DNA of 64,000 bases from Micromonospora violae (GTDB lineage Bacteria; Actinomycetota; Actinomycetes; Mycobacteriales; Micromonosporaceae). Shown here piece after piece: positions 1 to 64,000 of this stretch. The translations under genes were made by a program, and so were the position numbers. The stretch is from NCBI RefSeq assembly GCF_004217135.1, contig NZ_SHKK01000001.1, positions 1,054,001-1,118,000 on the forward strand, given 5' to 3'. The first letter of the stretch is position 1; the number at the start of each line of letters is the position of its first letter. Under the pieces are notes generated by a model. That model worked only from the letters and a program-made list of their open reading frames with translations. It had not been told where the DNA came from and did no database searches.

Positions 1-2316
1 ACCGCCGACTTCGTGGTGCTCGCCGGGATCGCCGGGCTGCGCTGGGACGACGTGGACGCGCAGCGCACCCCGACGCTGTGGCGGATGGCCCAGGACGGGT
101 CGATCGGCTCCCTGTCGGTGCGCTCCGCGCACCGGCCCACCTGCCCGGTGGACGGCTGGTTGACACTGGGCGCGGGCAGCTTCGCCGCGTGGAACGGCAG
201 CCGGTCGGGCGATGGTTGCCCGGCGACGGCGGTGACGGTGGAACAACCGGACGGCATCGGCGCGAACCTGCCCGACCAGGAGAGCGTGGTCCAGTACAAC
301 CAGCAGCGGCTGCCCTGGGGTGCCCTGCCCGGTTCGCTGTCGGAGTCGGTGCGGTGCTCGGTTGCGGTGGGTCCGGGCGCGGCCGTGGCCGCCGCCCGGC
401 CGTTCGGCCGCGTCGACCGGTACGCCTCGGCGCTGCCGGCCGACCCGCGGCCGCTGCTCGGCTCCTGCGTGCTGAGCATCGTCGACCTCGGCACGGTCGA
501 GGGGGACGATCCGGCGACCCGGGCCGAGCAGGCCCGCGCGGCGGACGCCGAGCTGGCCCGGGTGTTGGCGGCGCGCCCACCGCGGTCGTTGGTGCTGGTC
601 GCGGGGATCTCCGACACCACCCAACCGGCCCGGCTGCACGTGGCCGTGGCCGACGGGCCGGGCTGGGAGCGGGGGTGGCTCACCTCGGCCAGCACCGGCC
701 GCGACGGGTACCTGCAACTGGTCGACCTCGCGCCGACCGCTCTCGCCGCGCTGGGCCGGCCGATGCCGGAGCGGCTCTTCCTCGGCCGTCCGGCGCTCAG
801 CACCGGCGGCCGTCCGACCGACCTGGCCGAGGCCATCAACGCGCCGGCCAACGCCGACCGGGAGGCGGCCGCCCAGCGCTCTGTCTCCGGTACGTTCTTC
901 GCGTTGCTCGCCGGGGTGCAGGTGCTGCTGGCGCTCGCGATCCTGCCGCTGCTGCGCCGGGCCCGCCCACACGCCGGCCCGACCGGCCCGACGAAGGTTC
1001 CCGAGCGGATCCTGACGGTGACGGAGCTGCTGCTGGTCGCCGCGGCGTTGACGGTGCCGGCGGCGCTGCTGGCCGAGGCGGTGCCCTGGTGGCGCGGCGA
1101 GCACCCCGGGTGGATCTTCGCGGGTGTGACCGCGCTGCTGGTGGCCGCCGGCACCGCGGCGGTGCGGTTCACGCCCGGCTACGCGGGCACTCTCGGGCCG
1201 GTCGGCGCGGTGGCCGGCCTCACCACGCTCGTGGTCGGGCTGGACGTGCTCACCGGGGCCCGCCTTCAGATCAACAGCGTGGTCGGCTACTCCGCGTTGC
1301 AGGGCGGCCGGTACGCCGGGCTGAGCACGGTGGGGCTGGGCGTGTTCCTCGCCGGCGCGCTGCTCACCGGCGGTTGGTTGGCGCAACGGGTGCACCGCGG
1401 CTGGCGGCCGGCGGTGATGGTGGCGGTGGGTGGTCTCGCCGTGGTGGTGGTCGGCAGCCCGTACCTGGGTGCCGATCCGGTCGGCGCGATCGCGCTCACC
1501 GCCGGGGTGAGCGTCGCCGCTGTGATCAGCGCCGGCGGCTGGTTGACGATCAGCCGGCTCGCCTGGGCCACCATGGCCGCGTTGGCGGTCGGCATCGGGT
1601 TCGCCGTGGTGGACCTGCGGCGTCCGCCGGCCGAGCGGGGCAGCCTGGGCCGGTTCCTCTCCGCGTTCGGTGACGGCACCGGCGGGTTCGCCGTGCACCG
1701 GTCCAGTACGGAGAACTTCGAGACGCTGGTCAACAGCCCGCTGACGGTGCTGGCGGTGGCCAGCGGGTTGCTGGTGTGGTTCGCCCTGTTGCAGCCGTGG
1801 GGTGGGCTGATGCGGCTGTGCGGCATCTACCCGGCGATCCGGGCCGCGCTGGCCGGCACGGTGGTCGCCGCGGTGCTCGGTGGGGTCCTCGACGGCGCGG
1901 CACTGGACGTGATGGGCGCTGCCGCCGCCCTGGTGGTGCCGCTGGCCGCCCTGGCGTCGCTGCGGGTGCTCGGGCACGCCGCGGACCGGACCCGCCCGGT
2001 AGCGGGCCGCTCGCGCGTCAACGGCGCCGACGACGACTCGGGGTCGGGCGGGGTCGGCCCGGTCGCCGGGGATGACGGCCCGACCGACGGCGGTGGGCCA
2101 CCGGGCGCGGTGCACCCACGTCCGATCAGCGGTCCGCCCGCGAGCGCACCGGCGAAGCTCGCGCAACCGGCACCCGAGACGCCGGGCGACCGCCCCGGGG
2201 ACGCCGACGAACCGGCCGACCCGACGGCGAGCCGGTCGACGTCGGACGCCGCGCCGACGGCGCCCGTACCGCCCCGGCAGGTCTCCCGATCATCGACGGA
2301 GGTTGCCGCGTCCTGA
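1..2316 (+). CDS. Polytopic membrane protein with alkaline-phosphatase-like N-terminal domain (5' partial)
   Basis: The reading frame is open from base 1, so the true start lies upstream of the window. The first ~280 residues are soluble and resemble a degenerate alkaline-phosphatase/phosphodiesterase-type fold (start FVVLAGIAGLRW, later LVDLAPTALAALG). About ten hydrophobic segments follow between residues ~295 and 660, for example around FFALLAGVQVLLALAILPLL. A Pro/Ala/Asp-rich, probably disordered tail of ~110 residues closes the protein. Proteins of this layout sit upstream of pyrG in Micromonosporaceae; the function is unknown to me. The 163 bases to pyrG contain a GTG-rich stretch but no clear terminator. 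Confidence 0.8.
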   Translation, partial: TADFVVLAGIAGLRWDDVDAQRTPTLWRMAQDGSIGSLSVRSAHRPTCPVDGWLTLGAGSFAAWNGSRSGDGCPATAVTVEQPDGIGANLPDQESVVQYNQQRLPWGALPGSLSESVRCSVAVGPGAAVAAARPFGRVDRYASALPADPRPLLGSCVLSIVDLGTVEGDDPATRAEQARAADAELARVLAARPPRSLVLVAGISDTTQPARLHVAVADGPGWERGWLTSASTGRDGYLQLVDLAPTALAALGRPMPERLFLGRPALSTGGRPTDLAEAINAPANADREAAAQRSVSGTFFALLAGVQVLLALAILPLLRRARPHAGPTGPTKVPERILTVTELLLVAAALTVPAALLAEAVPWWRGEHPGWIFAGVTALLVAAGTAAVRFTPGYAGTLGPVGAVAGLTTLVVGLDVLTGARLQINSVVGYSALQGGRYAGLSTVGLGVFLAGALLTGGWLAQRVHRGWRPAVMVAVGGLAVVVVGSPYLGADPVGAIALTAGVSVAAVISAGGWLTISRLAWATMAALAVGIGFAVVDLRRPPAERGSLGRFLSAFGDGTGGFAVHRSSTENFETLVNSPLTVLAVASGLLVWFALLQPWGGLMRLCGIYPAIRAALAGTVVAAVLGGVLDGAALDVMGAAAALVVPLAALASLRVLGHAADRTRPVAGRSRVNGADDDSGSGGVGPVAGDDGPTDGGGPPGAVHPRPISGPPASAPAKLAQPAPETPGDRPGDADEPADPTASRSTSDAAPTAPVPPRQVSRSSTEVAAS

Positions 2317-2452
2317 GCGCCGGGCCTCGTCCGGATGGCCCGGAGGTGTCGTAGCCGGGGTGCGGCCTGCGGGTACCCGCCCGGGAGGTGTTACCGTCGA
2401 ATCCCGTGGATCGCGTGATCACGTTGCTGATCAAGCACGGCGGTCTGCATGA

Positions 2453-4231
<1,779 letters not shown>

Positions 4232-4304
4232 GCGAGCGCGGCGGGCGGACCGGCAGGCTCGGTGCGGCGTCCCGCGTCGTCGCCGAGCGCGGCGAGGCGG
4301 CGGC

Positions 4305-4910
4305 GTGAGCGAGCGGGAGCACCGCTACGAGGTGCGGTCCCGACAGGAGCGGTACCGGGGGCGGATCTTCGACGTGGTCACCGATGAGGTGACCATGCCG
4401 GGCGGTGGGACCGGGCTGCGTGACCTCGTCCGGCACGTCGGGGCGGTGGCCGTGGTGGCGCTCGACGACGCCGGTCAGGTGGTGCTGATCCGGCAGTACC
4501 GGCACCCGGTGGGGCGGCACCTGTGGGAGCTGCCGGCCGGCCTGATGGACGTCTCCGGCGAGGAGTTGCCGGCGGCGGCGCTGCGGGAGTTGGCCGAGGA
4601 GGCCGACCTCACCGCCGGGCGGGTCGACGTGCTGGTCGACCTGCACAGCTCGCCGGGGTTCACCAACGAGATCGTCCGGGTGTTCCTGGCCCGGGATCTC
4701 GCCGACGTGCCGGTCGACGAGCGGCACGAGCGCCACGACGAGGAGGCCGACCTCCAGGTCGTCCGGATCGACCTGGACGAGGCGGTCGCCATGGTCCTGG
4801 CCGGTGAGATCACCAACGCGTCCGCGGTGGCCGGGCTGCTGGCCGCGGCCCGCGCCCGGGACACCGGTTTCACGTCCCTGCGCCGGGCGGACGCGCCGCT
4901 GCCGCGCTGA
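4305..4910 (+). CDS. Nudix hydrolase, ADP-ribose pyrophosphatase type
   Basis: The 201-residue protein contains a complete Nudix box from GLMDVSGEELPAAALREL to AEEADL (pattern GX5EX7REUXEEXGU), which binds the metal and the diphosphate. The SSPGFTNE segment after the box is typical of ADP-ribose pyrophosphatases, which cleave ADP-ribose to AMP and ribose-5-phosphate. Substrate choice is inferred from this family resemblance. It lies directly after pyrG, as in mycobacteria. The start is GTG at 4305. The leader between pyrG and this gene contains GAGCGAGCG repeats common in Micromonosporaceae intergenic DNA. The gene ends at a strong hairpin. Confidence 0.92.
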   Translation: MSEREHRYEVRSRQERYRGRIFDVVTDEVTMPGGGTGLRDLVRHVGAVAVVALDDAGQVVLIRQYRHPVGRHLWELPAGLMDVSGEELPAAALRELAEEADLTAGRVDVLVDLHSSPGFTNEIVRVFLARDLADVPVDERHERHDEEADLQVVRIDLDEAVAMVLAGEITNASAVAGLLAAARARDTGFTSLRRADAPLPR

Positions 4911-4948
4911 GCGTCGACGCCGGTCCCGCCGGCGAGGGAGTACGCGCG

Positions 4949-4980
4949 AAGGGGCCCCGCGGTCAACCGCGGGGCCCCTT
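4949..4980. terminator. Bidirectional intrinsic terminator
   Basis: A perfect 14-bp stem (AAGGGGCCCCGCGG and its complement) closes on a TCAA loop. It lies between the convergent Nudix and TM2 genes, so it can end both transcripts. Confidence 0.85.
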
Positions 4981-4992
4981 TCGCTGTCTGGT

Positions 4993-5268
4993 CTAGGAGT
5001 CGCGCAGCGGACGGCCCTGCGCGTCCGTGCCGCCGTTGACCAGGATGAGGATGCCGTCGATGACGCCCCAGAGAGCGCCGAAGCCGCAGGTCGCCAGGCT
5101 CACGATGAGCTGGAGAACGGCGATCTTGGTGTGTCCGGTATAGAACCGACCGGCGCCGAAGGTGCCGAGCAGAATGCCGAGGAGACCCGCAACGATCTTG
5201 GTCTTGTCGGAAACGCCCTGGGGATACCCCGGCTGGGGGTACCCGGGCTGGTACGGAGGAGTGGTCAT
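4993..5268 (-). CDS. TM2 domain membrane protein
   Basis: A 91-residue protein with a Pro/Tyr/Gln-rich N-terminus (TTPPYQPGYPQPGYPQ). The TM2 domain follows, with two hydrophobic helices (IVAGLLGILLGTFGAGRFY and IAVLQLIVSLATCGFGALWG) and the family FGAGRFYTG and DGILILVNG motifs. TM2 proteins are small inner-membrane proteins of unclear role. The ATG at 5268 fits the family N-terminus; an in-frame ATG at 5280 would add four residues. It is transcribed away from ald. Confidence 0.88.
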   Translation of the reverse strand: MTTPPYQPGYPQPGYPQGVSDKTKIVAGLLGILLGTFGAGRFYTGHTKIAVLQLIVSLATCGFGALWGVIDGILILVNGGTDAQGRPLRDS

Positions 5269-5344
5269 GGGCGGACACATTAGTGATCCACTCGCCGGCT
5301 GTCCGCACCGGTACCCGGCAGATGGGACGATAGAGGTGGAACAT

Positions 5345-5412
5345 TGTCCTGACGGCTGAGGCGACCATGCACCGCCGACCCCGGCCGGGTGCCCTGACAG
5401 ATCGTCAGGACA
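5345..5412. promoter_or_regulatory. Inverted repeats in the ald upstream region
   Basis: CCTGAC-AGATC-GTCAGG at 5393-5409 is a perfect 6-5-6 palindrome. A further TGTCCTGAC half at 5345-5353 mirrors GTCAGGACA at 5404-5412. The region lies between divergent TM2 and ald genes, 150-220 bases before the ald start. A regulator site (alanine dehydrogenases are often controlled by Lrp/AsnC or PucR-type regulators) is inference only. Confidence 0.4.
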
Positions 5413-5561
5413 GCCGCGCAGCGGATGTCACTGTGCTGGCTCACGGCGGCGCTGGGCGCGCCTAGACTGCCGCCGCGGGACGGGTGTACCGCGGTGGCAA
5501 AGGGGCCGCCGCGGCACTGAGCAGTCGGGGGTGAGCAGCCCCGAAGAGAGGTGTCTGCATC

Positions 5562-6677
5562 GTGAAGGTCGGAATCCCACGCGAGGTCAAGAACCACGAG
5601 TACCGCGTGGCGATCACGCCAGCGGGCGTCAACGAGTTCACCCGCAGCGGCCACCAGGTCTTCGTCGAGTCCGGCGCCGGGGTTGGCTCCAGCATCACCG
5701 ACGAGGAGTTCGCCGCCGCCGGCGCGAAGATCCTCGCCACCGCCGACGAGGTCTGGGAGACCGCCGAGCTGGTGCTCAAGGTCAAGGAGCCGATCGCCGA
5801 GGAGTACCACCGGATGCGCGAGGGGCAGGTGCTCTTCACCTACCTGCACCTGGCCGCCTCCAAGGAGTGCACCGACGCGCTGATCGACCGCAAGGTCACC
5901 GGCATCGCGTACGAGACCGTCGAGCTGCCCGACCGGTCGCTGCCGCTGCTCGCCCCGATGTCCGAGGTGGCCGGCCGGCTCGCCCCGCAGGTGGGCGCCT
6001 TCTACATGATGCGTACCGGCGGTGGCCGCGGTGTGCTGCCCGGCGGTGTCTCCGGCGTGTACGCCGCCAAGACCGTGGTCATCGGCGCCGGCGTCTCCGG
6101 CATGAACGCCGCCGCGATCGCGCTGGGTCTGCAGTCCGAGGTGCTGCTGCTGGACAAGAACGTCGCCCGGCTACGGCAGGCCGACGCGATCTACCGGGGC
6201 CACCTGCAGACCGTCGCCTCCAACGCGTACGAGGTCGAGCGGGCCGTGCTCGACGCCGACCTGGTCATCGGCGCGGTGCTGGTGCCCGGCGCGAAGGCCC
6301 CGACGCTGATCTCCAACGAGTTGGTCTCCCGGATGAAGCCGGGCAGTGTGCTGGTCGACATCGCCATCGACCAGGGCGGCTGCTTCGAGGACTCGCGCCC
6401 CACCACGCACGCCGACCCGGTCTACAAGGTGCACGACTCGATCTTCTACTGCGTCGCGAACATGCCCGGCGCGGTGCCGAACACCAGCACGTACGCGCTG
6501 ACCAACGTCACCCTGCCGTACGCCCTGGAGCTGGCCAACCAGGGCTGGCGCGAGGCGCTGCGCAACGACCCGGCCCTCGCCCTGGGCCTCAACACCCACG
6601 CCGGTCAGGTCACCTACGGCCCGGTCGCCGAGGCGCACGGCATGGACGTGCTCCCGCTGTCCGACGCACTGGCCTGA
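5562..6677 (+). CDS. ald: Alanine dehydrogenase
   Basis: NAD-dependent interconversion of L-alanine and pyruvate plus ammonia, cytoplasmic and usually hexameric. The 371-residue length is standard. The N-terminus [18 protein letters not shown] is the family signature. Lys75 (in KVKEP) and His96 (in YLHLAA) match the known substrate-binding and catalytic residues. The Rossmann nucleotide site is [13 protein letters not shown] near residue 171. The start is GTG at 5562, preceded by GAGAGG. The XerD-like gene follows with almost no gap. Confidence 0.97.
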
Positions 6678-6715
6678 ACGGTGGCGGGCTGACCGGCGGC
6701 ACGGACTCCGCCGGC

Positions 6716-7681
6716 GTGGGTGGCGCACCCACGCCGGCGCTGCGCCGTGCCGTTCGCGGCTACCTCGACCACCTGACCGTCGAACGTGGCCTGTCGGCGA
6801 ACACGCTCGCCTCGTACCGTCGGGATCTGGACCGCTACCTGGCGACCCTGGTCGACGCCGGCGTCGCCGACCTCGCGTCGGTCGGTGCCGGCCTCGTCGA
6901 GTCTTACCTGGCGCGGCTGCGCGCCGGCGACGACGGACACCCACCCCTCGCCGTCTCCTCCGCCGCCCGCGCGGCCAGCGCCGTTCGCGGCCTGCACCGC
7001 TTCGCGCTGCGCGAGGGCCTGGCCAGCGCCGACCCGAGCCGCGACGTCCGCCCGCCCACCCCACCCCGGCGGCTGCCCCGGGCGCTACCGGTCGACGACG
7101 TGGTCCGGCTCCTGGAGACCGCCGGCCCGATCACCGCGACCGGCGACGACGCGCCCCTCGCGCTGCGCGACCGGGCGCTGCTGGAATTCCTGTACGGCAC
7201 CGGCGCGCGCATCTCCGAAGCGACCGGCGCCGCCGTGGACGACCTCGACACCGACGAGGGCACGGTGCTGCTGCGCGGCAAGGGCGGCCGGGTGCGGCTG
7301 GTGCCCATCGGCGGGTACGCCGTCGACGCCGTCCGCGCCTACCTGGTCCGGGCCCGCCCCGGGCTGGCCGCCACCGGCCGGGGCACCCCGGCGGTGTTCC
7401 TCAACGCCCGCGGCGGCGCGCTGTCCCGCCAGGGCGCCTGGGGCATCCTGCGCCGTGCCGCCGCCGGGGCCGGGCTGCCCGTCGACGGGCCCGCCGCCGT
7501 CTCCCCGCACACCCTGCGCCACTCGTACGCCACCCACCTGCTCGACGGCGGCGCCGACGTCCGGGTGGTCCAGGAACTGCTCGGGCACGCCTCGGTGACC
7601 ACCACCCAGGTCTACACCCTGGTCACCGTCGAGCGGCTGCGCGAGGTGTACGCCACCGCCCATCCACGCGCGCGGGGCTGA
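6716..7681 (+). CDS. xerD: Tyrosine recombinase, XerD type
   Basis: Chromosome-dimer-type site-specific recombinase of ~321 residues. The N-terminal SAM-like DNA-binding domain includes [16 protein letters not shown]. The catalytic residues are visible: Arg in [10 protein letters not shown], Lys in [11 protein letters not shown], the HTLRH box, the late His in [11 protein letters not shown], and Tyr in VYT. The start is uncertain. GTG at 6716 is the first standard codon in frame after ald; translation could instead start at CTG 6674, which overlaps the ald stop. The gene order ald-xerD-parA-scpAB is conserved in actinobacteria, so this is the core Xer protein and not an island integrase. Confidence 0.92.
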
Positions 7682-7860
7682 ACCGGTCGGGGTCGGTGCC
7701 GACACGCCGGCCGGGTGCCGAACCCCCTGCTGGTCGGTGGCGTACAGTCGGCATCGGCGCGGACCTCCTGGAGCGACACGACCGGGGTGCGCAGCGGCGC
7801 CGCGAAGGACGTCGGACGGCTCCGACGCCGGGTGGGTCGTCGGGAGGGGGCAACGAGCAC

Positions 7861-8784
7861 ATGGCTGGCAACGGTGACCGTGCCGAGACCTGGACGTCGG
7901 AGCTCCGCGAGCAGCAGGCCACGCTCGGTGCGGACCTGGGTCCTGCGGACCCGGCTGCCTACACGATGCGCAAGCCCATTCCCGAGCCGATGCCCACCGA
8001 CCGGCACGGCCCCGCACGCATCATCGCGATGGCCAACCAGAAGGGCGGCGTCGGCAAGACCACCACCACCATCAACCTGGGCGCGGCCCTCGCCGAATAC
8101 GGCCGCAAGGTGCTGCTGGTCGACTTCGACCCGCAGGGCGCCCTCTCGGTGGGGCTGGGAGTCAACCCGCACAACCTCGACCTGTCCGTCTACAACCTGC
8201 TCATGCAGGACGACGTGACCGCCGAGGACGTCCTGATCAAGACCGACGTGGCGGGTCTGCACCTGCTGCCCGCCAACATCGACCTCTCCGCCGCCGAGAT
8301 CCAGCTCGTCAACGAGGTCGCCCGGGAGATGGCCCTGGCCCGGGTCCTGCGCACGGTCCGCAAGGAGTACGACTACATCCTGATCGACTGCCAGCCGTCA
8401 CTCGGCCTGCTGGCGATCAACGCGCTGACCGTCGCGCACGGTGTGCTCATCCCCCTCGAATGCGAGTTTTTCAGCCTGCGCGGTGTGGCGCTGCTGCTGG
8501 ACACCATCGACAAGGTCCGCGAGCGGCTCAACTTCGACCTGGAACTCGAAGGCATCCTCGCCACCATGTACGACAGCCGCACCACGCACTGCCGCCAGGT
8601 GTTGCAGCGGGTGGTGGAGGCGTTCGGCGACAAGGTCTACCAGACGGTCATCACCAAGACGGTGAAGTTCCCCGAGTCCACCGTGGCCGGTGCCCCCATC
8701 ACGACGATGGACCCGGCGTCCTCCGGGGCACGTAACTACCGTCAGCTGGCCCGCGAGGTGATCGCCGCCCAGTCGGAGCGGTAG
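7861..8784 (+). CDS. ParA/Soj-family ATPase
   Basis: Deviant Walker A ATPase of 307 residues (KGGVGKTTTTINLG), with VLLVDFDPQG and YDYILIDCQPS as the later ATPase motifs. Such proteins move or position DNA. This is the second, ScpAB-linked ParA of actinobacteria and has no ParB beside it. The start is ATG at 7861, chosen for the GGGAGGGGG ribosome-binding site at 7840-7848; a longer frame upstream has no such site. A ~55-residue polar N-terminal extension precedes the ATPase domain. It runs into scpA with a 23-base gap. Confidence 0.93.
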   Translation: MAGNGDRAETWTSELREQQATLGADLGPADPAAYTMRKPIPEPMPTDRHGPARIIAMANQKGGVGKTTTTINLGAALAEYGRKVLLVDFDPQGALSVGLGVNPHNLDLSVYNLLMQDDVTAEDVLIKTDVAGLHLLPANIDLSAAEIQLVNEVAREMALARVLRTVRKEYDYILIDCQPSLGLLAINALTVAHGVLIPLECEFFSLRGVALLLDTIDKVRERLNFDLELEGILATMYDSRTTHCRQVLQRVVEAFGDKVYQTVITKTVKFPESTVAGAPITTMDPASSGARNYRQLAREVIAAQSER

Positions 8785-8807
8785 CCGGAACGCCCGGTGC
8801 CCGCCTC

Positions 8808-9845
8808 GTGGACTACGGTCGTCCGGTGACCGCGCCACCCCTCGACCCACCCGAGACCGCCGCCGCGGCCGTGGTCGACGGTGTGCAGCCCGCCGACCCC
8901 GCTGCCACCGGGTTCACGGTTCGGCTGGCCAACTTCACCGGCCCGTTCGACCTGCTGCTGCAACTGATCGGCAAGCACAAACTCGACGTCACCGAGGTGG
9001 CCCTGCACACGGTCACCGACGAGTTCATCGCCTACATCCGGGCCATGGGCGACAACTGGGACCTGGACGAGGCCAGCGAGTTCCTGCTCATCGCCGCGAC
9101 CCTGCTCGACTTGAAGGCGGCCCGGCTGCTGCCCGCCGCCGATGTGGAGGACGAGGCGGACCTCGCCCTGCTGGAGGCACGGGACCTGCTCTTCGCCCGC
9201 CTGTTGCAGTACAAGGCGTACAAGGAGGCGGCGGCGCACATCGCCGAGCTGGAAGCCGTCGGTGGCCGGCGTTACCCGCGCGCGGTCAGCCTGGAGCCCC
9301 GCTACGCCGAGGCGCTGCCCGACCTGGTGCTCGGCATCGGCCCCCAGCGGCTGCTGAAGCTGGCCGTGAAGGCGATGACCCCGAAGCCGGTGCCGGAGGT
9401 CTCCATCGCCCACGTGCACATGGTCCGGGTCAGTGTCCGGGAACACGCGGCCATCCTCACCGCCCGGCTGCGCCGGGCCGGCACGGCCACGTTCTCGCTG
9501 CTCTGCGCCGACTGCGAGGCCACCCTGGAGGTGGTGGCCCGGTTCCTCGCCCTGCTGGAGCTGTACCGGGAGGGTCTGGTCTCCTTCGTGCAGGAGCAGG
9601 CCCTGGAGGAGCTGACCGTCCGCTGGACCGGCCCGGCCGACGGCGACACCGAGCTGCACGTCGACGAGTACGCCGGAACCCCGGCCGACGACCCGGAGCC
9701 GGCGGGGGTTGCGGTTGCGCCGGCGGCGGGTGGGCCCGCGCCGGCGCGGATTGCGCCTGAACCGGCGGGCATTGGGTTCGGGTCGGTGGGGGAGGCCGGC
9801 GGGCCGGACGGGACGGAGACGACGGAGGGTGCGCGGGATGAGTGA
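8808..9845 (+). CDS. scpA: Segregation and condensation protein A
   Basis: Kleisin subunit of the SMC-ScpAB condensin that compacts and resolves chromosomes. The hallmark N-terminal FTGPFDLLLQLIGKHKLDVT motif is present, followed by the ASEFLLIAATLLDLKAARLL region that contacts the SMC neck. The C-terminal winged helix lies around TATFSLLCADCEAT. A ~70-residue Ala/Pro/Gly-rich tail follows. The start is GTG at 8808; GTG at 8826 is an alternative. Its 3' end overlaps scpB by 8 bases, indicating translational coupling. Confidence 0.95.
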   Translation: MDYGRPVTAPPLDPPETAAAAVVDGVQPADPAATGFTVRLANFTGPFDLLLQLIGKHKLDVTEVALHTVTDEFIAYIRAMGDNWDLDEASEFLLIAATLLDLKAARLLPAADVEDEADLALLEARDLLFARLLQYKAYKEAAAHIAELEAVGGRRYPRAVSLEPRYAEALPDLVLGIGPQRLLKLAVKAMTPKPVPEVSIAHVHMVRVSVREHAAILTARLRRAGTATFSLLCADCEATLEVVARFLALLELYREGLVSFVQEQALEELTVRWTGPADGDTELHVDEYAGTPADDPEPAGVAVAPAAGGPAPARIAPEPAGIGFGSVGEAGGPDGTETTEGARDE

Positions 9846-10902
9846 CGAGGAACGCCGGGATTCGCTGGCCGACCAGGCCGCCGCCTGGGTGCCCCCCTGG
9901 GCCCGCCCTCGCCCGCCCGCCGCTGACCCGTCCGCGTCGCCGGACGAGCCGGCACCGGACACCGACGAACCCCGAGCGGCACCGCCCCGACCGGACGCCG
10001 AATCCGCCGCCGGCCCCGGCGAACCGGACCTGGGCCCCTCTGAGCCAGACCCGGACGGGGTGGCCTCGGGCGAGGTGGACCCTGCGGCGACGGAGTTCGG
10101 TGCGGTGACGCCGCCCACGGCCGAGCGGGAACCCGGCGCGGCGCCGCCGGACCGGGTGGGACCGGACCTGGGTGCGGTGACGCCGCCCACGGCCGGACCG
10201 GATCTCGGCGCGTTGACGCCGGATCGGGCGGGGCCGGACGTCGGCGCGGTGACGGAGGACACGGCGGGGGAGTCGGGCGGCGCTGGGGACGTACCCCGGA
10301 GACAGCCGGCGGGGCGGCGGCGGGCGACGGCCACGCCGGAGCCCGCGCCCGACCTGTCCGACGCCGAGCTGCGCGGCGCGTTGGAGGCGATCCTGCTGGT
10401 CGTCGACGAGCCGGTCAGCGAGCTGGTCCTCGCCCAGGTGCTGGAGCAGCCCGCCGAGCGGGTCGGGCCGATGCTCGACGAGATCGCCGCCGGCTACACC
10501 GCGGCCGGGCACGGGTTCGAGCTGCGCCGGGCGGCCGGCGGGTGGCGGCTGTACACCCGGCCGGAATACGCTACGTACGTTGAGCGGTTCGTGCTGGACG
10601 GGCAGTCCGTGCGGCTGACCCAGGCGGCGCTGGAGACGCTCGCCGTGGTCGCCTACAAGCAGCCGGTGACCCGTTCGCGAATCTCAGCCATCCGGGGTGT
10701 GAACTGCGACGGAGTCATCCGTACGCTGGTTACCCGTGGCCTCGTCGAGGAGTGCGGCACCGAACAGGACAGCGGGGCGTTCCTCTACCGGACCACCACG
10801 TTGTTCCTGGAGAAGCTCGGGCTGAACACCGTCGACGAGCTGCCGCCCCTCGCACCCTTCCTGCCCGACGACGTAGAAGAGCTTGCTGATGCGACCCGAT
10901 AA
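9838..10902 (+). CDS. scpB: Segregation and condensation protein B with long low-complexity N-terminus
   Basis: Winged-helix partner of ScpA in the SMC condensin. The conserved ScpB region starts near residue 175 (DAELRGALEAILLVVDEPVS) and includes TQAALETLAVVAYKQPVTR and IRGVNCDGV. The preceding ~170 residues are Pro/Asp/Glu-rich and carry imperfect repeats of the type PDLGAVTPPTAGPDLGALTP. The usual ScpB is ~180-220 residues, so this 354-residue form is extended. The start ATG at 9838 overlaps scpA. The stop overlaps the pseudouridine synthase start. Confidence 0.93.
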   Translation: MSDEERRDSLADQAAAWVPPWARPRPPAADPSASPDEPAPDTDEPRAAPPRPDAESAAGPGEPDLGPSEPDPDGVASGEVDPAATEFGAVTPPTAEREPGAAPPDRVGPDLGAVTPPTAGPDLGALTPDRAGPDVGAVTEDTAGESGGAGDVPRRQPAGRRRATATPEPAPDLSDAELRGALEAILLVVDEPVSELVLAQVLEQPAERVGPMLDEIAAGYTAAGHGFELRRAAGGWRLYTRPEYATYVERFVLDGQSVRLTQAALETLAVVAYKQPVTRSRISAIRGVNCDGVIRTLVTRGLVEECGTEQDSGAFLYRTTTLFLEKLGLNTVDELPPLAPFLPDDVEELADATR

Positions 10903-11659
10903 CCGTGCCCCCAAACCCAACGCCCCCGTGTTCGAGGGGGCTGAGCGCCTGCAGAAGGTGCTCGCCGCCGCCGGCGTGGGTTCCCGACGCGCCTGCGAGG
11001 ATCTGATCTTCCGCCGCCGGGTCACGGTGGACGGGCGGGTCGCCAAGCTCGGCGACAAGGTCGACCCGGCCAAGGCCGTGATCCACGTCGACGGAGAGCG
11101 CCTCCAGGTCGACACCCGGCTGGTCTACGTGGCGATGAACAAGCCGCGCGGGGTGGTCACCACCATGGCGGACGACAAGGGCCGCAACGAGCTGGCCGAC
11201 TTCATCGGCAGGCGGCTGGACCAGCGGGTGTACCACGTCGGGCGGCTCGACGCGGACAGCGAGGGCCTGCTGCTGCTCACCAACGACGGCACCCTCGCGC
11301 ACAAGCTCATGCACCCCTCGTACGAGGTGCTGAAGACGTACCTGGCCGAGGTGGTCGGGCCGATCCCGCGCAACCTGAGCAAGCGGCTCCTCGCGGGCGT
11401 CGAGCTGGAGGACGGGCCGGTCAAGGTCGACTCGTTCAAGGTGGTCGGCACCCTGGGCAAGAGCGCCCAGGTGGAGCTGAGCCTGCACGAAGGGCGCAAG
11501 CACATCGTCCGGCGGTTGATGGACGAGGTCGGGCACCCGGTCACCCGTCTGGTGCGTACCTCCATCGGTCCGATCCGGTTGGGCGACCTGCGCACCGGGC
11601 GTCTGCGGCGCCTGACCAACGCGGAGGTCGCGGCCCTGTTCCAGGCGGTGGGTGACTGA
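10889..11659 (+). CDS. RluB/RsuA-family rRNA pseudouridine synthase
   Basis: Isomerises a uridine in rRNA to pseudouridine. It has an N-terminal S4 RNA-binding domain (RLQKVLAAAGVGSRRACEDL). The catalytic motif GRLDADSEGLLLLTNDG contains the nucleophilic Asp. The later motif EGRKHIVRRLMDEVGHPV is typical of the RluB/RsuA group. The ATG at 10889 overlaps the scpB stop by 14 bases and has GAAGAG just upstream. The target position in the rRNA cannot be read from the sequence. Confidence 0.93.
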   Translation: MRPDNRAPKPNAPVFEGAERLQKVLAAAGVGSRRACEDLIFRRRVTVDGRVAKLGDKVDPAKAVIHVDGERLQVDTRLVYVAMNKPRGVVTTMADDKGRNELADFIGRRLDQRVYHVGRLDADSEGLLLLTNDGTLAHKLMHPSYEVLKTYLAEVVGPIPRNLSKRLLAGVELEDGPVKVDSFKVVGTLGKSAQVELSLHEGRKHIVRRLMDEVGHPVTRLVRTSIGPIRLGDLRTGRLRRLTNAEVAALFQAVGD

Positions 11660-11855
11660 CCCCCGAGTTCGGGGTACGGCAGCCGGTAGGCTCCACCGAC
11701 GGCCGGGACGCGGTCGCCCGGGTGGCGTGGGTCGCCTCCAGCGGCGTCGCGCACGGGTTCGCCAGACGACCCGGGCATGATTGATGACGATTGAACAACC
11801 GCTTGCGGCGCCAGCTCACCGGGCGATCCGTGAGGTACGGGCTGAGGAGGACACG

Positions 11856-12536
11856 GTGCAGGAAAACGTACGGTTCGGACGATGTGTGGTCGCTGTGGAC
11901 GGGCCGTCCGGTTCGGGGAAGTCCACCGTGTCGCGGCGGCTCGCCGCCGCCATCGGTGCGCGCTACCTGGACACCGGGGCGATGTACCGGGCGATCACGT
12001 GGGCCGTGCTGCGCTCCGGCGTGGACCTCACCGACGCCGCGTCGGTGGCGAAGGTCGCCGGCGAGGCCGATCTGCGCATCGGCACCGACCCGCAGGGGTA
12101 CGGCGTGACCGTCGACGGTGTCGGCGTGGACGCGGAGATCCGCGGTGCTGAGGTGACCGGAGCGGTCTCCGCCGTCGCCGCCGTGCCGGCCGTCCGTGAG
12201 CTGCTCGTCAGCCGGCAGCGCGAGATGATCGCCAACGCTGGTCGGATGGTGGTCGAGGGGCGGGACATCGGCTCCGTCGTCGCGCCGGACGCCGACCTGA
12301 AGGTCTTCCTGACCGCCTCCGAGGCGGCCCGTGCCGCCCGGCGCAGCGCCGAGGACGCCGCCGACGTAGCGGCCACCGCTGCCGACCTGGCCCGGCGGGA
12401 CCGTCTCGACTCCACCCGCAAGGTCAACCCACTGGCCCAGGCGCCCGACGCGGTGGTGCTGGACACCACCGAGCTGGGCATCGACGAGGTCGTGGCGCGG
12501 ATGCGCGAGCTGCTCACCGAGCGGGGCGTGGCATGA
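11856..12536 (+). CDS. cmk: Cytidylate kinase
   Basis: Phosphorylates CMP/dCMP to the diphosphate with ATP. The P-loop is GPSGSGKST near the N-terminus, with the NMP-binding segment ARYLDTGAMYRAITW and the EGRDIGSVV motif after it. The start is GTG at 11856 because GAGGAGGA at 11844-11851 is ideally spaced. An upstream in-frame ATG at 11781 would add 25 residues not typical of the family. The length is 226 residues. Confidence 0.95.
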   Translation: MQENVRFGRCVVAVDGPSGSGKSTVSRRLAAAIGARYLDTGAMYRAITWAVLRSGVDLTDAASVAKVAGEADLRIGTDPQGYGVTVDGVGVDAEIRGAEVTGAVSAVAAVPAVRELLVSRQREMIANAGRMVVEGRDIGSVVAPDADLKVFLTASEAARAARRSAEDAADVAATAADLARRDRLDSTRKVNPLAQAPDAVVLDTTELGIDEVVARMRELLTERGVA

Positions 12537-12603
12537 GCGAGCGAATCATGTGGTGCAGTGCCGTGGTGTCTCATGACGCTCCGGAGCGAAGCGGAGGAGT
12601 GGC
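12537..12603. repeat. Intergenic repeat-type spacer between cmk and der
   Basis: The 67-base spacer holds GAGCGAGCGAATCATG and CTCCGGAGCGAAGCGGAGGA, sequence types that recur in Micromonosporaceae intergenic DNA. The 10-mer GTGGCATGAG occurs at both its borders (12528 and 12599), ending cmk and starting der. The spacer supplies the GCGGAGGAG ribosome-binding site of der. Confidence 0.45.
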
Positions 12604-14010
12604 ATGAGTAGCGATGGCGGTGGGTGGGTCGAGCTGCGTGAGCCCGACGTCGCCGTTGAGGAACAGGCCGGCCCGCAGCCGGTGGTGGCCGTGGTCGGTC
12701 GTCCCAACGTGGGCAAGTCGACGTTGGTCAACCGGATCATCGGCCGCCGGCAGGCGGTCGTCGAGGACGTCCCTGGCGTGACCCGCGACCGGGTCCCGTA
12801 CGACGCGCAGTGGAACGGCCGGGCGTTCACCGTGGTCGACACCGGCGGCTGGGAGCCGGACGCGAAGGACCGGGCCGCGGCCATCGCGGCGCAGGCCGAG
12901 ACGGCGGTCGTCACCGCCGACGTGGTGCTCTTCGTCGTCGACGCGATGGTGGGCTCCACCGACGTGGACGAGGCCGCGGTGAAGATGCTGCGGCGCAGCG
13001 CCAAGCCGGTGATCCTGGTGGCCAACAAGGCGGACAACAACTCCATCGAGATGGAGGCCACCTCGCTGTGGTCACTCGGCCTTGGTGAGCCGTTCCCGGT
13101 GTCCGCGCTGCACGGACGCGGCTCCGGCGACCTGCTCGACGCCATCCTCGGCGCGCTGCCGGAGGCACCGGCGATCGTGGAGAACCGTCCGCGCGGACCG
13201 CGCCGGGTGGCGCTGGTCGGCCGGCCCAACGTCGGCAAGTCCAGCCTGCTCAACCGGTTCTCCGGCGAGGAGCGGGCAGTCGTCGACTCGGTTGCCGGCA
13301 CCACAGTGGACCCGGTCGACAGCCTGGTCGAGATCGGTGGTCAGACCTGGCAACTGGTCGACACGGCCGGGCTGCGCAAGCGGGTCGGCAAGGCCAGCGG
13401 CACCGAGTACTACGCCAGCCTGCGGACCGCCGGCGCCATCGAGGCCGCCGAGGTGGCCGTGGTGCTGCTGGACTCCAGCGAACCGATCAGCGAGCAGGAC
13501 CAGCGGATCCTGTCGATGGTGACCGAGTCGGGTCGGGCCCTGGTCATCGCGTTCAACAAGTGGGACCTGGTCGACGCCGACCGCCGCTACTACCTGGACA
13601 AGGAGATCGACCGGGAGTTGCGCCGCATCCCCTGGGCGATCCGGCTGAACCTGTCGGCGATGACCGGCCGCGCCGTGGACAAGCTCGCCCCGGCCCTGAA
13701 CAAGGCGCTGGCCAGCTGGGAAACCCGCGTGCCGACCGCGCACCTCAACCAGTGGCTGACCGCGCTGGTGCAGGCCACCCCCCACCCGGTACGCGGTGGA
13801 CGCGCGCCACGGATCCTGTTCGCCACGCAGGCCGGTGTGGCGCCGCCACGGTTCGTGCTCTTCACCACCGGCCCACTGGACGCCGGCTACCAGCGCTTCG
13901 TCGAGCGCAAGCTCCGCGAGGAATTCGGGTACGAGGGCAGCCCGATCGAGATCTCCGTCCGCCCGCGCAAGAAGCTCGGCCCCGGCGGCCGAGGCAAGGC
14001 GCACGGCTGA
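12604..14010 (+). CDS. der: Ribosome biogenesis GTPase Der
   Basis: Double-GTPase needed for 50S assembly. Two complete G domains are visible, each with GRPNVGKS (near residues 35 and 205), a DTGG/DTAG switch and an NKxD motif (NKAD, NKWD). A C-terminal KH-like domain follows and ends in [13 protein letters not shown]. The 468 residues match the family. The start ATG at 12604 has GGAGGAG upstream. Confidence 0.97.
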
Positions 14011-14027
14011 CCCACCCTGTTCTGTTG

Positions 14028-14063
14028 AAATGCCGGATGGGCCCTCCCGCCCATCCGGCATTT
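14028..14063 (+). terminator. Intrinsic terminator after der
   Basis: A 14-bp stem (AAATGCCGGATGGG pairing with its complement) encloses a short C-rich loop and is followed by TTCTTCT. It closes the pyrG-der block. Confidence 0.85.
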
Positions 14064-14202
14064 CTTCTACCCCACCCTCCTAGGACGCTCTAGGGGGTGT
14101 GCGGTGGTTCGGCTGCCTCGCGGTGCCGGTGGGGCCTGTGCGGAGGGGGCGAAGCTGCTGCGCTAAGCTGTATCGGCTGCCGCGGGGGAAACCACGCGGG
14201 GG

Positions 14203-14277
<75 letters not shown>

Positions 14278-14284
14278 GCAGGTC

Positions 14285-14317
14285 AAAGGGCTGATCCGGA
14301 AATTGGGTCGGCCCTTT
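14285..14317 (+). terminator. Terminator after tRNA-Pro
   Basis: AAAGGGCTGATCC pairs with GGGTCGGCCCTTT with two mismatched or wobble positions, followed by a T-containing tail. It lies 8 bases after the tRNA. Confidence 0.65.
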
Positions 14318-14584
14318 CGCCGTTGTGGGGACCAAGATCAGTCAAGTTGGAGCGTGCTTAGCGTTGCTTGACCGCTGGTCAAGCTTCAGCGCCCAGTGCG
14401 GTTGATTGCCGAATTCTTCTCTCGCTGTAGTCAAGCGCCGCGCGAGCGCGGCGGATCGCGACCGCTCGCGCTCGGCCTGCTGGCGGCCGGCGCGGCGGTC
14501 CGCACCCACCGGCGGGGTTCCCAGGCTGCCTCCGGTGGGAGCGCTCAGGCTTCGGGGATGGCGCCGCGGGCAGGTCGCACGGCC

Positions 14585-15043
14585 TCAGCTTGCGGCCGTA
14601 GCGGTGATATAGGTGTGGAACGCCGCCACTTCTTCATCCGTGACAACCGGTTCGAAGTCCAGGTGCTCGCTCGGAACGATGCCGGTACCCGTACCGGTGA
14701 CTGTCACGAACCAGGCGCCTTCGTGGCCGAACCAGTGCGCCTGCGCCAGGACGCCGATGTCGGCGCTCTCTGAGGGGTCATCCCGGTTCGCCACGGCGCT
14801 GATACGAACCCACTGCCCGTCCTGGCCGTAGGGCGGTTGCGGGACGTGCAGGGTGAGGTTGTCCGCGCCAAGGTTTTCACCGAACAGACGAGCTGCACCG
14901 GCTTGGGCCAGTGCCCAGAGATCTGCCGTCTTGCCCGTGCAGCCTACCTCCACCTCGCCGTCCGGACCCTCGACCAGTACGGCGTATGAGCGGTCAGGCT
15001 CGTGCCGCACCCGTGCTCGCACCTGCATCTCGGGCTCGCTCAT
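14585..15043 (-). CDS. Hypothetical protein, 152 aa
   Basis: I do not recognise a family. The protein starts MSEPEMQVRARVRHEPDRSY and is acidic and soluble. It has regular beta-strand-like stretches (AVLVEGPDGEVEVGC, AWFVTVTGTGTG) and no membrane segment. It is the only convincing gene in the 1.3-kb unit between att copies 1 and 2. The start ATG at 15043 is the first in the frame; its ribosome-binding site is weak. Confidence 0.6.
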   Translation of the reverse strand: MSEPEMQVRARVRHEPDRSYAVLVEGPDGEVEVGCTGKTADLWALAQAGAARLFGENLGADNLTLHVPQPPYGQDGQWVRISAVANRDDPSESADIGVLAQAHWFGHEGAWFVTVTGTGTGIVPSEHLDFEPVVTDEEVAAFHTYITATAAS

Positions 15044-15507
15044 CCGTTAATGATGCCGCAGCCGCTCCGGCGGCAGCGCCACCGTACAGCCATTTCTACA
15101 GCCAGGCCGGTCGACGGCTGCCGGCGGAGGGCGGCAGCCGTCGACTCCCGATGCAGGTCAGCCACCATCACGGACGCCAGCCGACCGGGCGCGCGGTCTT
15201 TACGCAAGGCAGGGGATCGCGGCGTGCCCGTTGCGTGCTCGATAGGGGGAGCCGAGGGTCAACGGCGATCAGCCCCTGGACGTGGGAGCCAGCATGGCCG
15301 GCGCAGGTCAAGCCAGGTCATTGCCGAACGACCCCCGGCCGTATCCACACTTCCTCAACCGTGCGCTGCGGTCATCGAGCGTGTCAGCCTCCCGGGGACC
15401 AAGTAGGGACCACACGGCCTGCGCGATGGTGCGCGGCACGACGTCGACCGCACGACCTGATCTTGGGGAAAGCGTGCGTGACGTGTGTGGACGTGTGGCG
15501 AAGCGTC
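15044..15507. repeat. Non-coding stretch ending in class 3 right arm
   Basis: No gene is supported here. The last ~115 bases resemble those before att copy 5 (53507-53619): both have GGGGACCA followed by GGGACCACACG about 100 bases before the core, then GACGTG and CGTCCTGGGG at the junction. This shared layout suggests the right-hand end (integrase arm region) of one element class. Confidence 0.55.
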
Positions 15508-15550
15508 CTGGGGGTCAAGGGGTCGTCGGTTCGAATCCGGCCGTCCCGAC
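15508..15550 (+). repeat. att copy 2
   Basis: Identical over 43 bp to the 3' part of tRNA-Pro (CTGGGGGTCAAGG through GTCCCGAC). It separates the short 14.3-15.5 kb unit from the element carrying the broken integrase. Confidence 0.92.
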
Positions 15551-15556
15551 AGACAA

Positions 15557-15592
15557 AAAGCCCTGACCAGCGGAAACGCTGGTCAGGGCTTT
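15557..15592 (-). terminator. Hairpin after att copy 2
   Basis: A 14-bp or longer perfect stem (AGCCCTGACCAGCG with complement) closes on a GAAA tetraloop. It sits beyond the 3' end of the integrase remnant and would end its transcript. A degraded copy of its left half follows att copy 6. Confidence 0.7.
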
Positions 15593-15663
15593 AAGTTTGT
15601 CTATATGGTTTTGAGCCGTCCCCCGAAAACCCCCCGTTTACCGGGGGTCGGTAACCAGGTTCG

Positions 15664-16361
15664 TCATCCCTGTGCATCGTTGGGCAAGCCGGCTGGGGGA
15701 TCTTGCCGCGTCCCGTGGTCGGTGCCGAGTCGCTCGAGGATGTCGGAGACGTCGGGGGCTTGGGCGGGTTTGGCGATGTAGTAGGTGGCGGTGACTTCCT
15801 CGCTGGAGTGTCCGAGCTGTGCTGCGGCGCTTTTCGTGTCTGTCTCTTCTTCGATGAGGGTGGCGACGGTTTTGCGGAAGGTGTGGGGGTTACCCAGGCG
15901 AGGTCGGTGTCGGCGCGGGCTTCGCGCCACTGGCGGCGGACGTTGTTGGGTGAGAGCCAGGTGCCGCGTCGGGAGGCGAAGATCGCGTCGTGGGGGTTGT
16001 CGGCGGTGACGAGCTTGCGGGCCATGATCATGCCGACGGCGAACCGGGGGAGGACGACCATCCGCCAGCCGGCGTCGCTTTTGGTCCAGGGTTGGCGGAA
16101 GAAGCCCTGGCCTTTGACGGAGACGAGCGTGCCGCAGATCGTCAGGGTGGGGCGTACGGCGACGAGGTCGAGGTCCTCCCACCGCAGGGCGAGGATCTCG
16201 CCGATGCGGGCACCGGTGGCGAGCATCAGGTCAACGACGTCCGGCAGATCGCCGCTGTGCCGTGGTCCAGGCTTACCGGGGATCGGCCGCTGCCAGTCAC
16301 GGATAGCCGTCCGGACGGCCCGGTCCGTTGGCTGGACCTCGTACCGTCTGCGCGTCGGCAC
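15664..16361 (-). pseudogene. Truncated, frameshifted tyrosine integrase
   Basis: C-terminal catalytic domain of an actinobacterial phage/ICE-type integrase. The Arg motif ATGARIGEILALRWED and the later HTFRKTVATLIEEE, LGHSSEEVTATYY motifs are present but in two different frames. The switch lies near 15890 at a run of five C where six would restore the frame. The N-terminal core-binding domain (~150 residues) is missing upstream of 16361. Its 3' end points at att copy 2, the usual position for an integrase beside its attachment site. It is probably inactive. Confidence 0.8.
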
Positions 16362-16591
16362 TCCGGTAAACCGTCGAAACCGCCACCGTGCTGGCCTCCG
16401 CCCTCCTGCCGGGCCGCCGCGATCGACCTCCGCTGCACCGATTGCCTCGCAGTCGGAGCTTCCTGCCGCTCAGATCGTTTCTGGTTGCCGGCACCGCGCT
16501 CGTCCCGGTACCTCATCAGTACCTCGGGGATACAGCGACGGACCGGATCTTGCCCGCGATGACAGGAGGCAGCGTCCGCTCATCGCCGATG

Positions 16592-16880
16592 TCAACGCGC
16601 AATCGACACCTCGGTGATGGTGGCCGTTCCTACCGCGGGTCGGCCCTCGTGCATGGTGATCGTCATGCCCGGCTGCAGGTGACGCCAGAGGGCGGGGGAC
16701 AGCGGGCCCAGGCGGACCGACCCGGTTGCGCCGGGTGGCAACGCTGGCGCGGACTCCACCCAGACACGTGCCACGAGCAGATCGGGACCGCCCGCGGCCG
16801 TACGCCGGCCGAGGTTCCACAGCGGTCGGAGGATGCCCTTGCCCGGGATCGGTGTTCGTCGGCCACCTTCGGTGGCCGAC
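16592..16880 (-). pseudogene. 3' half of an orphan gene split by an insertion sequence
   Basis: C-terminal ~95 residues of an unrecognised protein (SATEGGRRTPIPGKGILRPL then RLGPLSPALWRHLQPGMTIT and MHEGRPAVGTATITEV). The 5' half lies at 18462-18789. Removing the intervening element and one of the 23-bp repeats joins the halves in frame through LLSATEGGRRTPI. The C-terminal part resembles a beta-barrel with a LxPLSPxLW motif seen in several uncharacterised actinobacterial proteins. Confidence 0.75.
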
Positions 16881-16935
16881 ACTCGTGTTTTGACCATCGA
16901 GGGGATTCGTGGTGGTCGAGGTCTAGCGGAATGGG

Positions 16936-16993
16936 GAGGACCCTGTCCATGATCTGAGTTCTCACACAAAGATCATCAATGGGCAGGGTCCTC
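16936..16993 (+). promoter_or_regulatory. Hairpin over the transposase leader
   Basis: GAGGACCCTGTCCATGATC at 16936-16954 pairs with GATCATCAATGGGCAGG plus GTCCTC at 16971-16993, ending one base before the ATG. It would bury the ribosome-binding region in transcripts that enter from outside, as is known for IS10-like elements. Confidence 0.5.
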
Positions 16994-16994
16994 G

Positions 16995-18380
16995 ATGAGA
17001 AGCGTAACGGCTACCGGTGCCGGTGACAGCGAGCTGGGCCGGATCTTGTTGGATGCGTGGCGGCGGGAGTTGTACGAGGGCGTTCTCGCGTCCCGGTCAC
17101 GGACGTTGTTCTCGCTGGTCGACGAGTTGGCCGCTGATCAGGGCCGGTGTGGTTGCCCGGCGCATCTATCGCTGAGCACGGTCACCGGGCACGCTGCGGC
17201 GTACCGGGCGTTACGTGACGGCGAGATCGACACCGGCCGGGCGTTACGGGCGGCGTGCGAGATCGCCACGCGGTCCGGTCTGCCGCGGGTGTATGCCGTT
17301 GACACCACCGCGTGGCCGCGGCCGACCGCAGCCACCAGCCCGGACCGGCAGCCGCAGTACACCCCCGGCGGGCCCCGCGGCACGGCGCTGATCAAGACGG
17401 GGTGGCGGTATCAGCATGTCGTGCGGCTGTCTCTGACTCCGGACTCGTGGGTCGTGCCGGTGCTGGCCGACCGGATCGCCTCCGACGACGATCTGGTGGA
17501 GGTCACCGTGGACCACATCACCCGAGTCTGCGCCCAGGACGGCGCCCGCCCGGCCGATCCGTCACTGTTTCTGCTGGACTCCGGTTATCCCGCGGCCCGG
17601 ATCACCCATCTGCTGCGCGAGCGCGGGATTCCCGCGGACGTGCTAGTCAGGCTGGCGACTTCGCAGACCATGTGGACCCGGCCCGAACGCCGGGCCGCTC
17701 ACCCCCTCGGAGGCCGGCCCCGCCGGCACGGGTTCCGCCTCGCTCTGCGCGAGCCCGGCCTACCCCCGGATACCGGTGTCAGCGGCCCGGTCGGTATCTA
17801 CGGCACCGTCACCGTCCGGGCCTGGCATCAGGTCCATCCCAAACTCACCCGCGCCAGCCGGGGCTTCACCGGCCAGGGCACCCTCCCGATCGTCGAGGGC
17901 AGCGTGCTCCTCGCCCGGGTCCAACACCTGCGCCCCAGCCGCCGCGCCGGCGACCTCGCTCTCTGGTACTCCGGCCGCCGCCGCGACCTACTCACCCTGG
18001 TCATGACCTACCTGGCCCGCTTCGACATCGAGCACTACTTCCGATATCTCAAGAGCACCGCCCAGGCCCCGGACTTCCACCCCCGCCAGCCCGGCACCCT
18101 GACCACCTGGCTACGCCTGCACGCCTACGCCTACCTACACCTGTTCTGCGCCCGCACCCACATCACCCACCACCGACTGCCCTGGGAACCCGCCACCACC
18201 ACCAGCCCGACCCCCGGCCAGACACGCCGGCAGGTTTCGCCCGCTCTGCGCAACGCCTGGCAACCACCAGGCAACCCGAAACCCGGACACCCCGGACCCG
18301 GCCGCCCCGCCGGGAAACGCCGCAAACGCCGAACCCGCTACCCGATCATCCGCAAAAACGCCGTCCACAAGGGCAAATGA
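16995..18380 (+). CDS. DDE transposase
   Basis: A 461-residue transposase. It has an N-terminal helical region, then VYAVDTTAWPRP (first Asp), LFLLDSGYPAARI (second Asp region), and a C-terminal FDIEHYFRYLKSTAQAPDF segment with the catalytic Glu, the order expected of a DDE nuclease of the IS4/IS701-like superfamily. The basic tail (GKRRKRRTRYP) is likely DNA-binding. It is intact and the only gene of its element. Confidence 0.88.
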   Translation: MRSVTATGAGDSELGRILLDAWRRELYEGVLASRSRTLFSLVDELAADQGRCGCPAHLSLSTVTGHAAAYRALRDGEIDTGRALRAACEIATRSGLPRVYAVDTTAWPRPTAATSPDRQPQYTPGGPRGTALIKTGWRYQHVVRLSLTPDSWVVPVLADRIASDDDLVEVTVDHITRVCAQDGARPADPSLFLLDSGYPAARITHLLRERGIPADVLVRLATSQTMWTRPERRAAHPLGGRPRRHGFRLALREPGLPPDTGVSGPVGIYGTVTVRAWHQVHPKLTRASRGFTGQGTLPIVEGSVLLARVQHLRPSRRAGDLALWYSGRRRDLLTLVMTYLARFDIEHYFRYLKSTAQAPDFHPRQPGTLTTWLRLHAYAYLHLFCARTHITHHRLPWEPATTTSPTPGQTRRQVSPALRNAWQPPGNPKPGHPGPGRPAGKRRKRRTRYPIIRKNAVHKGK

Positions 18381-18461
18381 CAGCCCTCACCCACACCACC
18401 ACGAACACACCCCCACCACACCGCCAAACCACCCTGCCCACAGAACGGTCAAAACACGAGC

Positions 18462-18789
18462 GTCGGCCACCTTCGGTGGCCGACAGGAGCCGCAACTCGG
18501 CGCGGACAGTTCCGTGGATGCTCTCCCAGCGGCCCCAGTGGCACCACGCGGCGGCGTCGGGGAGCCACATCAGCTCGGCACTGTCGATCAGTAGATCCCA
18601 CCAAGCGGTCGGCGGTCGCCAACCCGTGTGGAGGTCTGCAAGGAGGTCGAGCGCGATCTCCCACTCGTCGTGGTCGAGGTACTCGCGTACGTCCATCACC
18701 GTCACGCCGGCCTCGTTGACCACGTCCGCCGGGACCATGGCCGCAGCTCGACGGAGCAGTTCGGCAACATCCACGCGCAGATTCTTCAC
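18462..18789 (-). pseudogene. 5' half of the gene split by the 16881-18461 insertion
   Basis: Starts GTG at 18789 (MKNLRVDVAELLRRAAAMVP) and runs to LRLLSATEGGRR before entering the element. Segments such as VREYLDHDEWEIALDLLADL and WDLLIDSAELMWL are typical of small helical orphan proteins of actinobacteria. The continuation is at 16592-16880. The function is unknown. Confidence 0.75.
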
Positions 18790-18909
18790 CGTCGCCGCAG
18801 GATCAGCGCGATGGCTCCCACCGGCGCACTGGTCTGCCGCTGACCGGGCGCGTCAACAGCCGGTGCCCGCTCGGCGGATGTGCGTTGCTGGTGCGAGTGC
18901 CGGGTAGGG

Positions 18910-19383
18910 CTATGCCCAGGGTGGGATGTATCGGCCGATGTAGTCCCGCGCACGGGGGCGCGGGTCACGCCAGTACTGGTTCGGCATACGGTGGTGGTGC
19001 TTCTGGCAGAAATCAGCGAGACCTTCGGTGATCTTGAGGCGCGTGAGCGGTTGGCCTTCGAAGTCCGTGTTGACCGCCAGCAGTTGTGGTTCGGGATTCC
19101 AGCCTGAGTGGTCGAACGCCCAGCCGTCCCAGGCGGCGTAAGTATGGAAGACCTGCCGCTGACCCGGGAGGCACACCCCAGCTATCTCGATGGACCTTTC
19201 GGGATAGGATTCCCGGCAGACCCAGGCGAGGATGTGACAGGCTCCGGCAGCGAAGAAGGCCTGGTCTGTCCGGTCCCATGCGACCCGTTGGTCTGACCGC
19301 TCGATCGGCGTCCGACGAAACACTCCCGCTGCTATTGCTGCCACAGGCCGGACGGTAGTGGATGAGCTGACACACTCGACCAT
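18910..19383 (-). CDS. Hypothetical protein, 157 aa
   Basis: Not assigned. Coherent soluble protein with SDQAFFAAGACHILAWVCRE-like composition, AFDHSGWNPE and a Pro-rich C-terminus (YWRDPRPRARDYIGRYIPPW). Small proteins of this kind often occur beside secreted toxins or as orphan cargo. No partner gene is visible here. The start at 19383 is the first in frame; an internal start near FRRTPIERSDQ is possible. Confidence 0.65.
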   Translation of the reverse strand: MVECVSSSTTVRPVAAIAAGVFRRTPIERSDQRVAWDRTDQAFFAAGACHILAWVCRESYPERSIEIAGVCLPGQRQVFHTYAAWDGWAFDHSGWNPEPQLLAVNTDFEGQPLTRLKITEGLADFCQKHHHRMPNQYWRDPRPRARDYIGRYIPPWA

Positions 19384-19489
19384 GCCGAATGGGGCGTCGC
19401 GGTAAGTAATCGGCAGTGGTGCCGAAGCCGTCCGGTCATGCCGATGTGCGGATGCCGAAAGACTTTAGAACGAAGGGCTACATCCCCGA

Positions 19490-20548
19490 ATGCTTGAACT
19501 GGTCGCGGTGGAGCGGTCACAGCCTGCTGGCATGATGGGCGAGATGTTGGCCGCCCGGCGTTCCCGCCATGACCGTATTTCCGCCTCGCTCGCCGCCCGC
19601 AGCGACGCCGAGCTGGCGGCGTTTCTCGACGTCGCGCCCACCATAGCTGTGGGAGTGGGCGGCGAGTGCGTCATGCTCGACATTGACGGCGTGCCGGTAT
19701 TCGCCAAGCGGATCCCGATCACCGACCGGGAACTGGCCAATCCGCACAGCACGGCGAACCTGTCCAACCTGCCATCCTACTGTCAGTACGGCATTGGCGG
19801 GCCGAGTTTCGGCGTTTGGCGTGAGCTGGCAGCGAACCTGATTGTTACCGAGGGAGTCCTGGCGTGTGAGACGGACGCGTTTCCACTGCTGCACCACTGG
19901 CGAGTGCTACCCGGCCGTCCACCGATAGCGTCCGAGCACCTCGACATCGACGCGGCTGTCGCCCGGCTCGGCGGCACTCCGGCCGTGCGTAGCCGCTTCG
20001 AGGAGTTGGCCAGCGCGACCTCCAGCCTCGTGCAGTTTTTCGAGTACGTCCCCTATCCGCTGCTTGACTGGCTAAACGAAGATCCGGTCGGCAGAGCAGA
20101 GACGGCCGAAAAGCAACTGTCCGAAGTTGTGGCGTTCCTGCGTAACCGCCAGCTGCTGCATATGGACGGGCACTTCGGCAATATGCGCTCCGATGGTGGT
20201 CGGATCTACCTCGTCGATTTCGGGCTGGCCACATCGCCCCGGTTCGACCTCTCCGGCGCTGAGCGCGACTTCGTCGGGTCCCACGTCGGCCACGATGCCG
20301 GGTACGCGGCGATGGGGCTGGTGAACTGGCTGGTCACCACCGTGTGCGGAGTGCCAGTGCCAGCTAGCGGCGGCCCCGTCGCCCGCAACTCGTACGTGCA
20401 CCGATGCGCGAGCGGCGACATTCCGCACGGCGTGCCCGTGGCCGTGGCGAAGATCCTCGCCCGACATGCTCCCGCAGCGGCACGGATGAACGACTTCTAC
20501 TGGCGGCTGTTCGGCGGCGAGGTGCACGCCGAATATCCCGGCCCGTAG
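19490..20548 (+). CDS. Protein kinase-like protein
   Basis: A 352-residue protein with a reduced eukaryotic-like kinase fold. VPVFAKRIPITD carries the candidate ATP-binding Lys, LLHMDGHFGNMR replaces the HRD catalytic loop (HxDxHxxN), and IYLVDFGLATSPRFDL is the DFG-type metal-binding loop. The substrate is unknown; it could phosphorylate a small molecule or a protein. The start is ATG at 19490; ATG 19532 is an alternative. It lies alone on the + strand, with no operon partner. Confidence 0.78.
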   Translation: MLELVAVERSQPAGMMGEMLAARRSRHDRISASLAARSDAELAAFLDVAPTIAVGVGGECVMLDIDGVPVFAKRIPITDRELANPHSTANLSNLPSYCQYGIGGPSFGVWRELAANLIVTEGVLACETDAFPLLHHWRVLPGRPPIASEHLDIDAAVARLGGTPAVRSRFEELASATSSLVQFFEYVPYPLLDWLNEDPVGRAETAEKQLSEVVAFLRNRQLLHMDGHFGNMRSDGGRIYLVDFGLATSPRFDLSGAERDFVGSHVGHDAGYAAMGLVNWLVTTVCGVPVPASGGPVARNSYVHRCASGDIPHGVPVAVAKILARHAPAAARMNDFYWRLFGGEVHAEYPGP

Positions 20549-21213
20549 GTTGGGCTCGCAACACCGCCGACTCCACGGTTCACTCATCTGCCGCCGACCG
20601 TGCGCGCTGCGCCTCGGCGCCCGGTCGCGCTGACTAAACGTCGGCCGCGTGCTGCTCGATGAAGACCTGCCGGAGCGAAGCCTCAGGGTGCCCGGACGAC
20701 ACGGCCGCGCGCCCAGGATTGGGGGAGCAGGGTGAGAGCAGACAGGTGTCCTGAACGGCGTTGAACTGCATCCGACAGCGCACAGTGGCCCTCAACTGCA
20801 CCTGGCCCCACCTGCGGCTTCTCGTTTCTGCAGGTCAGAGTGGGTGCAGCGCCCTGTTTCACCGCGGAGTGCTCCGCGCTTCTGCGCCGCAATCGACGAC
20901 GCTCCACCTCGCCTGGCGGGGTGGTGTACGCAGGTCAAGGCGGTAAGGAGCCATCGGTCGGCCGGGGCTTGCAACTGGGAGCAGATTGGGTGCAGGTTGG
21001 CGAAGCGGTCACCGCGCCCGAAGTGTTCACCGACGCCGGACAGAGATGAGGGTTTGACCTGCGTTGATGCGGTCTCACGGCCAACCGACACCACTCATGC
21101 CTGCCGACCCGGGCACCAGTCGCGAGCAGCCGCTCAAGCGTTTCTGACCCTGAGCATCCGCTCATGGCCGCGATGAATGCGCTGCGTGGCGGCGGGCCTG
21201 GGACGATCTCGTC
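20549..21213. other. 665-base gap without a supported gene
   Basis: No reading frame here has convincing coding character. It contains one copy of a dispersed repeat (20926-21051) also found at 33484-33610. Small frames in it look like chance in GC-rich DNA. Confidence 0.55.
20926..21051 (+). repeat. Dispersed repeat, copy A
   Basis: Shares GCAACTGGGAGCAGATTGGG and CACCGACGCCGGACAGAGA, in the same order and spacing, with 33484-33610. Similarity extends weakly upstream to ~20875. Both copies lie in gene-free DNA of the class 2 region. It could be the edge of a lost element. Confidence 0.7.
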
Positions 21214-21636
21214 ATGGCCACCTATGAAGTTGCGCTGGTGCTCCTCGTCAATTCCTCGGAGGCGGTACTCCTGCAGCATCGCGATGATCAAACTTCGGCT
21301 TCTCCGAACCAGTGGAGCCTGCCGGGTGGTCATGTCGAGCCGGGCGAGACGCCTGAACAGGCGGCGCACCGGGAGTTATTGGAGGAGACGGGCCTGAGAA
21401 CGGGTGAGTTGCGTGCGTTGTGGAGCGGCCCACGCCCGTACGAGGCCGGCTTCCCGCACACGGTGACTGTTCACGTCTTCCGCGGCAGGACCGATGCTCG
21501 GCAACAGAATGTGGTGGTCGGCGAGGGCCGCGCAATGGTGTTCGTCCCGCGGGATGAGGTTTTCGACCGCGACCTGGCCGTGACAACTGCCGCAGTCCTG
21601 CCGCTCCACCTCGGCAGCGCCGGCGAGACGCACTGA
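21214..21636 (+). CDS. Nudix hydrolase
   Basis: A 140-residue MutT-like protein with a complete Nudix box (GGHVEPGETPEQAAHRELL followed by EETGL). The N-terminus TYEVALVLLVNSSEAVLLQH is the usual first beta strand. The substrate is not predictable. It is separate from the pyrG-linked Nudix gene and belongs to the island cargo. Confidence 0.88.
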   Translation: MATYEVALVLLVNSSEAVLLQHRDDQTSASPNQWSLPGGHVEPGETPEQAAHRELLEETGLRTGELRALWSGPRPYEAGFPHTVTVHVFRGRTDARQQNVVVGEGRAMVFVPRDEVFDRDLAVTTAAVLPLHLGSAGETH

Positions 21637-21690
21637 TCTGCCGCTCCAGGTGGGCTGGTGTTCATCGCCGGTGGTGACGCACGGTGATGT

Positions 21691-22608
21691 ATGACTACCT
21701 CGCCTGCTTCCGCTTCTCCTGTCGTACTGACCGATCAACTCATTGTGCGCGCCGCGGTGTCCGCTTTCCTGGGCCGTTACCGTGGCCAGACTCGCGTCCA
21801 CACTGACTCCGACCTACGGGTCTTCCTCCGCTGGTGCGCCGACCACGACCTGGACCCGCTGGCGGCGGCGCGGGTGGACATCGAGCGGTACGTGCGCTGG
21901 CTACAAGACGTCCGCCGGTACCAGCCATCGACGGTATCCCGCCGGCTGTCGGTCGTGGTGGGGTTCTATCGGGTCTGCGTCATCGACGCCATCCTGGAGC
22001 ACTCGCCAGCCGATTACGTCCGCCGGCCCACGGTGCCGTCCGAGTCACCGACCCTCGGACTGGGGCACCTGCAGTTCGAAGCCATGATCACCACCGCCCG
22101 GAAGTCCTCGAACCCGAACGACTTCGCCTTGGTCGCGCTCCTGGGCCTGCTCGGGCTACGGATCTTCGAAGCCTGCGGATCGAACATCGCCGAACTCGGT
22201 GAGGAACACGGTCACCGGGTCCTACGCGTACGTGGCAAGGGCGGCAAGGTCGTCCTCGTCCCGCTACCACCCGCGGTCGCTCGGGCTATCGACCAGGCCG
22301 TCGACGACCGCACCGCCGGGCCGATCCTGCGCAACACCCATGGTCGGAGGATGGACCGGCACGCCGCCACCCGCAGACTCAAGCACCTCGCCCACACAGC
22401 GGGCATCCGGATGCCGAGGATGCACCCCCACATGCTGCGGCACACGTTCGTGACGACCATGCTCGACGCTGGCGTCAGCCTCCGCGACGTGCAGATCGCC
22501 GCCCGCCACGCCGACCCACGGACCACCATGCGCTATGACCGGGCCCGCAAGAACCTCGACCGGCATCCCAACTACATCCTCGCCGCTTACATGGCCTCCG
22601 GAACATGA
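21691..22608 (+). CDS. XerC/D-type tyrosine recombinase
   Basis: 305 residues, intact. An N-terminal SAM-like domain (HTDSDLRVFLRWCADHDLDP) precedes a catalytic domain with Arg in LLGLRIFEACG, Lys in VRGKGGKVVLVP, HMLRHTFVTTML, and HADPRTTMRYDRA carrying the last His and the Tyr. It is in the middle of the composite region and not next to any tRNA-Pro att copy. It may have served another element or a transposon-like unit. Its 3' neighbour is a convergent CbrC-like gene. Confidence 0.88.
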   Translation: MTTSPASASPVVLTDQLIVRAAVSAFLGRYRGQTRVHTDSDLRVFLRWCADHDLDPLAAARVDIERYVRWLQDVRRYQPSTVSRRLSVVVGFYRVCVIDAILEHSPADYVRRPTVPSESPTLGLGHLQFEAMITTARKSSNPNDFALVALLGLLGLRIFEACGSNIAELGEEHGHRVLRVRGKGGKVVLVPLPPAVARAIDQAVDDRTAGPILRNTHGRRMDRHAATRRLKHLAHTAGIRMPRMHPHMLRHTFVTTMLDAGVSLRDVQIAARHADPRTTMRYDRARKNLDRHPNYILAAYMASGT

Positions 22609-22666
22609 TCAGCCGCTCACGGTTTTGCCGAAGAGAGTGCGTCTGCGTCTCGGCGATAAGCCGCGG

Positions 22667-23239
22667 TTAGCCGATATCCCAGGACGCGAGGTGAGTCCCG
22701 CAGTGCAGGCATTGGAACAGATACGCGGTGGGCTCACCGTTGCGATCGAGCCGGTGCAGGAACTCTTCGGTTTCCTCGGGTGACCAGCCCAGTTGTCGGT
22801 GGCTCGCCCGAAGCATGTTCAGGGCGTCCGGATGAGGTTCGACATCGCGGTACCCAGCCGGGCCGAGAAAAGCCGCGCCATCGCGGCAGTGGTAGAGCCA
22901 TGACTCTTGCTGCCAACCGGTGAAGCCAGGGGTCCGGCGAGTGATCTCTTCGATGACGTGGTGCGGCACGTCGTCAGGCACGTCGACCGCGTCGCTGAAC
23001 TCGGCAGGCATGTCCAGGATGTCGCTGCCATCCGTGGCGACGGCAACGACGCCGAGTGCCCTGGAAGCCTCCCCGGAGTAGATGCAGTGCAGGCAAAGCG
23101 TCTCGGGTTGTCCGCCGTAGATCGGTCCCCGGTAGCGAACTTGCCGAAGTTGACCGCAGACGCTGCATTCGTGCTCAATCGGCATCGCCGAGCCCGTGGC
23201 TAAGGGGTCAGGGTGGTATCGAAACACCGGCTCGGTCAC
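22667..23239 (-). CDS. CbrC-family protein
   Basis: 190 residues matching the CbrC/UPF0167 family. It starts TEPVFRYHPDPLATGSA, with a CSVCG and LCLHC pair that forms a likely zinc site and the GEAS, WLYHCRDGAAFLG and ECL-like C-terminal motifs (FQCLHCGTHLASWDIG). In E. coli CbrC is linked to colicin E2 tolerance; the molecular role is unknown. The start is GTG at 23239, chosen because the family begins with FxYHPDP. Confidence 0.82.
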   Translation of the reverse strand: MTEPVFRYHPDPLATGSAMPIEHECSVCGQLRQVRYRGPIYGGQPETLCLHCIYSGEASRALGVVAVATDGSDILDMPAEFSDAVDVPDDVPHHVIEEITRRTPGFTGWQQESWLYHCRDGAAFLGPAGYRDVEPHPDALNMLRASHRQLGWSPEETEEFLHRLDRNGEPTAYLFQCLHCGTHLASWDIG

Positions 23240-23647
23240 GGGCCCATCATGCCAACTGTTGGTCACAGCCCCGACGGGGCACCAATCACGGGGCCAGTCT
23301 GCATCGATGCACTGCTCTGGCTGTCGTCGCGGTGGCGTCGGTACGGATCCCGTGAGCTGAGATCCAGATCCCACTGGCGAACCTCTGAGCAGGGCTTCCT
23401 GAACGGTGGCCTCTTTGGCGAGCCCGAAGGACTCAACAGCGGTAGCTTGCGCTTGCGGGCGGCCTGCGCCCGCTTGTAGCCCCACATCAGTGCGTCTGAC
23501 CTTCGTGTGCAAGACGCGGCCAAGATCAACGCCAGGACCAGTGGCCCGTCATCCGGAGCGAACTACCACAAGACCATCAGGAGGACGGCCGGGGGCAGGC
23601 TGGCAGGAGACCGCGAACGTGCTCCCCGCCGGCTTTCCCTCCGGACG
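23240..23647. other. 408-base gap without a supported gene
   Basis: Only short frames with no recognisable protein pattern on either strand. I see no repeat or hairpin of note. Confidence 0.5.
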
Positions 23648-24721
23648 CTACTCGTCGTTCACGGTGAACGCTCGAAGCCCAAGGCTTGGTGCCAGCGCTT
23701 CGACAAGCCAGGTAACACGGGGGTCGCCAGCGGCCAGCCCAGCGCGAGCGACCGTGCACCAGTCGTCGCGATCGAGCAGGGAAAGGTAGCCGCTCAGAAT
23801 GCGCTCTCGTCCGCCCTCGGGCCAAGCTATTCGTTCCGCCGCTGAATGTCGCAAGTGCTCAGCCAGTTGCGCGGCGATGACGAAACGCTCTACCGACGGC
23901 TCTAGGCGGCCGGCATGTTCGCAGTGGGCCTCTAGAACGGCGGATGCGGGCGGGTAGTGCTCGAGCGTGATGCCCGTGCCGCCGCTGTCAGCCATGATGG
24001 TCAGCAGCAGGCCGGTGTGATCGACCAACTCGCTGTCAGGATTCGCCGCGGTGATCGCCTCTTGCAGGTGCGCCGCAGCGGCGACCTTTCCGGCGAAGTA
24101 GCGGTTGAGGTAGTCGCCATCACAGGCGCGTCGCAGCAGCCAGGGACGCGCTGCGGTGCTGCCGATCGTGCACAGGGACTCCACGACATAGACCCGTCCC
24201 CAGCCCGTGACCCGCTCGGCTAGCCACAGCAATGCGTCCGAGCCGCCGCGCCACGACCGCCGTTCGAGCGCGCGGGCGGCCAGTGGGCCGAAGCGGTTCG
24301 ACAACAACCCGATCGTTTTGATCAACTCGATGTCTTCGTCATCCCATACGGTGGTCAGCAACGCCAGGCCAACAGTCGCAGCGCAGCGATCGGTCGCGTG
24401 CTGGACAAGCCATCGACCGGTCGCTCGAACACGTTCAGCGTCCACCCTGCAGGCCGCAGCCATGATGTGTTCATTGGGATGAATCGGAACATAGATGTCA
24501 TGGAACGCTCCGGCAAGATCGCCTGGAACAGCGAACGGATCGGCGAAATGCATGTCTAAAACGGCGGCGACATCAGCACCGCCGCGGCGCCGATCCTCCG
24601 GCTCGCGAGGATGCTTCCGACCTCGGTGTTGTCCATCATCCGGGTACGGCTCACCGTCACGGCAAAGCGGCGCGTCGGGTTCCTCGCGATGCATCCGCAA
24701 CGCATGATCAAATAACGACAT
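23648..24721 (-). CDS. Hypothetical protein, helical-repeat-like, 357 aa
   Basis: Starts MSLFDHALRMHREEPDAP, a beginning seen in a family of uncharacterised actinobacterial proteins. The first 60 residues are charged. The remainder is alpha-helical with paired-helix, HEAT-like spacing (GLALLTTVWDDEDIELIKT, WGRVYVVESLCTIGSTAARP). The function is unknown. A GTG at 24760 would extend it by 13 residues. A transposase remnant lies immediately upstream. Confidence 0.72.
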   Translation of the reverse strand: MSLFDHALRMHREEPDAPLCRDGEPYPDDGQHRGRKHPREPEDRRRGGADVAAVLDMHFADPFAVPGDLAGAFHDIYVPIHPNEHIMAAACRVDAERVRATGRWLVQHATDRCAATVGLALLTTVWDDEDIELIKTIGLLSNRFGPLAARALERRSWRGGSDALLWLAERVTGWGRVYVVESLCTIGSTAARPWLLRRACDGDYLNRYFAGKVAAAAHLQEAITAANPDSELVDHTGLLLTIMADSGGTGITLEHYPPASAVLEAHCEHAGRLEPSVERFVIAAQLAEHLRHSAAERIAWPEGGRERILSGYLSLLDRDDWCTVARAGLAAGDPRVTWLVEALAPSLGLRAFTVNDE

Positions 24722-24841
24722 GTGGGGTCCGAGCAGTCCAGGCTCGGGTGTCACGCTCACCGGCGGACGGAGGACTCGATTCTCTTGATCATGCCTAGAT
24801 CATGCCAGGCACTTCAGCCGACCATCAACCCCGCGCCGGCG

Positions 24842-25060
24842 CCCGCCGGCGACAACGCCGCCATGGAATCCTTCTTCGGCCTGCTGCAGAACAACGTCCT
24901 CGACCGCCGAACCTGGACGACCCGCCAGCAGCTGAGGACCGCGATCGTGACCTGGATCGAACGGACCTACCACCGCCGTCGACGCCAACGACCGCTGTCC
25001 CGGTTGACCCCTATCGAGTACGAGACCATCATGACCCCACCGGCCAGTCAGGCCGCGTGA
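24842..25060 (+). pseudogene. IS3-family transposase remnant
   Basis: C-terminal end of the OrfB integrase domain: GDNAAMESFFGLLQNNVLDR with the catalytic Glu, then the YHRRRRQRPLSRLTPIEYE motif. The rest of the element is missing and no inverted repeats are visible. Confidence 0.85.
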
Positions 25061-25129
25061 CTGAAACTGTCACCTATAGGTGCAGCAGACCCCAGGAACC
25101 TTGCCGGCGAAGCTCGGTACCTTCGCGTG

Positions 25130-26044
25130 ATGCCAGCTCCCAGGCCACGGCGCAGGCGCCGCCGAGCCGGATCCACGGCTCAGGCGGGCGGGGACGCGTC
25201 CAGGACGATGCACGTCCACGCCGCCGGCGACGTGTATGTCGACAGCAGCATCAGCAACAGCAGCAGTACCGTCAGCTACGGCCCGGATCGGGCGAGTGTG
25301 GCTGACGACCTGATGCCGGCCGTGCTGACGGCGCTTCCGCTGCTGCTGGTGCTGCTCCTGCTGTCGTTGACCGGTCAGCACGTCCTCCTCCGTTCGATCG
25401 TGCAGGAGGGGAACCCGCTCGGCCTAACGGCTCTGCTGCTGCCGCTGTTCCTGCCGACCATCGCGGCGTCGCTTGTCTACCTTGCCCGGCAACGCGGCTG
25501 GCTGGGCTGGAGCCTCCGTGCCACCAACTGGGCGGCGGCCGGCCTCGCCGCCGGCTTCGCGATCTTCGTTCCGTTGAACTACCTGCTGTTGCAGCTCATC
25601 GCCTTCCTGGTGAGTCTCGGGTGGATCTGGGCCAGGCGGCGGCTGGCGCGGCGTCGCCAGGGCATCGCGATCGTCGCGATCATCGTGCTCGTGGCTCTGG
25701 TCGTCGAGGAAGGGCTCGCCGAGTCCGGATGGCCCCGCTACAGCTTGTCCCGGATCGCCGTCGGACGTGTGGTGGACGGTCTGACGCGGATGAACCTCGG
25801 AGACGCTGGCGCAAAGACGGAACGCTCGGTGCTCGTGGTGAGCGTCAACGACGGCTACGCGATCGTCGCCTCGACCGGCTATCCACCGAGGATGGAGAGC
25901 ATGGCCCCGAGCGAATTGGCTGGTGGCCGGATCTGCCAGCTCAAGCCCCGGGGGATGCAACTCAGTCCTTCCCAATGGATCGGCAGGGTGGTCTCGGCGA
26001 ACCGTCGGACGCCCCCGGCCGCGGAGTACTGCGTTGATCCCTAG
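25130..26044 (+). CDS. Membrane protein with beta-strand-like N-terminal motif
   Basis: 304 residues. The N-terminal region has a basic stretch ([10 protein letters not shown]) and a polar segment MHVHAAGDVYVDSSISNSSS. Four hydrophobic helices follow (for example LMPAVLTALPLLLVLLLLSL and GIAIVAIIVLVALVVEEGL), then an outside or inside C-terminal domain of ~100 residues. HVxxAGDVYV-type segments occur at the N-terminus of many conflict-system proteins, but function is not established. The start ATG 25130 directly follows an alternative GTG. Confidence 0.68.
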   Translation: MPAPRPRRRRRRAGSTAQAGGDASRTMHVHAAGDVYVDSSISNSSSTVSYGPDRASVADDLMPAVLTALPLLLVLLLLSLTGQHVLLRSIVQEGNPLGLTALLLPLFLPTIAASLVYLARQRGWLGWSLRATNWAAAGLAAGFAIFVPLNYLLLQLIAFLVSLGWIWARRRLARRRQGIAIVAIIVLVALVVEEGLAESGWPRYSLSRIAVGRVVDGLTRMNLGDAGAKTERSVLVVSVNDGYAIVASTGYPPRMESMAPSELAGGRICQLKPRGMQLSPSQWIGRVVSANRRTPPAAEYCVDP

Positions 26045-26126
26045 CCATCGGCCTGCTGCAACCGGGGGTCCGTGATTGCGTCGATCTCTGCGGTGGATGT
26101 CGTCAGACGGCGGAGGAGGGTTAGCC

Positions 26127-26537
26127 ATGCGTATCTGCGTCGCCTGCCGAGTGGACCAGCGCACCGTTGTTCGTATCGGCAGTTGGGGCGTTCCGCACGG
26201 TACTCCCGGGCACCAGGTCACCTACGGCTGGACCAGCCTGTCCGCCTGTCCATTGTGCGAGGCCGGGCTTCTCGTGCACTTCGATCATGACTGCTTCCAC
26301 CAACCCTGGGAGGAGCCATGGGACATGAACTGGTCGTGGCCGGTCCCCGTTGACGGAGTTCAACAGCTGAACGCTGCTCTTGCCCGATGTCCGGATCCGC
26401 TGCATCCGTCGTGCGAGTGCCCTGTCCACCGGTCGTTGCGGGACAGCATCGAAAGCGCACCGCCACGTGAGGTTCCGCTGACGGTCGCGCTGACCGAGGA
26501 AGGGCTGCCACAGATTCGGTCAGCACCCATGCCGTGA
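26127..26537 (+). CDS. Cys-rich hypothetical protein, 136 aa (copy 1)
   Basis: Starts MRICVACRVDQRTVVRIGSW with a strong GGAGGAGGG site at 26112. CVAC and CPLC could form a zinc ribbon. DHDCFHQPWEEPWDMNWSWP and CPDPLHPSCECPVHRSL are further conserved blocks. A second, insertion-split copy lies at 38793-43135, with the same downstream arm sequence, so this gene is a standard terminal gene of the class 2 elements. The function is unknown; position next to an att arm would suit an accessory or regulatory gene. Confidence 0.75.
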   Translation: MRICVACRVDQRTVVRIGSWGVPHGTPGHQVTYGWTSLSACPLCEAGLLVHFDHDCFHQPWEEPWDMNWSWPVPVDGVQQLNAALARCPDPLHPSCECPVHRSLRDSIESAPPREVPLTVALTEEGLPQIRSAPMP

Positions 26538-26597
26538 GGCGCCACACGGTGGCAGGGCCAGCGGGGGCGATCAGACCTGGCGGGATTCTGTGTGGCA

Positions 26598-26765
26598 CCC
26601 CCGTTTACCCCCCGAAAACCCCGCCCAATCATTGACGAAGGGTGACAAGGAGTGATGAGCGCCTGGCGGTGTCTTCGCAGCTCAGCGACCACTTTCGCCA
26701 AGCAATGACAAGCTTGGTTCGGTTACTGTCGGTAACAAGGGGTTTTGACAAGCAATGACAAGTCC
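26598..26765. repeat. Class 2 right arm, copy 1
   Basis: Begins GTTTACCCCCCGAAAACCCC and contains several TGACAAG-type words (26633, 26643, 26706, 26747, 26757) and CGGTAACAAGGGG at 26740. The same arm occurs at 43199-43340 and 63776-63915. After CAAGGGG this copy continues as TTTTGACAAGCAATGACAAG and not as the tRNA-Pro core. Repeated short words near an att core are typical of integrase arm sites. Confidence 0.7.
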
Positions 26766-26832
26766 CGAACGAGGCTCGGCGAGAGGTCTTCGTGGGTTCA
26801 AATTCCCCTCGTTCCCCACGAGTGCCTGGCTC
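26766..26832. other. Possible tRNA 3'-end remnant
   Basis: GTGGGTTCAAATTCCCC followed by TCGTTCCCCAC resembles a T arm and acceptor 3' strand, but the stem is imperfect and no 5' half exists. A related sequence ends the window. It may be an attachment core for a different tRNA gene. Confidence 0.35.
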
Positions 26833-26836
26833 CTAG

Positions 26837-28279
26837 TACGGCAGCCGCCGTTCGGGATCATGGTTGAAGTTCGAGGTTGAGGCGGCGTGTGTAGTGGGCT
26901 TGTCGGGCTCGGGCTTGGTGCTGGCGTCGCCAGCTTGACCAGTGCAAACGGTGGGCGAGATCGGTGATCGGGCGGATGAGGCAGGCGTTGATCAGGCGGC
27001 GGATCTCGTTGACGGTCAGCTTGATCAGCCGGCTGTCGGTTGAGTCGTCGGTCGCGTCGGCGGCGCAGATCGTCAGGACGGCGAGGGCTGCCAGGGCGAG
27101 GGTGGTGAAGCGGTGCCAGGAGTCCCAGCGGCGGACCTGGTGCTGGTCCAGGCCGACTTGGCCCTTGGCTGCCTGAAAGGCTTCTTCGACGGTCCAGCGG
27201 ATGCCCGCGACCCGCACGAGCTGGGCGAGAGTGGCCGGGCGTGGGGTCCAGCAGCGGTAGAAGGCCAGCTCACCGGTGGTGGTGTTCTTTCTGATCAAAA
27301 GGCTGTGTCGGCCGCCGTCGTCGGGGTCAGCGTCGGTGCACACGTCATCGAGCCAGGCCCAGTCGTAGAAGCGCGGCCCTTTCGACCCGGCGCCGGCTGA
27401 GCGGCGCTGCCACGCCGAGGCCGGCAGGTCAGCGGCGATCCGGTCGGCCCGGACCCGGGCCTTACCGCCGTCGAGCGGCACCAGGTGACTGCGGGACACC
27501 GCCAGGACATAGCCGATCTCGTGTTCGCGCAGGCCAGCGCGAAAGACACTGCTGTTGCCGTAGGCCTCGTCCGCGGCGGCCCACCCGGCCGGCACTCCGG
27601 CGACCAGTGCGGCGGTGATCATCTCGGCGGCCAGCTCGGGCTTGGTGGCGAACTCGACCTCGTCGGGCACGCCAGCGGCTCGGCAGCGGTCCCGGTCGTC
27701 GGTCCACGACGCCGGCAGATACACCCGCCGGTCGATCAGCGCGTGCCCATCGACGCCGGCGTAGCCGAGGAACACCCCGACCTGGCTGTTCTCGATGCGC
27801 CCCGCGGTGCCGGTGTACTGGCGTTGCACCCCGACCGTGTGCACGCCCTTCTTCAGGTCCCCGGTGTCGTCGACGACCAGGACCGCGTCCGGAGCACCGA
27901 ACCGGGCGGTGATCAGCTGCCGCAGGTCGTCGCGCACAGCATCGGCGTCCCACACCGCCCGGTACAACAATCGCTGCATCGCATCCGGCCGGGCATGCCC
28001 GGCCTCCTCCGCCAACTGCCAACACGTCTTGACCTCAAGGTCAGCCAGCAGCCCGGTCACGAACTGCCCCGCCGCACGACGCGGCTCCACCCGCCCAAAC
28101 CGGCCCGCGAAGCAGCCCAGCACCTCGGCCAGCACCCCCTCCCACCGACCAACCGCTACGCTATGCCACGCGGCCACCGCAAGATCTGATGATGTGTCCA
28201 CAACGCACAGACGATCACGCGGTGGCCGCCTCGCGTCCACCCCGCTTCACCAGCAAGATCTCAAACGGAGGCTGCCGTA
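26837..28279. mobile_element. IS701-family insertion sequence
   Basis: 1443 bp. Terminal inverted repeats begin TACGGCAGCC at both ends. A 4-bp CTAG duplication flanks it (26833-26836 and 28280-28283), matching the YTAR target known for IS701. One intact transposase gene. The right CTAG overlaps the tip of the neighbouring IS5 element. Confidence 0.92.
26858..28240 (-). CDS. IS701-family transposase
   Basis: 460 residues with the DDE elements of the family: DAVLVVDDTGDLKKG (first Asp), WAAADEAYGNSSVFR (second Asp) and IRWTVEEAFQAAKGQVGLDQ (Glu). It is full-length and lacks frameshifts, so it may be active. The N-terminal part binds the inverted repeats in known members. Confidence 0.93.
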   Translation of the reverse strand: MDARRPPRDRLCVVDTSSDLAVAAWHSVAVGRWEGVLAEVLGCFAGRFGRVEPRRAAGQFVTGLLADLEVKTCWQLAEEAGHARPDAMQRLLYRAVWDADAVRDDLRQLITARFGAPDAVLVVDDTGDLKKGVHTVGVQRQYTGTAGRIENSQVGVFLGYAGVDGHALIDRRVYLPASWTDDRDRCRAAGVPDEVEFATKPELAAEMITAALVAGVPAGWAAADEAYGNSSVFRAGLREHEIGYVLAVSRSHLVPLDGGKARVRADRIAADLPASAWQRRSAGAGSKGPRFYDWAWLDDVCTDADPDDGGRHSLLIRKNTTTGELAFYRCWTPRPATLAQLVRVAGIRWTVEEAFQAAKGQVGLDQHQVRRWDSWHRFTTLALAALAVLTICAADATDDSTDSRLIKLTVNEIRRLINACLIRPITDLAHRLHWSSWRRQHQARARQAHYTRRLNLELQP

Positions 28280-28342
28280 CTAGGGCCTGTCCTGCCGATC
28301 ATGAGGACCCGACTTCCATCATTGACAGGTCACACTCCAGGG

Positions 28343-28864
28343 TTACTCCGCCGGTGCGTGCGCGTTGAGCAGTGCCTCAAAGGCGGGGAACTGGGCTTGC
28401 GCGGCGGCGATCACCTCAGTGGTCGACCGTCGGGCGGAGCCGGTGTGCCGCTGTGCGATTGTCGTCAACGCTGGGATGGGCTCGGGCACGCGCTCGATGC
28501 CGTCGACCGTCTCGAGCGGGCCGACGCCGTTCGCCAGCAGCCACAGGTAGTCGCCAAGGTCGCGCGCGATGAGGGTGTACTCGCCTTCAGAGCCCAAGAA
28601 CACGACGGATTGGCGGTCGAGAGGGTGGCCTGGGTTGCGGAGCCAGAAGGCGGCTAGGCCACCGGTGCCGTCCTGGCCGAAGGCGCGGAATGGAGGAGCG
28701 CCGGCCATAGGGTCGTTCGTCCAGTTCTGCCACCACTCGATCATTTCGCCCGACCCCATGAACGTGTCGTACGGATCGAAGTCATGCCCACTGTGCTCGT
28801 GGAAGAACCCCGCCGTGTGTGCCTCGACGAGCACCGCAGGCAGCGTCAGGTTCTCGTCCGTCAT
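28343..28864 (-). CDS. SMI1/KNR4-like (SUKH-type) passenger protein
   Basis: 173 residues, acidic and soluble. The region WWQNWTNDPMAGAPPFRAFG to YTLIARDLGDYLWLLANGVG fits the SUKH/SMI1-KNR4 pattern, in which a central GG-D/E strand is followed by SFxxFL-like helices. Such proteins often act as immunity proteins to secreted or contact-dependent toxins. No toxin gene is beside it. It lies within the IS5-like unit and is transcribed in the same direction as the transposase, 23 bases after it. Confidence 0.6.
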   Translation of the reverse strand: MTDENLTLPAVLVEAHTAGFFHEHSGHDFDPYDTFMGSGEMIEWWQNWTNDPMAGAPPFRAFGQDGTGGLAAFWLRNPGHPLDRQSVVFLGSEGEYTLIARDLGDYLWLLANGVGPLETVDGIERVPEPIPALTTIAQRHTGSARRSTTEVIAAAQAQFPAFEALLNAHAPAE

Positions 28865-28887
28865 CGACTCAGTCTAGATAGTGACGA

Positions 28888-29777
28888 TCATGGAAGCCAC
28901 ATGATCGCGGCGATCAGGACCAGGCCGGCTCGGTAGAGGGATGCACGTTTGGCGTAGCGGGTGGCCAGGTCACGCCACTGCTTGAGGCGGTTGAAGCAGC
29001 GCTCCACCACGTTGCGCTTCTTGTAGACCACCTTGTCGAAGGTTGGTGGTCGGCCGCCGGCGCTGCCCATGGCAGCCCTACGGGCCATCTGGTCCGACCG
29101 TTCCGGAATGACGTGCCGAATCCCGCGTTGCCGCAGCGCCCGGCGGGTCGAGTCGTGCGCGTAGTCCTTGTCGGCGATCAGCACGTCGGGGCGTTTGCGG
29201 GGTCGGCCGGGGCCGGGTTCGTTGATCCGGATGGCGTCGAGCAGGGCCAGCAGTTGCGGGTTGTCGCCGGCCTGGCCGGGGGTGAGCAGGATCGACAGCG
29301 GTCGGCCACGTCCGTCGACGGCGAGGTGGATCTTCGTGCTCAGCCCACCTCGGGACCGGCCGATGGCCTCACCATCTTGCGCACCAGGCGTCGCCGCACT
29401 TGTCGCAGAGCCCCTTTTTTGCGGGCACCAGCGGCATGCTGGTGCGCCCGCACGATCGACGAGTCGATGCTGATCGTCCACTGCACCGGTGTGCCGTCGT
29501 CATGAACCTGCGCCGCGGCCAGGACCCGATCCCACGTCCCATCGGCCGTCCAGCGACGCAGCCGTTCGTGGCAGTTCTTCCACGGCCCGAAGCGTTCCGG
29601 CAGGTCCCGCCACGGCGCACCCGTGCGCAGCTTCCACAAGATCCCGTTGATGACCTGCCGGTGATCCCGCCACCGCCCACGCGCTCCGCCCGGCTCCGGC
29701 AGCAGCGCCGCGATCATCGCCCACGCCTCGTCGGTCAACTCACCACGACGCACCACCGGCACATCGTCAACGATCAA
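28888..29777 (-). CDS. IS5-family transposase made by ribosomal frameshift
   Basis: Two overlapping frames. The first starts at 29777 (IVDDVPVVRRGELTDEAWAM) and carries the N-terminal domain through QWTISIDSSIVRAHQHA (first Asp). The second ends at 28888 and carries KIHLAVDGRGRPLSILLTPG, VLIADKDYAHD and the final VVERCFNRLKQWRDLATRY (Glu). They join at a run of six A followed by four G near 29413-29422 by a -1 shift, as is usual for IS5/IS427-type elements. Confidence 0.85.
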
Positions 29778-30089
29778 CCACTACAAGATCGGCAGGACAC
29801 GCCCTAAGCGGAGGTTGCGTCGGTCGTGGAGCTTACTACGAGCGAGCCGGCTCGCCGACTACGCCGCGGCACGCCTCGGTGGTGGAGACGTCCGTTCAGC
29901 GCGGCATGAACCGCCGATGGTGAACGTGCACCGTGGTGCGGCGTGAAGGGTCATTGCGGCGGACGGGCCCAGGGCATCCCATAGGGCTCGTTGGATTGGT
30001 TTTCGGCCGCCTGCGGATGGGGTGTTAGATCCACGATTCCTTCCTTACCCTTGGCTGCGCCGTCATTTGCTGGCGCCGACTTCGAGTTG

Positions 30090-31253
30090 TTAGTCGCCGG
30101 GGAGGATCACCTTCGTGTAGTCGGGTAGTGAGGTCAGCACGCGACGCTGGCCGGTGGCCGGATTGGCGGCGACCAGTTCAACGGCGTCTGCGGTCCAGCG
30201 TTGCAGGAGGACTGCGGTGCCGGCGAGGCCGATGAATTCCTCGCCCTCGTCGCCCTGGGGCGTTACGAGGTCGATGCGGCCGGCTGGTTTGCCGGACCGC
30301 AGATCGACTCCGACCAGCGTCATGGGAAGCGCCGCAGACGCTTTCTGCGGTTGGCTGGCTGGGCCGTCTTCCTGAGGGGCGACGAGAGCCCATACGGTCG
30401 GCGGATCGCCTCCGCCGCGTACGAGCGGGACGAGTGCGTCGCGGATGTCGCCGGGTCCTGCCTGTTGGGTGGTGGGGATCGACACCGAGCGGGCGTTGCG
30501 GCCGTCGATGTCCTGGATCGTGATGGTGAGTTGGCTGCGCGGTTGGTGGTTCGGGCCGAGGGCGAACTCGGTGGTGGCTACTTCGCGTCCGTCGATGAAT
30601 GCGAGCATTCGGCGGGGTGGCATCGCGGGTAACGCAAGCGGGTGTAGCTCCCCGGTGGGCAGGGTGAATGTCGTGAAGGTCTCGCTGGTGCGGGTGCTTT
30701 GCCCGAGCAGCATCGTTTGTCCGTCGGACGACCATTGCCGTACCTCGTATCCGGGCGGGACGGCCAGGTCGGTGGTGCCGGTGAGGTCGCGGATCCACCA
30801 TTGGCGGTCTCGGCGTTGGGCTAACCACTGCCCGTCGGGGGAGAGCGCCTGATTGACTTCGCCCATGGTGGTCGGCCCGACGCTGAATTGGTCACCGGTC
30901 GCGGTCACCAGGTAGGTCGGCAGTTGAGGTAATTCGCCGCTCGCCGCGGTGAAGCTGTTGGGGTCGCGGATTTGGTAGAGGAGGGCTCCCCGTCCGACGG
31001 CCCGGTCGGTGGGCAGGACGGTCGGGGTGGGCGGTGGCAGCAGCCGGTCGGGCAGCCCGGAGAGGAGTTCCGGGCCCGATTCCAGGGTGGGGGCTTCGGC
31101 GGAGGCCGGTGAGCGGGTGGCGATCGTCCGCCAGGCCGTCACCCCGGCGGCCCCGGCGAGCAGCAGCCCGGTGAGCGCGACCGCCAACCATCGCCGACGT
31201 CGGCGTGGTCCCGACGGCGTAACGGGTTCCGGTCCCGAAGCCGTGGATTCCAT
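30090..31253 (-). CDS. Membrane-anchored beta-propeller-like protein
   Basis: 387 residues. A short basic cytoplasmic N-terminus (SGPRRRRR) precedes one membrane helix (WLAVALTGLLLAGAAGVTAW), then a Pro-rich linker. The extracellular domain of ~300 residues has TolB/propeller-like strands (ALSPDGQWLAQRRDRQWWIR, QWSSDGQTMLLGQSTR). It is typically found next to sigma factors or sensor genes, but here it stands alone after an IS5 element. The start ATG at 31253 has GAGGGGG upstream. Confidence 0.78.
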   Translation of the reverse strand: MESTASGPEPVTPSGPRRRRRWLAVALTGLLLAGAAGVTAWRTIATRSPASAEAPTLESGPELLSGLPDRLLPPPTPTVLPTDRAVGRGALLYQIRDPNSFTAASGELPQLPTYLVTATGDQFSVGPTTMGEVNQALSPDGQWLAQRRDRQWWIRDLTGTTDLAVPPGYEVRQWSSDGQTMLLGQSTRTSETFTTFTLPTGELHPLALPAMPPRRMLAFIDGREVATTEFALGPNHQPRSQLTITIQDIDGRNARSVSIPTTQQAGPGDIRDALVPLVRGGGDPPTVWALVAPQEDGPASQPQKASAALPMTLVGVDLRSGKPAGRIDLVTPQGDEGEEFIGLAGTAVLLQRWTADAVELVAANPATGQRRVLTSLPDYTKVILPGD

Positions 31254-31431
31254 TGTCGTGCCCCCTCGATTCGGGTGTGCTGCCGGCGCACAGCACACGG
31301 GAGAACCGCCGGTGGGTCAACGGCCCGATCGGACCCGACGCCTAACCGTGATCTTGGGAAGTGTTGATCCCCGGTGAAGTACCTCGCGTAGCCGGGCGCG
31401 GAAGGCGCTCGGGTCCTACAAGGAGCCATTT

Positions 31432-32110
31432 TCATCCTGCGTAGCGGTGGGCTTCGACGTGGTGCAGGACGAGGATGGCCTGCATGATCGCGGTCGCTCG
31501 GCGTGGGCAGCAGCGCAGCTTGACCAGGCTTTTCCAGGTCTTGAGTGTGGCGATTGCGCGTTCGCCTCGGGCGTGGATCTTCGCGTGGGCCCGGTTGACC
31601 GTCTTCTGTCGGCGTGACAGCTTCGGTCGGAAGCGGCGCCGATTGAACGGGGTGCGCATGCTGCCGTGGGTGCCTTGGTGGCCCTTGTCCGCGAAGGTCA
31701 TCACGTCGGCGCTGGTCAGGGCGTTGATGATGCCGTGGGTGCGGGCGGCGGTCAGGTCGTGCGTCGAGCCGGGCAGCGCGGCCGAGGCCCAGACGAGACG
31801 CCCGGCCGCGTCGGCGATGACCTGAACGTTCACTCCGTGACGCTTGTGTTTTCCGGAGTAGTACGGCTTCTGGTTGGCGACCCGGTCGATCGGGATCAGG
31901 GTGCCGTCGAGGATGGCGTAGGCGAGCAGCCGGATCCTGGTCATGGCCGTGGCCAGGTCGTCGGCGGTCGCGGCGAGCAGATCGATGGCCTCGCGGACAT
32001 AACGCCAGGCCGTCGTGACGCCGATCTCGAATCCGGCGGCCAGGCGGGTCAGGTGTCGCCGTTGCGTAGGTGGGCCAGGGCGAGCAGGGCTTGCCGGCCG
32101 GGGTCGAGGC
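31432..32110 (-). pseudogene. 5'-truncated IS5/ISL2-type transposase
   Basis: The DDE_Tnp_4-like domain is intact: LAYAILDGTLIPIDRV (first Asp), VMTFADKGHQGTHG (second Asp) and HARGERAIATLKTWKSL (Glu). Upstream, the expected N-terminal motif LLALAHLRNGDT is one frame off near 32055 and the beginning of the gene is missing. The element is therefore dead. Confidence 0.8.
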
Positions 32111-32119
32111 GTCGCCACC

Positions 32120-32415
32120 GGGAGCATCGCTGCTGGCGGCGGGTTATCGCCGCAGCCGCCGCCGGCATGTCCGAACGCGCCACCGCCGCGAAACTCGGCG
32201 TCGCTCAACCAACCGTCCACAGCTGGCTCGACGGCCGCAACGCCGCGCCCATGCCCGCGCCGACCATCAGCGGGCGGGTGTGGCCCCTCTTCTCCAAGCT
32301 CCTCCGCACCGGCATTCTCAACGACGCGCTCGTGCCGACCAGGGTCGTCTCTAGCGCAAGAAGTAAAAACGGCCGCCGCCCGCCTCGATCGGACCCACCC
32401 CAATCAGCCCGGTAG
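32120..32415 (+). pseudogene. Helix-turn-helix protein fragment
   Basis: The frame reads GMSERATAAKLGVAQPTVHS, a helix-turn-helix, then WLDGRNAAPMPAP and LFSKLLRTGILND. There is no start before it: the frame runs back into the transposase remnant. It is probably the 3' part of a regulator cut by that element. Confidence 0.45.
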
Positions 32416-32480
32416 GGCCTCGGCGGCCTACGTTCGATGTGGCACGATCCCGGGCGTGGATCTACCTGGGGCAAGGTGAC

Positions 32481-33413
32481 ATGGCACTCGACATCACATA
32501 CGGCCGACCTGAGTTGCTGGCGGTGCGTACCGCGGCCCGCGGTGGTGATTGGCCCGGCCTGATGGATGCGATCACGGCCGGCGTATCCGATGACGAAGAT
32601 CGGTCAGACCGCGTCGAAGTTGCCGTGCAGACCTTGATCGGGCGATGGAAGGCCGTTGTCCCGGCCCAGTTCGAGCAGTACATCGCCTCGCTCGGAGCAG
32701 ACGCTACCGCGTACCTGCTGCGGGGCGCGCTGGAAGTCGAACGGGCTTGGCTGTTACGCGGCGGGGCTCTTGCCCGCTACACCCGCAGCGAGCAGATGTC
32801 GAGCTTCCACCACGGTCTGCACTGTGCCCAGGAGCTGCTGCAGGCGTCGGCCGCGCTGGCGCCTGCGGACGCATCGCCCTGGGTGTGGCTACTGCAGCTG
32901 GCGCGAGGGCTGGAGATCGGCCCGGAGCGTACCGGCGAACACCGCGAGGAGCTGGCCAAGCGCAGTCCCTACCACTTTCGCGGGCACTATCAAGCAGTCA
33001 TGTCCGTCACTCCGCACTGGGGATATTCCGCCGCCTTCACGGCACAGTGCGCGCGGGAGTGGACCGACGGCCATCCCATCGGTTCCCCGACTCACGCGTT
33101 GATCCACATCGCAAATTTCGAACGCTGGCGCCGCGACAACACCGGCACGCCCCTGCGGAAGGACGTCGACGCTCTCGAACGCACCCGGCAGGCGTCGACT
33201 CGGATGAACCTGGCAAGCTGCGAGCGGCCCGGCGAGATACTCGCTCACAACTATGCCGCCGCCTGGTTCAGCGTCATAGGCGACCGGAAATCGGCCAGGC
33301 CACACCTTGCCTTGATGCGGGGCCGGGTGACCCGATGGCCCTGGAACGACGTGGGCGCCAACCCCATGGCCGTCTACCGCGTTCACCGGCTGCGGGCAGC
33401 GCTCGGCATCTGA
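32481..33413 (+). CDS. Hypothetical protein, 310 aa, helical
   Basis: Start ATG at 32481 (MALDITYGRPELLAVRTAAR), preceded by GGGGCAAGGTG. Long alpha-helical protein with paired-helix segments (GALEVERAWLLRGGALARYT, SPWVWLLQLARGLEIGPERT). The pattern resembles the DUF4034-type families of TPR-like actinobacterial proteins, without certainty. No partner genes. Confidence 0.68.
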   Translation: MALDITYGRPELLAVRTAARGGDWPGLMDAITAGVSDDEDRSDRVEVAVQTLIGRWKAVVPAQFEQYIASLGADATAYLLRGALEVERAWLLRGGALARYTRSEQMSSFHHGLHCAQELLQASAALAPADASPWVWLLQLARGLEIGPERTGEHREELAKRSPYHFRGHYQAVMSVTPHWGYSAAFTAQCAREWTDGHPIGSPTHALIHIANFERWRRDNTGTPLRKDVDALERTRQASTRMNLASCERPGEILAHNYAAAWFSVIGDRKSARPHLALMRGRVTRWPWNDVGANPMAVYRVHRLRAALGI

Positions 33414-33483
33414 TCCAGCGTGCGGTTAGCGTACCTCTGCGGTTTTGGGCAGCAGTCGACGGTGCCCTATGTGGCCTGGCAGG

Positions 33484-33610
33484 GAAGTGTGCGCAGGTCC
33501 TGGCGGTATAAAGCCATTGGTTGGTTTGGCCGTGCAACTGGGAGCAGATTGGGCGCAGGTTGGCGAAGAGCTCACCGCGACCGAAGTGCTCACCGACGCC
33601 GGACAGAGAC
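33484..33610 (+). repeat. Dispersed repeat, copy B
   Basis: Second copy of the repeat at 20926-21051 with GCAACTGGGAGCAGATTGGG, CACCGACGCCGGACAGAGA and the upstream word TGTGCGCAGGTC. It is gene-free and followed by IS110 remains. Confidence 0.7.
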
Positions 33611-33699
33611 GAGAGCGTTGAACTGCGGTGATGCGGTCGGGCGGTGCGGTGTGAACTCCCAGTAGAGGTCGAAGTGGTCAGGCGTCTACTGCTCCGGGA

Positions 33700-34393
33700 T
33701 GGCTGTCACCGGCCGGCTTTAGCTCTTTGTCTGCCTCCTTGGAGCGCCGGTAGATCCGTTCGAGGTCACCGATCAGCTCCGCGGCGACCCGCCGTCGAGC
33801 CTTGCCGACCGCGTCACGGGGCCGGACCGCGGCCAGCAGTGCCTTGGCCTGGGCGGCGGACAGGTTCTTCTTCGCTCCGCCGGGAATCAGTTCCAGCAGC
33901 AGTTGGTGCAGCTGGACACCGTCCGGGTTTGGTCGACGCCGAGGGAGCGACGCCGGTCGACCAGGATCCGCAGCAGTGCGAGCTGCTCGTCGTTGACCAC
34001 CGGGCGCAGCCCGGCCATGCGGGCGCCGACCAGCGCGATGGAGTGGGCGTCGGTGGCGTCGGTCTTGCGGCCCTGCCCGGTGGCGAACACCCGCGCCCTG
34101 GCCGACAGCCTCGGCGGGACGTCGACGACCTGCTCGCCGTCGGCCAGGAGCCGGCTGGCGATGTGCCGGCTTATCCCTTGGCAGCCCTCGATCGCCCAGA
34201 TCCGGTTCGGCCATTGGTTGGCGTACTCCCTCATCGCCGCGTAGCCGTTGCGGTCGGTGTCGAACCGGCCGCCGCCGACGATGGTCTCGTCGCCGGCCAT
34301 GACCTCGATCGTGGCAGAGCGCTTGTGCGGGTCCATCCCGATGACCACACGATCTGACGTGCCACTCACCGCGTCCTCCGATGCTCGATCCAC
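33700..34393 (-). pseudogene. IS110-family transposase, N-terminal half
   Basis: Begins at 34393 with the RuvC-like DEDD domain: DRVVIGMDPHKRSATIEVMA (first Asp), IWAIEGCQG (Glu) and GRKTDATDAHSIALVGARMA (the Asp pair). Near 33915 the frame shifts into LLLELIPGGAKKNLSAAQAK and LIGDLERIYRRSKEAD. The C-terminal domain is missing, so it is inactive. Confidence 0.85.
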
Positions 34394-34559
34394 CTGGGTT
34401 GTCGAGCCGGGAGGGCAACGCTACTTCGAGCCGAGCAGACCCCTCTTGAGCCTCTCCCCGCCCTGGGGCGACGCCCGGGCCGCGCAGGCCAAATGAGAGC
34501 CACAGCCCGGGCGCCTCGACCGAAGCCTGGCCGGGCCACGGTCGCAGGTCAATGAAACA

Positions 34560-34830
34560 AGTAGCCGTTGACAAAGTGCGGTGATCGTGGGCGTGCTCGC
34601 GCTGGAGCCAGTTGCCGTTCCCCGTTGTCCTCCCGGGCCCGCTGCCATGGCGGCTGTGGCGTCGTCGGTCATGCACTGGTAGACGATGTCGGACAGGCGT
34701 CGTTTCAGGGCGCGCATCACTTCCATCGATGTCTCGCCGGAGGCATTCTTGCGGTCGAAGTAGGCGCGTCCCTCGGTGGGGTTGCGTAGCTGGACGGTGG
34801 CCATGATGTGCAGCTGGCGTCGAGCGCGCT
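34560..34830 (-). pseudogene. IS110-family transposase, C-terminal fragment
   Basis: NPTEGRAYFDRKNASGETSM and VMRALKRRLSDIVYQCM match the C-terminal Transposase_20 domain end, followed by the typical GPGGQRGTATGSS tail. It lies 5' of the N-terminal half at 33700-34393 on the same strand, so two IS110 copies must have been present head to tail. Confidence 0.8.
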
Positions 34831-34854
34831 CCAGACAGACGGTCGACCATGCCA

Positions 34855-35460
34855 TTAGCCGTAGGCAATTCCAGCGTGATCGAGTAGACGACACATATCG
34901 TGGAAACCCTCCGCGCAGGCATCAACGACAGCGTCATGCCGGCCGGAGGTCTTCGCGTACAGCAACAGGAAGTACGGATCGACGAGGTCGGGGGCATAGA
35001 TGTTGGCCTCGACGACCTCGCCGCTCACTGCATTATCGAACTGGCAGTGCTCTCCGTGCGGGTACAGGTACCAGGTCGCGTCGTGATATCGCACAGACTC
35101 CGGGGGATCCGCGTCGATGTCGCTCGCAGGTGACGAACCAGCTTCCATCTCCGCGACGAGCGCGGCTGCTACCCGGCGGAACTCGGCGACAAGGTTCTCC
35201 AGAGCCGTGCGTACGGCAGCGGCTTCCGAGTCGCTGACGAGCTGCAGCACAGTGAGGATCGACCCCTGGCGTCCCGCGGAGGCGAAGACGGTCATATCGG
35301 GCTGGAGCGCAACCCGTAACGCCCGCGCAGCGGCCGTGGCAGCCGGCATCGTGACGGTCTCGTCGAGGACGACGATCAGACCGCGGCCGCGGGCGACCCG
35401 CCGACGAAGGTCGGCGGGGTCCGGCACTCCTGCGGCAATCGCGCCGGCCCCTGTGTCCAT
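34855..35460 (-). CDS. Hypothetical protein, 201 aa
   Basis: Soluble protein starting MDTGAGAIAAGVPDPADLRR. One half is alpha/beta (RGLIVVLDETVTMPAATAAA), the other is aromatic and acidic (SVRYHDATWYLYPHGEHCQF, LVDPYFLLLYAKTSGRHD). I do not recognise the family. The start at 35460 is the first ATG in the frame. Confidence 0.62.
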   Translation of the reverse strand: MDTGAGAIAAGVPDPADLRRRVARGRGLIVVLDETVTMPAATAAARALRVALQPDMTVFASAGRQGSILTVLQLVSDSEAAAVRTALENLVAEFRRVAAALVAEMEAGSSPASDIDADPPESVRYHDATWYLYPHGEHCQFDNAVSGEVVEANIYAPDLVDPYFLLLYAKTSGRHDAVVDACAEGFHDMCRLLDHAGIAYG

Positions 35461-35671
35461 GCGGCAACGCTAACTCGAACACATTCGCCAATCGGAATGG
35501 CCGAGGGCACTCAACTCGGGCGTCGAGGAGTCAGCACTTAGCGCGATGGATGAGCTTGTGACGGTCAGGTCAGCGACCGGCCAACAGCATCGAGCCGAGG
35601 GCCTTCGTCGCCGCGCTGCTTGACGGGTGCCAATGACCCCAAGCAGGCGGTCAGAACCTGGCCGGTCCCGC

Positions 35672-36115
35672 TCAATCCTCGGCTGCCGGCGTAGCTGCCG
35701 GGCCCGCCTGATCGGCCTCCCGGCTCGCGAGCGCGAAGCGGCGGACGAACTCGACATCCTCGTCCAGGTGCAGGGCGGTGACTGGCGCATCCTCCATCGG
35801 CGGCGTCTCGGTGCCGACCGAATATCGCGTACGCACCACTTCGCCGTACGGGCCCTGCTCGTCGATCTCGGCGAGGATGAACGGGGTGCCGGCAGCCCAC
35901 CTCCCGGAGGCTGTCCAGGTGTACCGCAGCTCGACCTCGCCGTCGCGGGGGCAATCCCAGGTGAGTTGACTCACCGCAGCGCTGCCGGTGTTGGCGACCG
36001 CCGTCCAGCCAGTGCCGTCACGCCGAAGACAGACCCAGCTCGACTCCATCGCACCGTAGTCGTACGGACTGCTGTCCCAGAATCCCACAAGGTTCTCGTC
36101 CCGCATGAAGAGCAT
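35672..36115 (-). CDS. Hypothetical protein, 147 aa
   Basis: Starts MLFMRDENLVGFWDSSPYDY at 36115; a longer frame to 36343 has an Arg-rich, non-protein-like start. The middle (ESSWVCLRRDGTGWTAVANT, ELRYTWTASGRWAAGTPFIL) is a beta-rich fold resembling lipocalin- or avidin-like small proteins. The C-terminus is charged. The family is unknown to me. Confidence 0.62.
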   Translation of the reverse strand: MLFMRDENLVGFWDSSPYDYGAMESSWVCLRRDGTGWTAVANTGSAAVSQLTWDCPRDGEVELRYTWTASGRWAAGTPFILAEIDEQGPYGEVVRTRYSVGTETPPMEDAPVTALHLDEDVEFVRRFALASREADQAGPAATPAAED

Positions 36116-36401
36116 GATCGCAGAAGCGAGACGACGGAGTTCCGACGCGGATCTCTCGCGTGCGCACCGATCGACCCAGCACTGGTTCGGCGTGCCCATG
36201 GTTCGGGCGGTGCGACAGCGCGCCGGCGCCGCGCTCACACCATCATCCCGACGACCGAGACGATCGCCTGAGGCAGGATTACGGCGGCCGGTGCGCCGGT
36301 GATCAAGGCGGCCAGGGGCGGGCCCCCACTCCGCCACTGCCACAGGTCGTACCGACCTGGTTCAATCCGCAGGACAAGCGAGCACGACAGGCGGAGGGCC
36401 A

Positions 36402-36776
36402 ATGGGAAGCTGGGGCAACGGCAACTTCGACAACGACACCGCGGCCGACCATCTGGGGATCTTGACCGACCGACTCATCGCCGAAGTCGCCGAGGCGATG
36501 TCCGGCGACCCCGTCGAGATCGAGCCCGACGAGTACTGGGGCGTCGCCGTGCCCTGCAATCTCGAGCTGCTCCACCTCATTGCGCAACAGAACTACGTCG
36601 GGGCCAACCTGCCCGACCCGGACACCATCGCCGACTGGAGAACCAAGTTCCTGACCGTCTGGGAAGGGGCCATCGACGACCTGGAGCCCACACCCGACCA
36701 CAAGGAACAGCGGCGCGCTTACCTCGTCCGAACCTTCGACCAGCTCGCCGAACTGGCCAAGGCCGAGCAGGCGTAA
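36402..36776 (+). CDS. DUF4259-type protein
   Basis: 124 residues starting MGSWGNGNFDNDTAADHLGI, which is the hallmark of the DUF4259 family: the Gly/Trp/Asn-rich start is followed by D-DAAxD. The function is unknown; members are frequent as single genes in accessory regions. GGAGGGCCA immediately before the ATG gives a good ribosome-binding site. Confidence 0.85.
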   Translation: MGSWGNGNFDNDTAADHLGILTDRLIAEVAEAMSGDPVEIEPDEYWGVAVPCNLELLHLIAQQNYVGANLPDPDTIADWRTKFLTVWEGAIDDLEPTPDHKEQRRAYLVRTFDQLAELAKAEQA

Positions 36777-36779
36777 CGC

Positions 36780-36950
36780 TCCGGCCGTCTCCCGGATCAG
36801 CGCGAGGGACGGCACTGCGGGCAGCACCGCCAGGCCACACAATGCGAACAGGTACGCGCCACCGCCGTCCGCATACCCGGCGTGGAACTTGGCGTCGCCC
36901 GCGATCAGCGGCACCTCGAACGCCCGTACCAGGTGCAGCGGGGATCAAGC
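36780..36950 (-). pseudogene. Coding remnant, unknown protein
   Basis: The minus-strand frame reads VPLIAGDAKFHAGYADGGGA then YLFALCGLAVLPAVPSLALI, a coherent protein-like stretch with a hydrophobic segment. It lacks a start and runs into an unrelated gene, so at most it is a fragment. Confidence 0.35.
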
Positions 36951-37034
36951 CGGTCATCGCGCGCGCGAACGAACAAGTTCCCGGATGTGATTGGCTTTGC
37001 GTCGGGATATGGTCTTCGCGGGGAGGTCGTGCAA

Positions 37035-37293
37035 ATGATTGCCTCGAACGTGGACGCGCGCCACGGCCTACTCGGACGTGATGCCGAGGTGACCCGGATT
37101 CGCCAGCTGTCGACTGCGCCGGGAGGTCCGGTGTTCGTCATGGTGACCGGCGAACCGGGCATCGGAAAGTCTCAGCTCCTCGCCACCTTCGCCCGGTTGA
37201 CGGCCGACCGACCGGCGCTCGTCGGTCGGGCCACCGAGTTCGAACGCAATGCCCCGCTCGGACTGGTCCTCGACGTGCTGGCCGATGCGGATA
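37035..37293 (+). pseudogene. AAA/STAND ATPase N-terminus cut by IS630
   Basis: Starts ATG 37035 after GGGAGG. It has HGLLGRDAEVTRIRQL and the P-loop VTGEPGIGKSQLL, the beginning of a LuxR/AfsR-type regulator ATPase (usual length ~900 residues). After ~85 residues the IS630 element begins. No continuation is found on the other side beyond a short frame, so most of the gene is lost. Confidence 0.8.
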
Positions 37294-38571
37294 GTGCGCT
37301 GTCCATGAACGTTCACCGGGTCGGTGACACGCCGGGCGGCGTGCGTTCGGATGAGGTGGTGAGGGCTCACTCTCGACGGCGGTGATGGAGACCGTTGAGA
37401 GTGAGGTGGGTGGATTGGCCGAGCCGGTACGGGCACGGCGGTTGACGGAGGACGAGGGCCGCAGGCTGCAACAACTCGTGCGACGAGGCAAGCATGACTC
37501 CGTCCGGGTCCGACGGGCGATGATCATCATGGCGTCGGCGTCCGGGACACCTGTCGCGTCGATCGCTCGGTTGGTCGCTGCGCATGAGGACACCGTCCGT
37601 GACGTGGTCCACCTGTTCAACGAGATCGGACTACGCGCGTTGGACCCTCAATGGGCGGGAGGCCGTCCCCGCCGGATCAATGACGACGATGAAGCGTTCA
37701 TCGTCGCGACGGCCACTACGCGTCCGAGCAAGCTCGGGCGTCCGTTTACCCGCTGGAGCCTGCGCAAACTCGCCGACTATCTCGCTACCGACGCCAGCCG
37801 GCAGGTGATCATCGGCCGGGAACGGCTCCGGCAGCTGCTGCGCGACAACCAGGTCAGCTGGCAGCGCACGCGAACGTGGAAGGAATCATCGGATCCGGAC
37901 TTCGACGCCAAACTCGACCGGATCGAAGAGGTGACCAGCCAGTTTCCGCAGCGGTGTTTCGCCTTCGACCAGTTCGGGCCGCTGTCGATCCGCCCGCACC
38001 ACGGTGGTGGGTGGGCGCCGCGATCGCATCCGGACCGGCTGCCCGCAACCTACAAACGCACGCACGGTATCCGCTACTTCCACGGCTGTTACCGCTTCGC
38101 CGACGACCAACTCTGGGGGCGTGATGCGCCGCCGCAAGGGCGGCGACCACACCCTTGTCCGCCCTGAAATCGATCCGGGCCGCACGTCCGGACGGCGCGC
38201 CGATCTACGTCATCCTGGACAACCTCTCAGCGAACAAGACCCCGGCCATCCGCCGATGGGCGGCCCGGAACAAGGTCGAACTCTGCCTGACCCCGACCAG
38301 CGCGTCGTGGGCGAATCCGATCGAAGCCCAGTTCGGGCCGCTACGCACCTTCACCATGACGAACTCGAACCATCCGAACCACACCGTCCTGGCACGTGAA
38401 ATGCAGAAATACCTGCGCTGGCGCAACGCCAACACCCGTCACCCCGACGTCCTGGCCGCCCAACGCCGAGAACGCGCCCGCGTCCGCAGCGAACGCCAAC
38501 ACCGCTGGGGCCGACCCCGCACCAAGGCCGCCTGACGACTCAGACCCGGCGAACGTTCATGGGCAGCGCAC
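37294..38571. mobile_element. IS630-family insertion sequence
   Basis: 1278 bp with inverted repeats GTGCGCTG(T/C)CCATGAACGTTC and TA on both sides (37292-37293 and 38572-38573), the target of IS630/mariner-type elements. The transposase gene is frame-disrupted. Confidence 0.9.
37382..38535 (+). pseudogene. IS630-family transposase, frame-disrupted
   Basis: The helix-turn-helix region (ASIARLVAAHEDTVRDVVHL) and first catalytic Asp (RCFAFDQFGPLSIRPH) are in one frame. The second Asp (IYVILDNLSANKTPA) and Glu (SASWANPIEAQFG) are in another. Two shifts lie between 38115 and 38155, the first at a run of five G where four would keep the frame. Either it is decayed or the runs are sequencing errors. 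Confidence 0.82.
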
Positions 38572-38573
38572 TA

Positions 38574-38792
38574 GAGGTGACAGAGATTCCCCTGGGCTAC
38601 GCGCCCTACCGGGTTGCCGAGGACAAGTAGCGCCGGCCAGTGTGCCCCTTGCGTCAGTTCATTTCACGCCAGGCGGATGGTCGCGTCGATGTCACGCGTC
38701 CCTTGACACGCTGTGCGCTGCTGGGTAGACGGCTTTCGTGATTGCGTCGATCTCTGTGGTGGATGTCGCCAGGAGATGGAGGAGGGCTAGCC
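38574..38792. other. Short gap before the split gene
   Basis: Begins with a frame tail ending EIPLGYAPYRVAEDK and a stop, probably the end of an unrelated lost gene. From 38733 it matches the upstream region of the 26127 gene (GTGATTGCGTCGATCTCTG). Confidence 0.4.
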
Positions 38793-38856
38793 ATGCGCAT
38801 CTGCGTCGCCTGTCGAGTGGACCAGCGCACCGTTGTTCGTATCGGCAGTTGGGGCG
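38793..38856 (+). pseudogene. 5' part of the Cys-rich gene, copy 2
   Basis: Codes MRICVACRVDQRTVVRIGSW plus one Gly, identical in protein to the start of the 26127 gene and with the same GGAGGAGGG-type site. It breaks at the left end of the IS21 element; the rest is at 42783-43135. Confidence 0.85.
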
Positions 38857-38877
38857 TGTCAACGGCGGACTGGAACT

Positions 38878-40584
38878 GGATCTGGCCCACTTTCCGTGAT
38901 CAGGACTGACCCGGCTCGGGGTACCAAGTCCACTGTGTAGGGTGCGTCGTGCGATCGGCTGATCTTGTTGCGGTCCTGCCTCATCTGGCACCTGTCGTGG
39001 TTGAGCGAGTGGATCGGCAGTCAGCTGGCCTGCGGATATGGGCGCGAGCGCGAGCCCGTCGTGCGGCGTGTACCGGTTGTGGGCGTCGGGCCCGGCGGGT
39101 TCACAGCCGCTACGAACGTCGACTCAGCGATGCCGCGGTGGCTGGCCAGCCGGTGGAGATCCGGTTGCGGGTCCGCCGGTTCTTCTGCGACACGGTGCGC
39201 TGCCCGGTCCACACGTTCGCCGAGCAAGTCAGCGGGTTGACCTGCAGGTATGGGCGGCGCAGTCCGCTGCTTCGCCAGACGCTGGAGAAGATCGGGCTGG
39301 CGCTTGCCGGTCGAGCGGGTGCCCGGCTGGCCGGCCGCCTCGGTCTGGTGACCAGCCGCAGCAGCGTCCTGAGGCTGGTCCGCGCCCTGCCCGACCCGCC
39401 GGTCGGGAGGCTCACCGCGGTGGGCGTGGATGACTTCGCCCTGCGCCGAGGCCACCGCTACGCGACGGTGCTGGTCGACGTCGACACCCGCCGGCCGATC
39501 GATCTGCTACCCGATCGTGAAGCGGCCACCCTCGCCACCTGGCTGGGGCAGCATCCGAGCGTGCAGGTTATCTGCCGAGATCGCGCCAGCGCCTACGCCG
39601 AGGGCGCCCGCACCGGTGCGCCCCAGGCTATCCAGGTGGCCGACCGGTGGCATCTGTGGCACAACCTCGCCGAACACGTCGAGAAGACCGTCGCCCGTCA
39701 CCACCGCTGCCTCACCACCGCGCCGCCGCAGCCCGCACTGACGGCCACGGAGGACCTGATCCAGGTTGCCGTCGATGCCACTACCCAACGGGCAGAGCAG
39801 GGACTGTTGGTGCCTCGAACCCGGCGCCGTTATGAGCAGGTTCAGGCGCTCTGGGCTGAGGGCCACAGCATCCGGGAGATCACCAGGCGACTCGACCTCG
39901 CCCGCGGCACCGTGCGCCGCTTCGCCCGCGCCGGCAGTGTCGATGAGCTCCTGGCCAAACCTCGCGCCGGGCGGCCCAGCATCCTCGACGACCACCTCGA
40001 CTACCTGCACCAACGCCTCAACGATGGCATCACCAACGCCACCGAACTGTTCGCCGAGATCCGCGCCCGTGGCTACCGCGGCAGTGCCACCACCCTGCGC
40101 ACCTACCTGCAACCCCTACGAGCTGTCGCCACGCCACCACCAGCCCGACCCCGGCCGCCGAAAGTTCGCCGGATCACCGCCTGGTTGCTGCGCCACCCCG
40201 ACGCACTGCACCCTGACGACCAAGTCGGCCTCGCCACGATCCGTGCTGCCTGCCCGCACCTGAACGCTGTTGCGGACCACGTCAACGCGTTCGCGGAGAT
40301 CCTTACCGGCCGCCACGGGCACCGCCTCAATGCCTGGATCACCGCAGTGACCGCAGACGACCAGCCCGACCTGCACTCGTTCATCGCTGGTCTGCGCCGT
40401 GACCACGACGCCGTCCTCAACGGCCTGACCCTTCCCTACAGCTCCGGCGTCGTCGAAGGACACGTCAACCGAATCAAAATGATCAAGCGACAGATGTATG
40501 GCCGCGCGAACCTCGACCTGCTCCGCAAGCGAGTCCTGCTGAGCTGACCGGGTCAATCCCGATCACGGAAAGTGGGTCAGATCC
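38878..40584. mobile_element. ISL3-family insertion sequence nested in IS21
   Basis: 1707 bp. Inverted repeats GGATCTG(G/A)CCCACTTTCC at both ends and an 8-bp duplication CTGGAACT (38870-38877 and 40585-40592), the size known for ISL3. It entered the left end of the IS21 element 21 bp from its tip. Confidence 0.93.
38949..40547 (+). CDS. ISL3-family transposase
   Basis: 532 residues, intact. It has an N-terminal zinc-finger region ([19 protein letters not shown] and [13 protein letters not shown]). The DDE domain has [20 protein letters not shown] (first Asp), [14 protein letters not shown] and [15 protein letters not shown] (second Asp), and the C-terminal [19 protein letters not shown] (Glu). 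An internal helix-turn-helix ([19 protein letters not shown]) is also present, as in long ISL3 members. Confidence 0.95.
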
Positions 40585-40639
40585 CTGGAACTGACCCCCT
40601 AACGACGGATTGGGATTGACCCCCCGCAGGTCGTTCGTG

Positions 40640-41434
40640 CTACTTGTCGCGGTCCTTTGCGAGGAGTTCTCGGCGGGCTCTGGTGCGGTAGGACTCGCCT
40701 GCGAGGGTGAGGACTTCGGCGTGGTGCACGAGGCGGTCGATCATCGCGGCGGCGACGACTTCGTCGCCGAAGACTTCGCCCCACCGCCCGAACGGCAGGT
40801 TCGAGGTGACGAGGATGGAGCCGGTCTCGTAGCGAGATGCGACGAGTTGGAAGAACAGGTTCGCCGCGTCGGTGTCGAAGGGGATGTAGCCGACTTCGTC
40901 GACGATGATGAGTTTGTAGCGGCGGATCTTCTTCAGCTCGGCTTCCAGGGCGCCGCGGTGGTGGGCTCGGGCGAGGCGGTCGATCCAGTTCGTCGCGGTG
41001 TCGAACAGGACCGAGTAGCCGGACTGGGTGGCTTTGATCCCGAGTCCGATCGCCAGGTGGGTTTTGCCCAGGCCGGGCGGGCCGAGCAGGATCACGTTCT
41101 CCGCTTTCGGGATGAACGTCGCCGTGGCCAGGTGCGCGAGGACGTCCTTGCGCAGGCTCGGCAGGTGGTCGAGGTTGAAGTCTTCCAGGGTCTTGATCGC
41201 TGGGAAGTGCGCGGTGCGGATCCGCATCGTCGTGCCGGCGGACTCGCGGTCGGCGACTTGCCGTTCCAACACGGCGGCGAGGTACTCCTCGTGCGACCAG
41301 TTCGCCTGTCTGGCCTGGTCGGCCAAGGTCTCCCAGGTCCGCCCGATGGTGGGCGTCTTGAGGACTCTGGTGAGGTAGGAGAGCTTGGATCCCAGCCCGT
41401 CCGGTGTCGGTCTGCTCTTCGTTGTCGTGGTCAT
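40640..41434 (-). CDS. istB: IS21-family helper ATPase IstB
   Basis: AAA+ ATPase of 264 residues that assembles on target DNA and activates IstA. It has the Walker A motif GPPGLGKTHLA, Walker B LIIVDEVGYIPFD, and SNLPFGRWGEVFGD, the IstB signature. It follows istA directly (the stop of istA is next to its ATG), so the two are co-translated. Confidence 0.95.
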   Translation of the reverse strand: MTTTTKSRPTPDGLGSKLSYLTRVLKTPTIGRTWETLADQARQANWSHEEYLAAVLERQVADRESAGTTMRIRTAHFPAIKTLEDFNLDHLPSLRKDVLAHLATATFIPKAENVILLGPPGLGKTHLAIGLGIKATQSGYSVLFDTATNWIDRLARAHHRGALEAELKKIRRYKLIIVDEVGYIPFDTDAANLFFQLVASRYETGSILVTSNLPFGRWGEVFGDEVVAAAMIDRLVHHAEVLTLAGESYRTRARRELLAKDRDK

Positions 41435-42715
41435 CTACGTCCCTTCGGCTGCGTTTTTCTGGACCGCCTCACGGTTGGGGCGGGGGTCGAAGTCCACGCC
41501 GAACAGGGCGTCGTAGTCCGGCAAGGCACGGATCGCCACGACGTGTCCATCGGCGTGAGAACGAGTCGAGGCCTGCCGCCGGCGGGCGGCCAAGTCCTGG
41601 CGCAGCAGCCGGGCGGTGGCCTGATGCTCGGGATCGGTGATCGTGCGAGCGTGACCCCAGTCGCGGTCGTGATCAGCCACGACCTGCCCGGCGCACGAGG
41701 CGACCATCCGGGCGGGGGTGGCGAGCACGTCGACGAACCTGCCGATGCACCGAGGGTCCACGGAGTAGTCGTTGCCGTCGATACGCACGTAGTAGTCCCG
41801 CCCTAGCCGCACCCGGTGCGTGAGCCCGATCGCCGGCGCCACCGGCGGCAGAGCCACCATCGCGGCCCGGTCCGCCGCCCACCTGGCCGTGGGCGTCGTC
41901 GAGCCGATCGCCCGCAGGACGCAGGTGTTCGCGCGCTGCACGAGCCAGTCGCTGATCTGAACGTTGAAGTCGAACGGCGAGGTGAACACCCGCCCGGGCA
42001 GGAACGAGGTCTCGAAGAACCCGTTGCGCCGCTCGACCAACCCCTTGAACTCCGGATCCCTGGGCGGGGCCAGGCGAATGCGCACCCCTATCGTCCCGGC
42101 GAACGACGCCGCCTCCGTCGTGAGCTTCCCGGTACCGCCGATCGCGGCCTCCCGGTCCCAGACCAACGTTCGTGGACAGGCGCCCCACCCGGCGACGATC
42201 TCCCACATCCCCGCCAGGATGTCTCCGGCCTTGCGACTGGGGATCATGACCGCGTCCGTGACTCGCGAGTACCCGCAGGTCATCGCGAGCACCGGCAGGA
42301 TCCGCTCAGCCCCGCCACCAACCGGGATCGGCTGAGGTGGGAACCACAGGTCACACTGGGCAACCTCGCCCGGGTCGTACTCCACTCGATCGGTCGGGTC
42401 CGGTGGAACGAACAACGGACGCAGCTCCCGAACCCGGTCTTTCAGGATCGTCAGCGACTTCGTCCACCCGATCCGCTCAGCGATCACCGTCGCCGGCATC
42501 CGCGGGAACTCCGCGAGCAACGCCCGGATCTGCGGCTCGACCTCGTCCACACACGAACCGCGAGGGCCACGCTCACGCGACGGCGGCGCATCAGCCCGAA
42601 GCGCCGAACGGACCGTGTTACGCGCCAAACCCAACCGCCGCGCAATCTCCTTGATCGGAACACCCTCAGCCCGATGCAACCGACGGATCTCAGCCCAGTC
42701 TTCCAATGCGATCAC
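41435..42715 (-). CDS. istA: IS21-family transposase IstA
   Basis: 426 residues. N-terminal helix-turn-helix (EGVPIKEIARRLGLARNTVR), then the DDE core with EVAQCDLWFPPQPI (first Asp), PRTLVWDREAAIGG (second Asp) and FKGLVERRNGFFETSF (Glu). The C-terminal beta-barrel region is present. It is intact. Confidence 0.95.
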   Translation of the reverse strand: MIALEDWAEIRRLHRAEGVPIKEIARRLGLARNTVRSALRADAPPSRERGPRGSCVDEVEPQIRALLAEFPRMPATVIAERIGWTKSLTILKDRVRELRPLFVPPDPTDRVEYDPGEVAQCDLWFPPQPIPVGGGAERILPVLAMTCGYSRVTDAVMIPSRKAGDILAGMWEIVAGWGACPRTLVWDREAAIGGTGKLTTEAASFAGTIGVRIRLAPPRDPEFKGLVERRNGFFETSFLPGRVFTSPFDFNVQISDWLVQRANTCVLRAIGSTTPTARWAADRAAMVALPPVAPAIGLTHRVRLGRDYYVRIDGNDYSVDPRCIGRFVDVLATPARMVASCAGQVVADHDRDWGHARTITDPEHQATARLLRQDLAARRRQASTRSHADGHVVAIRALPDYDALFGVDFDPRPNREAVQKNAAEGT

Positions 42716-42782
42716 CCCTCCAGCCTCGGAGGGGTCAGTCCCAATCCGCCGCTAGAGGGTCAGTCTCAGCGCGTCGTCGACA

Positions 42783-43135
42783 GGGGCGTGCCGCACGGTA
42801 CTCCCGGGCACCAGGTCAACTACCGCTGGAGAAACCTGTCCGCCTGTCCTCGGTGTGGGGCCGGCCTTCTCGTGTACTTCGATCATGATTGTTTCCACCA
42901 GCCCTGGGAGGAGCCGTGGGACATGGACTGGTCGTGGCCGATCGCGGTTGACGGAGTTCAACGGTTGAACGCTGCTCTTGCCCGGTGCCCGGATCCGTTG
43001 CAGCCGTCGTGCGAGTGCCCTGTGCACCGGTCGTTGCGGAACAGCATCGAGAGCGCGCCGTCGCGTGCGGTTCCGGTGACGGTCGTGCTGACCGAGGAAG
43101 GGCTGCCACAGTTACGGTCAGCACCCATGCGGTGA
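42783..43135 (+). pseudogene. 3' part of the Cys-rich gene, copy 2
   Basis: Continues VPHGTPGHQVNYRWRNLSAC to the stop at 43135 with ~85% identity by eye to the 26127 gene product (DHDCFHQPWEEPWDMDWSWP retained). Joining it to 38793-38856 after removing the IS21 unit and one GGGGCG restores the frame exactly. Confidence 0.85.
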
Positions 43136-43198
43136 GGTGGGCGCGGCACGGTGGCAGGGCCAGCGGGGCGATCAGACCTGGTGGGATTCTGTATGGGG

Positions 43199-43336
43199 CC
43201 CCCGGTTTACCCCCCGAAAACCCCGCTCAATCGCTGACGAAGGGTGACAACGAGTGATGAGCGCCAGGCGGTGTCTCCGCAGCTCAGCGACCACTTCGGC
43301 AAGCAATGACAAGCTCGATCTGATTACCTTCGGTAA
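43199..43336. repeat. Class 2 right arm, copy 2
   Basis: Nearly the same as 26598-26745 (GGTTTACCCCCCGAAAACCC, GGGTGACAA, AGCAATGACAAGC, CGGTAACAAGGGG), but here the sequence after CAAGGGG is the tRNA-Pro core (att copy 3). It is the right end of the unit that begins at att copy 2. Confidence 0.75.
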
Positions 43337-43371
43337 CAAGGGGTCGTCGGTTCGAATCCGGCCGTCCCGAC
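43337..43371 (+). repeat. att copy 3
   Basis: 35 bp of the tRNA-Pro 3' sequence, from CAAGGGGTCGTCGG to CCCGAC. The part left of CAAGGGG that other copies share (CTGGGGGT) is absent and replaced by the class 2 arm (CGGTAA). Confidence 0.9.
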
Positions 43372-43635
43372 CGGTTGACCTGGGGAGATGAAGATCTTCT
43401 CCGGTAACGGCGGTAACATCCGGTAACGGATGATCTTTGTTCGCCGTAACGGCGATGATCGTTGGCGACCATGCTGCTGAATTTCGAACGCTCTGACCTG
43501 CCGTTTCGTCTGCGTCCTGGACGGAGCGGCATTTCGGTCTCTAGATTCCGCGTCAAGTGCTGCAGCTGCTGCCAGATGTCGCTTCGTTGGGTGGCTCGGC
43601 AATCCTCCTCACGGCAGGGCCGTCGGCTGGCGCCT
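43372..43635. repeat. Class 1 left arm, copy 1
   Basis: Matches 53662-53920. The first ~60 bases are nearly identical (TTGACCTGGGGAGATGAAGA and three CGGTAAC words at 43402-43427). Weaker similarity continues through CTCTGACCTGCCGTTTC and GTCAAGTGCTGCAG. No gene is present. The CGGTAAC cluster is a likely integrase arm region. Confidence 0.75.
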
Positions 43636-43704
43636 CGTGTTTCCGGGGAGTTGGTGGGCAGGGGGGCAGATCCCGCGGGTTCCGCGTCGTGGTAGGAAAA
43701 GGCC

Positions 43705-44847
43705 GTGCCGACCGCCGTTGATGATGATCTGTTCGACCGTGCGGGTGAGCTGAAGCAGCAGCTGGTGGCGTTCTCACAGCAGCGGCGTTATGACCGGGCG
43801 TTCGACGATGTGCTGGAGGATCAGCATGACGGTCGGGTTCCGCTCGACGAGCACACCTTGATGATTTTGTGGGACTACTTCGTCCTGGAGCATCGGCTGC
43901 CAGACGGCCGGACGGTGGTGGAACAGTTCGTCGCCGCGCACCCGGAGTTGTCCGAGCAGGAGCAGCGGATGCTGCTCGGGTGGCGGGACGTGGTGCAGGG
44001 GCCCTTCGAGGTGCAGAGGCGCGACGGGGCGACGCTGGTCGTGGTGAACCTCGTGGATGACCTGACCTACCGAGTGCGTTCCAACATGGGTCCGTCGGTG
44101 TTCCGACGCACGCCGCGTCGGTCGTTTCTGCTCGCTCGGCTGGTAGCGGTGGGCGAGGAGTGGATGATCAGCGGCCCGATGAGCGTGTGGCGGGCACAGG
44201 AGCGGGACGTCGCTTACGAGATGGCGTTGGAGATGTCGCTGCGTGTGCCGGAGGCGGTGTACCGGAACCCGGAGAAGCTGGCTCAAGCGTGGGAGCTGCA
44301 ACGTCAGGATCGGGATCGGTTTGTGCGGTTCTTCGGCAGCGACCTGGTGGTGGTGACTGGCGATCAGGTGGCCGACCGGATGACCGGTTTCTACGCGTTC
44401 TGCCGTGCCGAAGTTTCTGGCACGTCGTCCTCTACCGTGGCTGCTGACGATGCGGTGTTCGAGTTGCCGCCGGATGTCGTGGATGCGGAGACGGTGGCGA
44501 TGATTTACGACGAGGTCGACGGGTTGGGTTTCTACGCCGAGTTCGGGTTGGTGGAGGCGGCGTTCGCGGATCCGGATTTGCTGCGCCGCCGTCGCTATCG
44601 GGAGCACACGCTGGCGTACCTGCAGGATGACAGCGTCGGCCCGCTGGTGCTGCGTCGGCTGGCCGCGCGTGATCCCGAGCGGGCCAGTGTGGTGTTCCGG
44701 CGGCTGTTGAAGAAGCCGCGTTTCGACTGGACCCGTGACGGCGAGGTACTTCTCCGCGCATACAAGCCGGAGTACTCCCGACGGGCGCCGCGACCGCGGG
44801 TCAGCCCAGTCAGCGAGCGGCTGGCCGCGTACGCCGGCCGTCGCTGA
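43705..44847 (+). CDS. Hypothetical protein, 380 aa
   Basis: Starts GTG at 43705 (MPTAVDDDLFDRAGELKQQL). It begins with a helical region, LMILWDYFVLEHRLPDGRTV and PELSEQEQRMLLGWRDVVQG, which resembles uncharacterised proteins related to SEC-C-bearing families, then a beta-rich region (GPFEVQRRDGATLVVVNLVD). No catalytic motif is recognised. It is the first gene of the class 1 cassette. Nothing overlaps it. Confidence 0.7.
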   Translation: MPTAVDDDLFDRAGELKQQLVAFSQQRRYDRAFDDVLEDQHDGRVPLDEHTLMILWDYFVLEHRLPDGRTVVEQFVAAHPELSEQEQRMLLGWRDVVQGPFEVQRRDGATLVVVNLVDDLTYRVRSNMGPSVFRRTPRRSFLLARLVAVGEEWMISGPMSVWRAQERDVAYEMALEMSLRVPEAVYRNPEKLAQAWELQRQDRDRFVRFFGSDLVVVTGDQVADRMTGFYAFCRAEVSGTSSSTVAADDAVFELPPDVVDAETVAMIYDEVDGLGFYAEFGLVEAAFADPDLLRRRRYREHTLAYLQDDSVGPLVLRRLAARDPERASVVFRRLLKKPRFDWTRDGEVLLRAYKPEYSRRAPRPRVSPVSERLAAYAGRR

Positions 44848-44854
44848 GGCGCCG

Positions 44855-45110
44855 TCAGGTGCTGGGCCAGGTCCATTCGGGTCTGGGCCGGGCTGGGAAC
44901 GGGGTGAGGCCGAGGTAACGCCGGTAGGCGGCGTGGATCCAGGCGGTCACCGTGTGCGGCGGGAACGCCAGGTCGGCGAGGGTGACCTCGCCCATGCCAT
45001 CCGGGCCTTGGCAGGTGGCGGCGATGCCGCGTGCCTCGTTCGTGTAATCGATCGAGGTGACGGTGACCGGAGTGCCCAGCAGGGTGGCCGGGGTGGGATA
45101 GGGCGGCGCG
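44855..45110 (-). pseudogene. Remnant of an unknown coding sequence
   Basis: The frame that ends at 44855 reads TLLGTPVTVTSIDYTNEARG, CQGPDGMGEVTLADLAF and AWIHAAYRRYLGLTPFP, clearly protein-like. There is no ATG, GTG or TTG between it and the divergent gene at 45148, so it is probably a 5'-truncated gene, or starts from a non-standard codon. Confidence 0.5.
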
Positions 45111-45147
45111 TTCCCGCAGCCGAGTCGCGGTCTGCTGAGATGGACAG

Positions 45148-46377
45148 ATGACCGGTGACGAGCTGACGGTGTTGGTGGATCGGCTGCGCTGGGATCGCCG
45201 GCGGGATCCCTACCGGGGTCGACGGGAGTACTCGCAGACCGCCCGGCAGGTGGCCGAGGAGTGTGATCGGTTGGTCGGCGAGGGTCGGGCGGATCTCGCG
45301 GTGCCGGTGTTGCGCAAGGCCGTCGACCGCATCACGCGGGCCCTGATGTATCTGGATGACTCCTCCGGGATCATCGGAGATGACCTGCAGGAGCTCATGG
45401 ACCTGTACGCGAAGGCATGCGTGGCGGCACCGCCGAACCCGCTCACCCTGGCCGGTTGGCTGGTCAGGCTGGAGTGCGACGGTCCCGGCTGGCCCCGCGT
45501 CCGACTGGCCGACTTCGGTCCCGCGCTGGGGAAGCGGGGGATCGCGGAGGTGGAGCGGCTGGTCACCGAGCGGGCACGTGTGGCCGACCCGGAGTCGTGG
45601 ACCGGCGCGTTCGCGGTGCGTGACCTCCGTGAGCAGCTCGCCGAGGTGTCCGGGGACGTCGACCGGTACGTCGCGGTGCTGGCCGAGCATCTGGCCAGCG
45701 CCGTGCAGTACCAACGGATCGCCGAGGCGTTACGTGCGGCAGGACGCCGGGACGAGGCGGTCGACTGGGCCCGGCGGGGCGTGGCCGCCAGCGCGGGCTC
45801 GCCCTACACCGACCGGCTCCGCGACATCCTGGTCGACATGCTCGTCGGCGCCGGCGACACGCCGGGTGCCGTGCGGGTCCGGCGGGAGGAGTTCGCACGG
45901 CATCCCACCGCTGCCGGGTACCGATCCTTGATCGACGCCGTGGAGACGGCCGGCGGCGACGATCCGACGACGTGGGCTCTGGGGGTGCTGCGTGAGCGGA
46001 TCACCCAGCAGCCGGCGTACGCCTCCGAACTGGTCGACGTGCTGCTGACAGTGGGCCGTGACGACCAGGCATGGCAGGAGGCCCAGCGCCACCGGCGGTG
46101 GCTCGGCGGGCCGCAGTGGCAGACCTTGCTGCAGAGGCGGGCCGTGACGCATCCGGAGGAGGTGATCCAGCCGTACCGGGACCTCGTCGAGCAGGCGATC
46201 CTCGATTCGGCCGACAGACGGCGCTACCGGCGGGCGATCGCGTTGCTCCCCGCCCTGCGAGCGGCGTACCAGGCCACCGGTGAACATGCGGTGTTTGGGA
46301 AGTACCTCGCGGAGCTGCGGGTTGAGCACAAGCGCCGGCCGACGTTCCTCAAGACCCTCGACGCTGCTGGGCTGTAG
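45148..46377 (+). CDS. DUF6880-type helical protein
   Basis: 409 residues, alpha-helical with TPR-like repeats: YQRIAEALRAAGRRDEAVDW then ARRGVAASAGSPYTDRLRDI. The C-terminal region (YRDLVEQAILDSADRRRYRR and FGKYLAELRVEHKRRPTFLK) is the one seen at the end of SWIM zinc-finger/DUF6880 proteins of actinobacteria. The SWIM finger itself is absent. The role is unknown. Confidence 0.75.
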   Translation: MTGDELTVLVDRLRWDRRRDPYRGRREYSQTARQVAEECDRLVGEGRADLAVPVLRKAVDRITRALMYLDDSSGIIGDDLQELMDLYAKACVAAPPNPLTLAGWLVRLECDGPGWPRVRLADFGPALGKRGIAEVERLVTERARVADPESWTGAFAVRDLREQLAEVSGDVDRYVAVLAEHLASAVQYQRIAEALRAAGRRDEAVDWARRGVAASAGSPYTDRLRDILVDMLVGAGDTPGAVRVRREEFARHPTAAGYRSLIDAVETAGGDDPTTWALGVLRERITQQPAYASELVDVLLTVGRDDQAWQEAQRHRRWLGGPQWQTLLQRRAVTHPEEVIQPYRDLVEQAILDSADRRRYRRAIALLPALRAAYQATGEHAVFGKYLAELRVEHKRRPTFLKTLDAAGL

Positions 46378-46530
46378 CTGACCGGTCTCCCGATTCCGGG
46401 TTGCTGGTGCAGTAGTCAGTTCGCAGCCTGGGCCGCCGTGCTGCTGATCGGCCGGGCTGGCCGTCTCGCGGTCGAGACGGAAGTGGACCTACCGTGGTTG
46501 CCGACGACCACGGCAACGGGAGTGGACAGC

Positions 46531-47001
46531 ATGCTCGATGTACGCCGCCTCGATCTCGAGGAAATCGCCACGGCGCTGCAGGACCAGAGCGCATACGAGT
46601 ACCACTGGCTCATTGACCCGGCCAGTGGGGAGATCATGATGTGGACGGCCGACGGCGGCATCGACGGGAAGACACCGGTGGACCTCGACGACCTCGACCT
46701 GGTCCAGATCGAGGCGCTACCGTCCTCCGTGTGGCACCGCGACATGGCCGACTTCGCCGAGCGGGTCAGCGACGAGCAGGTGCGCCGCAGGCTCCAGCGA
46801 GCCATCCAGGGCAGAGGCGCGTTCCGCCGGTTCAGGGACGAACTGCACGCGGAGTACCCGCACCTGCTGACAGCCTGGCATGCCTTTCAGCGGGCCCGGG
46901 CTACCCGCCGGGCCATTGACTGGCTTCTCGACAACTCCCTGATCGATGATGCTGCCGCGCGCAACTGTCGAAGCGAGCACCGAGATCCGGACGTGCCGTG
47001 A
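46531..47001 (+). CDS. UPF0158-family protein
   Basis: 156 residues. Starts MLDVRRLDLEEIATALQDQS; the family shows VDLDDLDLVQIEALPSSVWH, MADFAERV and GRGAFRRFRDELH, all seen here. The function is unknown. The ATG at 46531 follows CGGGAGTGG; an upstream start at 46438 would add a non-conserved leader. Confidence 0.85.
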   Translation: MLDVRRLDLEEIATALQDQSAYEYHWLIDPASGEIMMWTADGGIDGKTPVDLDDLDLVQIEALPSSVWHRDMADFAERVSDEQVRRRLQRAIQGRGAFRRFRDELHAEYPHLLTAWHAFQRARATRRAIDWLLDNSLIDDAAARNCRSEHRDPDVP

Positions 47002-47046
47002 GGCGAGCGGGCGAGTAGGCGGATCCGCGTGGCAGTAGGTAGGTCC

Positions 47047-47712
47047 CTACTCGATTTCTCCACGTAGTGCGGTCCGCCATGCGGAGACGCGAACCCGCAT
47101 GGCGGCGATCTCATTCGGCGTCAGACCATAGTCGGCGAAGTCTTCGTCGTCGAAGCGGTCGACGTGGCGAAGCATCGCGGCGAACATACCTCGGTCGAAT
47201 CCGTCGTCGGCGGCGTGTGCGAGCTCGCACAGCTGGTCGAGGGTGTACCGGCCACTGCCGATGGCGGCATCGATGTCGAGGAAGTCACGGGCAGCTGCGC
47301 GGTTGTAGAGGGCGTCCATCTTGCCGGCCATGACGTCGTCGGGGTGCAGGACCGGCCCGATGTCCATCTGGACGGGCGGCTGCGCGCGCCAGTTCGCAAC
47401 CAGTTCCACACGGTGCTGCTGGTCCGGGCGGGCTGGGTCGGTGACGTGCAGCCGAGCGAACGTGTCGAGTCGAAGGTCGATGTCGACGCGGTAGCCTTCG
47501 GTGCGGTAGGCGGCGATCACCTCGTCCACGGCGAGGGGGAAGTCGGCGCGGCGTTGCCAGTCGGCGAACAGGTCGACATCTTCGCTGGGGCGGTCGAGGA
47601 TTCCGTGTGCGGCGATCGCGTGCCCGCCGGCCAACGCGAACCCGTACCGACCGCCGACCTGCAGGGCGATTCGCGCCAGCCGGCGATGGATCGGTGGGGT
47701 CTTGTGGGCCAC
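47047..47712 (-). CDS. AbiEii-like nucleotidyltransferase
   Basis: 221 residues. The nucleotidyltransferase signature is visible: FALAGGHAIAAHGILDRPSE, with DVDLFADW giving the metal-binding Asp pair, then VDIDLRLDTFARLHV. AbiEii/AbiGii-type toxins add nucleotides to tRNA or other targets and occur in type IV toxin-antitoxin or abortive-infection pairs. It begins with GTG at 47712, overlapping the stop of the upstream gene by one base (TAGTG), so the two are coupled. Confidence 0.8.
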   Translation of the reverse strand: MAHKTPPIHRRLARIALQVGGRYGFALAGGHAIAAHGILDRPSEDVDLFADWQRRADFPLAVDEVIAAYRTEGYRVDIDLRLDTFARLHVTDPARPDQQHRVELVANWRAQPPVQMDIGPVLHPDDVMAGKMDALYNRAAARDFLDIDAAIGSGRYTLDQLCELAHAADDGFDRGMFAAMLRHVDRFDDEDFADYGLTPNEIAAMRVRVSAWRTALRGEIE

Positions 47713-48068
47713 TACGCGGCGTGTCGGCGAGCGTTGGCCAGCTCGGGGAATCGTGCCTCCCACAGTTGGCGAACCTGCGGGGGTACCACGAGGCCCGGCC
47801 ACAGACGCAGCAGGGTCGCGCCGTCCAACCATCGGGTGAGGTCGTCGGGTGCGGTGGCCTCGCGTAGCACGGTCTCGTACATACTTGCCAGGCGACGCGG
47901 GCTGTTCAGGTCGTAGCGCGCCCGCCCGGACCAGTCGAGCCGGCGATCCAGGCTCACCACCCCGGTCGTTGGTCCCCGTAGATCGTCGAGCCGGCCGGCG
48001 ACGACGTAGGGCCGCTGGTCGGCGTAGCGGGAACCGGCCGGTGCTCCGCCGGTGTTGGCACCACCCAT
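47712..48068 (-). CDS. Small partner protein of the AbiEii-like gene
   Basis: 118 residues, starts MGGANTGGAPAGSRYADQRP. It includes RLDDLRGPTTGVVSLDRRLDW and ends RQLWEARFPELANARRHAA. It does not show the winged helix of classical AbiEi that I can see, but it lies first in a two-gene unit and may be the antitoxin or a substrate-recognition partner. It is placed next to the class 1 right arm. Confidence 0.7.
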   Translation of the reverse strand: MGGANTGGAPAGSRYADQRPYVVAGRLDDLRGPTTGVVSLDRRLDWSGRARYDLNSPRRLASMYETVLREATAPDDLTRWLDGATLLRLWPGLVVPPQVRQLWEARFPELANARRHAA

Positions 48069-48254
48069 GGTTGACCAGCCTCCTCAGGCTGTTTCCTGAC
48101 GACAACGCCAAGACCCACGTTAGTCGACGTTGCTACGGGGAGGGGATCGCGTCACTGTGTCGGGCCGTCCAGTCTGTGATCGACGGCCGGGAGTTGCCGG
48201 CGATCGCGCGACGCAGGTGCCCGGCCGGACTGCCTGGCATGGGAAGCGCTTGAC

Positions 48255-48407
48255 GATCCGCGGTAACGAGCCCGGTAACGGAGAGGATCGCCACCTGCGG
48301 ATGAGGCGGTAGGCCGCGGGACGGAACAGCATTTCGGGCCGCCGTTTATGTCTGCTTCTAAGGATATTTCGACTTGTTCCGACATTGCGTGACAGAATCG
48401 TTGTAAA
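48255..48407. repeat. Class 1 right arm, copy 1
   Basis: Two CGGTAACG words (48261 and 48273) lie ~147 bases before the core. The last 20 bases are GACAGAATCGTTGTAAAA. The same layout occurs at 60170-60322. No gene is present. Confidence 0.7.
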
Positions 48408-48454
48408 ACTGGGGGTCAAGGGGTCGTCGGTTCGAATCCGGCCGTCCCGACGCA
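48408..48454 (+). repeat. att copy 4
   Basis: 47 bp identical to the tRNA-Pro 3' part, from ACTGGGGGTCAAGG to CCCGACGCA, the longest match of the five extra copies. The intact integrase gene ends 65 bases beyond it. Confidence 0.93.
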
Positions 48455-48459
48455 CGTGA

Positions 48460-48489
48460 GGGGCCATCTCGGAAGATCGAGACGGCCCC
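48460..48489 (-). terminator. Hairpin after the integrase
   Basis: GGGGCCATCTCG pairs with CGAGACGGCCCC (one mismatch) around a short loop. It lies between att copy 4 and the integrase stop and may end the integrase transcript. Confidence 0.6.
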
Positions 48490-48519
48490 ATTGTCGTACC
48501 TGGGTGACTAACTGAGTGA

Positions 48520-49653
48520 CTACGCCTCAGCGGCGAAGATCCGGTCCGTGGCGACTGCGCCGCCCAGGAGCACCGGCCGTAGTTGGTGCCGGTAGACGGC
48601 TTCGGTGACCGTCGTACCGGAGTGGCCGCAGAGGTCCGCGATCTGTTCGAGGCTCATGCCGCTGTCCGACAGTAGGGACACGAAGCTGTGCCGCAGTTCG
48701 CGAGGAGTCCAGTCGCGCGGGTCGAGGCCCGCTTTGGCGACGACGGGGCGGAAGGCCCGAAGCACGTTGTGCCGATCGAGGGCCGTGCCAGCGGTAGAGG
48801 CGAAGACGAGGCGGTCAGCGGCAGGCTGGCCTTGGCGCTCGTGGTGGGTGGTGAGCGCGGTGACGCACCGGGCCGGCAGAGCCAGGGTGCGACGCGACTT
48901 CTTGGTCTTGGTGTCTCCGTCGGCGCGGACCGAGCGCCAGACCTGAATGGATGGCGGCACCGGGGGATCATTGTCCGGCTTGCCGGCGAGGTCGACGTGT
49001 GCCCAGGTGAGGGCTCGCAGTTCCTCGGTGCGAGCGCCGGTCAGTAGTGAGACGACGATGTAGGCGTGCAACGAGCTGCTCTCGGCAGCGATGAGAAGCG
49101 CCTTGGCGTGGTCGAGCGTCAGCGACTTCGAGGGACGGCCGCCGCGACCGGTGGGCACTTCGCAGAGTGCCACAACGTTGCGTTTGACCCTGTCGCGCGC
49201 CATGGCTCGATTGACGGCGCGGTTGAGCAGCGAGTGGAGGAGCCGCAGGGTGCGGGTGCTCAGTCGTTGGGCTTTGCCCATGAGCCAGCGGTCGACATCG
49301 GTCGCGCTGAGATCCCGCAGCTTCCTCGCGCCGAGGTCGCTGATGATGTGGGAGCGCACAAGGGTGGTGTAGTTGGCCTTCGTGCTCTCGGACTGGTTGC
49401 TCAGGCCGTAGGTGAGCCAGTCGGTGAGGGCGTCGGCCACGGTGTGTCCGTCTTGGACCAGGGCGAGGCCGTCTTCGTAGTCGCGGATCTTCTCGCGCAG
49501 TTTGGTGCGGGCTTCGGTCTTGGTTTTGCCGCTGCCTTTGCGCACGATGCGTTTGCCGGCTGGGGTGTAGCCGACGGTGATGGTGGCGATCCAGCGTTGC
49601 CGGGACTCGTCCCAGTGCAGGCCGCCTTCTCCTCGGGCGCGGCGTTTGGTCAT
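48520..49653 (-). CDS. int: Tyrosine integrase, intact
   Basis: 377 residues. N-terminal arm-binding domain (GGLHWDESRQRWIATITVGY), core-binding SAM-like domain (STKANYTTLVRSHIISDLGA), then the catalytic domain: Arg in LLTGARTEELRALTW, Lys region TKTKKSRRTLALP, RELRHSFVSLLSDSG, and LCGHSGTTVTEAVYRHQ with the last His and Tyr. AAAGGAGG precedes the ATG at 49653. Its 3' end faces att copy 4. It is the only complete integrase beside an att copy in the window. Confidence 0.95.
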   Translation of the reverse strand: MTKRRARGEGGLHWDESRQRWIATITVGYTPAGKRIVRKGSGKTKTEARTKLREKIRDYEDGLALVQDGHTVADALTDWLTYGLSNQSESTKANYTTLVRSHIISDLGARKLRDLSATDVDRWLMGKAQRLSTRTLRLLHSLLNRAVNRAMARDRVKRNVVALCEVPTGRGGRPSKSLTLDHAKALLIAAESSSLHAYIVVSLLTGARTEELRALTWAHVDLAGKPDNDPPVPPSIQVWRSVRADGDTKTKKSRRTLALPARCVTALTTHHERQGQPAADRLVFASTAGTALDRHNVLRAFRPVVAKAGLDPRDWTPRELRHSFVSLLSDSGMSLEQIADLCGHSGTTVTEAVYRHQLRPVLLGGAVATDRIFAAEA

Positions 49654-49836
49654 CGGGTGCCTCCTTTCTGGGCTTCGTGTTCGAGCAGGTCGACGTAGGC
49701 GGTGATCGCGGCATCGGGACGAGGCGGGTGCGGCCTTGGTTCTCCTTGCTGCTGGCCTGCACCTACGATCCGAAGAAGCGGGCCGTGAAGAAGGTCGACG
49801 CGTTGACGCCGATCTACCGCAGCGAAGGGTGGCCTG
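49654..49836. other. Gene remnants between integrase and phosphatase
   Basis: The minus strand codes AAITAYVDLLEHEAQKGGTR and a stop just before the integrase, probably the end of an excisionase-type gene now lost. The plus strand reads LLLACTYDPKKRAVKKVDAL then TPIYRSEGWP, a likely end of another gene. Both lack starts. Confidence 0.4.
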
Positions 49837-50643
49837 ATGCACGTCTCGACTGCCTCGGAGGCTGGCAACCCGAAGTCGCCCAACGAGGACTGGGCCATGG
49901 CCAGCGAGAACCTGATCGTGGTTCTCGACGGTGCCACGGCTCGCACCGGCACCGGCTGCGCCCACGGCATCGCCTGGTACGCCGCAAAGCTCGGCTCTGC
50001 TCTCGCCGGCCTGGCCGCCGACCGCGACTCGGAGTTGGTCAACGCGCTGATGTACGGCATCCGGTTCACCGCCGACCAGCACCGCGACACCTGCGACCTC
50101 AGCCACCCAGGGACACCATCGGCCGCCACAGCGGTACTCCGGCTCAAAGACACGGCGTTGGAGTACGTCGTTCTTGGTGACGTCACGGTGCTGATCGACA
50201 CGGTCGACGGCATCCAGGTCATCACCGATGACCGGGTGGACAAGACCGCCCGCGCAGAACGTGACGAGGCCGATCGGCACCCGTTCGGATCGGCCGAGAA
50301 GCAGGCGGCACTGCTGCGGATGAAGCACGCCGAGTTGGCCGCTCGTAACCAGCCGGGCGGGTACTGGGTGGCAGCGGCCGATCCGTTCGCGGCTCGACAC
50401 GCGATCACGGGAGAACTCCCACTCGACAGCGTCCGACGGGTCGCCGTGCTGACCGACGGAGCCGCTCGCCTGGTGGCCATGTTCGGTCTACTTGACTGGC
50501 CTGACGTGCTTGACGTCCTGGCCCAGGACGGACCGACCGAGCTGATCAGCCGAGTCCGGGCCATTGAGGCCGCCGACCCGTCTTGCATGAAGTGGGCGCG
50601 CAACAAGCGCAGCGACGACGCCACCGCCGTATACGCAGCCTGA
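49837..50643 (+). CDS. PP2C-family phosphatase-like protein
   Basis: 268 residues. NEDWA near the start, LIVVLDGATARTGTGCAHGI (metal-binding Asp-Gly) and VRRVAVLTDGAARLVAMFG plus KRSDDATAVYA (C-terminal metal Asp) outline a PP2C fold that removes phosphate from Ser/Thr. Some residues are atypical, so it may be a diverged member. It starts at ATG 49837 and diverges from the integrase. Confidence 0.8.
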   Translation: MHVSTASEAGNPKSPNEDWAMASENLIVVLDGATARTGTGCAHGIAWYAAKLGSALAGLAADRDSELVNALMYGIRFTADQHRDTCDLSHPGTPSAATAVLRLKDTALEYVVLGDVTVLIDTVDGIQVITDDRVDKTARAERDEADRHPFGSAEKQAALLRMKHAELAARNQPGGYWVAAADPFAARHAITGELPLDSVRRVAVLTDGAARLVAMFGLLDWPDVLDVLAQDGPTELISRVRAIEAADPSCMKWARNKRSDDATAVYAA

Positions 50644-50917
50644 GCAGCGATTCCGCGATCAGCACCGCCGGCTGCCGGCGTGTGACCCGACAACTGATGC
50701 GCGACGGTCCTCCGCCGGGTGATCTGCGACAGGCTCCAGCAATCTAGGGGCGGAGGTTGGGCCGACGAAACGCTTCGTCATGTCGATGCGCATGCGTCCG
50801 ATCGCCGTGCGGATGCAGCCGTTGTGGAAGATTCGGACATTCGCCTACGGCACCAGATCGCTTGCGCTGATGGGTCATGCTGAGGCAACCGGGGCAGCGG
50901 CCGATTGGAGTGAGACC

Positions 50918-51184
50918 ATGCCGACGTTCTGGCTCTGGACCGCAGTGGGCGGCGTAGCGCTGTTGCTCGTCGTTACGTCGGCCGTTGTCGTTGTGCGACG
51001 CCGGGTGGCCCGCGCATCGTTGACCCGTGACCCCGTCATGCGGAACGCACAGCGAGCTATGGCCGAGATGCAAAACCAACGCCGGCGTTCCAACAAGGGC
51101 ACGATCCGGGGTGAAGGCGGCGGTGGGGACGCGAAGACAATGTATGACGCTGCATATGGCTCGGACACCTCCACCGGAGCCTAA
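50918..51184 (+). CDS. Small single-pass membrane protein
   Basis: 88 residues starting MPTFWLWTAVGGVALLLVVT, one membrane helix, then a basic cytoplasmic tail (RRRVARASLTRDPVMRNAQR). GGAGTGAGACC precedes the ATG at 50918. No family recognised. Confidence 0.6.
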   Translation: MPTFWLWTAVGGVALLLVVTSAVVVVRRRVARASLTRDPVMRNAQRAMAEMQNQRRRSNKGTIRGEGGGGDAKTMYDAAYGSDTSTGA

Positions 51185-51435
51185 TCAGATCTACGCCCCC
51201 CGCGATCCGGCGCATTAATCTGCCGGGATTAGCGCGGAGGTGTCGCAGATCAGTTGGCGGAGGACCGTCGCACATCAGTCGACGGAGGACACGCCGGCTG
51301 CCGGCGATGCCTGGTCTCGGATGATGTTTGACGGAGCGGCGTCGGAGGATCCTTGACGCCAGGTCGTGATCGATTAGGTCTACTGCCTATGGCCGATGGT
51401 AGGGCTGGTCACCCGCGTGAGGCGGAAGGGCTAGC

Positions 51436-51825
51436 GTGTTTCGTGTGCCTGAGGAACCCGACGAATATTTTCTGATGCACGAGGAGTCGGTGTTGGCCAG
51501 TCTGGTCGAGCTGTCCGGCGTCGAGATTCTGTGGTGCGACGACTTCTACGATGGAGCGATCGACGGGCTGGCCCGGTGGGATGGGCGGGAGTTCTGGTTT
51601 GCGGGGGTCTATCCACTGGACCATCGCCCCCGGCGCTATGTCCTGCATGAGATCAGGGCCGTGGGCGTCGAGGCGGCGTCAGCGCTGCACCGTCAGCTGG
51701 GCGCATACGCTGAGGCCTCCCGCCACGGACGCTTGGACTCGACACAGGAGAGAGCGTGGGGCCAGGTGTGGGCGAGCCGGCCGGATTATCGCGGTGCCCC
51801 GGCTGTTGGGTGGTTCACCGCCTAG
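51436..51825 (+). CDS. Hypothetical protein, 129 aa
   Basis: Starts GTG at 51436 (MFRVPEEPDEYFLMHEESVL). VEILWCDDFYDGAIDGLARW and EFWFAGVYPLDHRPRRYVLH suggest a small alpha/beta protein. The family is not known to me. It is bordered by a transposase fragment. Confidence 0.6.
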   Translation: MFRVPEEPDEYFLMHEESVLASLVELSGVEILWCDDFYDGAIDGLARWDGREFWFAGVYPLDHRPRRYVLHEIRAVGVEAASALHRQLGAYAEASRHGRLDSTQERAWGQVWASRPDYRGAPAVGWFTA

Positions 51826-51840
51826 CCTCAGGCTCAAGGT

Positions 51841-52705
51841 TCAGCCAGTGGTGCTGATGCGGTGGTGCGCCTTGGTGCGGTTCAGGTCGGTGGTGCTGCG
51901 TCGGGGGACGGCTTTGATCGGAGTGTCGGCGTCGTAGACGGTGACGGTGTGCTCGTCCAAGGCAACGGCGACAAGCTTGCGGGCGTGCACGACGCCGACC
52001 TGGATGCGTTGCCCGGCGACGTGGATGCTGCCGTTGACCGACACGACCCGGTCGACCTCGACGGCGGTGGTCTGCTGTTCGACCTGAGGTAGTGGGGGCG
52101 GTCCGGCGGGAGTGCCGCCGTCGGCCAGGAGCCGGGCGAGGTCGCGTTGGGACAGCCGGGAGGGGCTGGACTTGATGCGGGCGCCGTCGGCGGTCAGGAC
52201 GTGCAGCCGGTCGGTGCCGACCCAGATGGTGACCGGGGTGCCGGCGAGGGCGGGGCCGAGCCACACCTGTTGTTGGGCGACGGTCAGGTTGCCCGACGGT
52301 GGCACGACCCGAACGAGTTGCACCGGCTGGGAACGACCGGTGGACACGGTCACCGATCCGGCGTCGACCTCGACGACGGGTGGCGTCCTCGGGGCCGGTG
52401 GTGCGGTGGGCAGCAGCCCGGACGACAGGCGCAGCGGCAGGGCCTCTGTTCCGGAACGGTTGCGTGCAGGGGTGGGTCGGTGGAATCGGTCGGCGGGAAA
52501 CTCGTCGTCGATGCCCTGGTGCGGCCGGTCGTAGTTGTATTCGGCGACGAACACGTCCACTGCGGCTTGCGCCTGCTCGATGGTGGCGAACACCCGCCCG
52601 TCCAGGCACTCGCCCTGCAGGCTCTGGTGGAACCGTTCGACCTTGCCGGTGGTGGTCGGGGAGCGGGGTTTGGTGTTGCGGGCAACGATGCCGTTTTCGG
52701 CAACC
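51841..52705 (-). pseudogene. IS481-family transposase, C-terminal part
   Basis: TTTGKVERFHQSLQGECLDG carries the catalytic Glu, then VFVAEYNYDRPHQGIDDEFP is the typical end of the rve domain, followed by a ~170-residue C-terminal extension seen in long IS481 members. The N-terminal half is cut off at ~52705 next to the stop of the neighbouring gene. Confidence 0.85.
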
Positions 52706-52710
52706 GGTGA

Positions 52711-53133
52711 TCAGTACGGCATGGCCCGGGCGCTCTCCTCCCGGAGCTTCCGGAGCCGCTCAGCATCACCGGGCGCGGCCAGGCCGGTAGTACCAACCGA
52801 GACGTCCCGCCAATCAGGCGGCGACGGGCAGCTCAACGCACCGATGTCCCGGCCGGCACGTTCAACGATGACGAGCGCGGTGGCCGTGAACCCCTCGATC
52901 AATGACCGGAGAATCGGATGCCGGGATCCTATGTAGCGGCGGACGAGCACGTCGACGAACGCAGTGAATTCATCCGCGTTGATCCAGTATTCGTCGCGGA
53001 TCAGCATCGGCTCAATACCGGTCGACACGCCTTCCGCCTGGGCTAGAGCATCGGCGGTACGGACGAAAATGTCGGCGACGCCGTTGGAAGGGTTCCACAA
53101 AGTCTCATCGCCGATCTTGAAGTCTTTACCCAC
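52711..53133 (-). CDS. DUF6086-type protein
   Basis: 140 residues. Start GTG 53133 (MGKDFKIGDETLWNPSNGVA), which matches the family beginning: a short strand, then LWNPSNGVAxxF. It includes LIRDEYWINADEFTAFVDVL. Function unknown; these proteins occur as single or paired genes, often beside secretion-related cargo. It is complete to its stop at 52711. Confidence 0.75.
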   Translation of the reverse strand: MGKDFKIGDETLWNPSNGVADIFVRTADALAQAEGVSTGIEPMLIRDEYWINADEFTAFVDVLVRRYIGSRHPILRSLIEGFTATALVIVERAGRDIGALSCPSPPDWRDVSVGTTGLAAPGDAERLRKLREESARAMPY

Positions 53134-53506
53134 GAGATCATGATCGTGTATTGAGCGACAGGTCGCCGCCCGGGAGTGCCTGGACAACCCTTCGCCTCCG
53201 GCGGGTAGGGCCTCCGGCCCTACGACCCGGAGCCTGCCTCCGGCGGCAAGGGCTACCCGCCCTTGGACCCGGGCGGCTCTGGGATGCCCGGCCGATCCGG
53301 TGCCACCCGCCGCACACCACAGGCAGCCAGACCGGGCCTGCCCGGTCCAGGTCGTACGGCCGGCGGGGCGCTCCACCTGGACCGGGCAGGCCCGGCCCGG
53401 CAGGGCGACGCCTGCGCGACGGGAAGCCGGCACCCTCAGGTGCTGCGGACGAACACAGCCAATGGCTGGATTCGCTGGCGCGAGAAAGAAACCACCAGTG
53501 CGACCG
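53134..53506. other. Non-coding stretch with a long hairpin
   Basis: No gene supported. It is rich in CTCCGGCGG-type short repeats and contains a 21-bp perfect inverted repeat (see 53332-53405). Confidence 0.5.
53332..53405. repeat. 21-bp inverted repeat
   Basis: CCGGGCCTGCCCGGTCCAGG plus T at 53332-53352 is perfectly complementary to 53385-53405, with a 32-base loop (CGTACGGCCGGC...). Each arm is itself partly palindromic. It may be a small mobile repeat or a strong terminator. Confidence 0.75.
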
Positions 53507-53619
53507 GGGACCAGTGGGGGACCACACGTCCAACCCGGGCGGGCACGGACAGCGCAGCCGCCGACGACCTGCCGTCGGGCCCACCGTTGCTGACGTGCAC
53601 GAACGCCTACCGCGACGTC
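53507..53619. repeat. Class 3 right arm, copy 2
   Basis: CGGGGACCAGTGGGGGACCA then CACG lies ~100 bases before the core, as before att copy 2, and the junction reads GACGTCCTGGGG. Layout and words match 15395-15507. Confidence 0.55.
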
Positions 53620-53661
53620 CTGGGGTCAAGGGGTCGTCGGTTCGAATCCGGCGGTTCCGAC
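53620..53661 (+). repeat. att copy 5 (imperfect)
   Basis: Same core, with one G fewer in the anticodon-loop run (CTGGGGTC) and two changes near the end (GGCGGTTCCGAC in place of GGCCGTCCCGAC). It is the most diverged copy. Confidence 0.88.
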
Positions 53662-53920
53662 CGATTGACCTGGGGAGATGAAGATCTTCTCAGGTGACGG
53701 CGGTAACATCCGGTAACGGATGATCTTTGTTGGCGGTAACCGCGTGGATGGTTGGCCGTTGACGTGTCCGCTGCACAACGCTCTGACCTGCCGCTTCATC
53801 TGCGTTCCGGATGGAGCGGCAGGTTCGCTCTTGATTGCGCGTCAAGCGCTGCAGATGTTGCCACCTGTCGCTACGTCGGGCGGTCCCCAGGAGCCCTCGG
53901 CGCGGCAGGTGTTCGCGGGA
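53662..53920. repeat. Class 1 left arm, copy 2
   Basis: Second copy of 43372-43635: TTGACCTGGGGAGATGAAGA, CGGTAACATCCGGTAACGGA, then CTCTGACCTGCCGC and GTCAAGCGCTGCAGATG. No gene. Confidence 0.75.
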
Positions 53921-53969
53921 GGTCCAACCGAGACGTTTATCCACAACTTCACCGAGCGGTTCGGCATTT

Positions 53970-54032
53970 AGAGGGCTCGCTCCGATCGTGGAAGCCAGGT
54001 GGTCGCGGCGATCAGGACGAGGCTGGCCCCGT
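53970..54032 (-). pseudogene. 3' end of an IS5-family transposase with its terminal repeat
   Basis: AGGGCTCGCTCCGATCGTGG resembles the IS5 terminal repeat and runs straight into the transposase tail GAAGCCAGGTGGTCGCGGCG, as at 28885-28930. It shows the usual short distance between repeat and transposase end. Confidence 0.6.
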
Positions 54033-54045
54033 GAGGTCTTCCGGT

Positions 54046-56742
54046 CTAGAGACGCGTCCGCAGGCGAGCGACGGCCTGGCGGAGCGTGAGGTCGATGACG
54101 ACCAACCTGCCGTTCTGCTCCCACACTGTGAGGGCGTCAGCGTGGCGTCGAAAGCCAATTGCGCCGTCAGTGGGCGGAAACACCACGCGCAGTTTGCCGT
54201 CAGCGATTTCCACAGTGGTGTCGTCTGGACGATCGATGCGTAGGGCGGACATCCCGCAGCTGGCCAACAGTGTCGGCTTCGTCTCCAGATTCCGGGCCTC
54301 TGCACCGTGCCCAATGACGTTATAGGTGTCGGAGTGCTCGTCGTGGCTGGTAGTCATCAGCCTCGAGGAAGCGAGCACCGCGATGCTGGTGAGGCCGTTG
54401 AGATCAACTGTTCTCCTGGCCCGCAGCATGAGTGAGGGTAAGTCCCAGCGCCACACCTCGGTGCGGGCTGCGCCGGAGCCCAGTTGGTGGTTGACCCGGA
54501 CCAGCGCGGCGAGGCTGGTCGGGCTCCGGGCGATGTCGAGAACCGCGATGGTGGGGTCCAGTTCACGCCAGGCGATGTGGGGGGTGTCGGCGGTCAGGTC
54601 GATGAATGCGATGCCGTCGTCGTCGACCACGGTGAGCAACGCACCGTCGTAGCTGGGCAGCACGTAGTGCGCGGTGATGACGACGGGCGGCCGGAGCCGG
54701 CGCGTGCTCAGATTCAGGCTGCGGATTTCGCAGGCGGGACCGCGTCGCGCGACGAGCAGGACGTTGGCACCGTGATCGGCGACGACAAGCTGGTGTGCGG
54801 GGGTGTCCCAGCTGGCACGGATCCGGCCATCCAGGCCGATCAGGCGTACACCGAATTCGCCGTGTGCGGTCAGGATGGTGCGGCCCGAGAGCAGGACTGC
54901 GTCGTGGATCGGCAGTTGCCCGGCCTCGTCGGTCGACGTGATGTCGATCGGGGTGTCCTGGGCAGGTGCTCGTCCGGCCGGCAGCGGTGGCAGGTCGGCG
55001 GCGGCCAGCCGGTCAGCCCGGCGCCGGAGCCTGCCGGCGATCCGCCTGCGCTCGTCGGCATCTCCGTTGGGATCACCTGCCGCATTGCGAACAATGAGAC
55101 GCAGCGCGGCGGTGCAAAGCCGGCGGTCCTGTGCCTTGTCGGCGCAGTGCAGCTCGGACAGTGCCACCAGGAAGCCGCGTTGGGCCGGCGCCAATTCCTG
55201 GTCACGACCGTCGAGCAGCGTGATTGCGGTGGTCACCGTGTCGGTGTGCGGGCGCCAGGTTACGAGGTGTGCGAACAGGTACCCCGCAGTGTGGCCGCTG
55301 AGCGCCATGCCGGCCTGGAGGTTCGTCACCACGAGCGGGCGCAGCTCGGTGTCCGGCCATGCCGCGTCAATGGCACCGACATGATCGTCGGCGGCCTGTC
55401 GTGCGCGCACCCACTCGGCCCGCAACTGTCGGGCAGCCACTGCGTCGACCCGGGCCAGTCGCTCGACAGCTCCGGCAAATGCGCCCCGTGACCGCGCAAC
55501 GTGCAGCGCACGGTCACGCTCGCCGGCCCGCCACCACAGTCTTACCGCCAGGTCCGGATCGAGCTCACGTCCCTCGGCGAGGGTGGCGGCAAGGCGGTAC
55601 TTGCGGTGTCGCTCCAACAGCGCGACGGCCTCGCCCGGTAGACCAAGCAGGTCTGCGAGGACGAACGCGGATTCCTCGACGCGTCCGGCGCGGTGGAGCT
55701 CGGTGGCCGCCTGCCGGTAGAGCGTCCGCAGGTGTTGCTCGGCCCCGAAGCCGAGCGGGACCGTCGACCCGCCCTCGAGCTGGGCGTGCGGCACGAGATC
55801 CCCGGTGCGTGGTCGGGGAAGCCGAAGTGTCGGGCGCCCATTGGAACCACCGACAGCGATCGCCTCACGCAGCGCCCTGTCCCAGTCGCGACGCTCGAAT
55901 GCGGCGTCGAGCCGCCGTAGGTAACGCTGCTGCGCGCTGATAGCCAGCCAGGCGGCCCGGCTGGTCAGCACGAGCCGAGCGAGCAGCGTGTTCCACCAGC
56001 CACCCGACGACGTGCCGCGACCAGTCTGCGTTGGGCCGTTGTCCGCCGCAGCGGCGGTGCCTGAAGCGATCACCTTGCTGAGGCCGTACAGCAGACCCGC
56101 ACCGACGCCAATAACCAGCATCCGGAGCGGCGCCGCGACGAGCGTGGCAAGGCCAAACACGAAAACGGCCGCGCCGACCGCAGCGAGCTTCCCGGAAGCA
56201 CTGGGAGAGAGCCGCATCCGACGGTTCGGACGGGTGGACGCGGCCAGCAGCCGGCGGATCCGCCGCGGCGGCGGCGCGACACCGGCCACCGCGCGCAGGC
56301 CAGGCGCGGGTGGAAGCGGCTGCCAGGGCGATGGCGCCACCGCCGCGACAACCGGGCCGTCCAATGCCGCGAGCGGCTCGATCCGCAAAGCGGTCAGGTC
56401 GGTCCAGGAATCCCGGTCGACGCGGGTCAGAGCCGCCCGGCTGACCCACGTCGTCGCACCGGCGCGCGGGATCAGCACGTCGCCGGGCGCGGCGTCCCCG
56501 ACGGGTGTGCCGCTGAGGTGTAAGACGCCGCCGCTGTCGACGAGAACGAGGCCGGGAGCCAGTTCCGCGCGCACCTCGACCGCCTGGTCGAACTCCAGCA
56601 GCCACGCCCCGCCGGGTAGCTCGAACAGTGCGGCTGCGGGCTGCCAGGCCTCGACGACCCGACGGCGCGCCTCGGCCTCCCCGATCAGGCAGACGTCGAT
56701 CAGGAGTGCGCGGGCCGGGAGCCGGCCGCGGAACGAGCTCAT
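54046..56742 (-). CDS. Membrane beta-propeller protein of MoxR-vWA-propeller system (bpX6-like)
   Basis: 898 residues. The N-terminal ~150 residues form a beta-rich domain (LFELPGGAWLLEFDQAVEVR), followed by two membrane helices (about 187-204 and 207-224). A helical region with TPR-like content comes next (LYRQAATELHRAGRVEESAF). The C-terminal ~300 residues are propeller repeats (LIGLDGRIRASWDTPAHQLV, LLTVVDDDGIAFIDLTADTP). This layout fits the large propeller component of the predicted MoxR/vWA/beta-propeller ternary conflict systems. It starts with ATGA overlapping the upstream stop, as last gene of a four-gene operon. Confidence 0.8.
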   Translation of the reverse strand: MSSFRGRLPARALLIDVCLIGEAEARRRVVEAWQPAAALFELPGGAWLLEFDQAVEVRAELAPGLVLVDSGGVLHLSGTPVGDAAPGDVLIPRAGATTWVSRAALTRVDRDSWTDLTALRIEPLAALDGPVVAAVAPSPWQPLPPAPGLRAVAGVAPPPRRIRRLLAASTRPNRRMRLSPSASGKLAAVGAAVFVFGLATLVAAPLRMLVIGVGAGLLYGLSKVIASGTAAAADNGPTQTGRGTSSGGWWNTLLARLVLTSRAAWLAISAQQRYLRRLDAAFERRDWDRALREAIAVGGSNGRPTLRLPRPRTGDLVPHAQLEGGSTVPLGFGAEQHLRTLYRQAATELHRAGRVEESAFVLADLLGLPGEAVALLERHRKYRLAATLAEGRELDPDLAVRLWWRAGERDRALHVARSRGAFAGAVERLARVDAVAARQLRAEWVRARQAADDHVGAIDAAWPDTELRPLVVTNLQAGMALSGHTAGYLFAHLVTWRPHTDTVTTAITLLDGRDQELAPAQRGFLVALSELHCADKAQDRRLCTAALRLIVRNAAGDPNGDADERRRIAGRLRRRADRLAAADLPPLPAGRAPAQDTPIDITSTDEAGQLPIHDAVLLSGRTILTAHGEFGVRLIGLDGRIRASWDTPAHQLVVADHGANVLLVARRGPACEIRSLNLSTRRLRPPVVITAHYVLPSYDGALLTVVDDDGIAFIDLTADTPHIAWRELDPTIAVLDIARSPTSLAALVRVNHQLGSGAARTEVWRWDLPSLMLRARRTVDLNGLTSIAVLASSRLMTTSHDEHSDTYNVIGHGAEARNLETKPTLLASCGMSALRIDRPDDTTVEIADGKLRVVFPPTDGAIGFRRHADALTVWEQNGRLVVIDLTLRQAVARLRTRL

Positions 56743-58406
56743 CCGGTGCTCCGGACCGTACGCAGGATTTGGTTCGTGGCGAGGTCGACGATGTCGATCA
56801 GCCCTTCCGGGCGTGGCACCGCCAGCCATGGCTCGGTCGGATGCAGGGCCGGCTCGGCGATACCACCCGACCAGCGAGTAAGGGTCTGGGTTCGAGCCGG
56901 CGAGACCAGGCGGACGATCAGTCCGCCGCTCGACAGGGTCACCAACTGCGGACCGCCGATGTCGACCATGCCGATCACCGTTGCCTCCTTCGTGAGTGTC
57001 ACGTCGCCGACGAGACCGGCCGCAGCGTGGATGCGCCAGGTGGTGCCGCCCAGCGACCAGGCCGTCCTCTTCCCGGCTCCGAGGACGACCTGAGCATCAG
57101 CGGGGATCCGCGCCCCACCGGCCACGCCCGTGACCCCGATATGGGTGCCGGCCCGCCAGGCCAAGCGCGGGTCATCCATCTGCCTGCCGGGGGCAACCGT
57201 CACATACGACGACAGCTGATGGCTGCCCTCGGTGGACAGACTCCACCAGTTGCCACCGAGCTGGCAGAGCAGGACACCCCCCTGGAAATAGAGTGGCGAC
57301 AGTGCCCCTTCCGTGGCTGCCTCGACCTCGCTGACCGTCATGCCAATCGCGGCCAGTGGTACCGAGAGCTCCTGCAGCCGGCCCAGCGTCTTACCAATCA
57401 CGACCGCCCGTAGCGTCTCGTCGACCCAGGTCAGGACCACGAGCCGGCGACCCAACCAGGAGGCTGCCAGCGCCGGACCGGGCAGTTGGTGTCGTCGCGG
57501 TCGCCCGGTCGGCACCCGGACCGAGAGGATTTCAGCAGGGCCGTCGCCACGGGCGATCAGGTACGGCGCGGCGCTCGGGAACATCGGCCTCCGCAGGGGA
57601 CCGGTGCCGGCGCTGACACCGACGGAGGCGTCACGGAAGCCGGTGCCGCGCAGGACCCGCAGGGCGACCTCACCGCGAGGCAACGGGAGGTCGAGATGCC
57701 GCTCGCCGACGACGACTCGTACAACGGCCGCTCCGTCGACACCCCATTCCTGCTCGTTACTCACCAGCACCCGGCTCCTGTCGGGCAGGTGACTGGCCAG
57801 TCGCGGCCCGGTCAGCAGCCAGGCCTGGTCGGCCGTATCCAGCTGCTTCCTCCACTCCCTTACGGTCGACGGGGTCGGTTCGGCAGCTTTGCGGGCGACC
57901 AGCCAACCGGCGAGCTGTTTACTCAGTTCACCGCCCCGCCAGCTGCCCGGCCGTTCACCCAGCACTCCGACCACCATTGACCGCCCCTGGCCGGCGGCCC
58001 GGCGATGCAGAACGATGAGCGCGGCGAGCTGGACCAGCCGGGCGGCACCAAGCTGCTCTGGGCCGGTGTCGACGAGGACGGCTACCCGTCCACGCGGCGC
58101 GGCCGATCGATTGGCCGGTGCCAGGTACAGAAGCTCTCCGCCGGCGGCGCGGCGAATGAACTCGTCCGGTAGCTCCTGCATCAGCAGCAACTGCGACGGG
58201 AGTAGCCGCTCGATGGCGCCCCGGGCTGCCAGGCCGTCGTACCCGTCAGGCTGGCCGTCTTCCGTCGAGCCGCCCTCCGTCACGGGAAACAGGTCATTGA
58301 TCTGTCGTACCAACGGGCCCATGGCAAGTGCCACATCGCTGGTCAATGCGGACAGCGCCGACGCCCAGGGGACCAGCGCTGCCGGGAGGGCCATGCGGTC
58401 GGTCAT
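56739..58406 (-). CDS. vWA-like plus beta-propeller protein of ternary system
   Basis: 555 residues. It starts TDRMALPAALVPWASALSAL. A vWA-type segment RVAVLVDTGPEQLGAARLVQ then LAALIVLHRRAAGQGRSMVV lies at ~100-190; the MIDAS signature DxSxS reads DTGPE, so metal binding may be lost or changed. The rest (~300 residues) consists of propeller strands (AASWLGRRLVVLTWVDETLR, PTEPWLAVPRPEGLIDIVDL). It overlaps its neighbours on both sides by 4 bases. Known systems couple such a protein to the MoxR ATPase; the subfamily number cannot be set from sequence alone. Confidence 0.82.
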   Translation of the reverse strand: MTDRMALPAALVPWASALSALTSDVALAMGPLVRQINDLFPVTEGGSTEDGQPDGYDGLAARGAIERLLPSQLLLMQELPDEFIRRAAGGELLYLAPANRSAAPRGRVAVLVDTGPEQLGAARLVQLAALIVLHRRAAGQGRSMVVGVLGERPGSWRGGELSKQLAGWLVARKAAEPTPSTVREWRKQLDTADQAWLLTGPRLASHLPDRSRVLVSNEQEWGVDGAAVVRVVVGERHLDLPLPRGEVALRVLRGTGFRDASVGVSAGTGPLRRPMFPSAAPYLIARGDGPAEILSVRVPTGRPRRHQLPGPALAASWLGRRLVVLTWVDETLRAVVIGKTLGRLQELSVPLAAIGMTVSEVEAATEGALSPLYFQGGVLLCQLGGNWWSLSTEGSHQLSSYVTVAPGRQMDDPRLAWRAGTHIGVTGVAGGARIPADAQVVLGAGKRTAWSLGGTTWRIHAAAGLVGDVTLTKEATVIGMVDIGGPQLVTLSSGGLIVRLVSPARTQTLTRWSGGIAEPALHPTEPWLAVPRPEGLIDIVDLATNQILRTVRSTG

Positions 58407-58813
58407 GAGGGTGCCAGCCGTGCGGGGTCGAGTGGTTCCCGCGGCAGTGGGCCAGCCAGGACCAGTCCGGGCAACAATGCGATCAGTCCGGTCTGCTGGT
58501 TGGTGAGGTGGCGCAGAGGCTCGCGCAACAGATCCGCGCACGGCCACGGCTGGGCGAGCGTCGGTACCAGCACACCATCGTCCCAGCCGAGGTAGATGGC
58601 GCCGTCAGCCCACGGAAGTTCTGCCCGATCGCCAAGCACGATCAACCAGCTCTGTTCCCGGCCGGCGCAGGCACGTAGGTGGGCACCTGCAGTTACCCGC
58701 ATCAGCGCGTCCGCGCGCAACTCCGCCACCACCGCACCCGACGCTGCCACAGCCGCGGCGGGCAGCGGGGTGTCGCGCCGACGCCACTGCAGGGACAGGG
58801 GAGGCGCGCTCAC
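58403..58813 (-). CDS. Small bpX5-like component of ternary system
   Basis: 136 residues: SLQWRRRDTPLPAAAVAASG, a short helical region, then ELPWADGAIYLGWDDGVLVP and TLAQPWPCADLLREPLRHL. This matches the short bpX-type domain in which a LPWxDGxxYL motif precedes a Pro-rich segment. It probably links the MoxR ATPase and the vWA protein. It starts 4 bases before the MoxR stop. Confidence 0.72.
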   Translation of the reverse strand: MSAPPLSLQWRRRDTPLPAAAVAASGAVVAELRADALMRVTAGAHLRACAGREQSWLIVLGDRAELPWADGAIYLGWDDGVLVPTLAQPWPCADLLREPLRHLTNQQTGLIALLPGLVLAGPLPREPLDPARLAPS

Positions 58814-59955
58814 CGCCGGATCGCGGCGACCAGGAGGCCGCGCATGTCCTGCAGCGCCTGCGGGGCATCGGCCAGGATGAACCCCGCGTCGATCTCCCGT
58901 AGCGTCGCTTCGTAGCGCAGCCGGCCGTCGTGCGTCAGCGGCCCGGTGCCCAGCTCGTCGAGCAGGCGCCGGCCAGCCTCGACCAGCCGGGCTGCGCGGG
59001 CCTGCTGGCCCCGGGCGAACTCCTCCGCCGCGTACACCAGACTGGCGTTTCGTCCCTGCGCTACCAGGTCTGACAGCGCCTCCAGGGCCGAGGCTTGAGC
59101 GTCGAGTGTCGGCGCGATCAACGGAAGCACCCAGAGGTCGTCGGCAGTCGCCGCACCGCGTCCGTCCAGGGTCGCCGCAGCGGCCACCAGGCGCTGCGAA
59201 CGCACCACCCGGCGGTCACTGAGCGGTACGCCCGCTTGGCGCATCTGACGGATCGCGGACGCCAGCAGGCTGTGCACACCCTTAAGGTCACATTCACGAG
59301 CCGCCTGAGAAAGCCGATCCAACGCCGGCAGCATCGATCCCGTCAGATCGGACGGCTGAGAACCCACGTTCCACCCCACCTCCAGCAGCTCGTCGAGTCG
59401 CGCGTCCGGGACCGGAGTGACGAAGACACGAGCCAGAAACCGGTCCGCGAACGCGGCGAGAGCGGGATCATCGGGCAGGCTGTTTGCGGCGCCGACGCAG
59501 ACACGCAGCGGGCACGACAGGACACTTGATCCGCGCCGAAACACTCGTTCGTTCAGAATCCCCAGCAGTGTATTGAGGACCGCCGTCGAACCGAGAAAGA
59601 CCTCGTCGAGGAACGCTATCTCCGCCTCGGGCAGCATGCCCGAGGTCTCGAACTCCACCGACCCCTCACGTAACCGGCGGAGGTCGACAGGGCCGAAAAT
59701 CTCGTTCGGCTCGGTGAACCGTCCCAGCAGGTACTCGAAGTACCGGCCGCCGAGTTGGTCAGCCGTTCGCCGTACGGCCTCAGACTTGGCGGTGCCCGGT
59801 GCGCCGATGACGAGCACATGCTCGCCGGCGACGGCACAGAGCACGACAACCTCGGCGACCACCTCCCGGTCGACAAGACCAGTTTGTGCCCGCGCGATGG
59901 CTTCCCGAAGGACGATGGCGTCCGTCGACAAGGGGGCCGGCTGCATGGAGATCAT
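58810..59955 (-). CDS. MoxR-family AAA+ ATPase
   Basis: 381 residues. Walker A is GAPGTAKSEAVRR (residues ~51-63) and Walker B is IAFLDEVFLGS (~112-122). The region ADRFLARVFVTPVPDARLDE holds the arginine finger. MoxR ATPases act as chaperones or remodelers with vWA partners. It is the first gene of an operon whose members all overlap by 4 bases (ATGA). The start may be ATG 59955, GTG 59961 or ATG 59946; no strong ribosome-binding site decides. Confidence 0.9.
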   Translation of the reverse strand: MISMQPAPLSTDAIVLREAIARAQTGLVDREVVAEVVVLCAVAGEHVLVIGAPGTAKSEAVRRTADQLGGRYFEYLLGRFTEPNEIFGPVDLRRLREGSVEFETSGMLPEAEIAFLDEVFLGSTAVLNTLLGILNERVFRRGSSVLSCPLRVCVGAANSLPDDPALAAFADRFLARVFVTPVPDARLDELLEVGWNVGSQPSDLTGSMLPALDRLSQAARECDLKGVHSLLASAIRQMRQAGVPLSDRRVVRSQRLVAAAATLDGRGAATADDLWVLPLIAPTLDAQASALEALSDLVAQGRNASLVYAAEEFARGQQARAARLVEAGRRLLDELGTGPLTHDGRLRYEATLREIDAGFILADAPQALQDMRGLLVAAIRR

Positions 59956-60169
59956 TTGCACCGGCGAAGTCTACGAAATCAGAGCCTTCACCGAGTACCA
60001 CAATCTTTGCCAGATGCGGTGCGACGATGCGCTTCGGTCGGCGTTCCCAGATGTGCCGCGCACGGGCCTGGCATGGAGCCCTGCAGCACCGCCGGGGTGG
60101 TGACGGTCTGCCTGGCTGCGTCTTTGCGACGAAACTACCCGAACCTGGCGGCACCAATGGTCCTTGACT
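59956..60169. promoter_or_regulatory. Upstream region of the MoxR operon
   Basis: No gene. It holds the likely promoter of the ternary operon on the minus strand, but I see no confident -35/-10 pair. Confidence 0.35.
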
Positions 60170-60322
60170 TCTCGCGGTAACGGGACCGGTAACGACGAGA
60201 GTGTGCGGGTGGCGACGTGCCCATCACCGGATGGCAGGGGTCGTCATGGGGAGATATCGCTCTGTCCGGATTGGAGGACGTATAAATAGATTCCGGCATG
60301 CCGTGACACAATCGTTGTAAAA
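60170..60322. repeat. Class 1 right arm, copy 2
   Basis: Two GGTAACG words (60175 and 60188) lie ~150 bases before the core, and the last bases are GACACAATCGTTGTAAAA, as in 48255-48407. The middle is diverged. Confidence 0.7.
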
Positions 60323-60366
60323 ACTGGGGGTCAAGGGGTCGTCGGTTCGAATCCGGCCGTCCCGAC
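60323..60366 (+). repeat. att copy 6
   Basis: 44 bp identical to the tRNA-Pro 3' part. It is followed by AGACAAAAAGCCCTGACCAG, as in att copy 2, but the hairpin there is cut short. Confidence 0.93.
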
Positions 60367-60421
60367 AGACAAAAAGCCCTGACCAGTGGAATTGCTGGTA
60401 GTCATCCGTCTACGCCCGCCG

Positions 60422-60859
60422 TTATACGTAGCGTTCGGATGCCCATGCTTCGAGTTCTGCAACAAGCTCACGTTTCGGCTTCCCGGTCGCCTCAGCAAGC
60501 AACTCAAGCAGACGGAATGACACCCTGTTGTTTGCGTTCGTCAAGGTTGTCACAAGAGTGCCTGCCGCTGCACCGATTGCCGAGGCAGTCTCTTCGACCG
60601 TGTTCACGACCAGCTCCACCAGTACCTCCTGCCCGCTCTCACCGACCAACTGCCGCGCACGCCGGTAGTAGGGCTGTTCAGTGAATATCCGCTCGGCAAG
60701 AACCGAGGTGCCGAAGTCAAGCAGGTTGTTGCCGTAGACGTCTGTCCACTGCCTCAACTGGTCGCCCTCTTGGTCCGCGACCGTCGCGCCGAGAAGCGCG
60801 ATGGCGCCATGCATGGCGCTTTCAACGGTCTGGGCTTCGCGTACGTCATCACTGGCCAT
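60422..60859 (-). CDS. Hypothetical protein, 145 aa, helical
   Basis: Starts MASDDVREAQTVESAMHGAI at 60859. It is mostly helical, ending RLLELLAEATGKPKRELVAE. It might be a small regulator or a toxin-associated protein; I recognise no family. It is the first gene after att copy 6. Confidence 0.62.
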   Translation of the reverse strand: MASDDVREAQTVESAMHGAIALLGATVADQEGDQLRQWTDVYGNNLLDFGTSVLAERIFTEQPYYRRARQLVGESGQEVLVELVVNTVEETASAIGAAAGTLVTTLTNANNRVSFRLLELLAEATGKPKRELVAELEAWASERYV

Positions 60860-60967
60860 AGAAGCGCCATCGTATCGAGGCCATGGCGACGGGTCGCACG
60901 CGCTCTGGACTAGTAAGTCCCAACGACCCCGAGGTGGGCGTAGGCGAGGGGCGTTGAAGATCCGGTT

Positions 60968-61027
60968 GTGACGACAGACCTCAACACCCTTCTGACCGCA
61001 CTCTACGTGAAGATCGATGACTGGATC
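60968..61027 (+). pseudogene. N-terminal scrap of an IS982-type transposase
   Basis: TTDLNTLLTALYVKIDDWIG is the typical start of IS982-family transposases. The frame leaves the family after ~20 residues. Confidence 0.65.
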
Positions 61028-61310
61028 GGGCGTCCTCGCCCCCGACGGGAAGGTCGCCGCGAAGGGCACCAGTACGACCACCACCGGCGCAAGCGTCGGG
61101 TTCGTCGTGTACGGCTACCGAGGCTGTCCCGCCGCCGGCCCGAACTGTCAGCCCGGCCCTGATCGCATGCGGGCCGTGCTCTGGCCTGCCAGCAGCGGAG
61201 CAATCCCCGGTGACACGATCACCTACGACAACCGGCGCGGCGCCGACTACGACGTGGACCGGTTCCTGCGCACGCCGGTCACCGCCGGAGCGGTGCAGAT
61301 CCACCACTAA
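61028..61310 (+). pseudogene. C-terminal fragment of an unknown (probably secreted) protein
   Basis: Reads APDGKVAAKGTSTTTTGASV, GFVVYGYRGCPAAGPNCQPG and ends FLRTPVTAGAVQIHH. It directly follows the IS982 scrap. An ATG at 61017 opens the frame, but the start of a real gene is missing. It could be a complete small gene; I consider a fragment more likely. Confidence 0.45.
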
Positions 61311-61405
61311 CAGCCCGACCGTCCGCTGGCGTTCGGTGTGGGCCGGCCCGTCTTAGCCGCGCCGGCCCACACCGAACATCATGGACACAAGATACGGAGG
61401 TCTGC

Positions 61406-61873
61406 GTGGCGACCCGACTGGGCAGCATCAACGCCACCCCCATGCTCGAGCGCTGTCTGATCACCATCATCGGTGCGGAATTCGACGTGTTCGACCACCC
61501 CGAGACCACCGCCCAACCCGTCTGCTGGGCCGGCACCGAACAGATCCACCTGTTCAGCGAGATCAGCAGCGGCTACCGTGCCCACGTCACAGTCGAAGCC
61601 TGGGACGGCCCCGCACCAGCGGAGACGGATGAGTGGGAGGCCCACGGCCGCGCTGAACTGCGCTCCACCAGCGGCACGCTGTGCATCAGCGCCCTGGACG
61701 AGCGGCTGCTCACCCCACCCCTGCCGATCGGCGAACCCGGACCGTACACCGTGGACGTACGTGTCATCGGCCGGCACCGGCTGCGCACCTTGTACGGGCG
61801 GGATGCCTGGTACGCGAATGAGCCCCCGACCGGCGTCGAACGATTCCGGGTCCGCGTCTGGCCCCAGCCTTAA
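61406..61873 (+). CDS. Hypothetical protein, 155 aa
   Basis: Starts GTG 61406 after CGGAGGTCTGC (MATRLGSINATPMLERCLIT). It is beta-rich (AEFDVFDHPETTAQPVCWAG, LRSTSGTLCISALDE, GPYTVDVRVIGRHRLRTL), like a small jelly-roll or beta-sandwich protein. Similar proteins of unknown role occur as orphan cargo in actinobacteria. Confidence 0.68.
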   Translation: MATRLGSINATPMLERCLITIIGAEFDVFDHPETTAQPVCWAGTEQIHLFSEISSGYRAHVTVEAWDGPAPAETDEWEAHGRAELRSTSGTLCISALDERLLTPPLPIGEPGPYTVDVRVIGRHRLRTLYGRDAWYANEPPTGVERFRVRVWPQP

Positions 61874-62182
61874 CCACCTCGCGCGGGTCCTCCCCAACGA
61901 TACGCAGAGGACTACAGGCCGCCTCTGCTCACCGGGCTGCCCCGCGTCGAGGTCTGGCATGGGTGTGTGGACACGCTGCGGCGGCAATCTGGCACTGGCC
62001 GCCCGGATAGGTAGGCCCCGACAGATCACTTCGCACTTCAGCGGCGGCCACCACATTGCTCTCCGTACTGCGATCACCTCTAGGTGGTCGGGGTCGCGCG
62101 TACTCAGGCGGCGAATCCGGTTGCCGGCTCGGTCCATCAACGCCCTCGGCGTGATGGGTCGAGGCTGTCGGTCGTCGCTCTT
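61874..62182. other. 309-base gap without a supported gene
   Basis: The minus strand reads a short frame (MWWPPLKCEVICRGLPIRAA) with no start or family that I can support. No repeats seen. Confidence 0.45.
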
Positions 62183-62719
62183 ATGATCACGACCATGTCG
62201 GCTGCCTTCACCGCTTTGTGGACCCATGACGTCTGCCGGGAGCTACGCAGGCACTGCCTCGGCCAGCGGCCACCGGTGGCGTTCAGCGGGGTGCATCAGT
62301 CTCTGCCCAGTTGGACCAGCGTCGGTGTCGGCGACGATGTCTTCGCACTGCATGTCAATCGATGCGTGGTCTACGTGGTGAGCCGTCTCCGTGTCGTCGA
62401 CAAGCAGCGGCGCGCCTGTTGCGGCGCTGCTCCAGCAACGTGGCGCGACCCGGCCTATCCCGGTCACGACGACTGGGCGATGCTCGGCGCCGGCGGATGC
62501 GGGGCGAGCCCTGTGCATGTCGAGGCGACGCCGATCCGCTTCGACGTCGCCGTTCCTGGCGACCTGCTCCGCGCGCTGACCTGGCGCAACCGACGTGGAG
62601 AACAGCGCAGCTTGAAGTACGTCGTCGACGGTCGTCTCGAACGCTCCGTCAGCCTCCAGGGCGTCTATCGTCTGACCGACGAATCCGCGGCTCGATTGGG
62701 CGCCCTGCTCGACTGTTGA
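62183..62719 (+). CDS. Hypothetical protein, 178 aa
   Basis: MITTMSAAFTALWTHDVCRE; ATG 62195 is an alternative start. Beta-rich middle (GDDVFALHVNRCVVYVVSRL), Cys pair in RRACCGAAPATW, and a C-terminal SVSLQGVYRLTDESAARLGA. The family is unknown. Confidence 0.6.
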   Translation: MITTMSAAFTALWTHDVCRELRRHCLGQRPPVAFSGVHQSLPSWTSVGVGDDVFALHVNRCVVYVVSRLRVVDKQRRACCGAAPATWRDPAYPGHDDWAMLGAGGCGASPVHVEATPIRFDVAVPGDLLRALTWRNRRGEQRSLKYVVDGRLERSVSLQGVYRLTDESAARLGALLDC

Positions 62720-62762
62720 CGGTTGACGCGCCTTGACGGCGGCAGATCTGTGCACCTCGAAC

Positions 62763-63365
62763 TCATCGGACGAACGGCGTCGGCCGGTCATCCAGCTCAC
62801 GGCGCCAGACCCGACGCCAGCGTTCCTCGCCTAGCGGGACACGCCAGCATGCGGCGGGGCCGCCCGGATGGACGCCACAGGTCGGGCATGCGCGACCCGG
62901 GCGGTGCCTTTCGATGCCGCATGCCAGGCAGTGCCTGTCGACGCTGACTCCGGCATCGTGGCGATCGAGGACCGCTTGGACGACCGTGGCGAGAGGCCCC
63001 GTCGGGTGGTGCTCAGGATCGGGACAGTAGGCGATCTGGGACCAGCCCCACGAGTTCCAGGGCGGCCGCGTCCCTGGGAGCCGCTTGCCAGTCGCCTTCT
63101 CTCGACGCCGCAGGGCGGCGTACTCCTGCGCACGCTGCAGAACCACGTCGCGTGTCCGCTGCAGCTCGTCAGCGGCGCGGACGAGCGCGTCGAGATCGTC
63201 GCTGAGCCTGCGTGGGATACGGGCGGCGACGATCAGGTGGTGCCAGGTGGCGCGAAATCCGTACGGGGCACAGTGCAGAGCGCACTCTCGCAATGCGTAG
63301 AGCCTGCGCTGCGGCGAGAGCGTGCTGTCACGGACGCGGCGCGCCTGCGCAGGGAAGCTGGTCAC
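62763..63365 (-). CDS. Hypothetical protein with C-terminal zinc ribbon, 200 aa
   Basis: Start GTG 63365 (TSFPAQARRVRDSTLSPQRR). Long helical middle (LDALVRAADELQRTRDVVLQ) that may form a coiled coil, then CLACGIERHRPGRACPTCGV, a four-Cys zinc ribbon. The start overlaps or nearly abuts the end of a tiny upstream frame at 63370. A regulatory or DNA-binding role is possible but not shown. Confidence 0.6.
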   Translation of the reverse strand: MTSFPAQARRVRDSTLSPQRRLYALRECALHCAPYGFRATWHHLIVAARIPRRLSDDLDALVRAADELQRTRDVVLQRAQEYAALRRREKATGKRLPGTRPPWNSWGWSQIAYCPDPEHHPTGPLATVVQAVLDRHDAGVSVDRHCLACGIERHRPGRACPTCGVHPGGPAACWRVPLGEERWRRVWRRELDDRPTPFVR

Positions 63366-63369
63366 GAAG

Positions 63370-63474
63370 CTAATAATGGCGGTCTCCGTGGGACGGCACG
63401 ACCAGGTTTCGGTGCCCGCACGAACCACAACGCAGGAGCAGACGGCCCTCGCCGCGAACACACGCACATCGCAT
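63370..63474 (-). CDS. Possible 34-aa zinc-ribbon peptide
   Basis: MRCACVRGEGRLLLRCGSCG then HRNLVVPSHGDRHY. Its stop lies four bases before the GTG of the next gene, so the two may be one unit; alternatively this is the N-terminal part of one larger gene split by a frameshift. Small, so low confidence. Confidence 0.4.
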   Translation of the reverse strand: MRCACVRGEGRLLLRCGSCGHRNLVVPSHGDRHY

Positions 63475-63775
63475 GAGCGCGCACCACGTCGGGTCGTGGA
63501 GGCGCGTCCAGCTGAGAGGGCTCGCGCGTAAACATCGGTCCCGAACGCCTGGCCCGGCACCCGTCAAGGTGGGCTGATCTTCAGCTGGGCGGGATGGCGC
63601 CGATAAGGCGTATCCCACGTGGGGCATCAGTCCGCGGCGATCCACCGACACGACCCCCTTGCCCGGGTGGGCGAGTCGCGACGGACAGGCGCATGCTGTT
63701 TCCTGGTGACGGCGCGTCCCCGATGGTGGTGGAGCGGGGCGCGGTGGGAACCAGCGCTGCCACGTCGGCCGGTCC
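63475..63775. other. 301-base gap without a supported gene
   Basis: Only short overlapping frames. No repeat or hairpin that I can support. Confidence 0.45.
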
Positions 63776-64000
63776 TCATTTACCCCCCGAAACCTCCGTC
63801 TGCCGTTGACAATCAGTGACAAGAAGCGACCAGTGTTTGGGCGTGCCTGTGCAGCTCAACGTCAAATTTTCGCCAGTTAACGACAAGTTCGGTTTGGTTA
63901 CGGACGGTAACAAGGGGTTTTGACAAGCAATGACAAGCCTTGAACGAGGTTTGACATGAGGTTCTCTTGGGTTCAAGACCCTCGCTTCTCCGAGCGCCGG
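63776..64000. repeat. Class 2 right arm, copy 3
   Basis: TCATTTACCCCCCGAAACCTCC, several TGACAA words, CGGTAACAAGGGG and then TTTTGACAAGCAATGACAAG, as in 26598-26765. It ends in CTTGGGTTCAAGACCCTCG, a T-arm-like end similar to that at 26790. The window stops here, so the right border of this element is not seen. Confidence 0.7.

Follow-up and report, generated by a model that had tools for sequence, protein, structure and literature searches.

How can two neighbouring gene units have the same ends and unrelated interiors, with no integrase in either? This question is raised by a tRNA-Pro locus of Micromonospora violae. The window analysed here is a 64,000-nucleotide stretch of contig NZ_SHKK01000001.1 (positions 1,054,001 to 1,118,000); coordinates are those of the window, and features lie on the forward strand unless stated otherwise. 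ARAGORN located a tRNA-Pro gene (anticodon GGG) at 14203..14277, whose last 35 bp (14243-14277) form the att core at which the array is located. BLAST for core copies identified three further ones, each identical at 35/35 positions, at 15516..15550 (copy 2), 43337..43371 (copy 3), and 48417..48451 (copy 4). Copy 5 (53627..53661) has 2 mismatches, and copy 6 (60332..60366, 35/35) is the outermost of the six cores present at ≤2 mismatches in the whole genome. Copies 3 and 4 are the left and right boundaries of cassette 1, and copies 5 and 6 are those of cassette 2. The original prediction had placed both units at a tRNA-Pro site, and 43372-48451 and 53662-60366 are indeed both flanked by copies of the tRNA-Pro(GGG) 3'-end; that they are members of a six-core tandem array had gone unnoticed, as had the tyrosine integrase encoded in the segment between them (48452-53661).

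The left arms of the two cassettes are closely similar. From 43337-43591 and 53627-53880, core included, they are 83.8% identical over 260 columns, and the near identity predicted for the first 60 or so bases was confirmed, since the 60 bases that follow the core agree at 57 positions. The local alignment score is 246, whereas 200 simple base shuffles gave at most 28. The type A left arm of cassette 1 (43372..43600) has GGTAAC at 43403, 43412, and 43422, followed by a conserved block with a hairpin, and that of cassette 2 (53662..53884) has GGTAAC at 53702, 53712, and 53735, with the hairpin at 53789-53821. Cassette left arms have up to four of these arm sites, spaced at +31/40/50/73, in addition to the conserved hairpin block. 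The inverted repeat of cassette 1 (43499..43531, 12-bp stem) receives mixed support from covariation among 28 arms: 96.4% of the cells are paired, and neither the 6 cells changed on both sides nor the covariation score of 0.163 was reached in 500 shuffles, while the 2 pairs changed on both sides were equalled in 119 of 500 shuffles and the 8 further pair types in 415 of 500. A terminator was considered for this hairpin and rejected; a simple scan flagged a different, smaller hairpin instead.

The type a right arm of cassette 1 (48262..48416) has GGTAAC at 48262 and 48274 and a core-proximal block at 48377-48416; the corresponding positions in cassette 2 (60176..60331) are 60176, 60188, and 60291-60331. 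The claim that these arms match holds in part. In a pairwise comparison, good alignment is confined to the 32-41 bp next to the core (28/32; 41 bp at 88%), where the score is 44 and 200 shuffles gave at most 29; the identity over the whole arm is 59%. The full arm of ~150 bp emerges only in an alignment of 18 sequences, where the GGTAAC repeats near -155 and -143 line up, as does the core-proximal block. An exact GGTAAC was found at -132 to -165 in 16 of these 18 type a right ends, two of which belong to the H1 elements described below; two copies of the motif are present in 8 ends, one in 8 (including both H1 ends), and none in 2. With GGTAAC repeats in both arms, the cassette ends look like a lambda-type attP.

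Between the arms, the genes of cassettes 1 and 2 are unrelated, as had been proposed, and blastn detects no match. The cargo of cassette 1 (43705..47916) consists of ORFs of 380, 138, 409, 187, and 250 amino acids. The 409-aa protein belongs to DUF6880 and the 187-aa protein to UPF0158, and no family was matched by the other three. The AbiEii-like pair expected here was not recovered as such a family by Pfam, NCBIfam, or PADLOC. The cargo of cassette 2 (54046..59961, reverse strand) is the MoxR-vWA-beta-propeller ternary operon that had been recognized in it, encoding bpX6 (927 aa), a 602-aa protein without a family, bpX5 (136 aa), and bpMoxR (383 aa). Family and HMM scans found no tyrosine integrase inside either cassette, in agreement with the original prediction, and the HMM scans had no match inside any of the seven fully bounded cassettes found in this work, those of G133, G031, and G011 included. 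No site-specific recombinase family was detected in the cargo ORFs scanned with Pfam (both window cassettes and parts of the G153 and G076 cassettes). IS transposases with rve or DDE domains are present among the ORFs scanned.

Among 160 Micromonospora genomes, 25 (that of the window included) contain the left arm, in at least 31 copies altogether, with at most four candidates scored per genome and at most two in the family-wide search. These numbers were curated from 34 rows in 26 genomes by dropping G125:C16 and G142 (43 bp, E about 3e-4) as chance matches and merging two pieces of the second G031 arm. The arm lies directly at the tRNA core in 26 of the 31 listed copies; the others are the second G056 copy and those of G125, G087, G018, and G121, the last two being partial copies away from the core. 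Downstream of 25 of the 26 core-abutting copies, no tyrosine-integrase ORF was found in the same segment within the available sequence, which is short at three contig ends (0.6 kb for G091 C63, 1.2 kb for G118, and 1.8 kb for G091 C77). The exception is the type A segment of G056, where two pieces resembling an integrase lie 8.4 and 19 kb from the left arm. The family-wide search matched 30 of 354 genomes, and outside Micromonospora it gave no convincing copy; the four rows from other genera (32-44 bp, E of 1.3e-4 to 9.7e-4) were taken as chance. A pattern scan of named genomes returned 7 loci, every one in Micromonospora. The left arm had no match in plasmids, and the right-arm pattern had 0 matches in viral contigs.

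The seven fully bounded cassettes occur in 6 genomes and are 3.8-11.7 kb in size. They contain three kinds of cargo: the orphan/DUF6880 set, the MoxR-vWA ternary operon, and RHS/HINT-type proteins. Between kinds, blastn matches them at their ends only. The gene set of cassette 1 recurs in G133 and G031 at 61-92% amino acid identity (61% for the 138-aa frame), and the operon of cassette 2 lies between the same ends in G153 with 93% nucleotide identity over 6.4 kb. The cassette 1 set lies at the tRNA itself in G133, occupies third place in G031 behind two mini-cassettes, and follows an IS-bearing segment in the window; in G115 and G064 it comes behind other right-end types, and the segments there lack clean boundaries. 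An arm in G056 is 95% identical to the left arm of cassette 2 and yet leads into unrelated cargo, the next gene encoding a transketolase, in an unbounded segment. The original prediction was to be abandoned if the arms occurred with a single fixed gene set. Across Micromonospora they accompany various gene sets, so this ground for rejection falls away, and the description of a type of integrase-less cassette with kept ends and differing cargo stands. Exchange of cargo, as read from these sequences, is a pattern across genomes rather than an observed event. The identity of the cassette relative to its chromosomal flanks was also considered as proof of transfer and set aside, the values for G133 (88-93% versus 86% at the nucleotide level) being too weak.

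A candidate for the missing enzyme is encoded by a family of elements, here called H1, with members of 92 and 99 kb at the same tRNA-Pro, which have the right-arm type of the cassettes, GGTAAC repeats in a left arm of their own, and a tyrosine integrase. The 92-kb element of G041 has one core at each end, and its integrase contains PF00589 and Arm-DNA-bind_4 domains. The integrase, TraG/VirD4, and T2SSE (a Type II/IV secretion ATPase, read as VirB11-like) exceed the Pfam cut-offs in this element, and relaxase-like matches (MobA/VirD2 and MobB) are below them. By predicted gene content it is an ICE as defined, with an integrase and conjugation genes between att sites. The left arms of H1 elements have GGTAAC at both +42 and +54 in 8 of 10 cases and at one of these in 2 of 10. 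No H1 integrase was found in the genome of the window at E ≤ 1e-60, and the genomes with H1 and those with the cassette left arm overlap in only four cases (G018, G076, G084, and G121). Of the 1763 phage records matched in a search with the H1 integrase, none reached 60% identity.

One explanation of these observations is that the cassettes are ordinary CIMEs, decayed remnants of ICEs that still have attL and attR after an internal deletion removed the integrase and the transfer genes. The cassettes do not fit the definition of an IME, which has its own excision and integration functions, since they have no integrase. They resemble CIMEs in having att direct repeats on both sides, the 35-bp core bounding cassettes 1 and 2 and five cassettes in other genomes, and in having no recombination module in the cassettes scanned. 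Tandem CIME arrays are described as common, and the definition of a CIME agrees with the absence of an integrase, in the excerpts considered of two sources (PMC5704250, PMC7563491). The right-arm type also ends the integrase-bearing elements of 92-99 kb, degraded integrases are present in neighbouring segments and in the type A segment of G056, and a protein of the G041 element weakly resembles the 250-aa protein of cassette 1 (36% across some 100 aa). The original prediction was also to be abandoned if the arms belonged to a larger integrase-bearing element with an internal deletion; the right-arm type is shared with the 92-99 kb elements, but the left arm is not theirs. Only the GGTAAC motif is alike in cassette and H1 left arms, with spacing of +31/40/50/73 versus +42/54. 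The cassette left arm is a separate conserved family, with 73% identity among 26 cassette arms and 92% among H1 arms, compared with 39% between cassettes and three H1 arms, a value lowered by the H1 stretch entering the integrase gene after about 118 bp. When the complete 92-kb element was compared with the seven cassettes (blastn, E ≤ 1e-4), the right arm alone matched, with 36-183 bp aligned. With a separate left-arm lineage and no other DNA match, the cassettes do not look like deletion remnants of this element. Furthermore, independent deletions would not yield three kinds of cargo with identical, precise ends. A parent ICE with a type A left arm, now extinct or unsampled, is possible. We consider decay from an ICE to be rather unlikely, though it is the likeliest of the alternatives to the reading given next.

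The explanation that we favor, with moderate confidence, is that the cassettes are CIME-like, integrase-less satellites that are recombined in trans by the H1 ICE integrase. The cassette attP would be split into two arms, with the 3'-end of tRNA-Pro as the crossover core. The tyrosine integrase of the H1 ICE family (92-99 kb) is the candidate helper: this family shares the core and the right-arm type of the cassettes and has GGTAAC arm sites. The integrase would excise the cassette, circularize it, and insert it next to any tRNA-Pro core. The integrase would need the ends only, and the interiors could therefore differ. The cassette would then reach other cells either through accretion with the ICE or, once excised, by co-transfer. 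Cis-mobilization is one possible route, and the tandem arrangement fits transfer in cis after ICE accretion; the other route would be recombination in trans with subsequent co-transfer. The sequences themselves show the architecture, the distribution, the differences in cargo, the shared motif, and its co-variation with the integrase. From sequence organization we infer that the cassettes are mobile, and in the same way we infer integrase binding, excision, transfer, and the mode of cargo acquisition. An oriT copied from the helper was considered for the second block of the left arm and rejected, the block being absent from sequence that covers the whole G041 ICE.

The pairing of enzyme and arm can be followed in a second integrase subfamily, H2, whose members are 67-69% identical to H1. 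In the H2 elements, three left arms and the single right arm read each contain two copies of GGTCAC at a distance of 12 bp. Since the arms of H2-bearing elements read GGTCAC, the arm motif appears to follow the integrase subfamily (GGTAAC with H1, GGTCAC with H2), a co-variation for which three H2 elements and a single H2 right arm provide the data and which has one mosaic exception, the H1 element of G084 with a right arm of the GGTCAC type. In G153, the MoxR cassette is preceded by a remnant of an H1 element in which the integrase is truncated. For H2, a class of GGTCAC cassettes was also sought and rejected: the exact pattern at 20-50 bases past the core end matched 27 of 160 genomes, and the 3 matches at the tRNA-Pro core were all H2 elements.

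The cargo could also have been swapped by homologous recombination between the arms or cores of resident elements, with no site-specific recombination of cassettes. The arms and cores supply repeats of 35-230 bp in direct orientation, and there are long composite segments in which a boundary is missing, for example the 13.9-kb segment of G115. This mechanism does not account for a left boundary exactly at the core in 26 of the 31 listed copies or for a repeat layout like that of integrase arm sites. The core is, moreover, the tRNA 3'-end used by several integrases, and the same cassette is found beside different neighbours. We regard this mechanism as improbable.

Alternatively, the mobilizing enzyme may not be H1 at all, but the tyrosine integrase (PF00589) encoded between the two cassettes in the same array and beside the same core (48520..50400, reverse strand; a 626-aa frame with a probably over-extended N-terminus), or another resident tyrosine recombinase. 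Homologues of this integrase lie about 69 bp from the tRNA-Pro core in all six other genomes read, and a search of the window's genome with its catalytic part gave five matches at E ≤ 1e-3. It is about 27% identical to the H1 integrase, and its arm motifs are unlike those of the cassettes: its own segment (48452-53661) has no GGTAAC at the left end and has GGGGACCA sites at the right end, and the right ends of four relatives, followed as far as the next core, are of a different type. We regard a resident enzyme as a very improbable mobilizer, and H1 is retained as the candidate helper.

Similar arrangements have been described in other systems. Classical CIMEs of Streptococcus are 1.2-13 kb and are defined as decay products of ICEs or IMEs in the part of PMC7563491 considered. 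As with the CIMEs and the tandem accretion excerpted there, the Micromonospora cassettes are att-flanked, cargo-bearing, without integrase or transfer genes, and in tandem at one gene. They differ in being a lineage whose conserved left arm is its own, and by blastn they have only the right arm in common with the candidate helper. Arm-site motifs matched to an integrase subfamily are not mentioned in the sections considered of PMC5704250 and PMC7563491. The ssrA islands of Dehalococcoides, according to excerpts of PMC3146451, occur in tandem at the tmRNA gene, 15 of them without an integration module, with 38 rdhA and other genes, and were proposed to be cis-mobilizable. These islands resemble the cassettes in tandem arrangement and the absent integration module; they use a serine recombinase system, however, and neither an arm-site motif code nor a helper ICE is described in those excerpts. 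Tandem AICEs at tRNA genes of Frankia and Streptomyces, where one Frankia pair was found to excise singly and together, are likewise actinobacterial and at one tRNA, but the tandem elements named in the passages considered of PMC3218068 encode their own integrases. CALIN arrays, integrons, and MITEs, the last described as hitchers of helper recombinases, are also non-autonomous, with conserved recombination ends and an enzyme in trans, as far as the extract of PMC11389934 goes. The cassettes, in contrast, have a double-arm tRNA attP and would use an ICE-type tyrosine integrase rather than attC/IntI or a transposase, and they contain multi-gene cargo of up to 11.7 kb.

Small integrase-less islands are easily mistaken for dead remnants. 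The cassettes recur in 25 genomes with precise, motif-coded ends and may for this reason be live satellites of an ICE integrase. The change from GGTAAC to GGTCAC with the integrase subfamily offers a direct and cheap test of the pairing of enzyme and cassette, and arms alone could reveal other integrase-less mobile units. Since the MoxR-vWA ternary operon is part of the cargo, along with RHS/HINT proteins, this platform may be among the ways in which actinobacterial conflict systems spread. More speculatively, and with less confidence than we have in the H1 pairing, the tRNA gene might be a gene-capture platform on which independent recombinase-free cassette families, with attP arms and motifs of their own (GGTAAC for multi-gene and GGGGACCA for single-gene mini-cassettes), ride the integrases of unrelated ICEs and persist as lineages, an ICE-integrase counterpart of integron cassettes that would largely circulate conflict genes. 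The second, mini-cassette class has the design of the larger cassettes, its members being read as single-gene units with the arm motif GGGGACCA. As a separate observation, several cassette interiors look like conflict genes.

The 35-bp sequence at the 3' end of the tRNA-Pro(GGG) gene (14203-14277), which constitutes the att crossover core, is repeated at positions 15516, 43337, 48417, 53627 (two mismatches), and 60332. The six are direct repeats, and no others were found at up to two mismatches in the 7.14-Mb genome, which is a single contig. The region from 14.2 to 60.4 kb is therefore a tandem array of five segments: a mini-cassette (14278-15515), a 27.8-kb segment (15551-43371), cassette 1 (43372-48451), an intervening segment (48452-53661), and cassette 2 (53662-60366). 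The intervening segment encodes a tyrosine integrase (48520-50400, PF00589). The 27.8-kb segment contains several transposase genes and an integrase remnant (15591-16361) adjoining its left core. Also found in this segment are a second tyrosine-recombinase-like ORF of 305 amino acids (21691-22608, + strand) and a 560-bp direct repeat (26185-26743 and 42783-43344, 88% identical), the right copy of which extends to the core at 43337.

The left arms of cassettes 1 and 2, with the core included, are 83.8% identical over 260 columns, and the alignment score is 246, relative to 28 or less in 200 simple shuffles. The pairwise match of the two right arms is limited to the last 32-41 bp (score of 44 versus 29 or less in shuffles). 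An alignment of 18 right ends defines the right arm as a unit of ~155 bp. Its outer end has direct repeats of the GGTAAC type, spaced by 12 bp, and at its inner end a conserved block runs into the core. The exact GGTAAC sequence is present twice in 8 of these 18 ends, once in 8, and is absent from 2. In the left arm, GGTAAC is found at up to four fixed positions relative to the core (+31, +40, +50, and +73), followed downstream by a conserved block of ~100 bp with a 12-bp stem, for which 96.4% of 336 cells are paired across 28 arms, with mixed results from the covariation controls. In the lambda-type attP of tyrosine integrases, the crossover core is flanked on either side by arm sites, and the cassette ends show the expected layout.

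Seven cassettes are bounded by the core and left arm on one side and by the right arm and core on the other. Two are in the window, and one each is found in genomes G133, G031, G153, G011, and G076, the last with a left arm that lacks its first 42 bp. Three kinds of cargo are represented. The gene set of cassette 1 is found in the window, G133, and G031 (88-93% nucleotide identity); its single PADLOC match is weak (PDC-S62, E = 7.9e-5). The MoxR-vWA-beta-propeller operon of cassette 2, for which PADLOC gave no match, is shared with G153 (93% over 6.4 kb), where the copy also contains IS genes. PMC7159879 describes MoxR-vWA ternary systems as conflict systems. The cargo of G076 includes an RHS/HINT protein (RHS_repeat, PT-HINT), and the proteins of G011 are assigned to the same similarity clusters by clustering alone, with no nucleotide match to G076. 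In blastn comparisons between the kinds of cargo, and between G011 and G076, only the ends match (148-230 bp on the left and 36-196 bp on the right); a few pairs have right arms under the blastn limit. At the right arm, cassette 1 has 80% identity with G011 and 79% with G133, whose cargo it shares; at the left arm, cassette 2 has 95% identity with a copy in G056 that precedes a transketolase gene. The arms are thus not strictly tied to the cargo.

Matches to the left arm were found in 26 of 160 genomes of the genus; when two 43-bp matches are set aside as chance, there are 31 copies in 25 genomes, and 26 of these copies directly abut a tRNA core. Right-arm matches were found in 21 of the 160 genomes. 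The left arm has no convincing match beyond the genus among 354 genomes of the family, and the seven named loci obtained with the left-arm pattern are all from Micromonospora. With up to two mismatches allowed, every one of the 160 genomes has the core, in 1-10 copies; a hand count gives 49 genomes with a single copy and 111 with more than one. A type-A left arm in G125:C43 (L075, 10777-11032) lies beside a core-like sequence with four mismatches, in inverted orientation and with another type of right end, a possible inversion. In G005:C158, a 16.8-kb segment that opens with a type-A left arm is closed by a right core just after a sequence judged by eye to be CRISPR-repeat-like (L080, near 19830-19885).

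No integrase was detected inside the seven bounded cassettes with Pfam on the cargo ORFs tested or with iterative tyrosine-integrase HMM scans. For 25 of the 26 abutting left arms, no integrase lies downstream within the segment in the available sequence. The exception is a segment in G056 without a right core, with integrase-like pieces 8.4 kb (148 amino acids, E = 1.6e-5 in one HMM scan and absent from a second) and 19 kb (216 amino acids) from the left arm.

The same type of right arm terminates two very large elements in G041 and G018, where the sole two cores (at up to three mismatches) are 92 and 99 kb apart, respectively. GGTAAC occurs at +42 and +54 in the short arm at the left end of both elements, and a tyrosine integrase comes next. 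These elements belong to a candidate helper ICE family, H1. The G041 integrase contains PF00589, SAM-like, and Arm-DNA-bind_4 domains. TraG/VirD4 and a Type II/IV secretion ATPase are encoded in the same element, along with a protein weakly resembling relaxases and several proteins of the defence type. Pfam domains of defence type and other kinds are numerous across this 92-kb ICE (L142, L177-L179, and L099) and include ApeA, an AAA_21 ATPase, HEPN_Swt1/DUF499, GmrSD, DUF1156, a helicase with NOV_C, pPIWI_RE, N6_Mtase, and lantibiotic dehydratases.

At E <= 1e-60, 17 of the 160 genomes have a match to the H1 integrase. Nine full copies and one partial copy are at least 92% identical, three copies at 67-69% identity form a diverged subfamily, H2, and four at 54-60% have no core in the flank fetched. 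All 13 of the H1 and H2 copies abut the tRNA-Pro core. Both GGTAAC sites are present in 8 of 10 H1 left arms, and one is present in G146 and G061. The three H2 left arms all have GGTCAC at the same two positions (+42 and +54), and the single readable H2 right arm (G077, a 162-kb element) has it at -153 and -141. The arm motif and the integrase thus vary together. The H1 and H2 integrases are 57-59% identical over the first 140 alignment columns and 67-79% over the remainder. The cassettes have GGTAAC in both arms, and no GGTCAC cassettes were found in the 160 genomes with the pattern used. One exception to the co-variation is a 40.6-kb element (G084:C1:4058457-4099075; L162, L211) with an H1 integrase, a GGTAAC left arm, and a GGTCAC-type right arm, which is a mosaic of the two helper classes.

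Independent internal deletions of H1 would be expected to leave fragments of ICE genes together with the left arm of H1. In blastn searches (E <= 1e-4) against the complete G041 element, the seven cassettes match at the right arm only (36-183 bp aligned); that element also encodes a weak relative of the 250-residue protein of cassette 1 (36% over ~100 amino acids, E = 2.6e-6). The 26 cassette left arms compared have 73% identity among themselves and three H1 left arms have 92%, versus 39% between the two groups, and the H1 stretch enters the integrase gene after ~118 bp. It is possible that the cassettes descend from an ICE that has a type-A left arm but lies outside the genomes sampled. The architecture, spread, and cargo of the cassettes, the shared motif, and its co-variation with the integrase, all of which were observed, are best read as those of satellite cassettes with an attP that would be recognized in trans by an H1-type integrase, with binding, excision, and transfer predicted from these features. 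Such cassettes would pile up beside tRNA-Pro through serial insertion at any copy of the core and could depart singly or jointly with an ICE. The MoxR cassette of G153 directly follows a remnant of H1 whose integrase is truncated. The window's genome has no H1 integrase at E <= 1e-60, and its two cassettes are therefore probably stranded until a helper arrives, unless another recombinase serves.

The nearest known systems are the CIMEs, as presented in PMC5704250 and PMC7563491, the Dehalococcoides ssrA islands without integration modules in PMC3146451, and the tandem AICEs in PMC3218068. No title on Micromonospora tRNA-Pro cassettes appeared among the best matches in the non-subscription literature.

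A second class of integrase-less elements, the mini-cassettes, uses the same core and has ends unlike type A/a; the segment that opens the array (14278-15515) is one of them. Eight bounded copies, the window's included, were found in six genomes; seven are 1.06-1.67 kb and one is 6.2 kb. The loci are window 14278-15515 and, in oriented coordinates, L067 332-3128, L080 1892-3029, L088 1801-3020, L103 14840-16224, and L211 2076-9396. The common ends are ~100-210 bp on the left and 145-300 bp on the right, with the motif GGGGACCA at +49 to +61 on the left and at about -122 on the right (also at -111 in five of eight). The middles are short and mutually unmatched, except for patches in common with the 6.2-kb member, and the ORFs are small and largely unrelated. 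The middle gene in the window (14585-15043, - strand, 152 amino acids) has relatives of 91% nucleotide identity at G011:C81:9284-9831, on a contig other than that of the listed G011 cores, and at G152:C1:2892450-2893008. A relative of 66% identity is found in its own genome at 2.2 Mb (G000:C1:2205353-2205796), away from the cores. The relatives away from cores in its own genome and in G011 suggest that chromosomal genes may be captured as mini-cassette cargo. The mini-cassette motif GGGGACCA is also repeated near 53506-53524, at the right end of the segment with the resident integrase (48452-53661), and this segment is perhaps a composite; the right end is of another type for the four relatives of this integrase that were followed as far as the next core.
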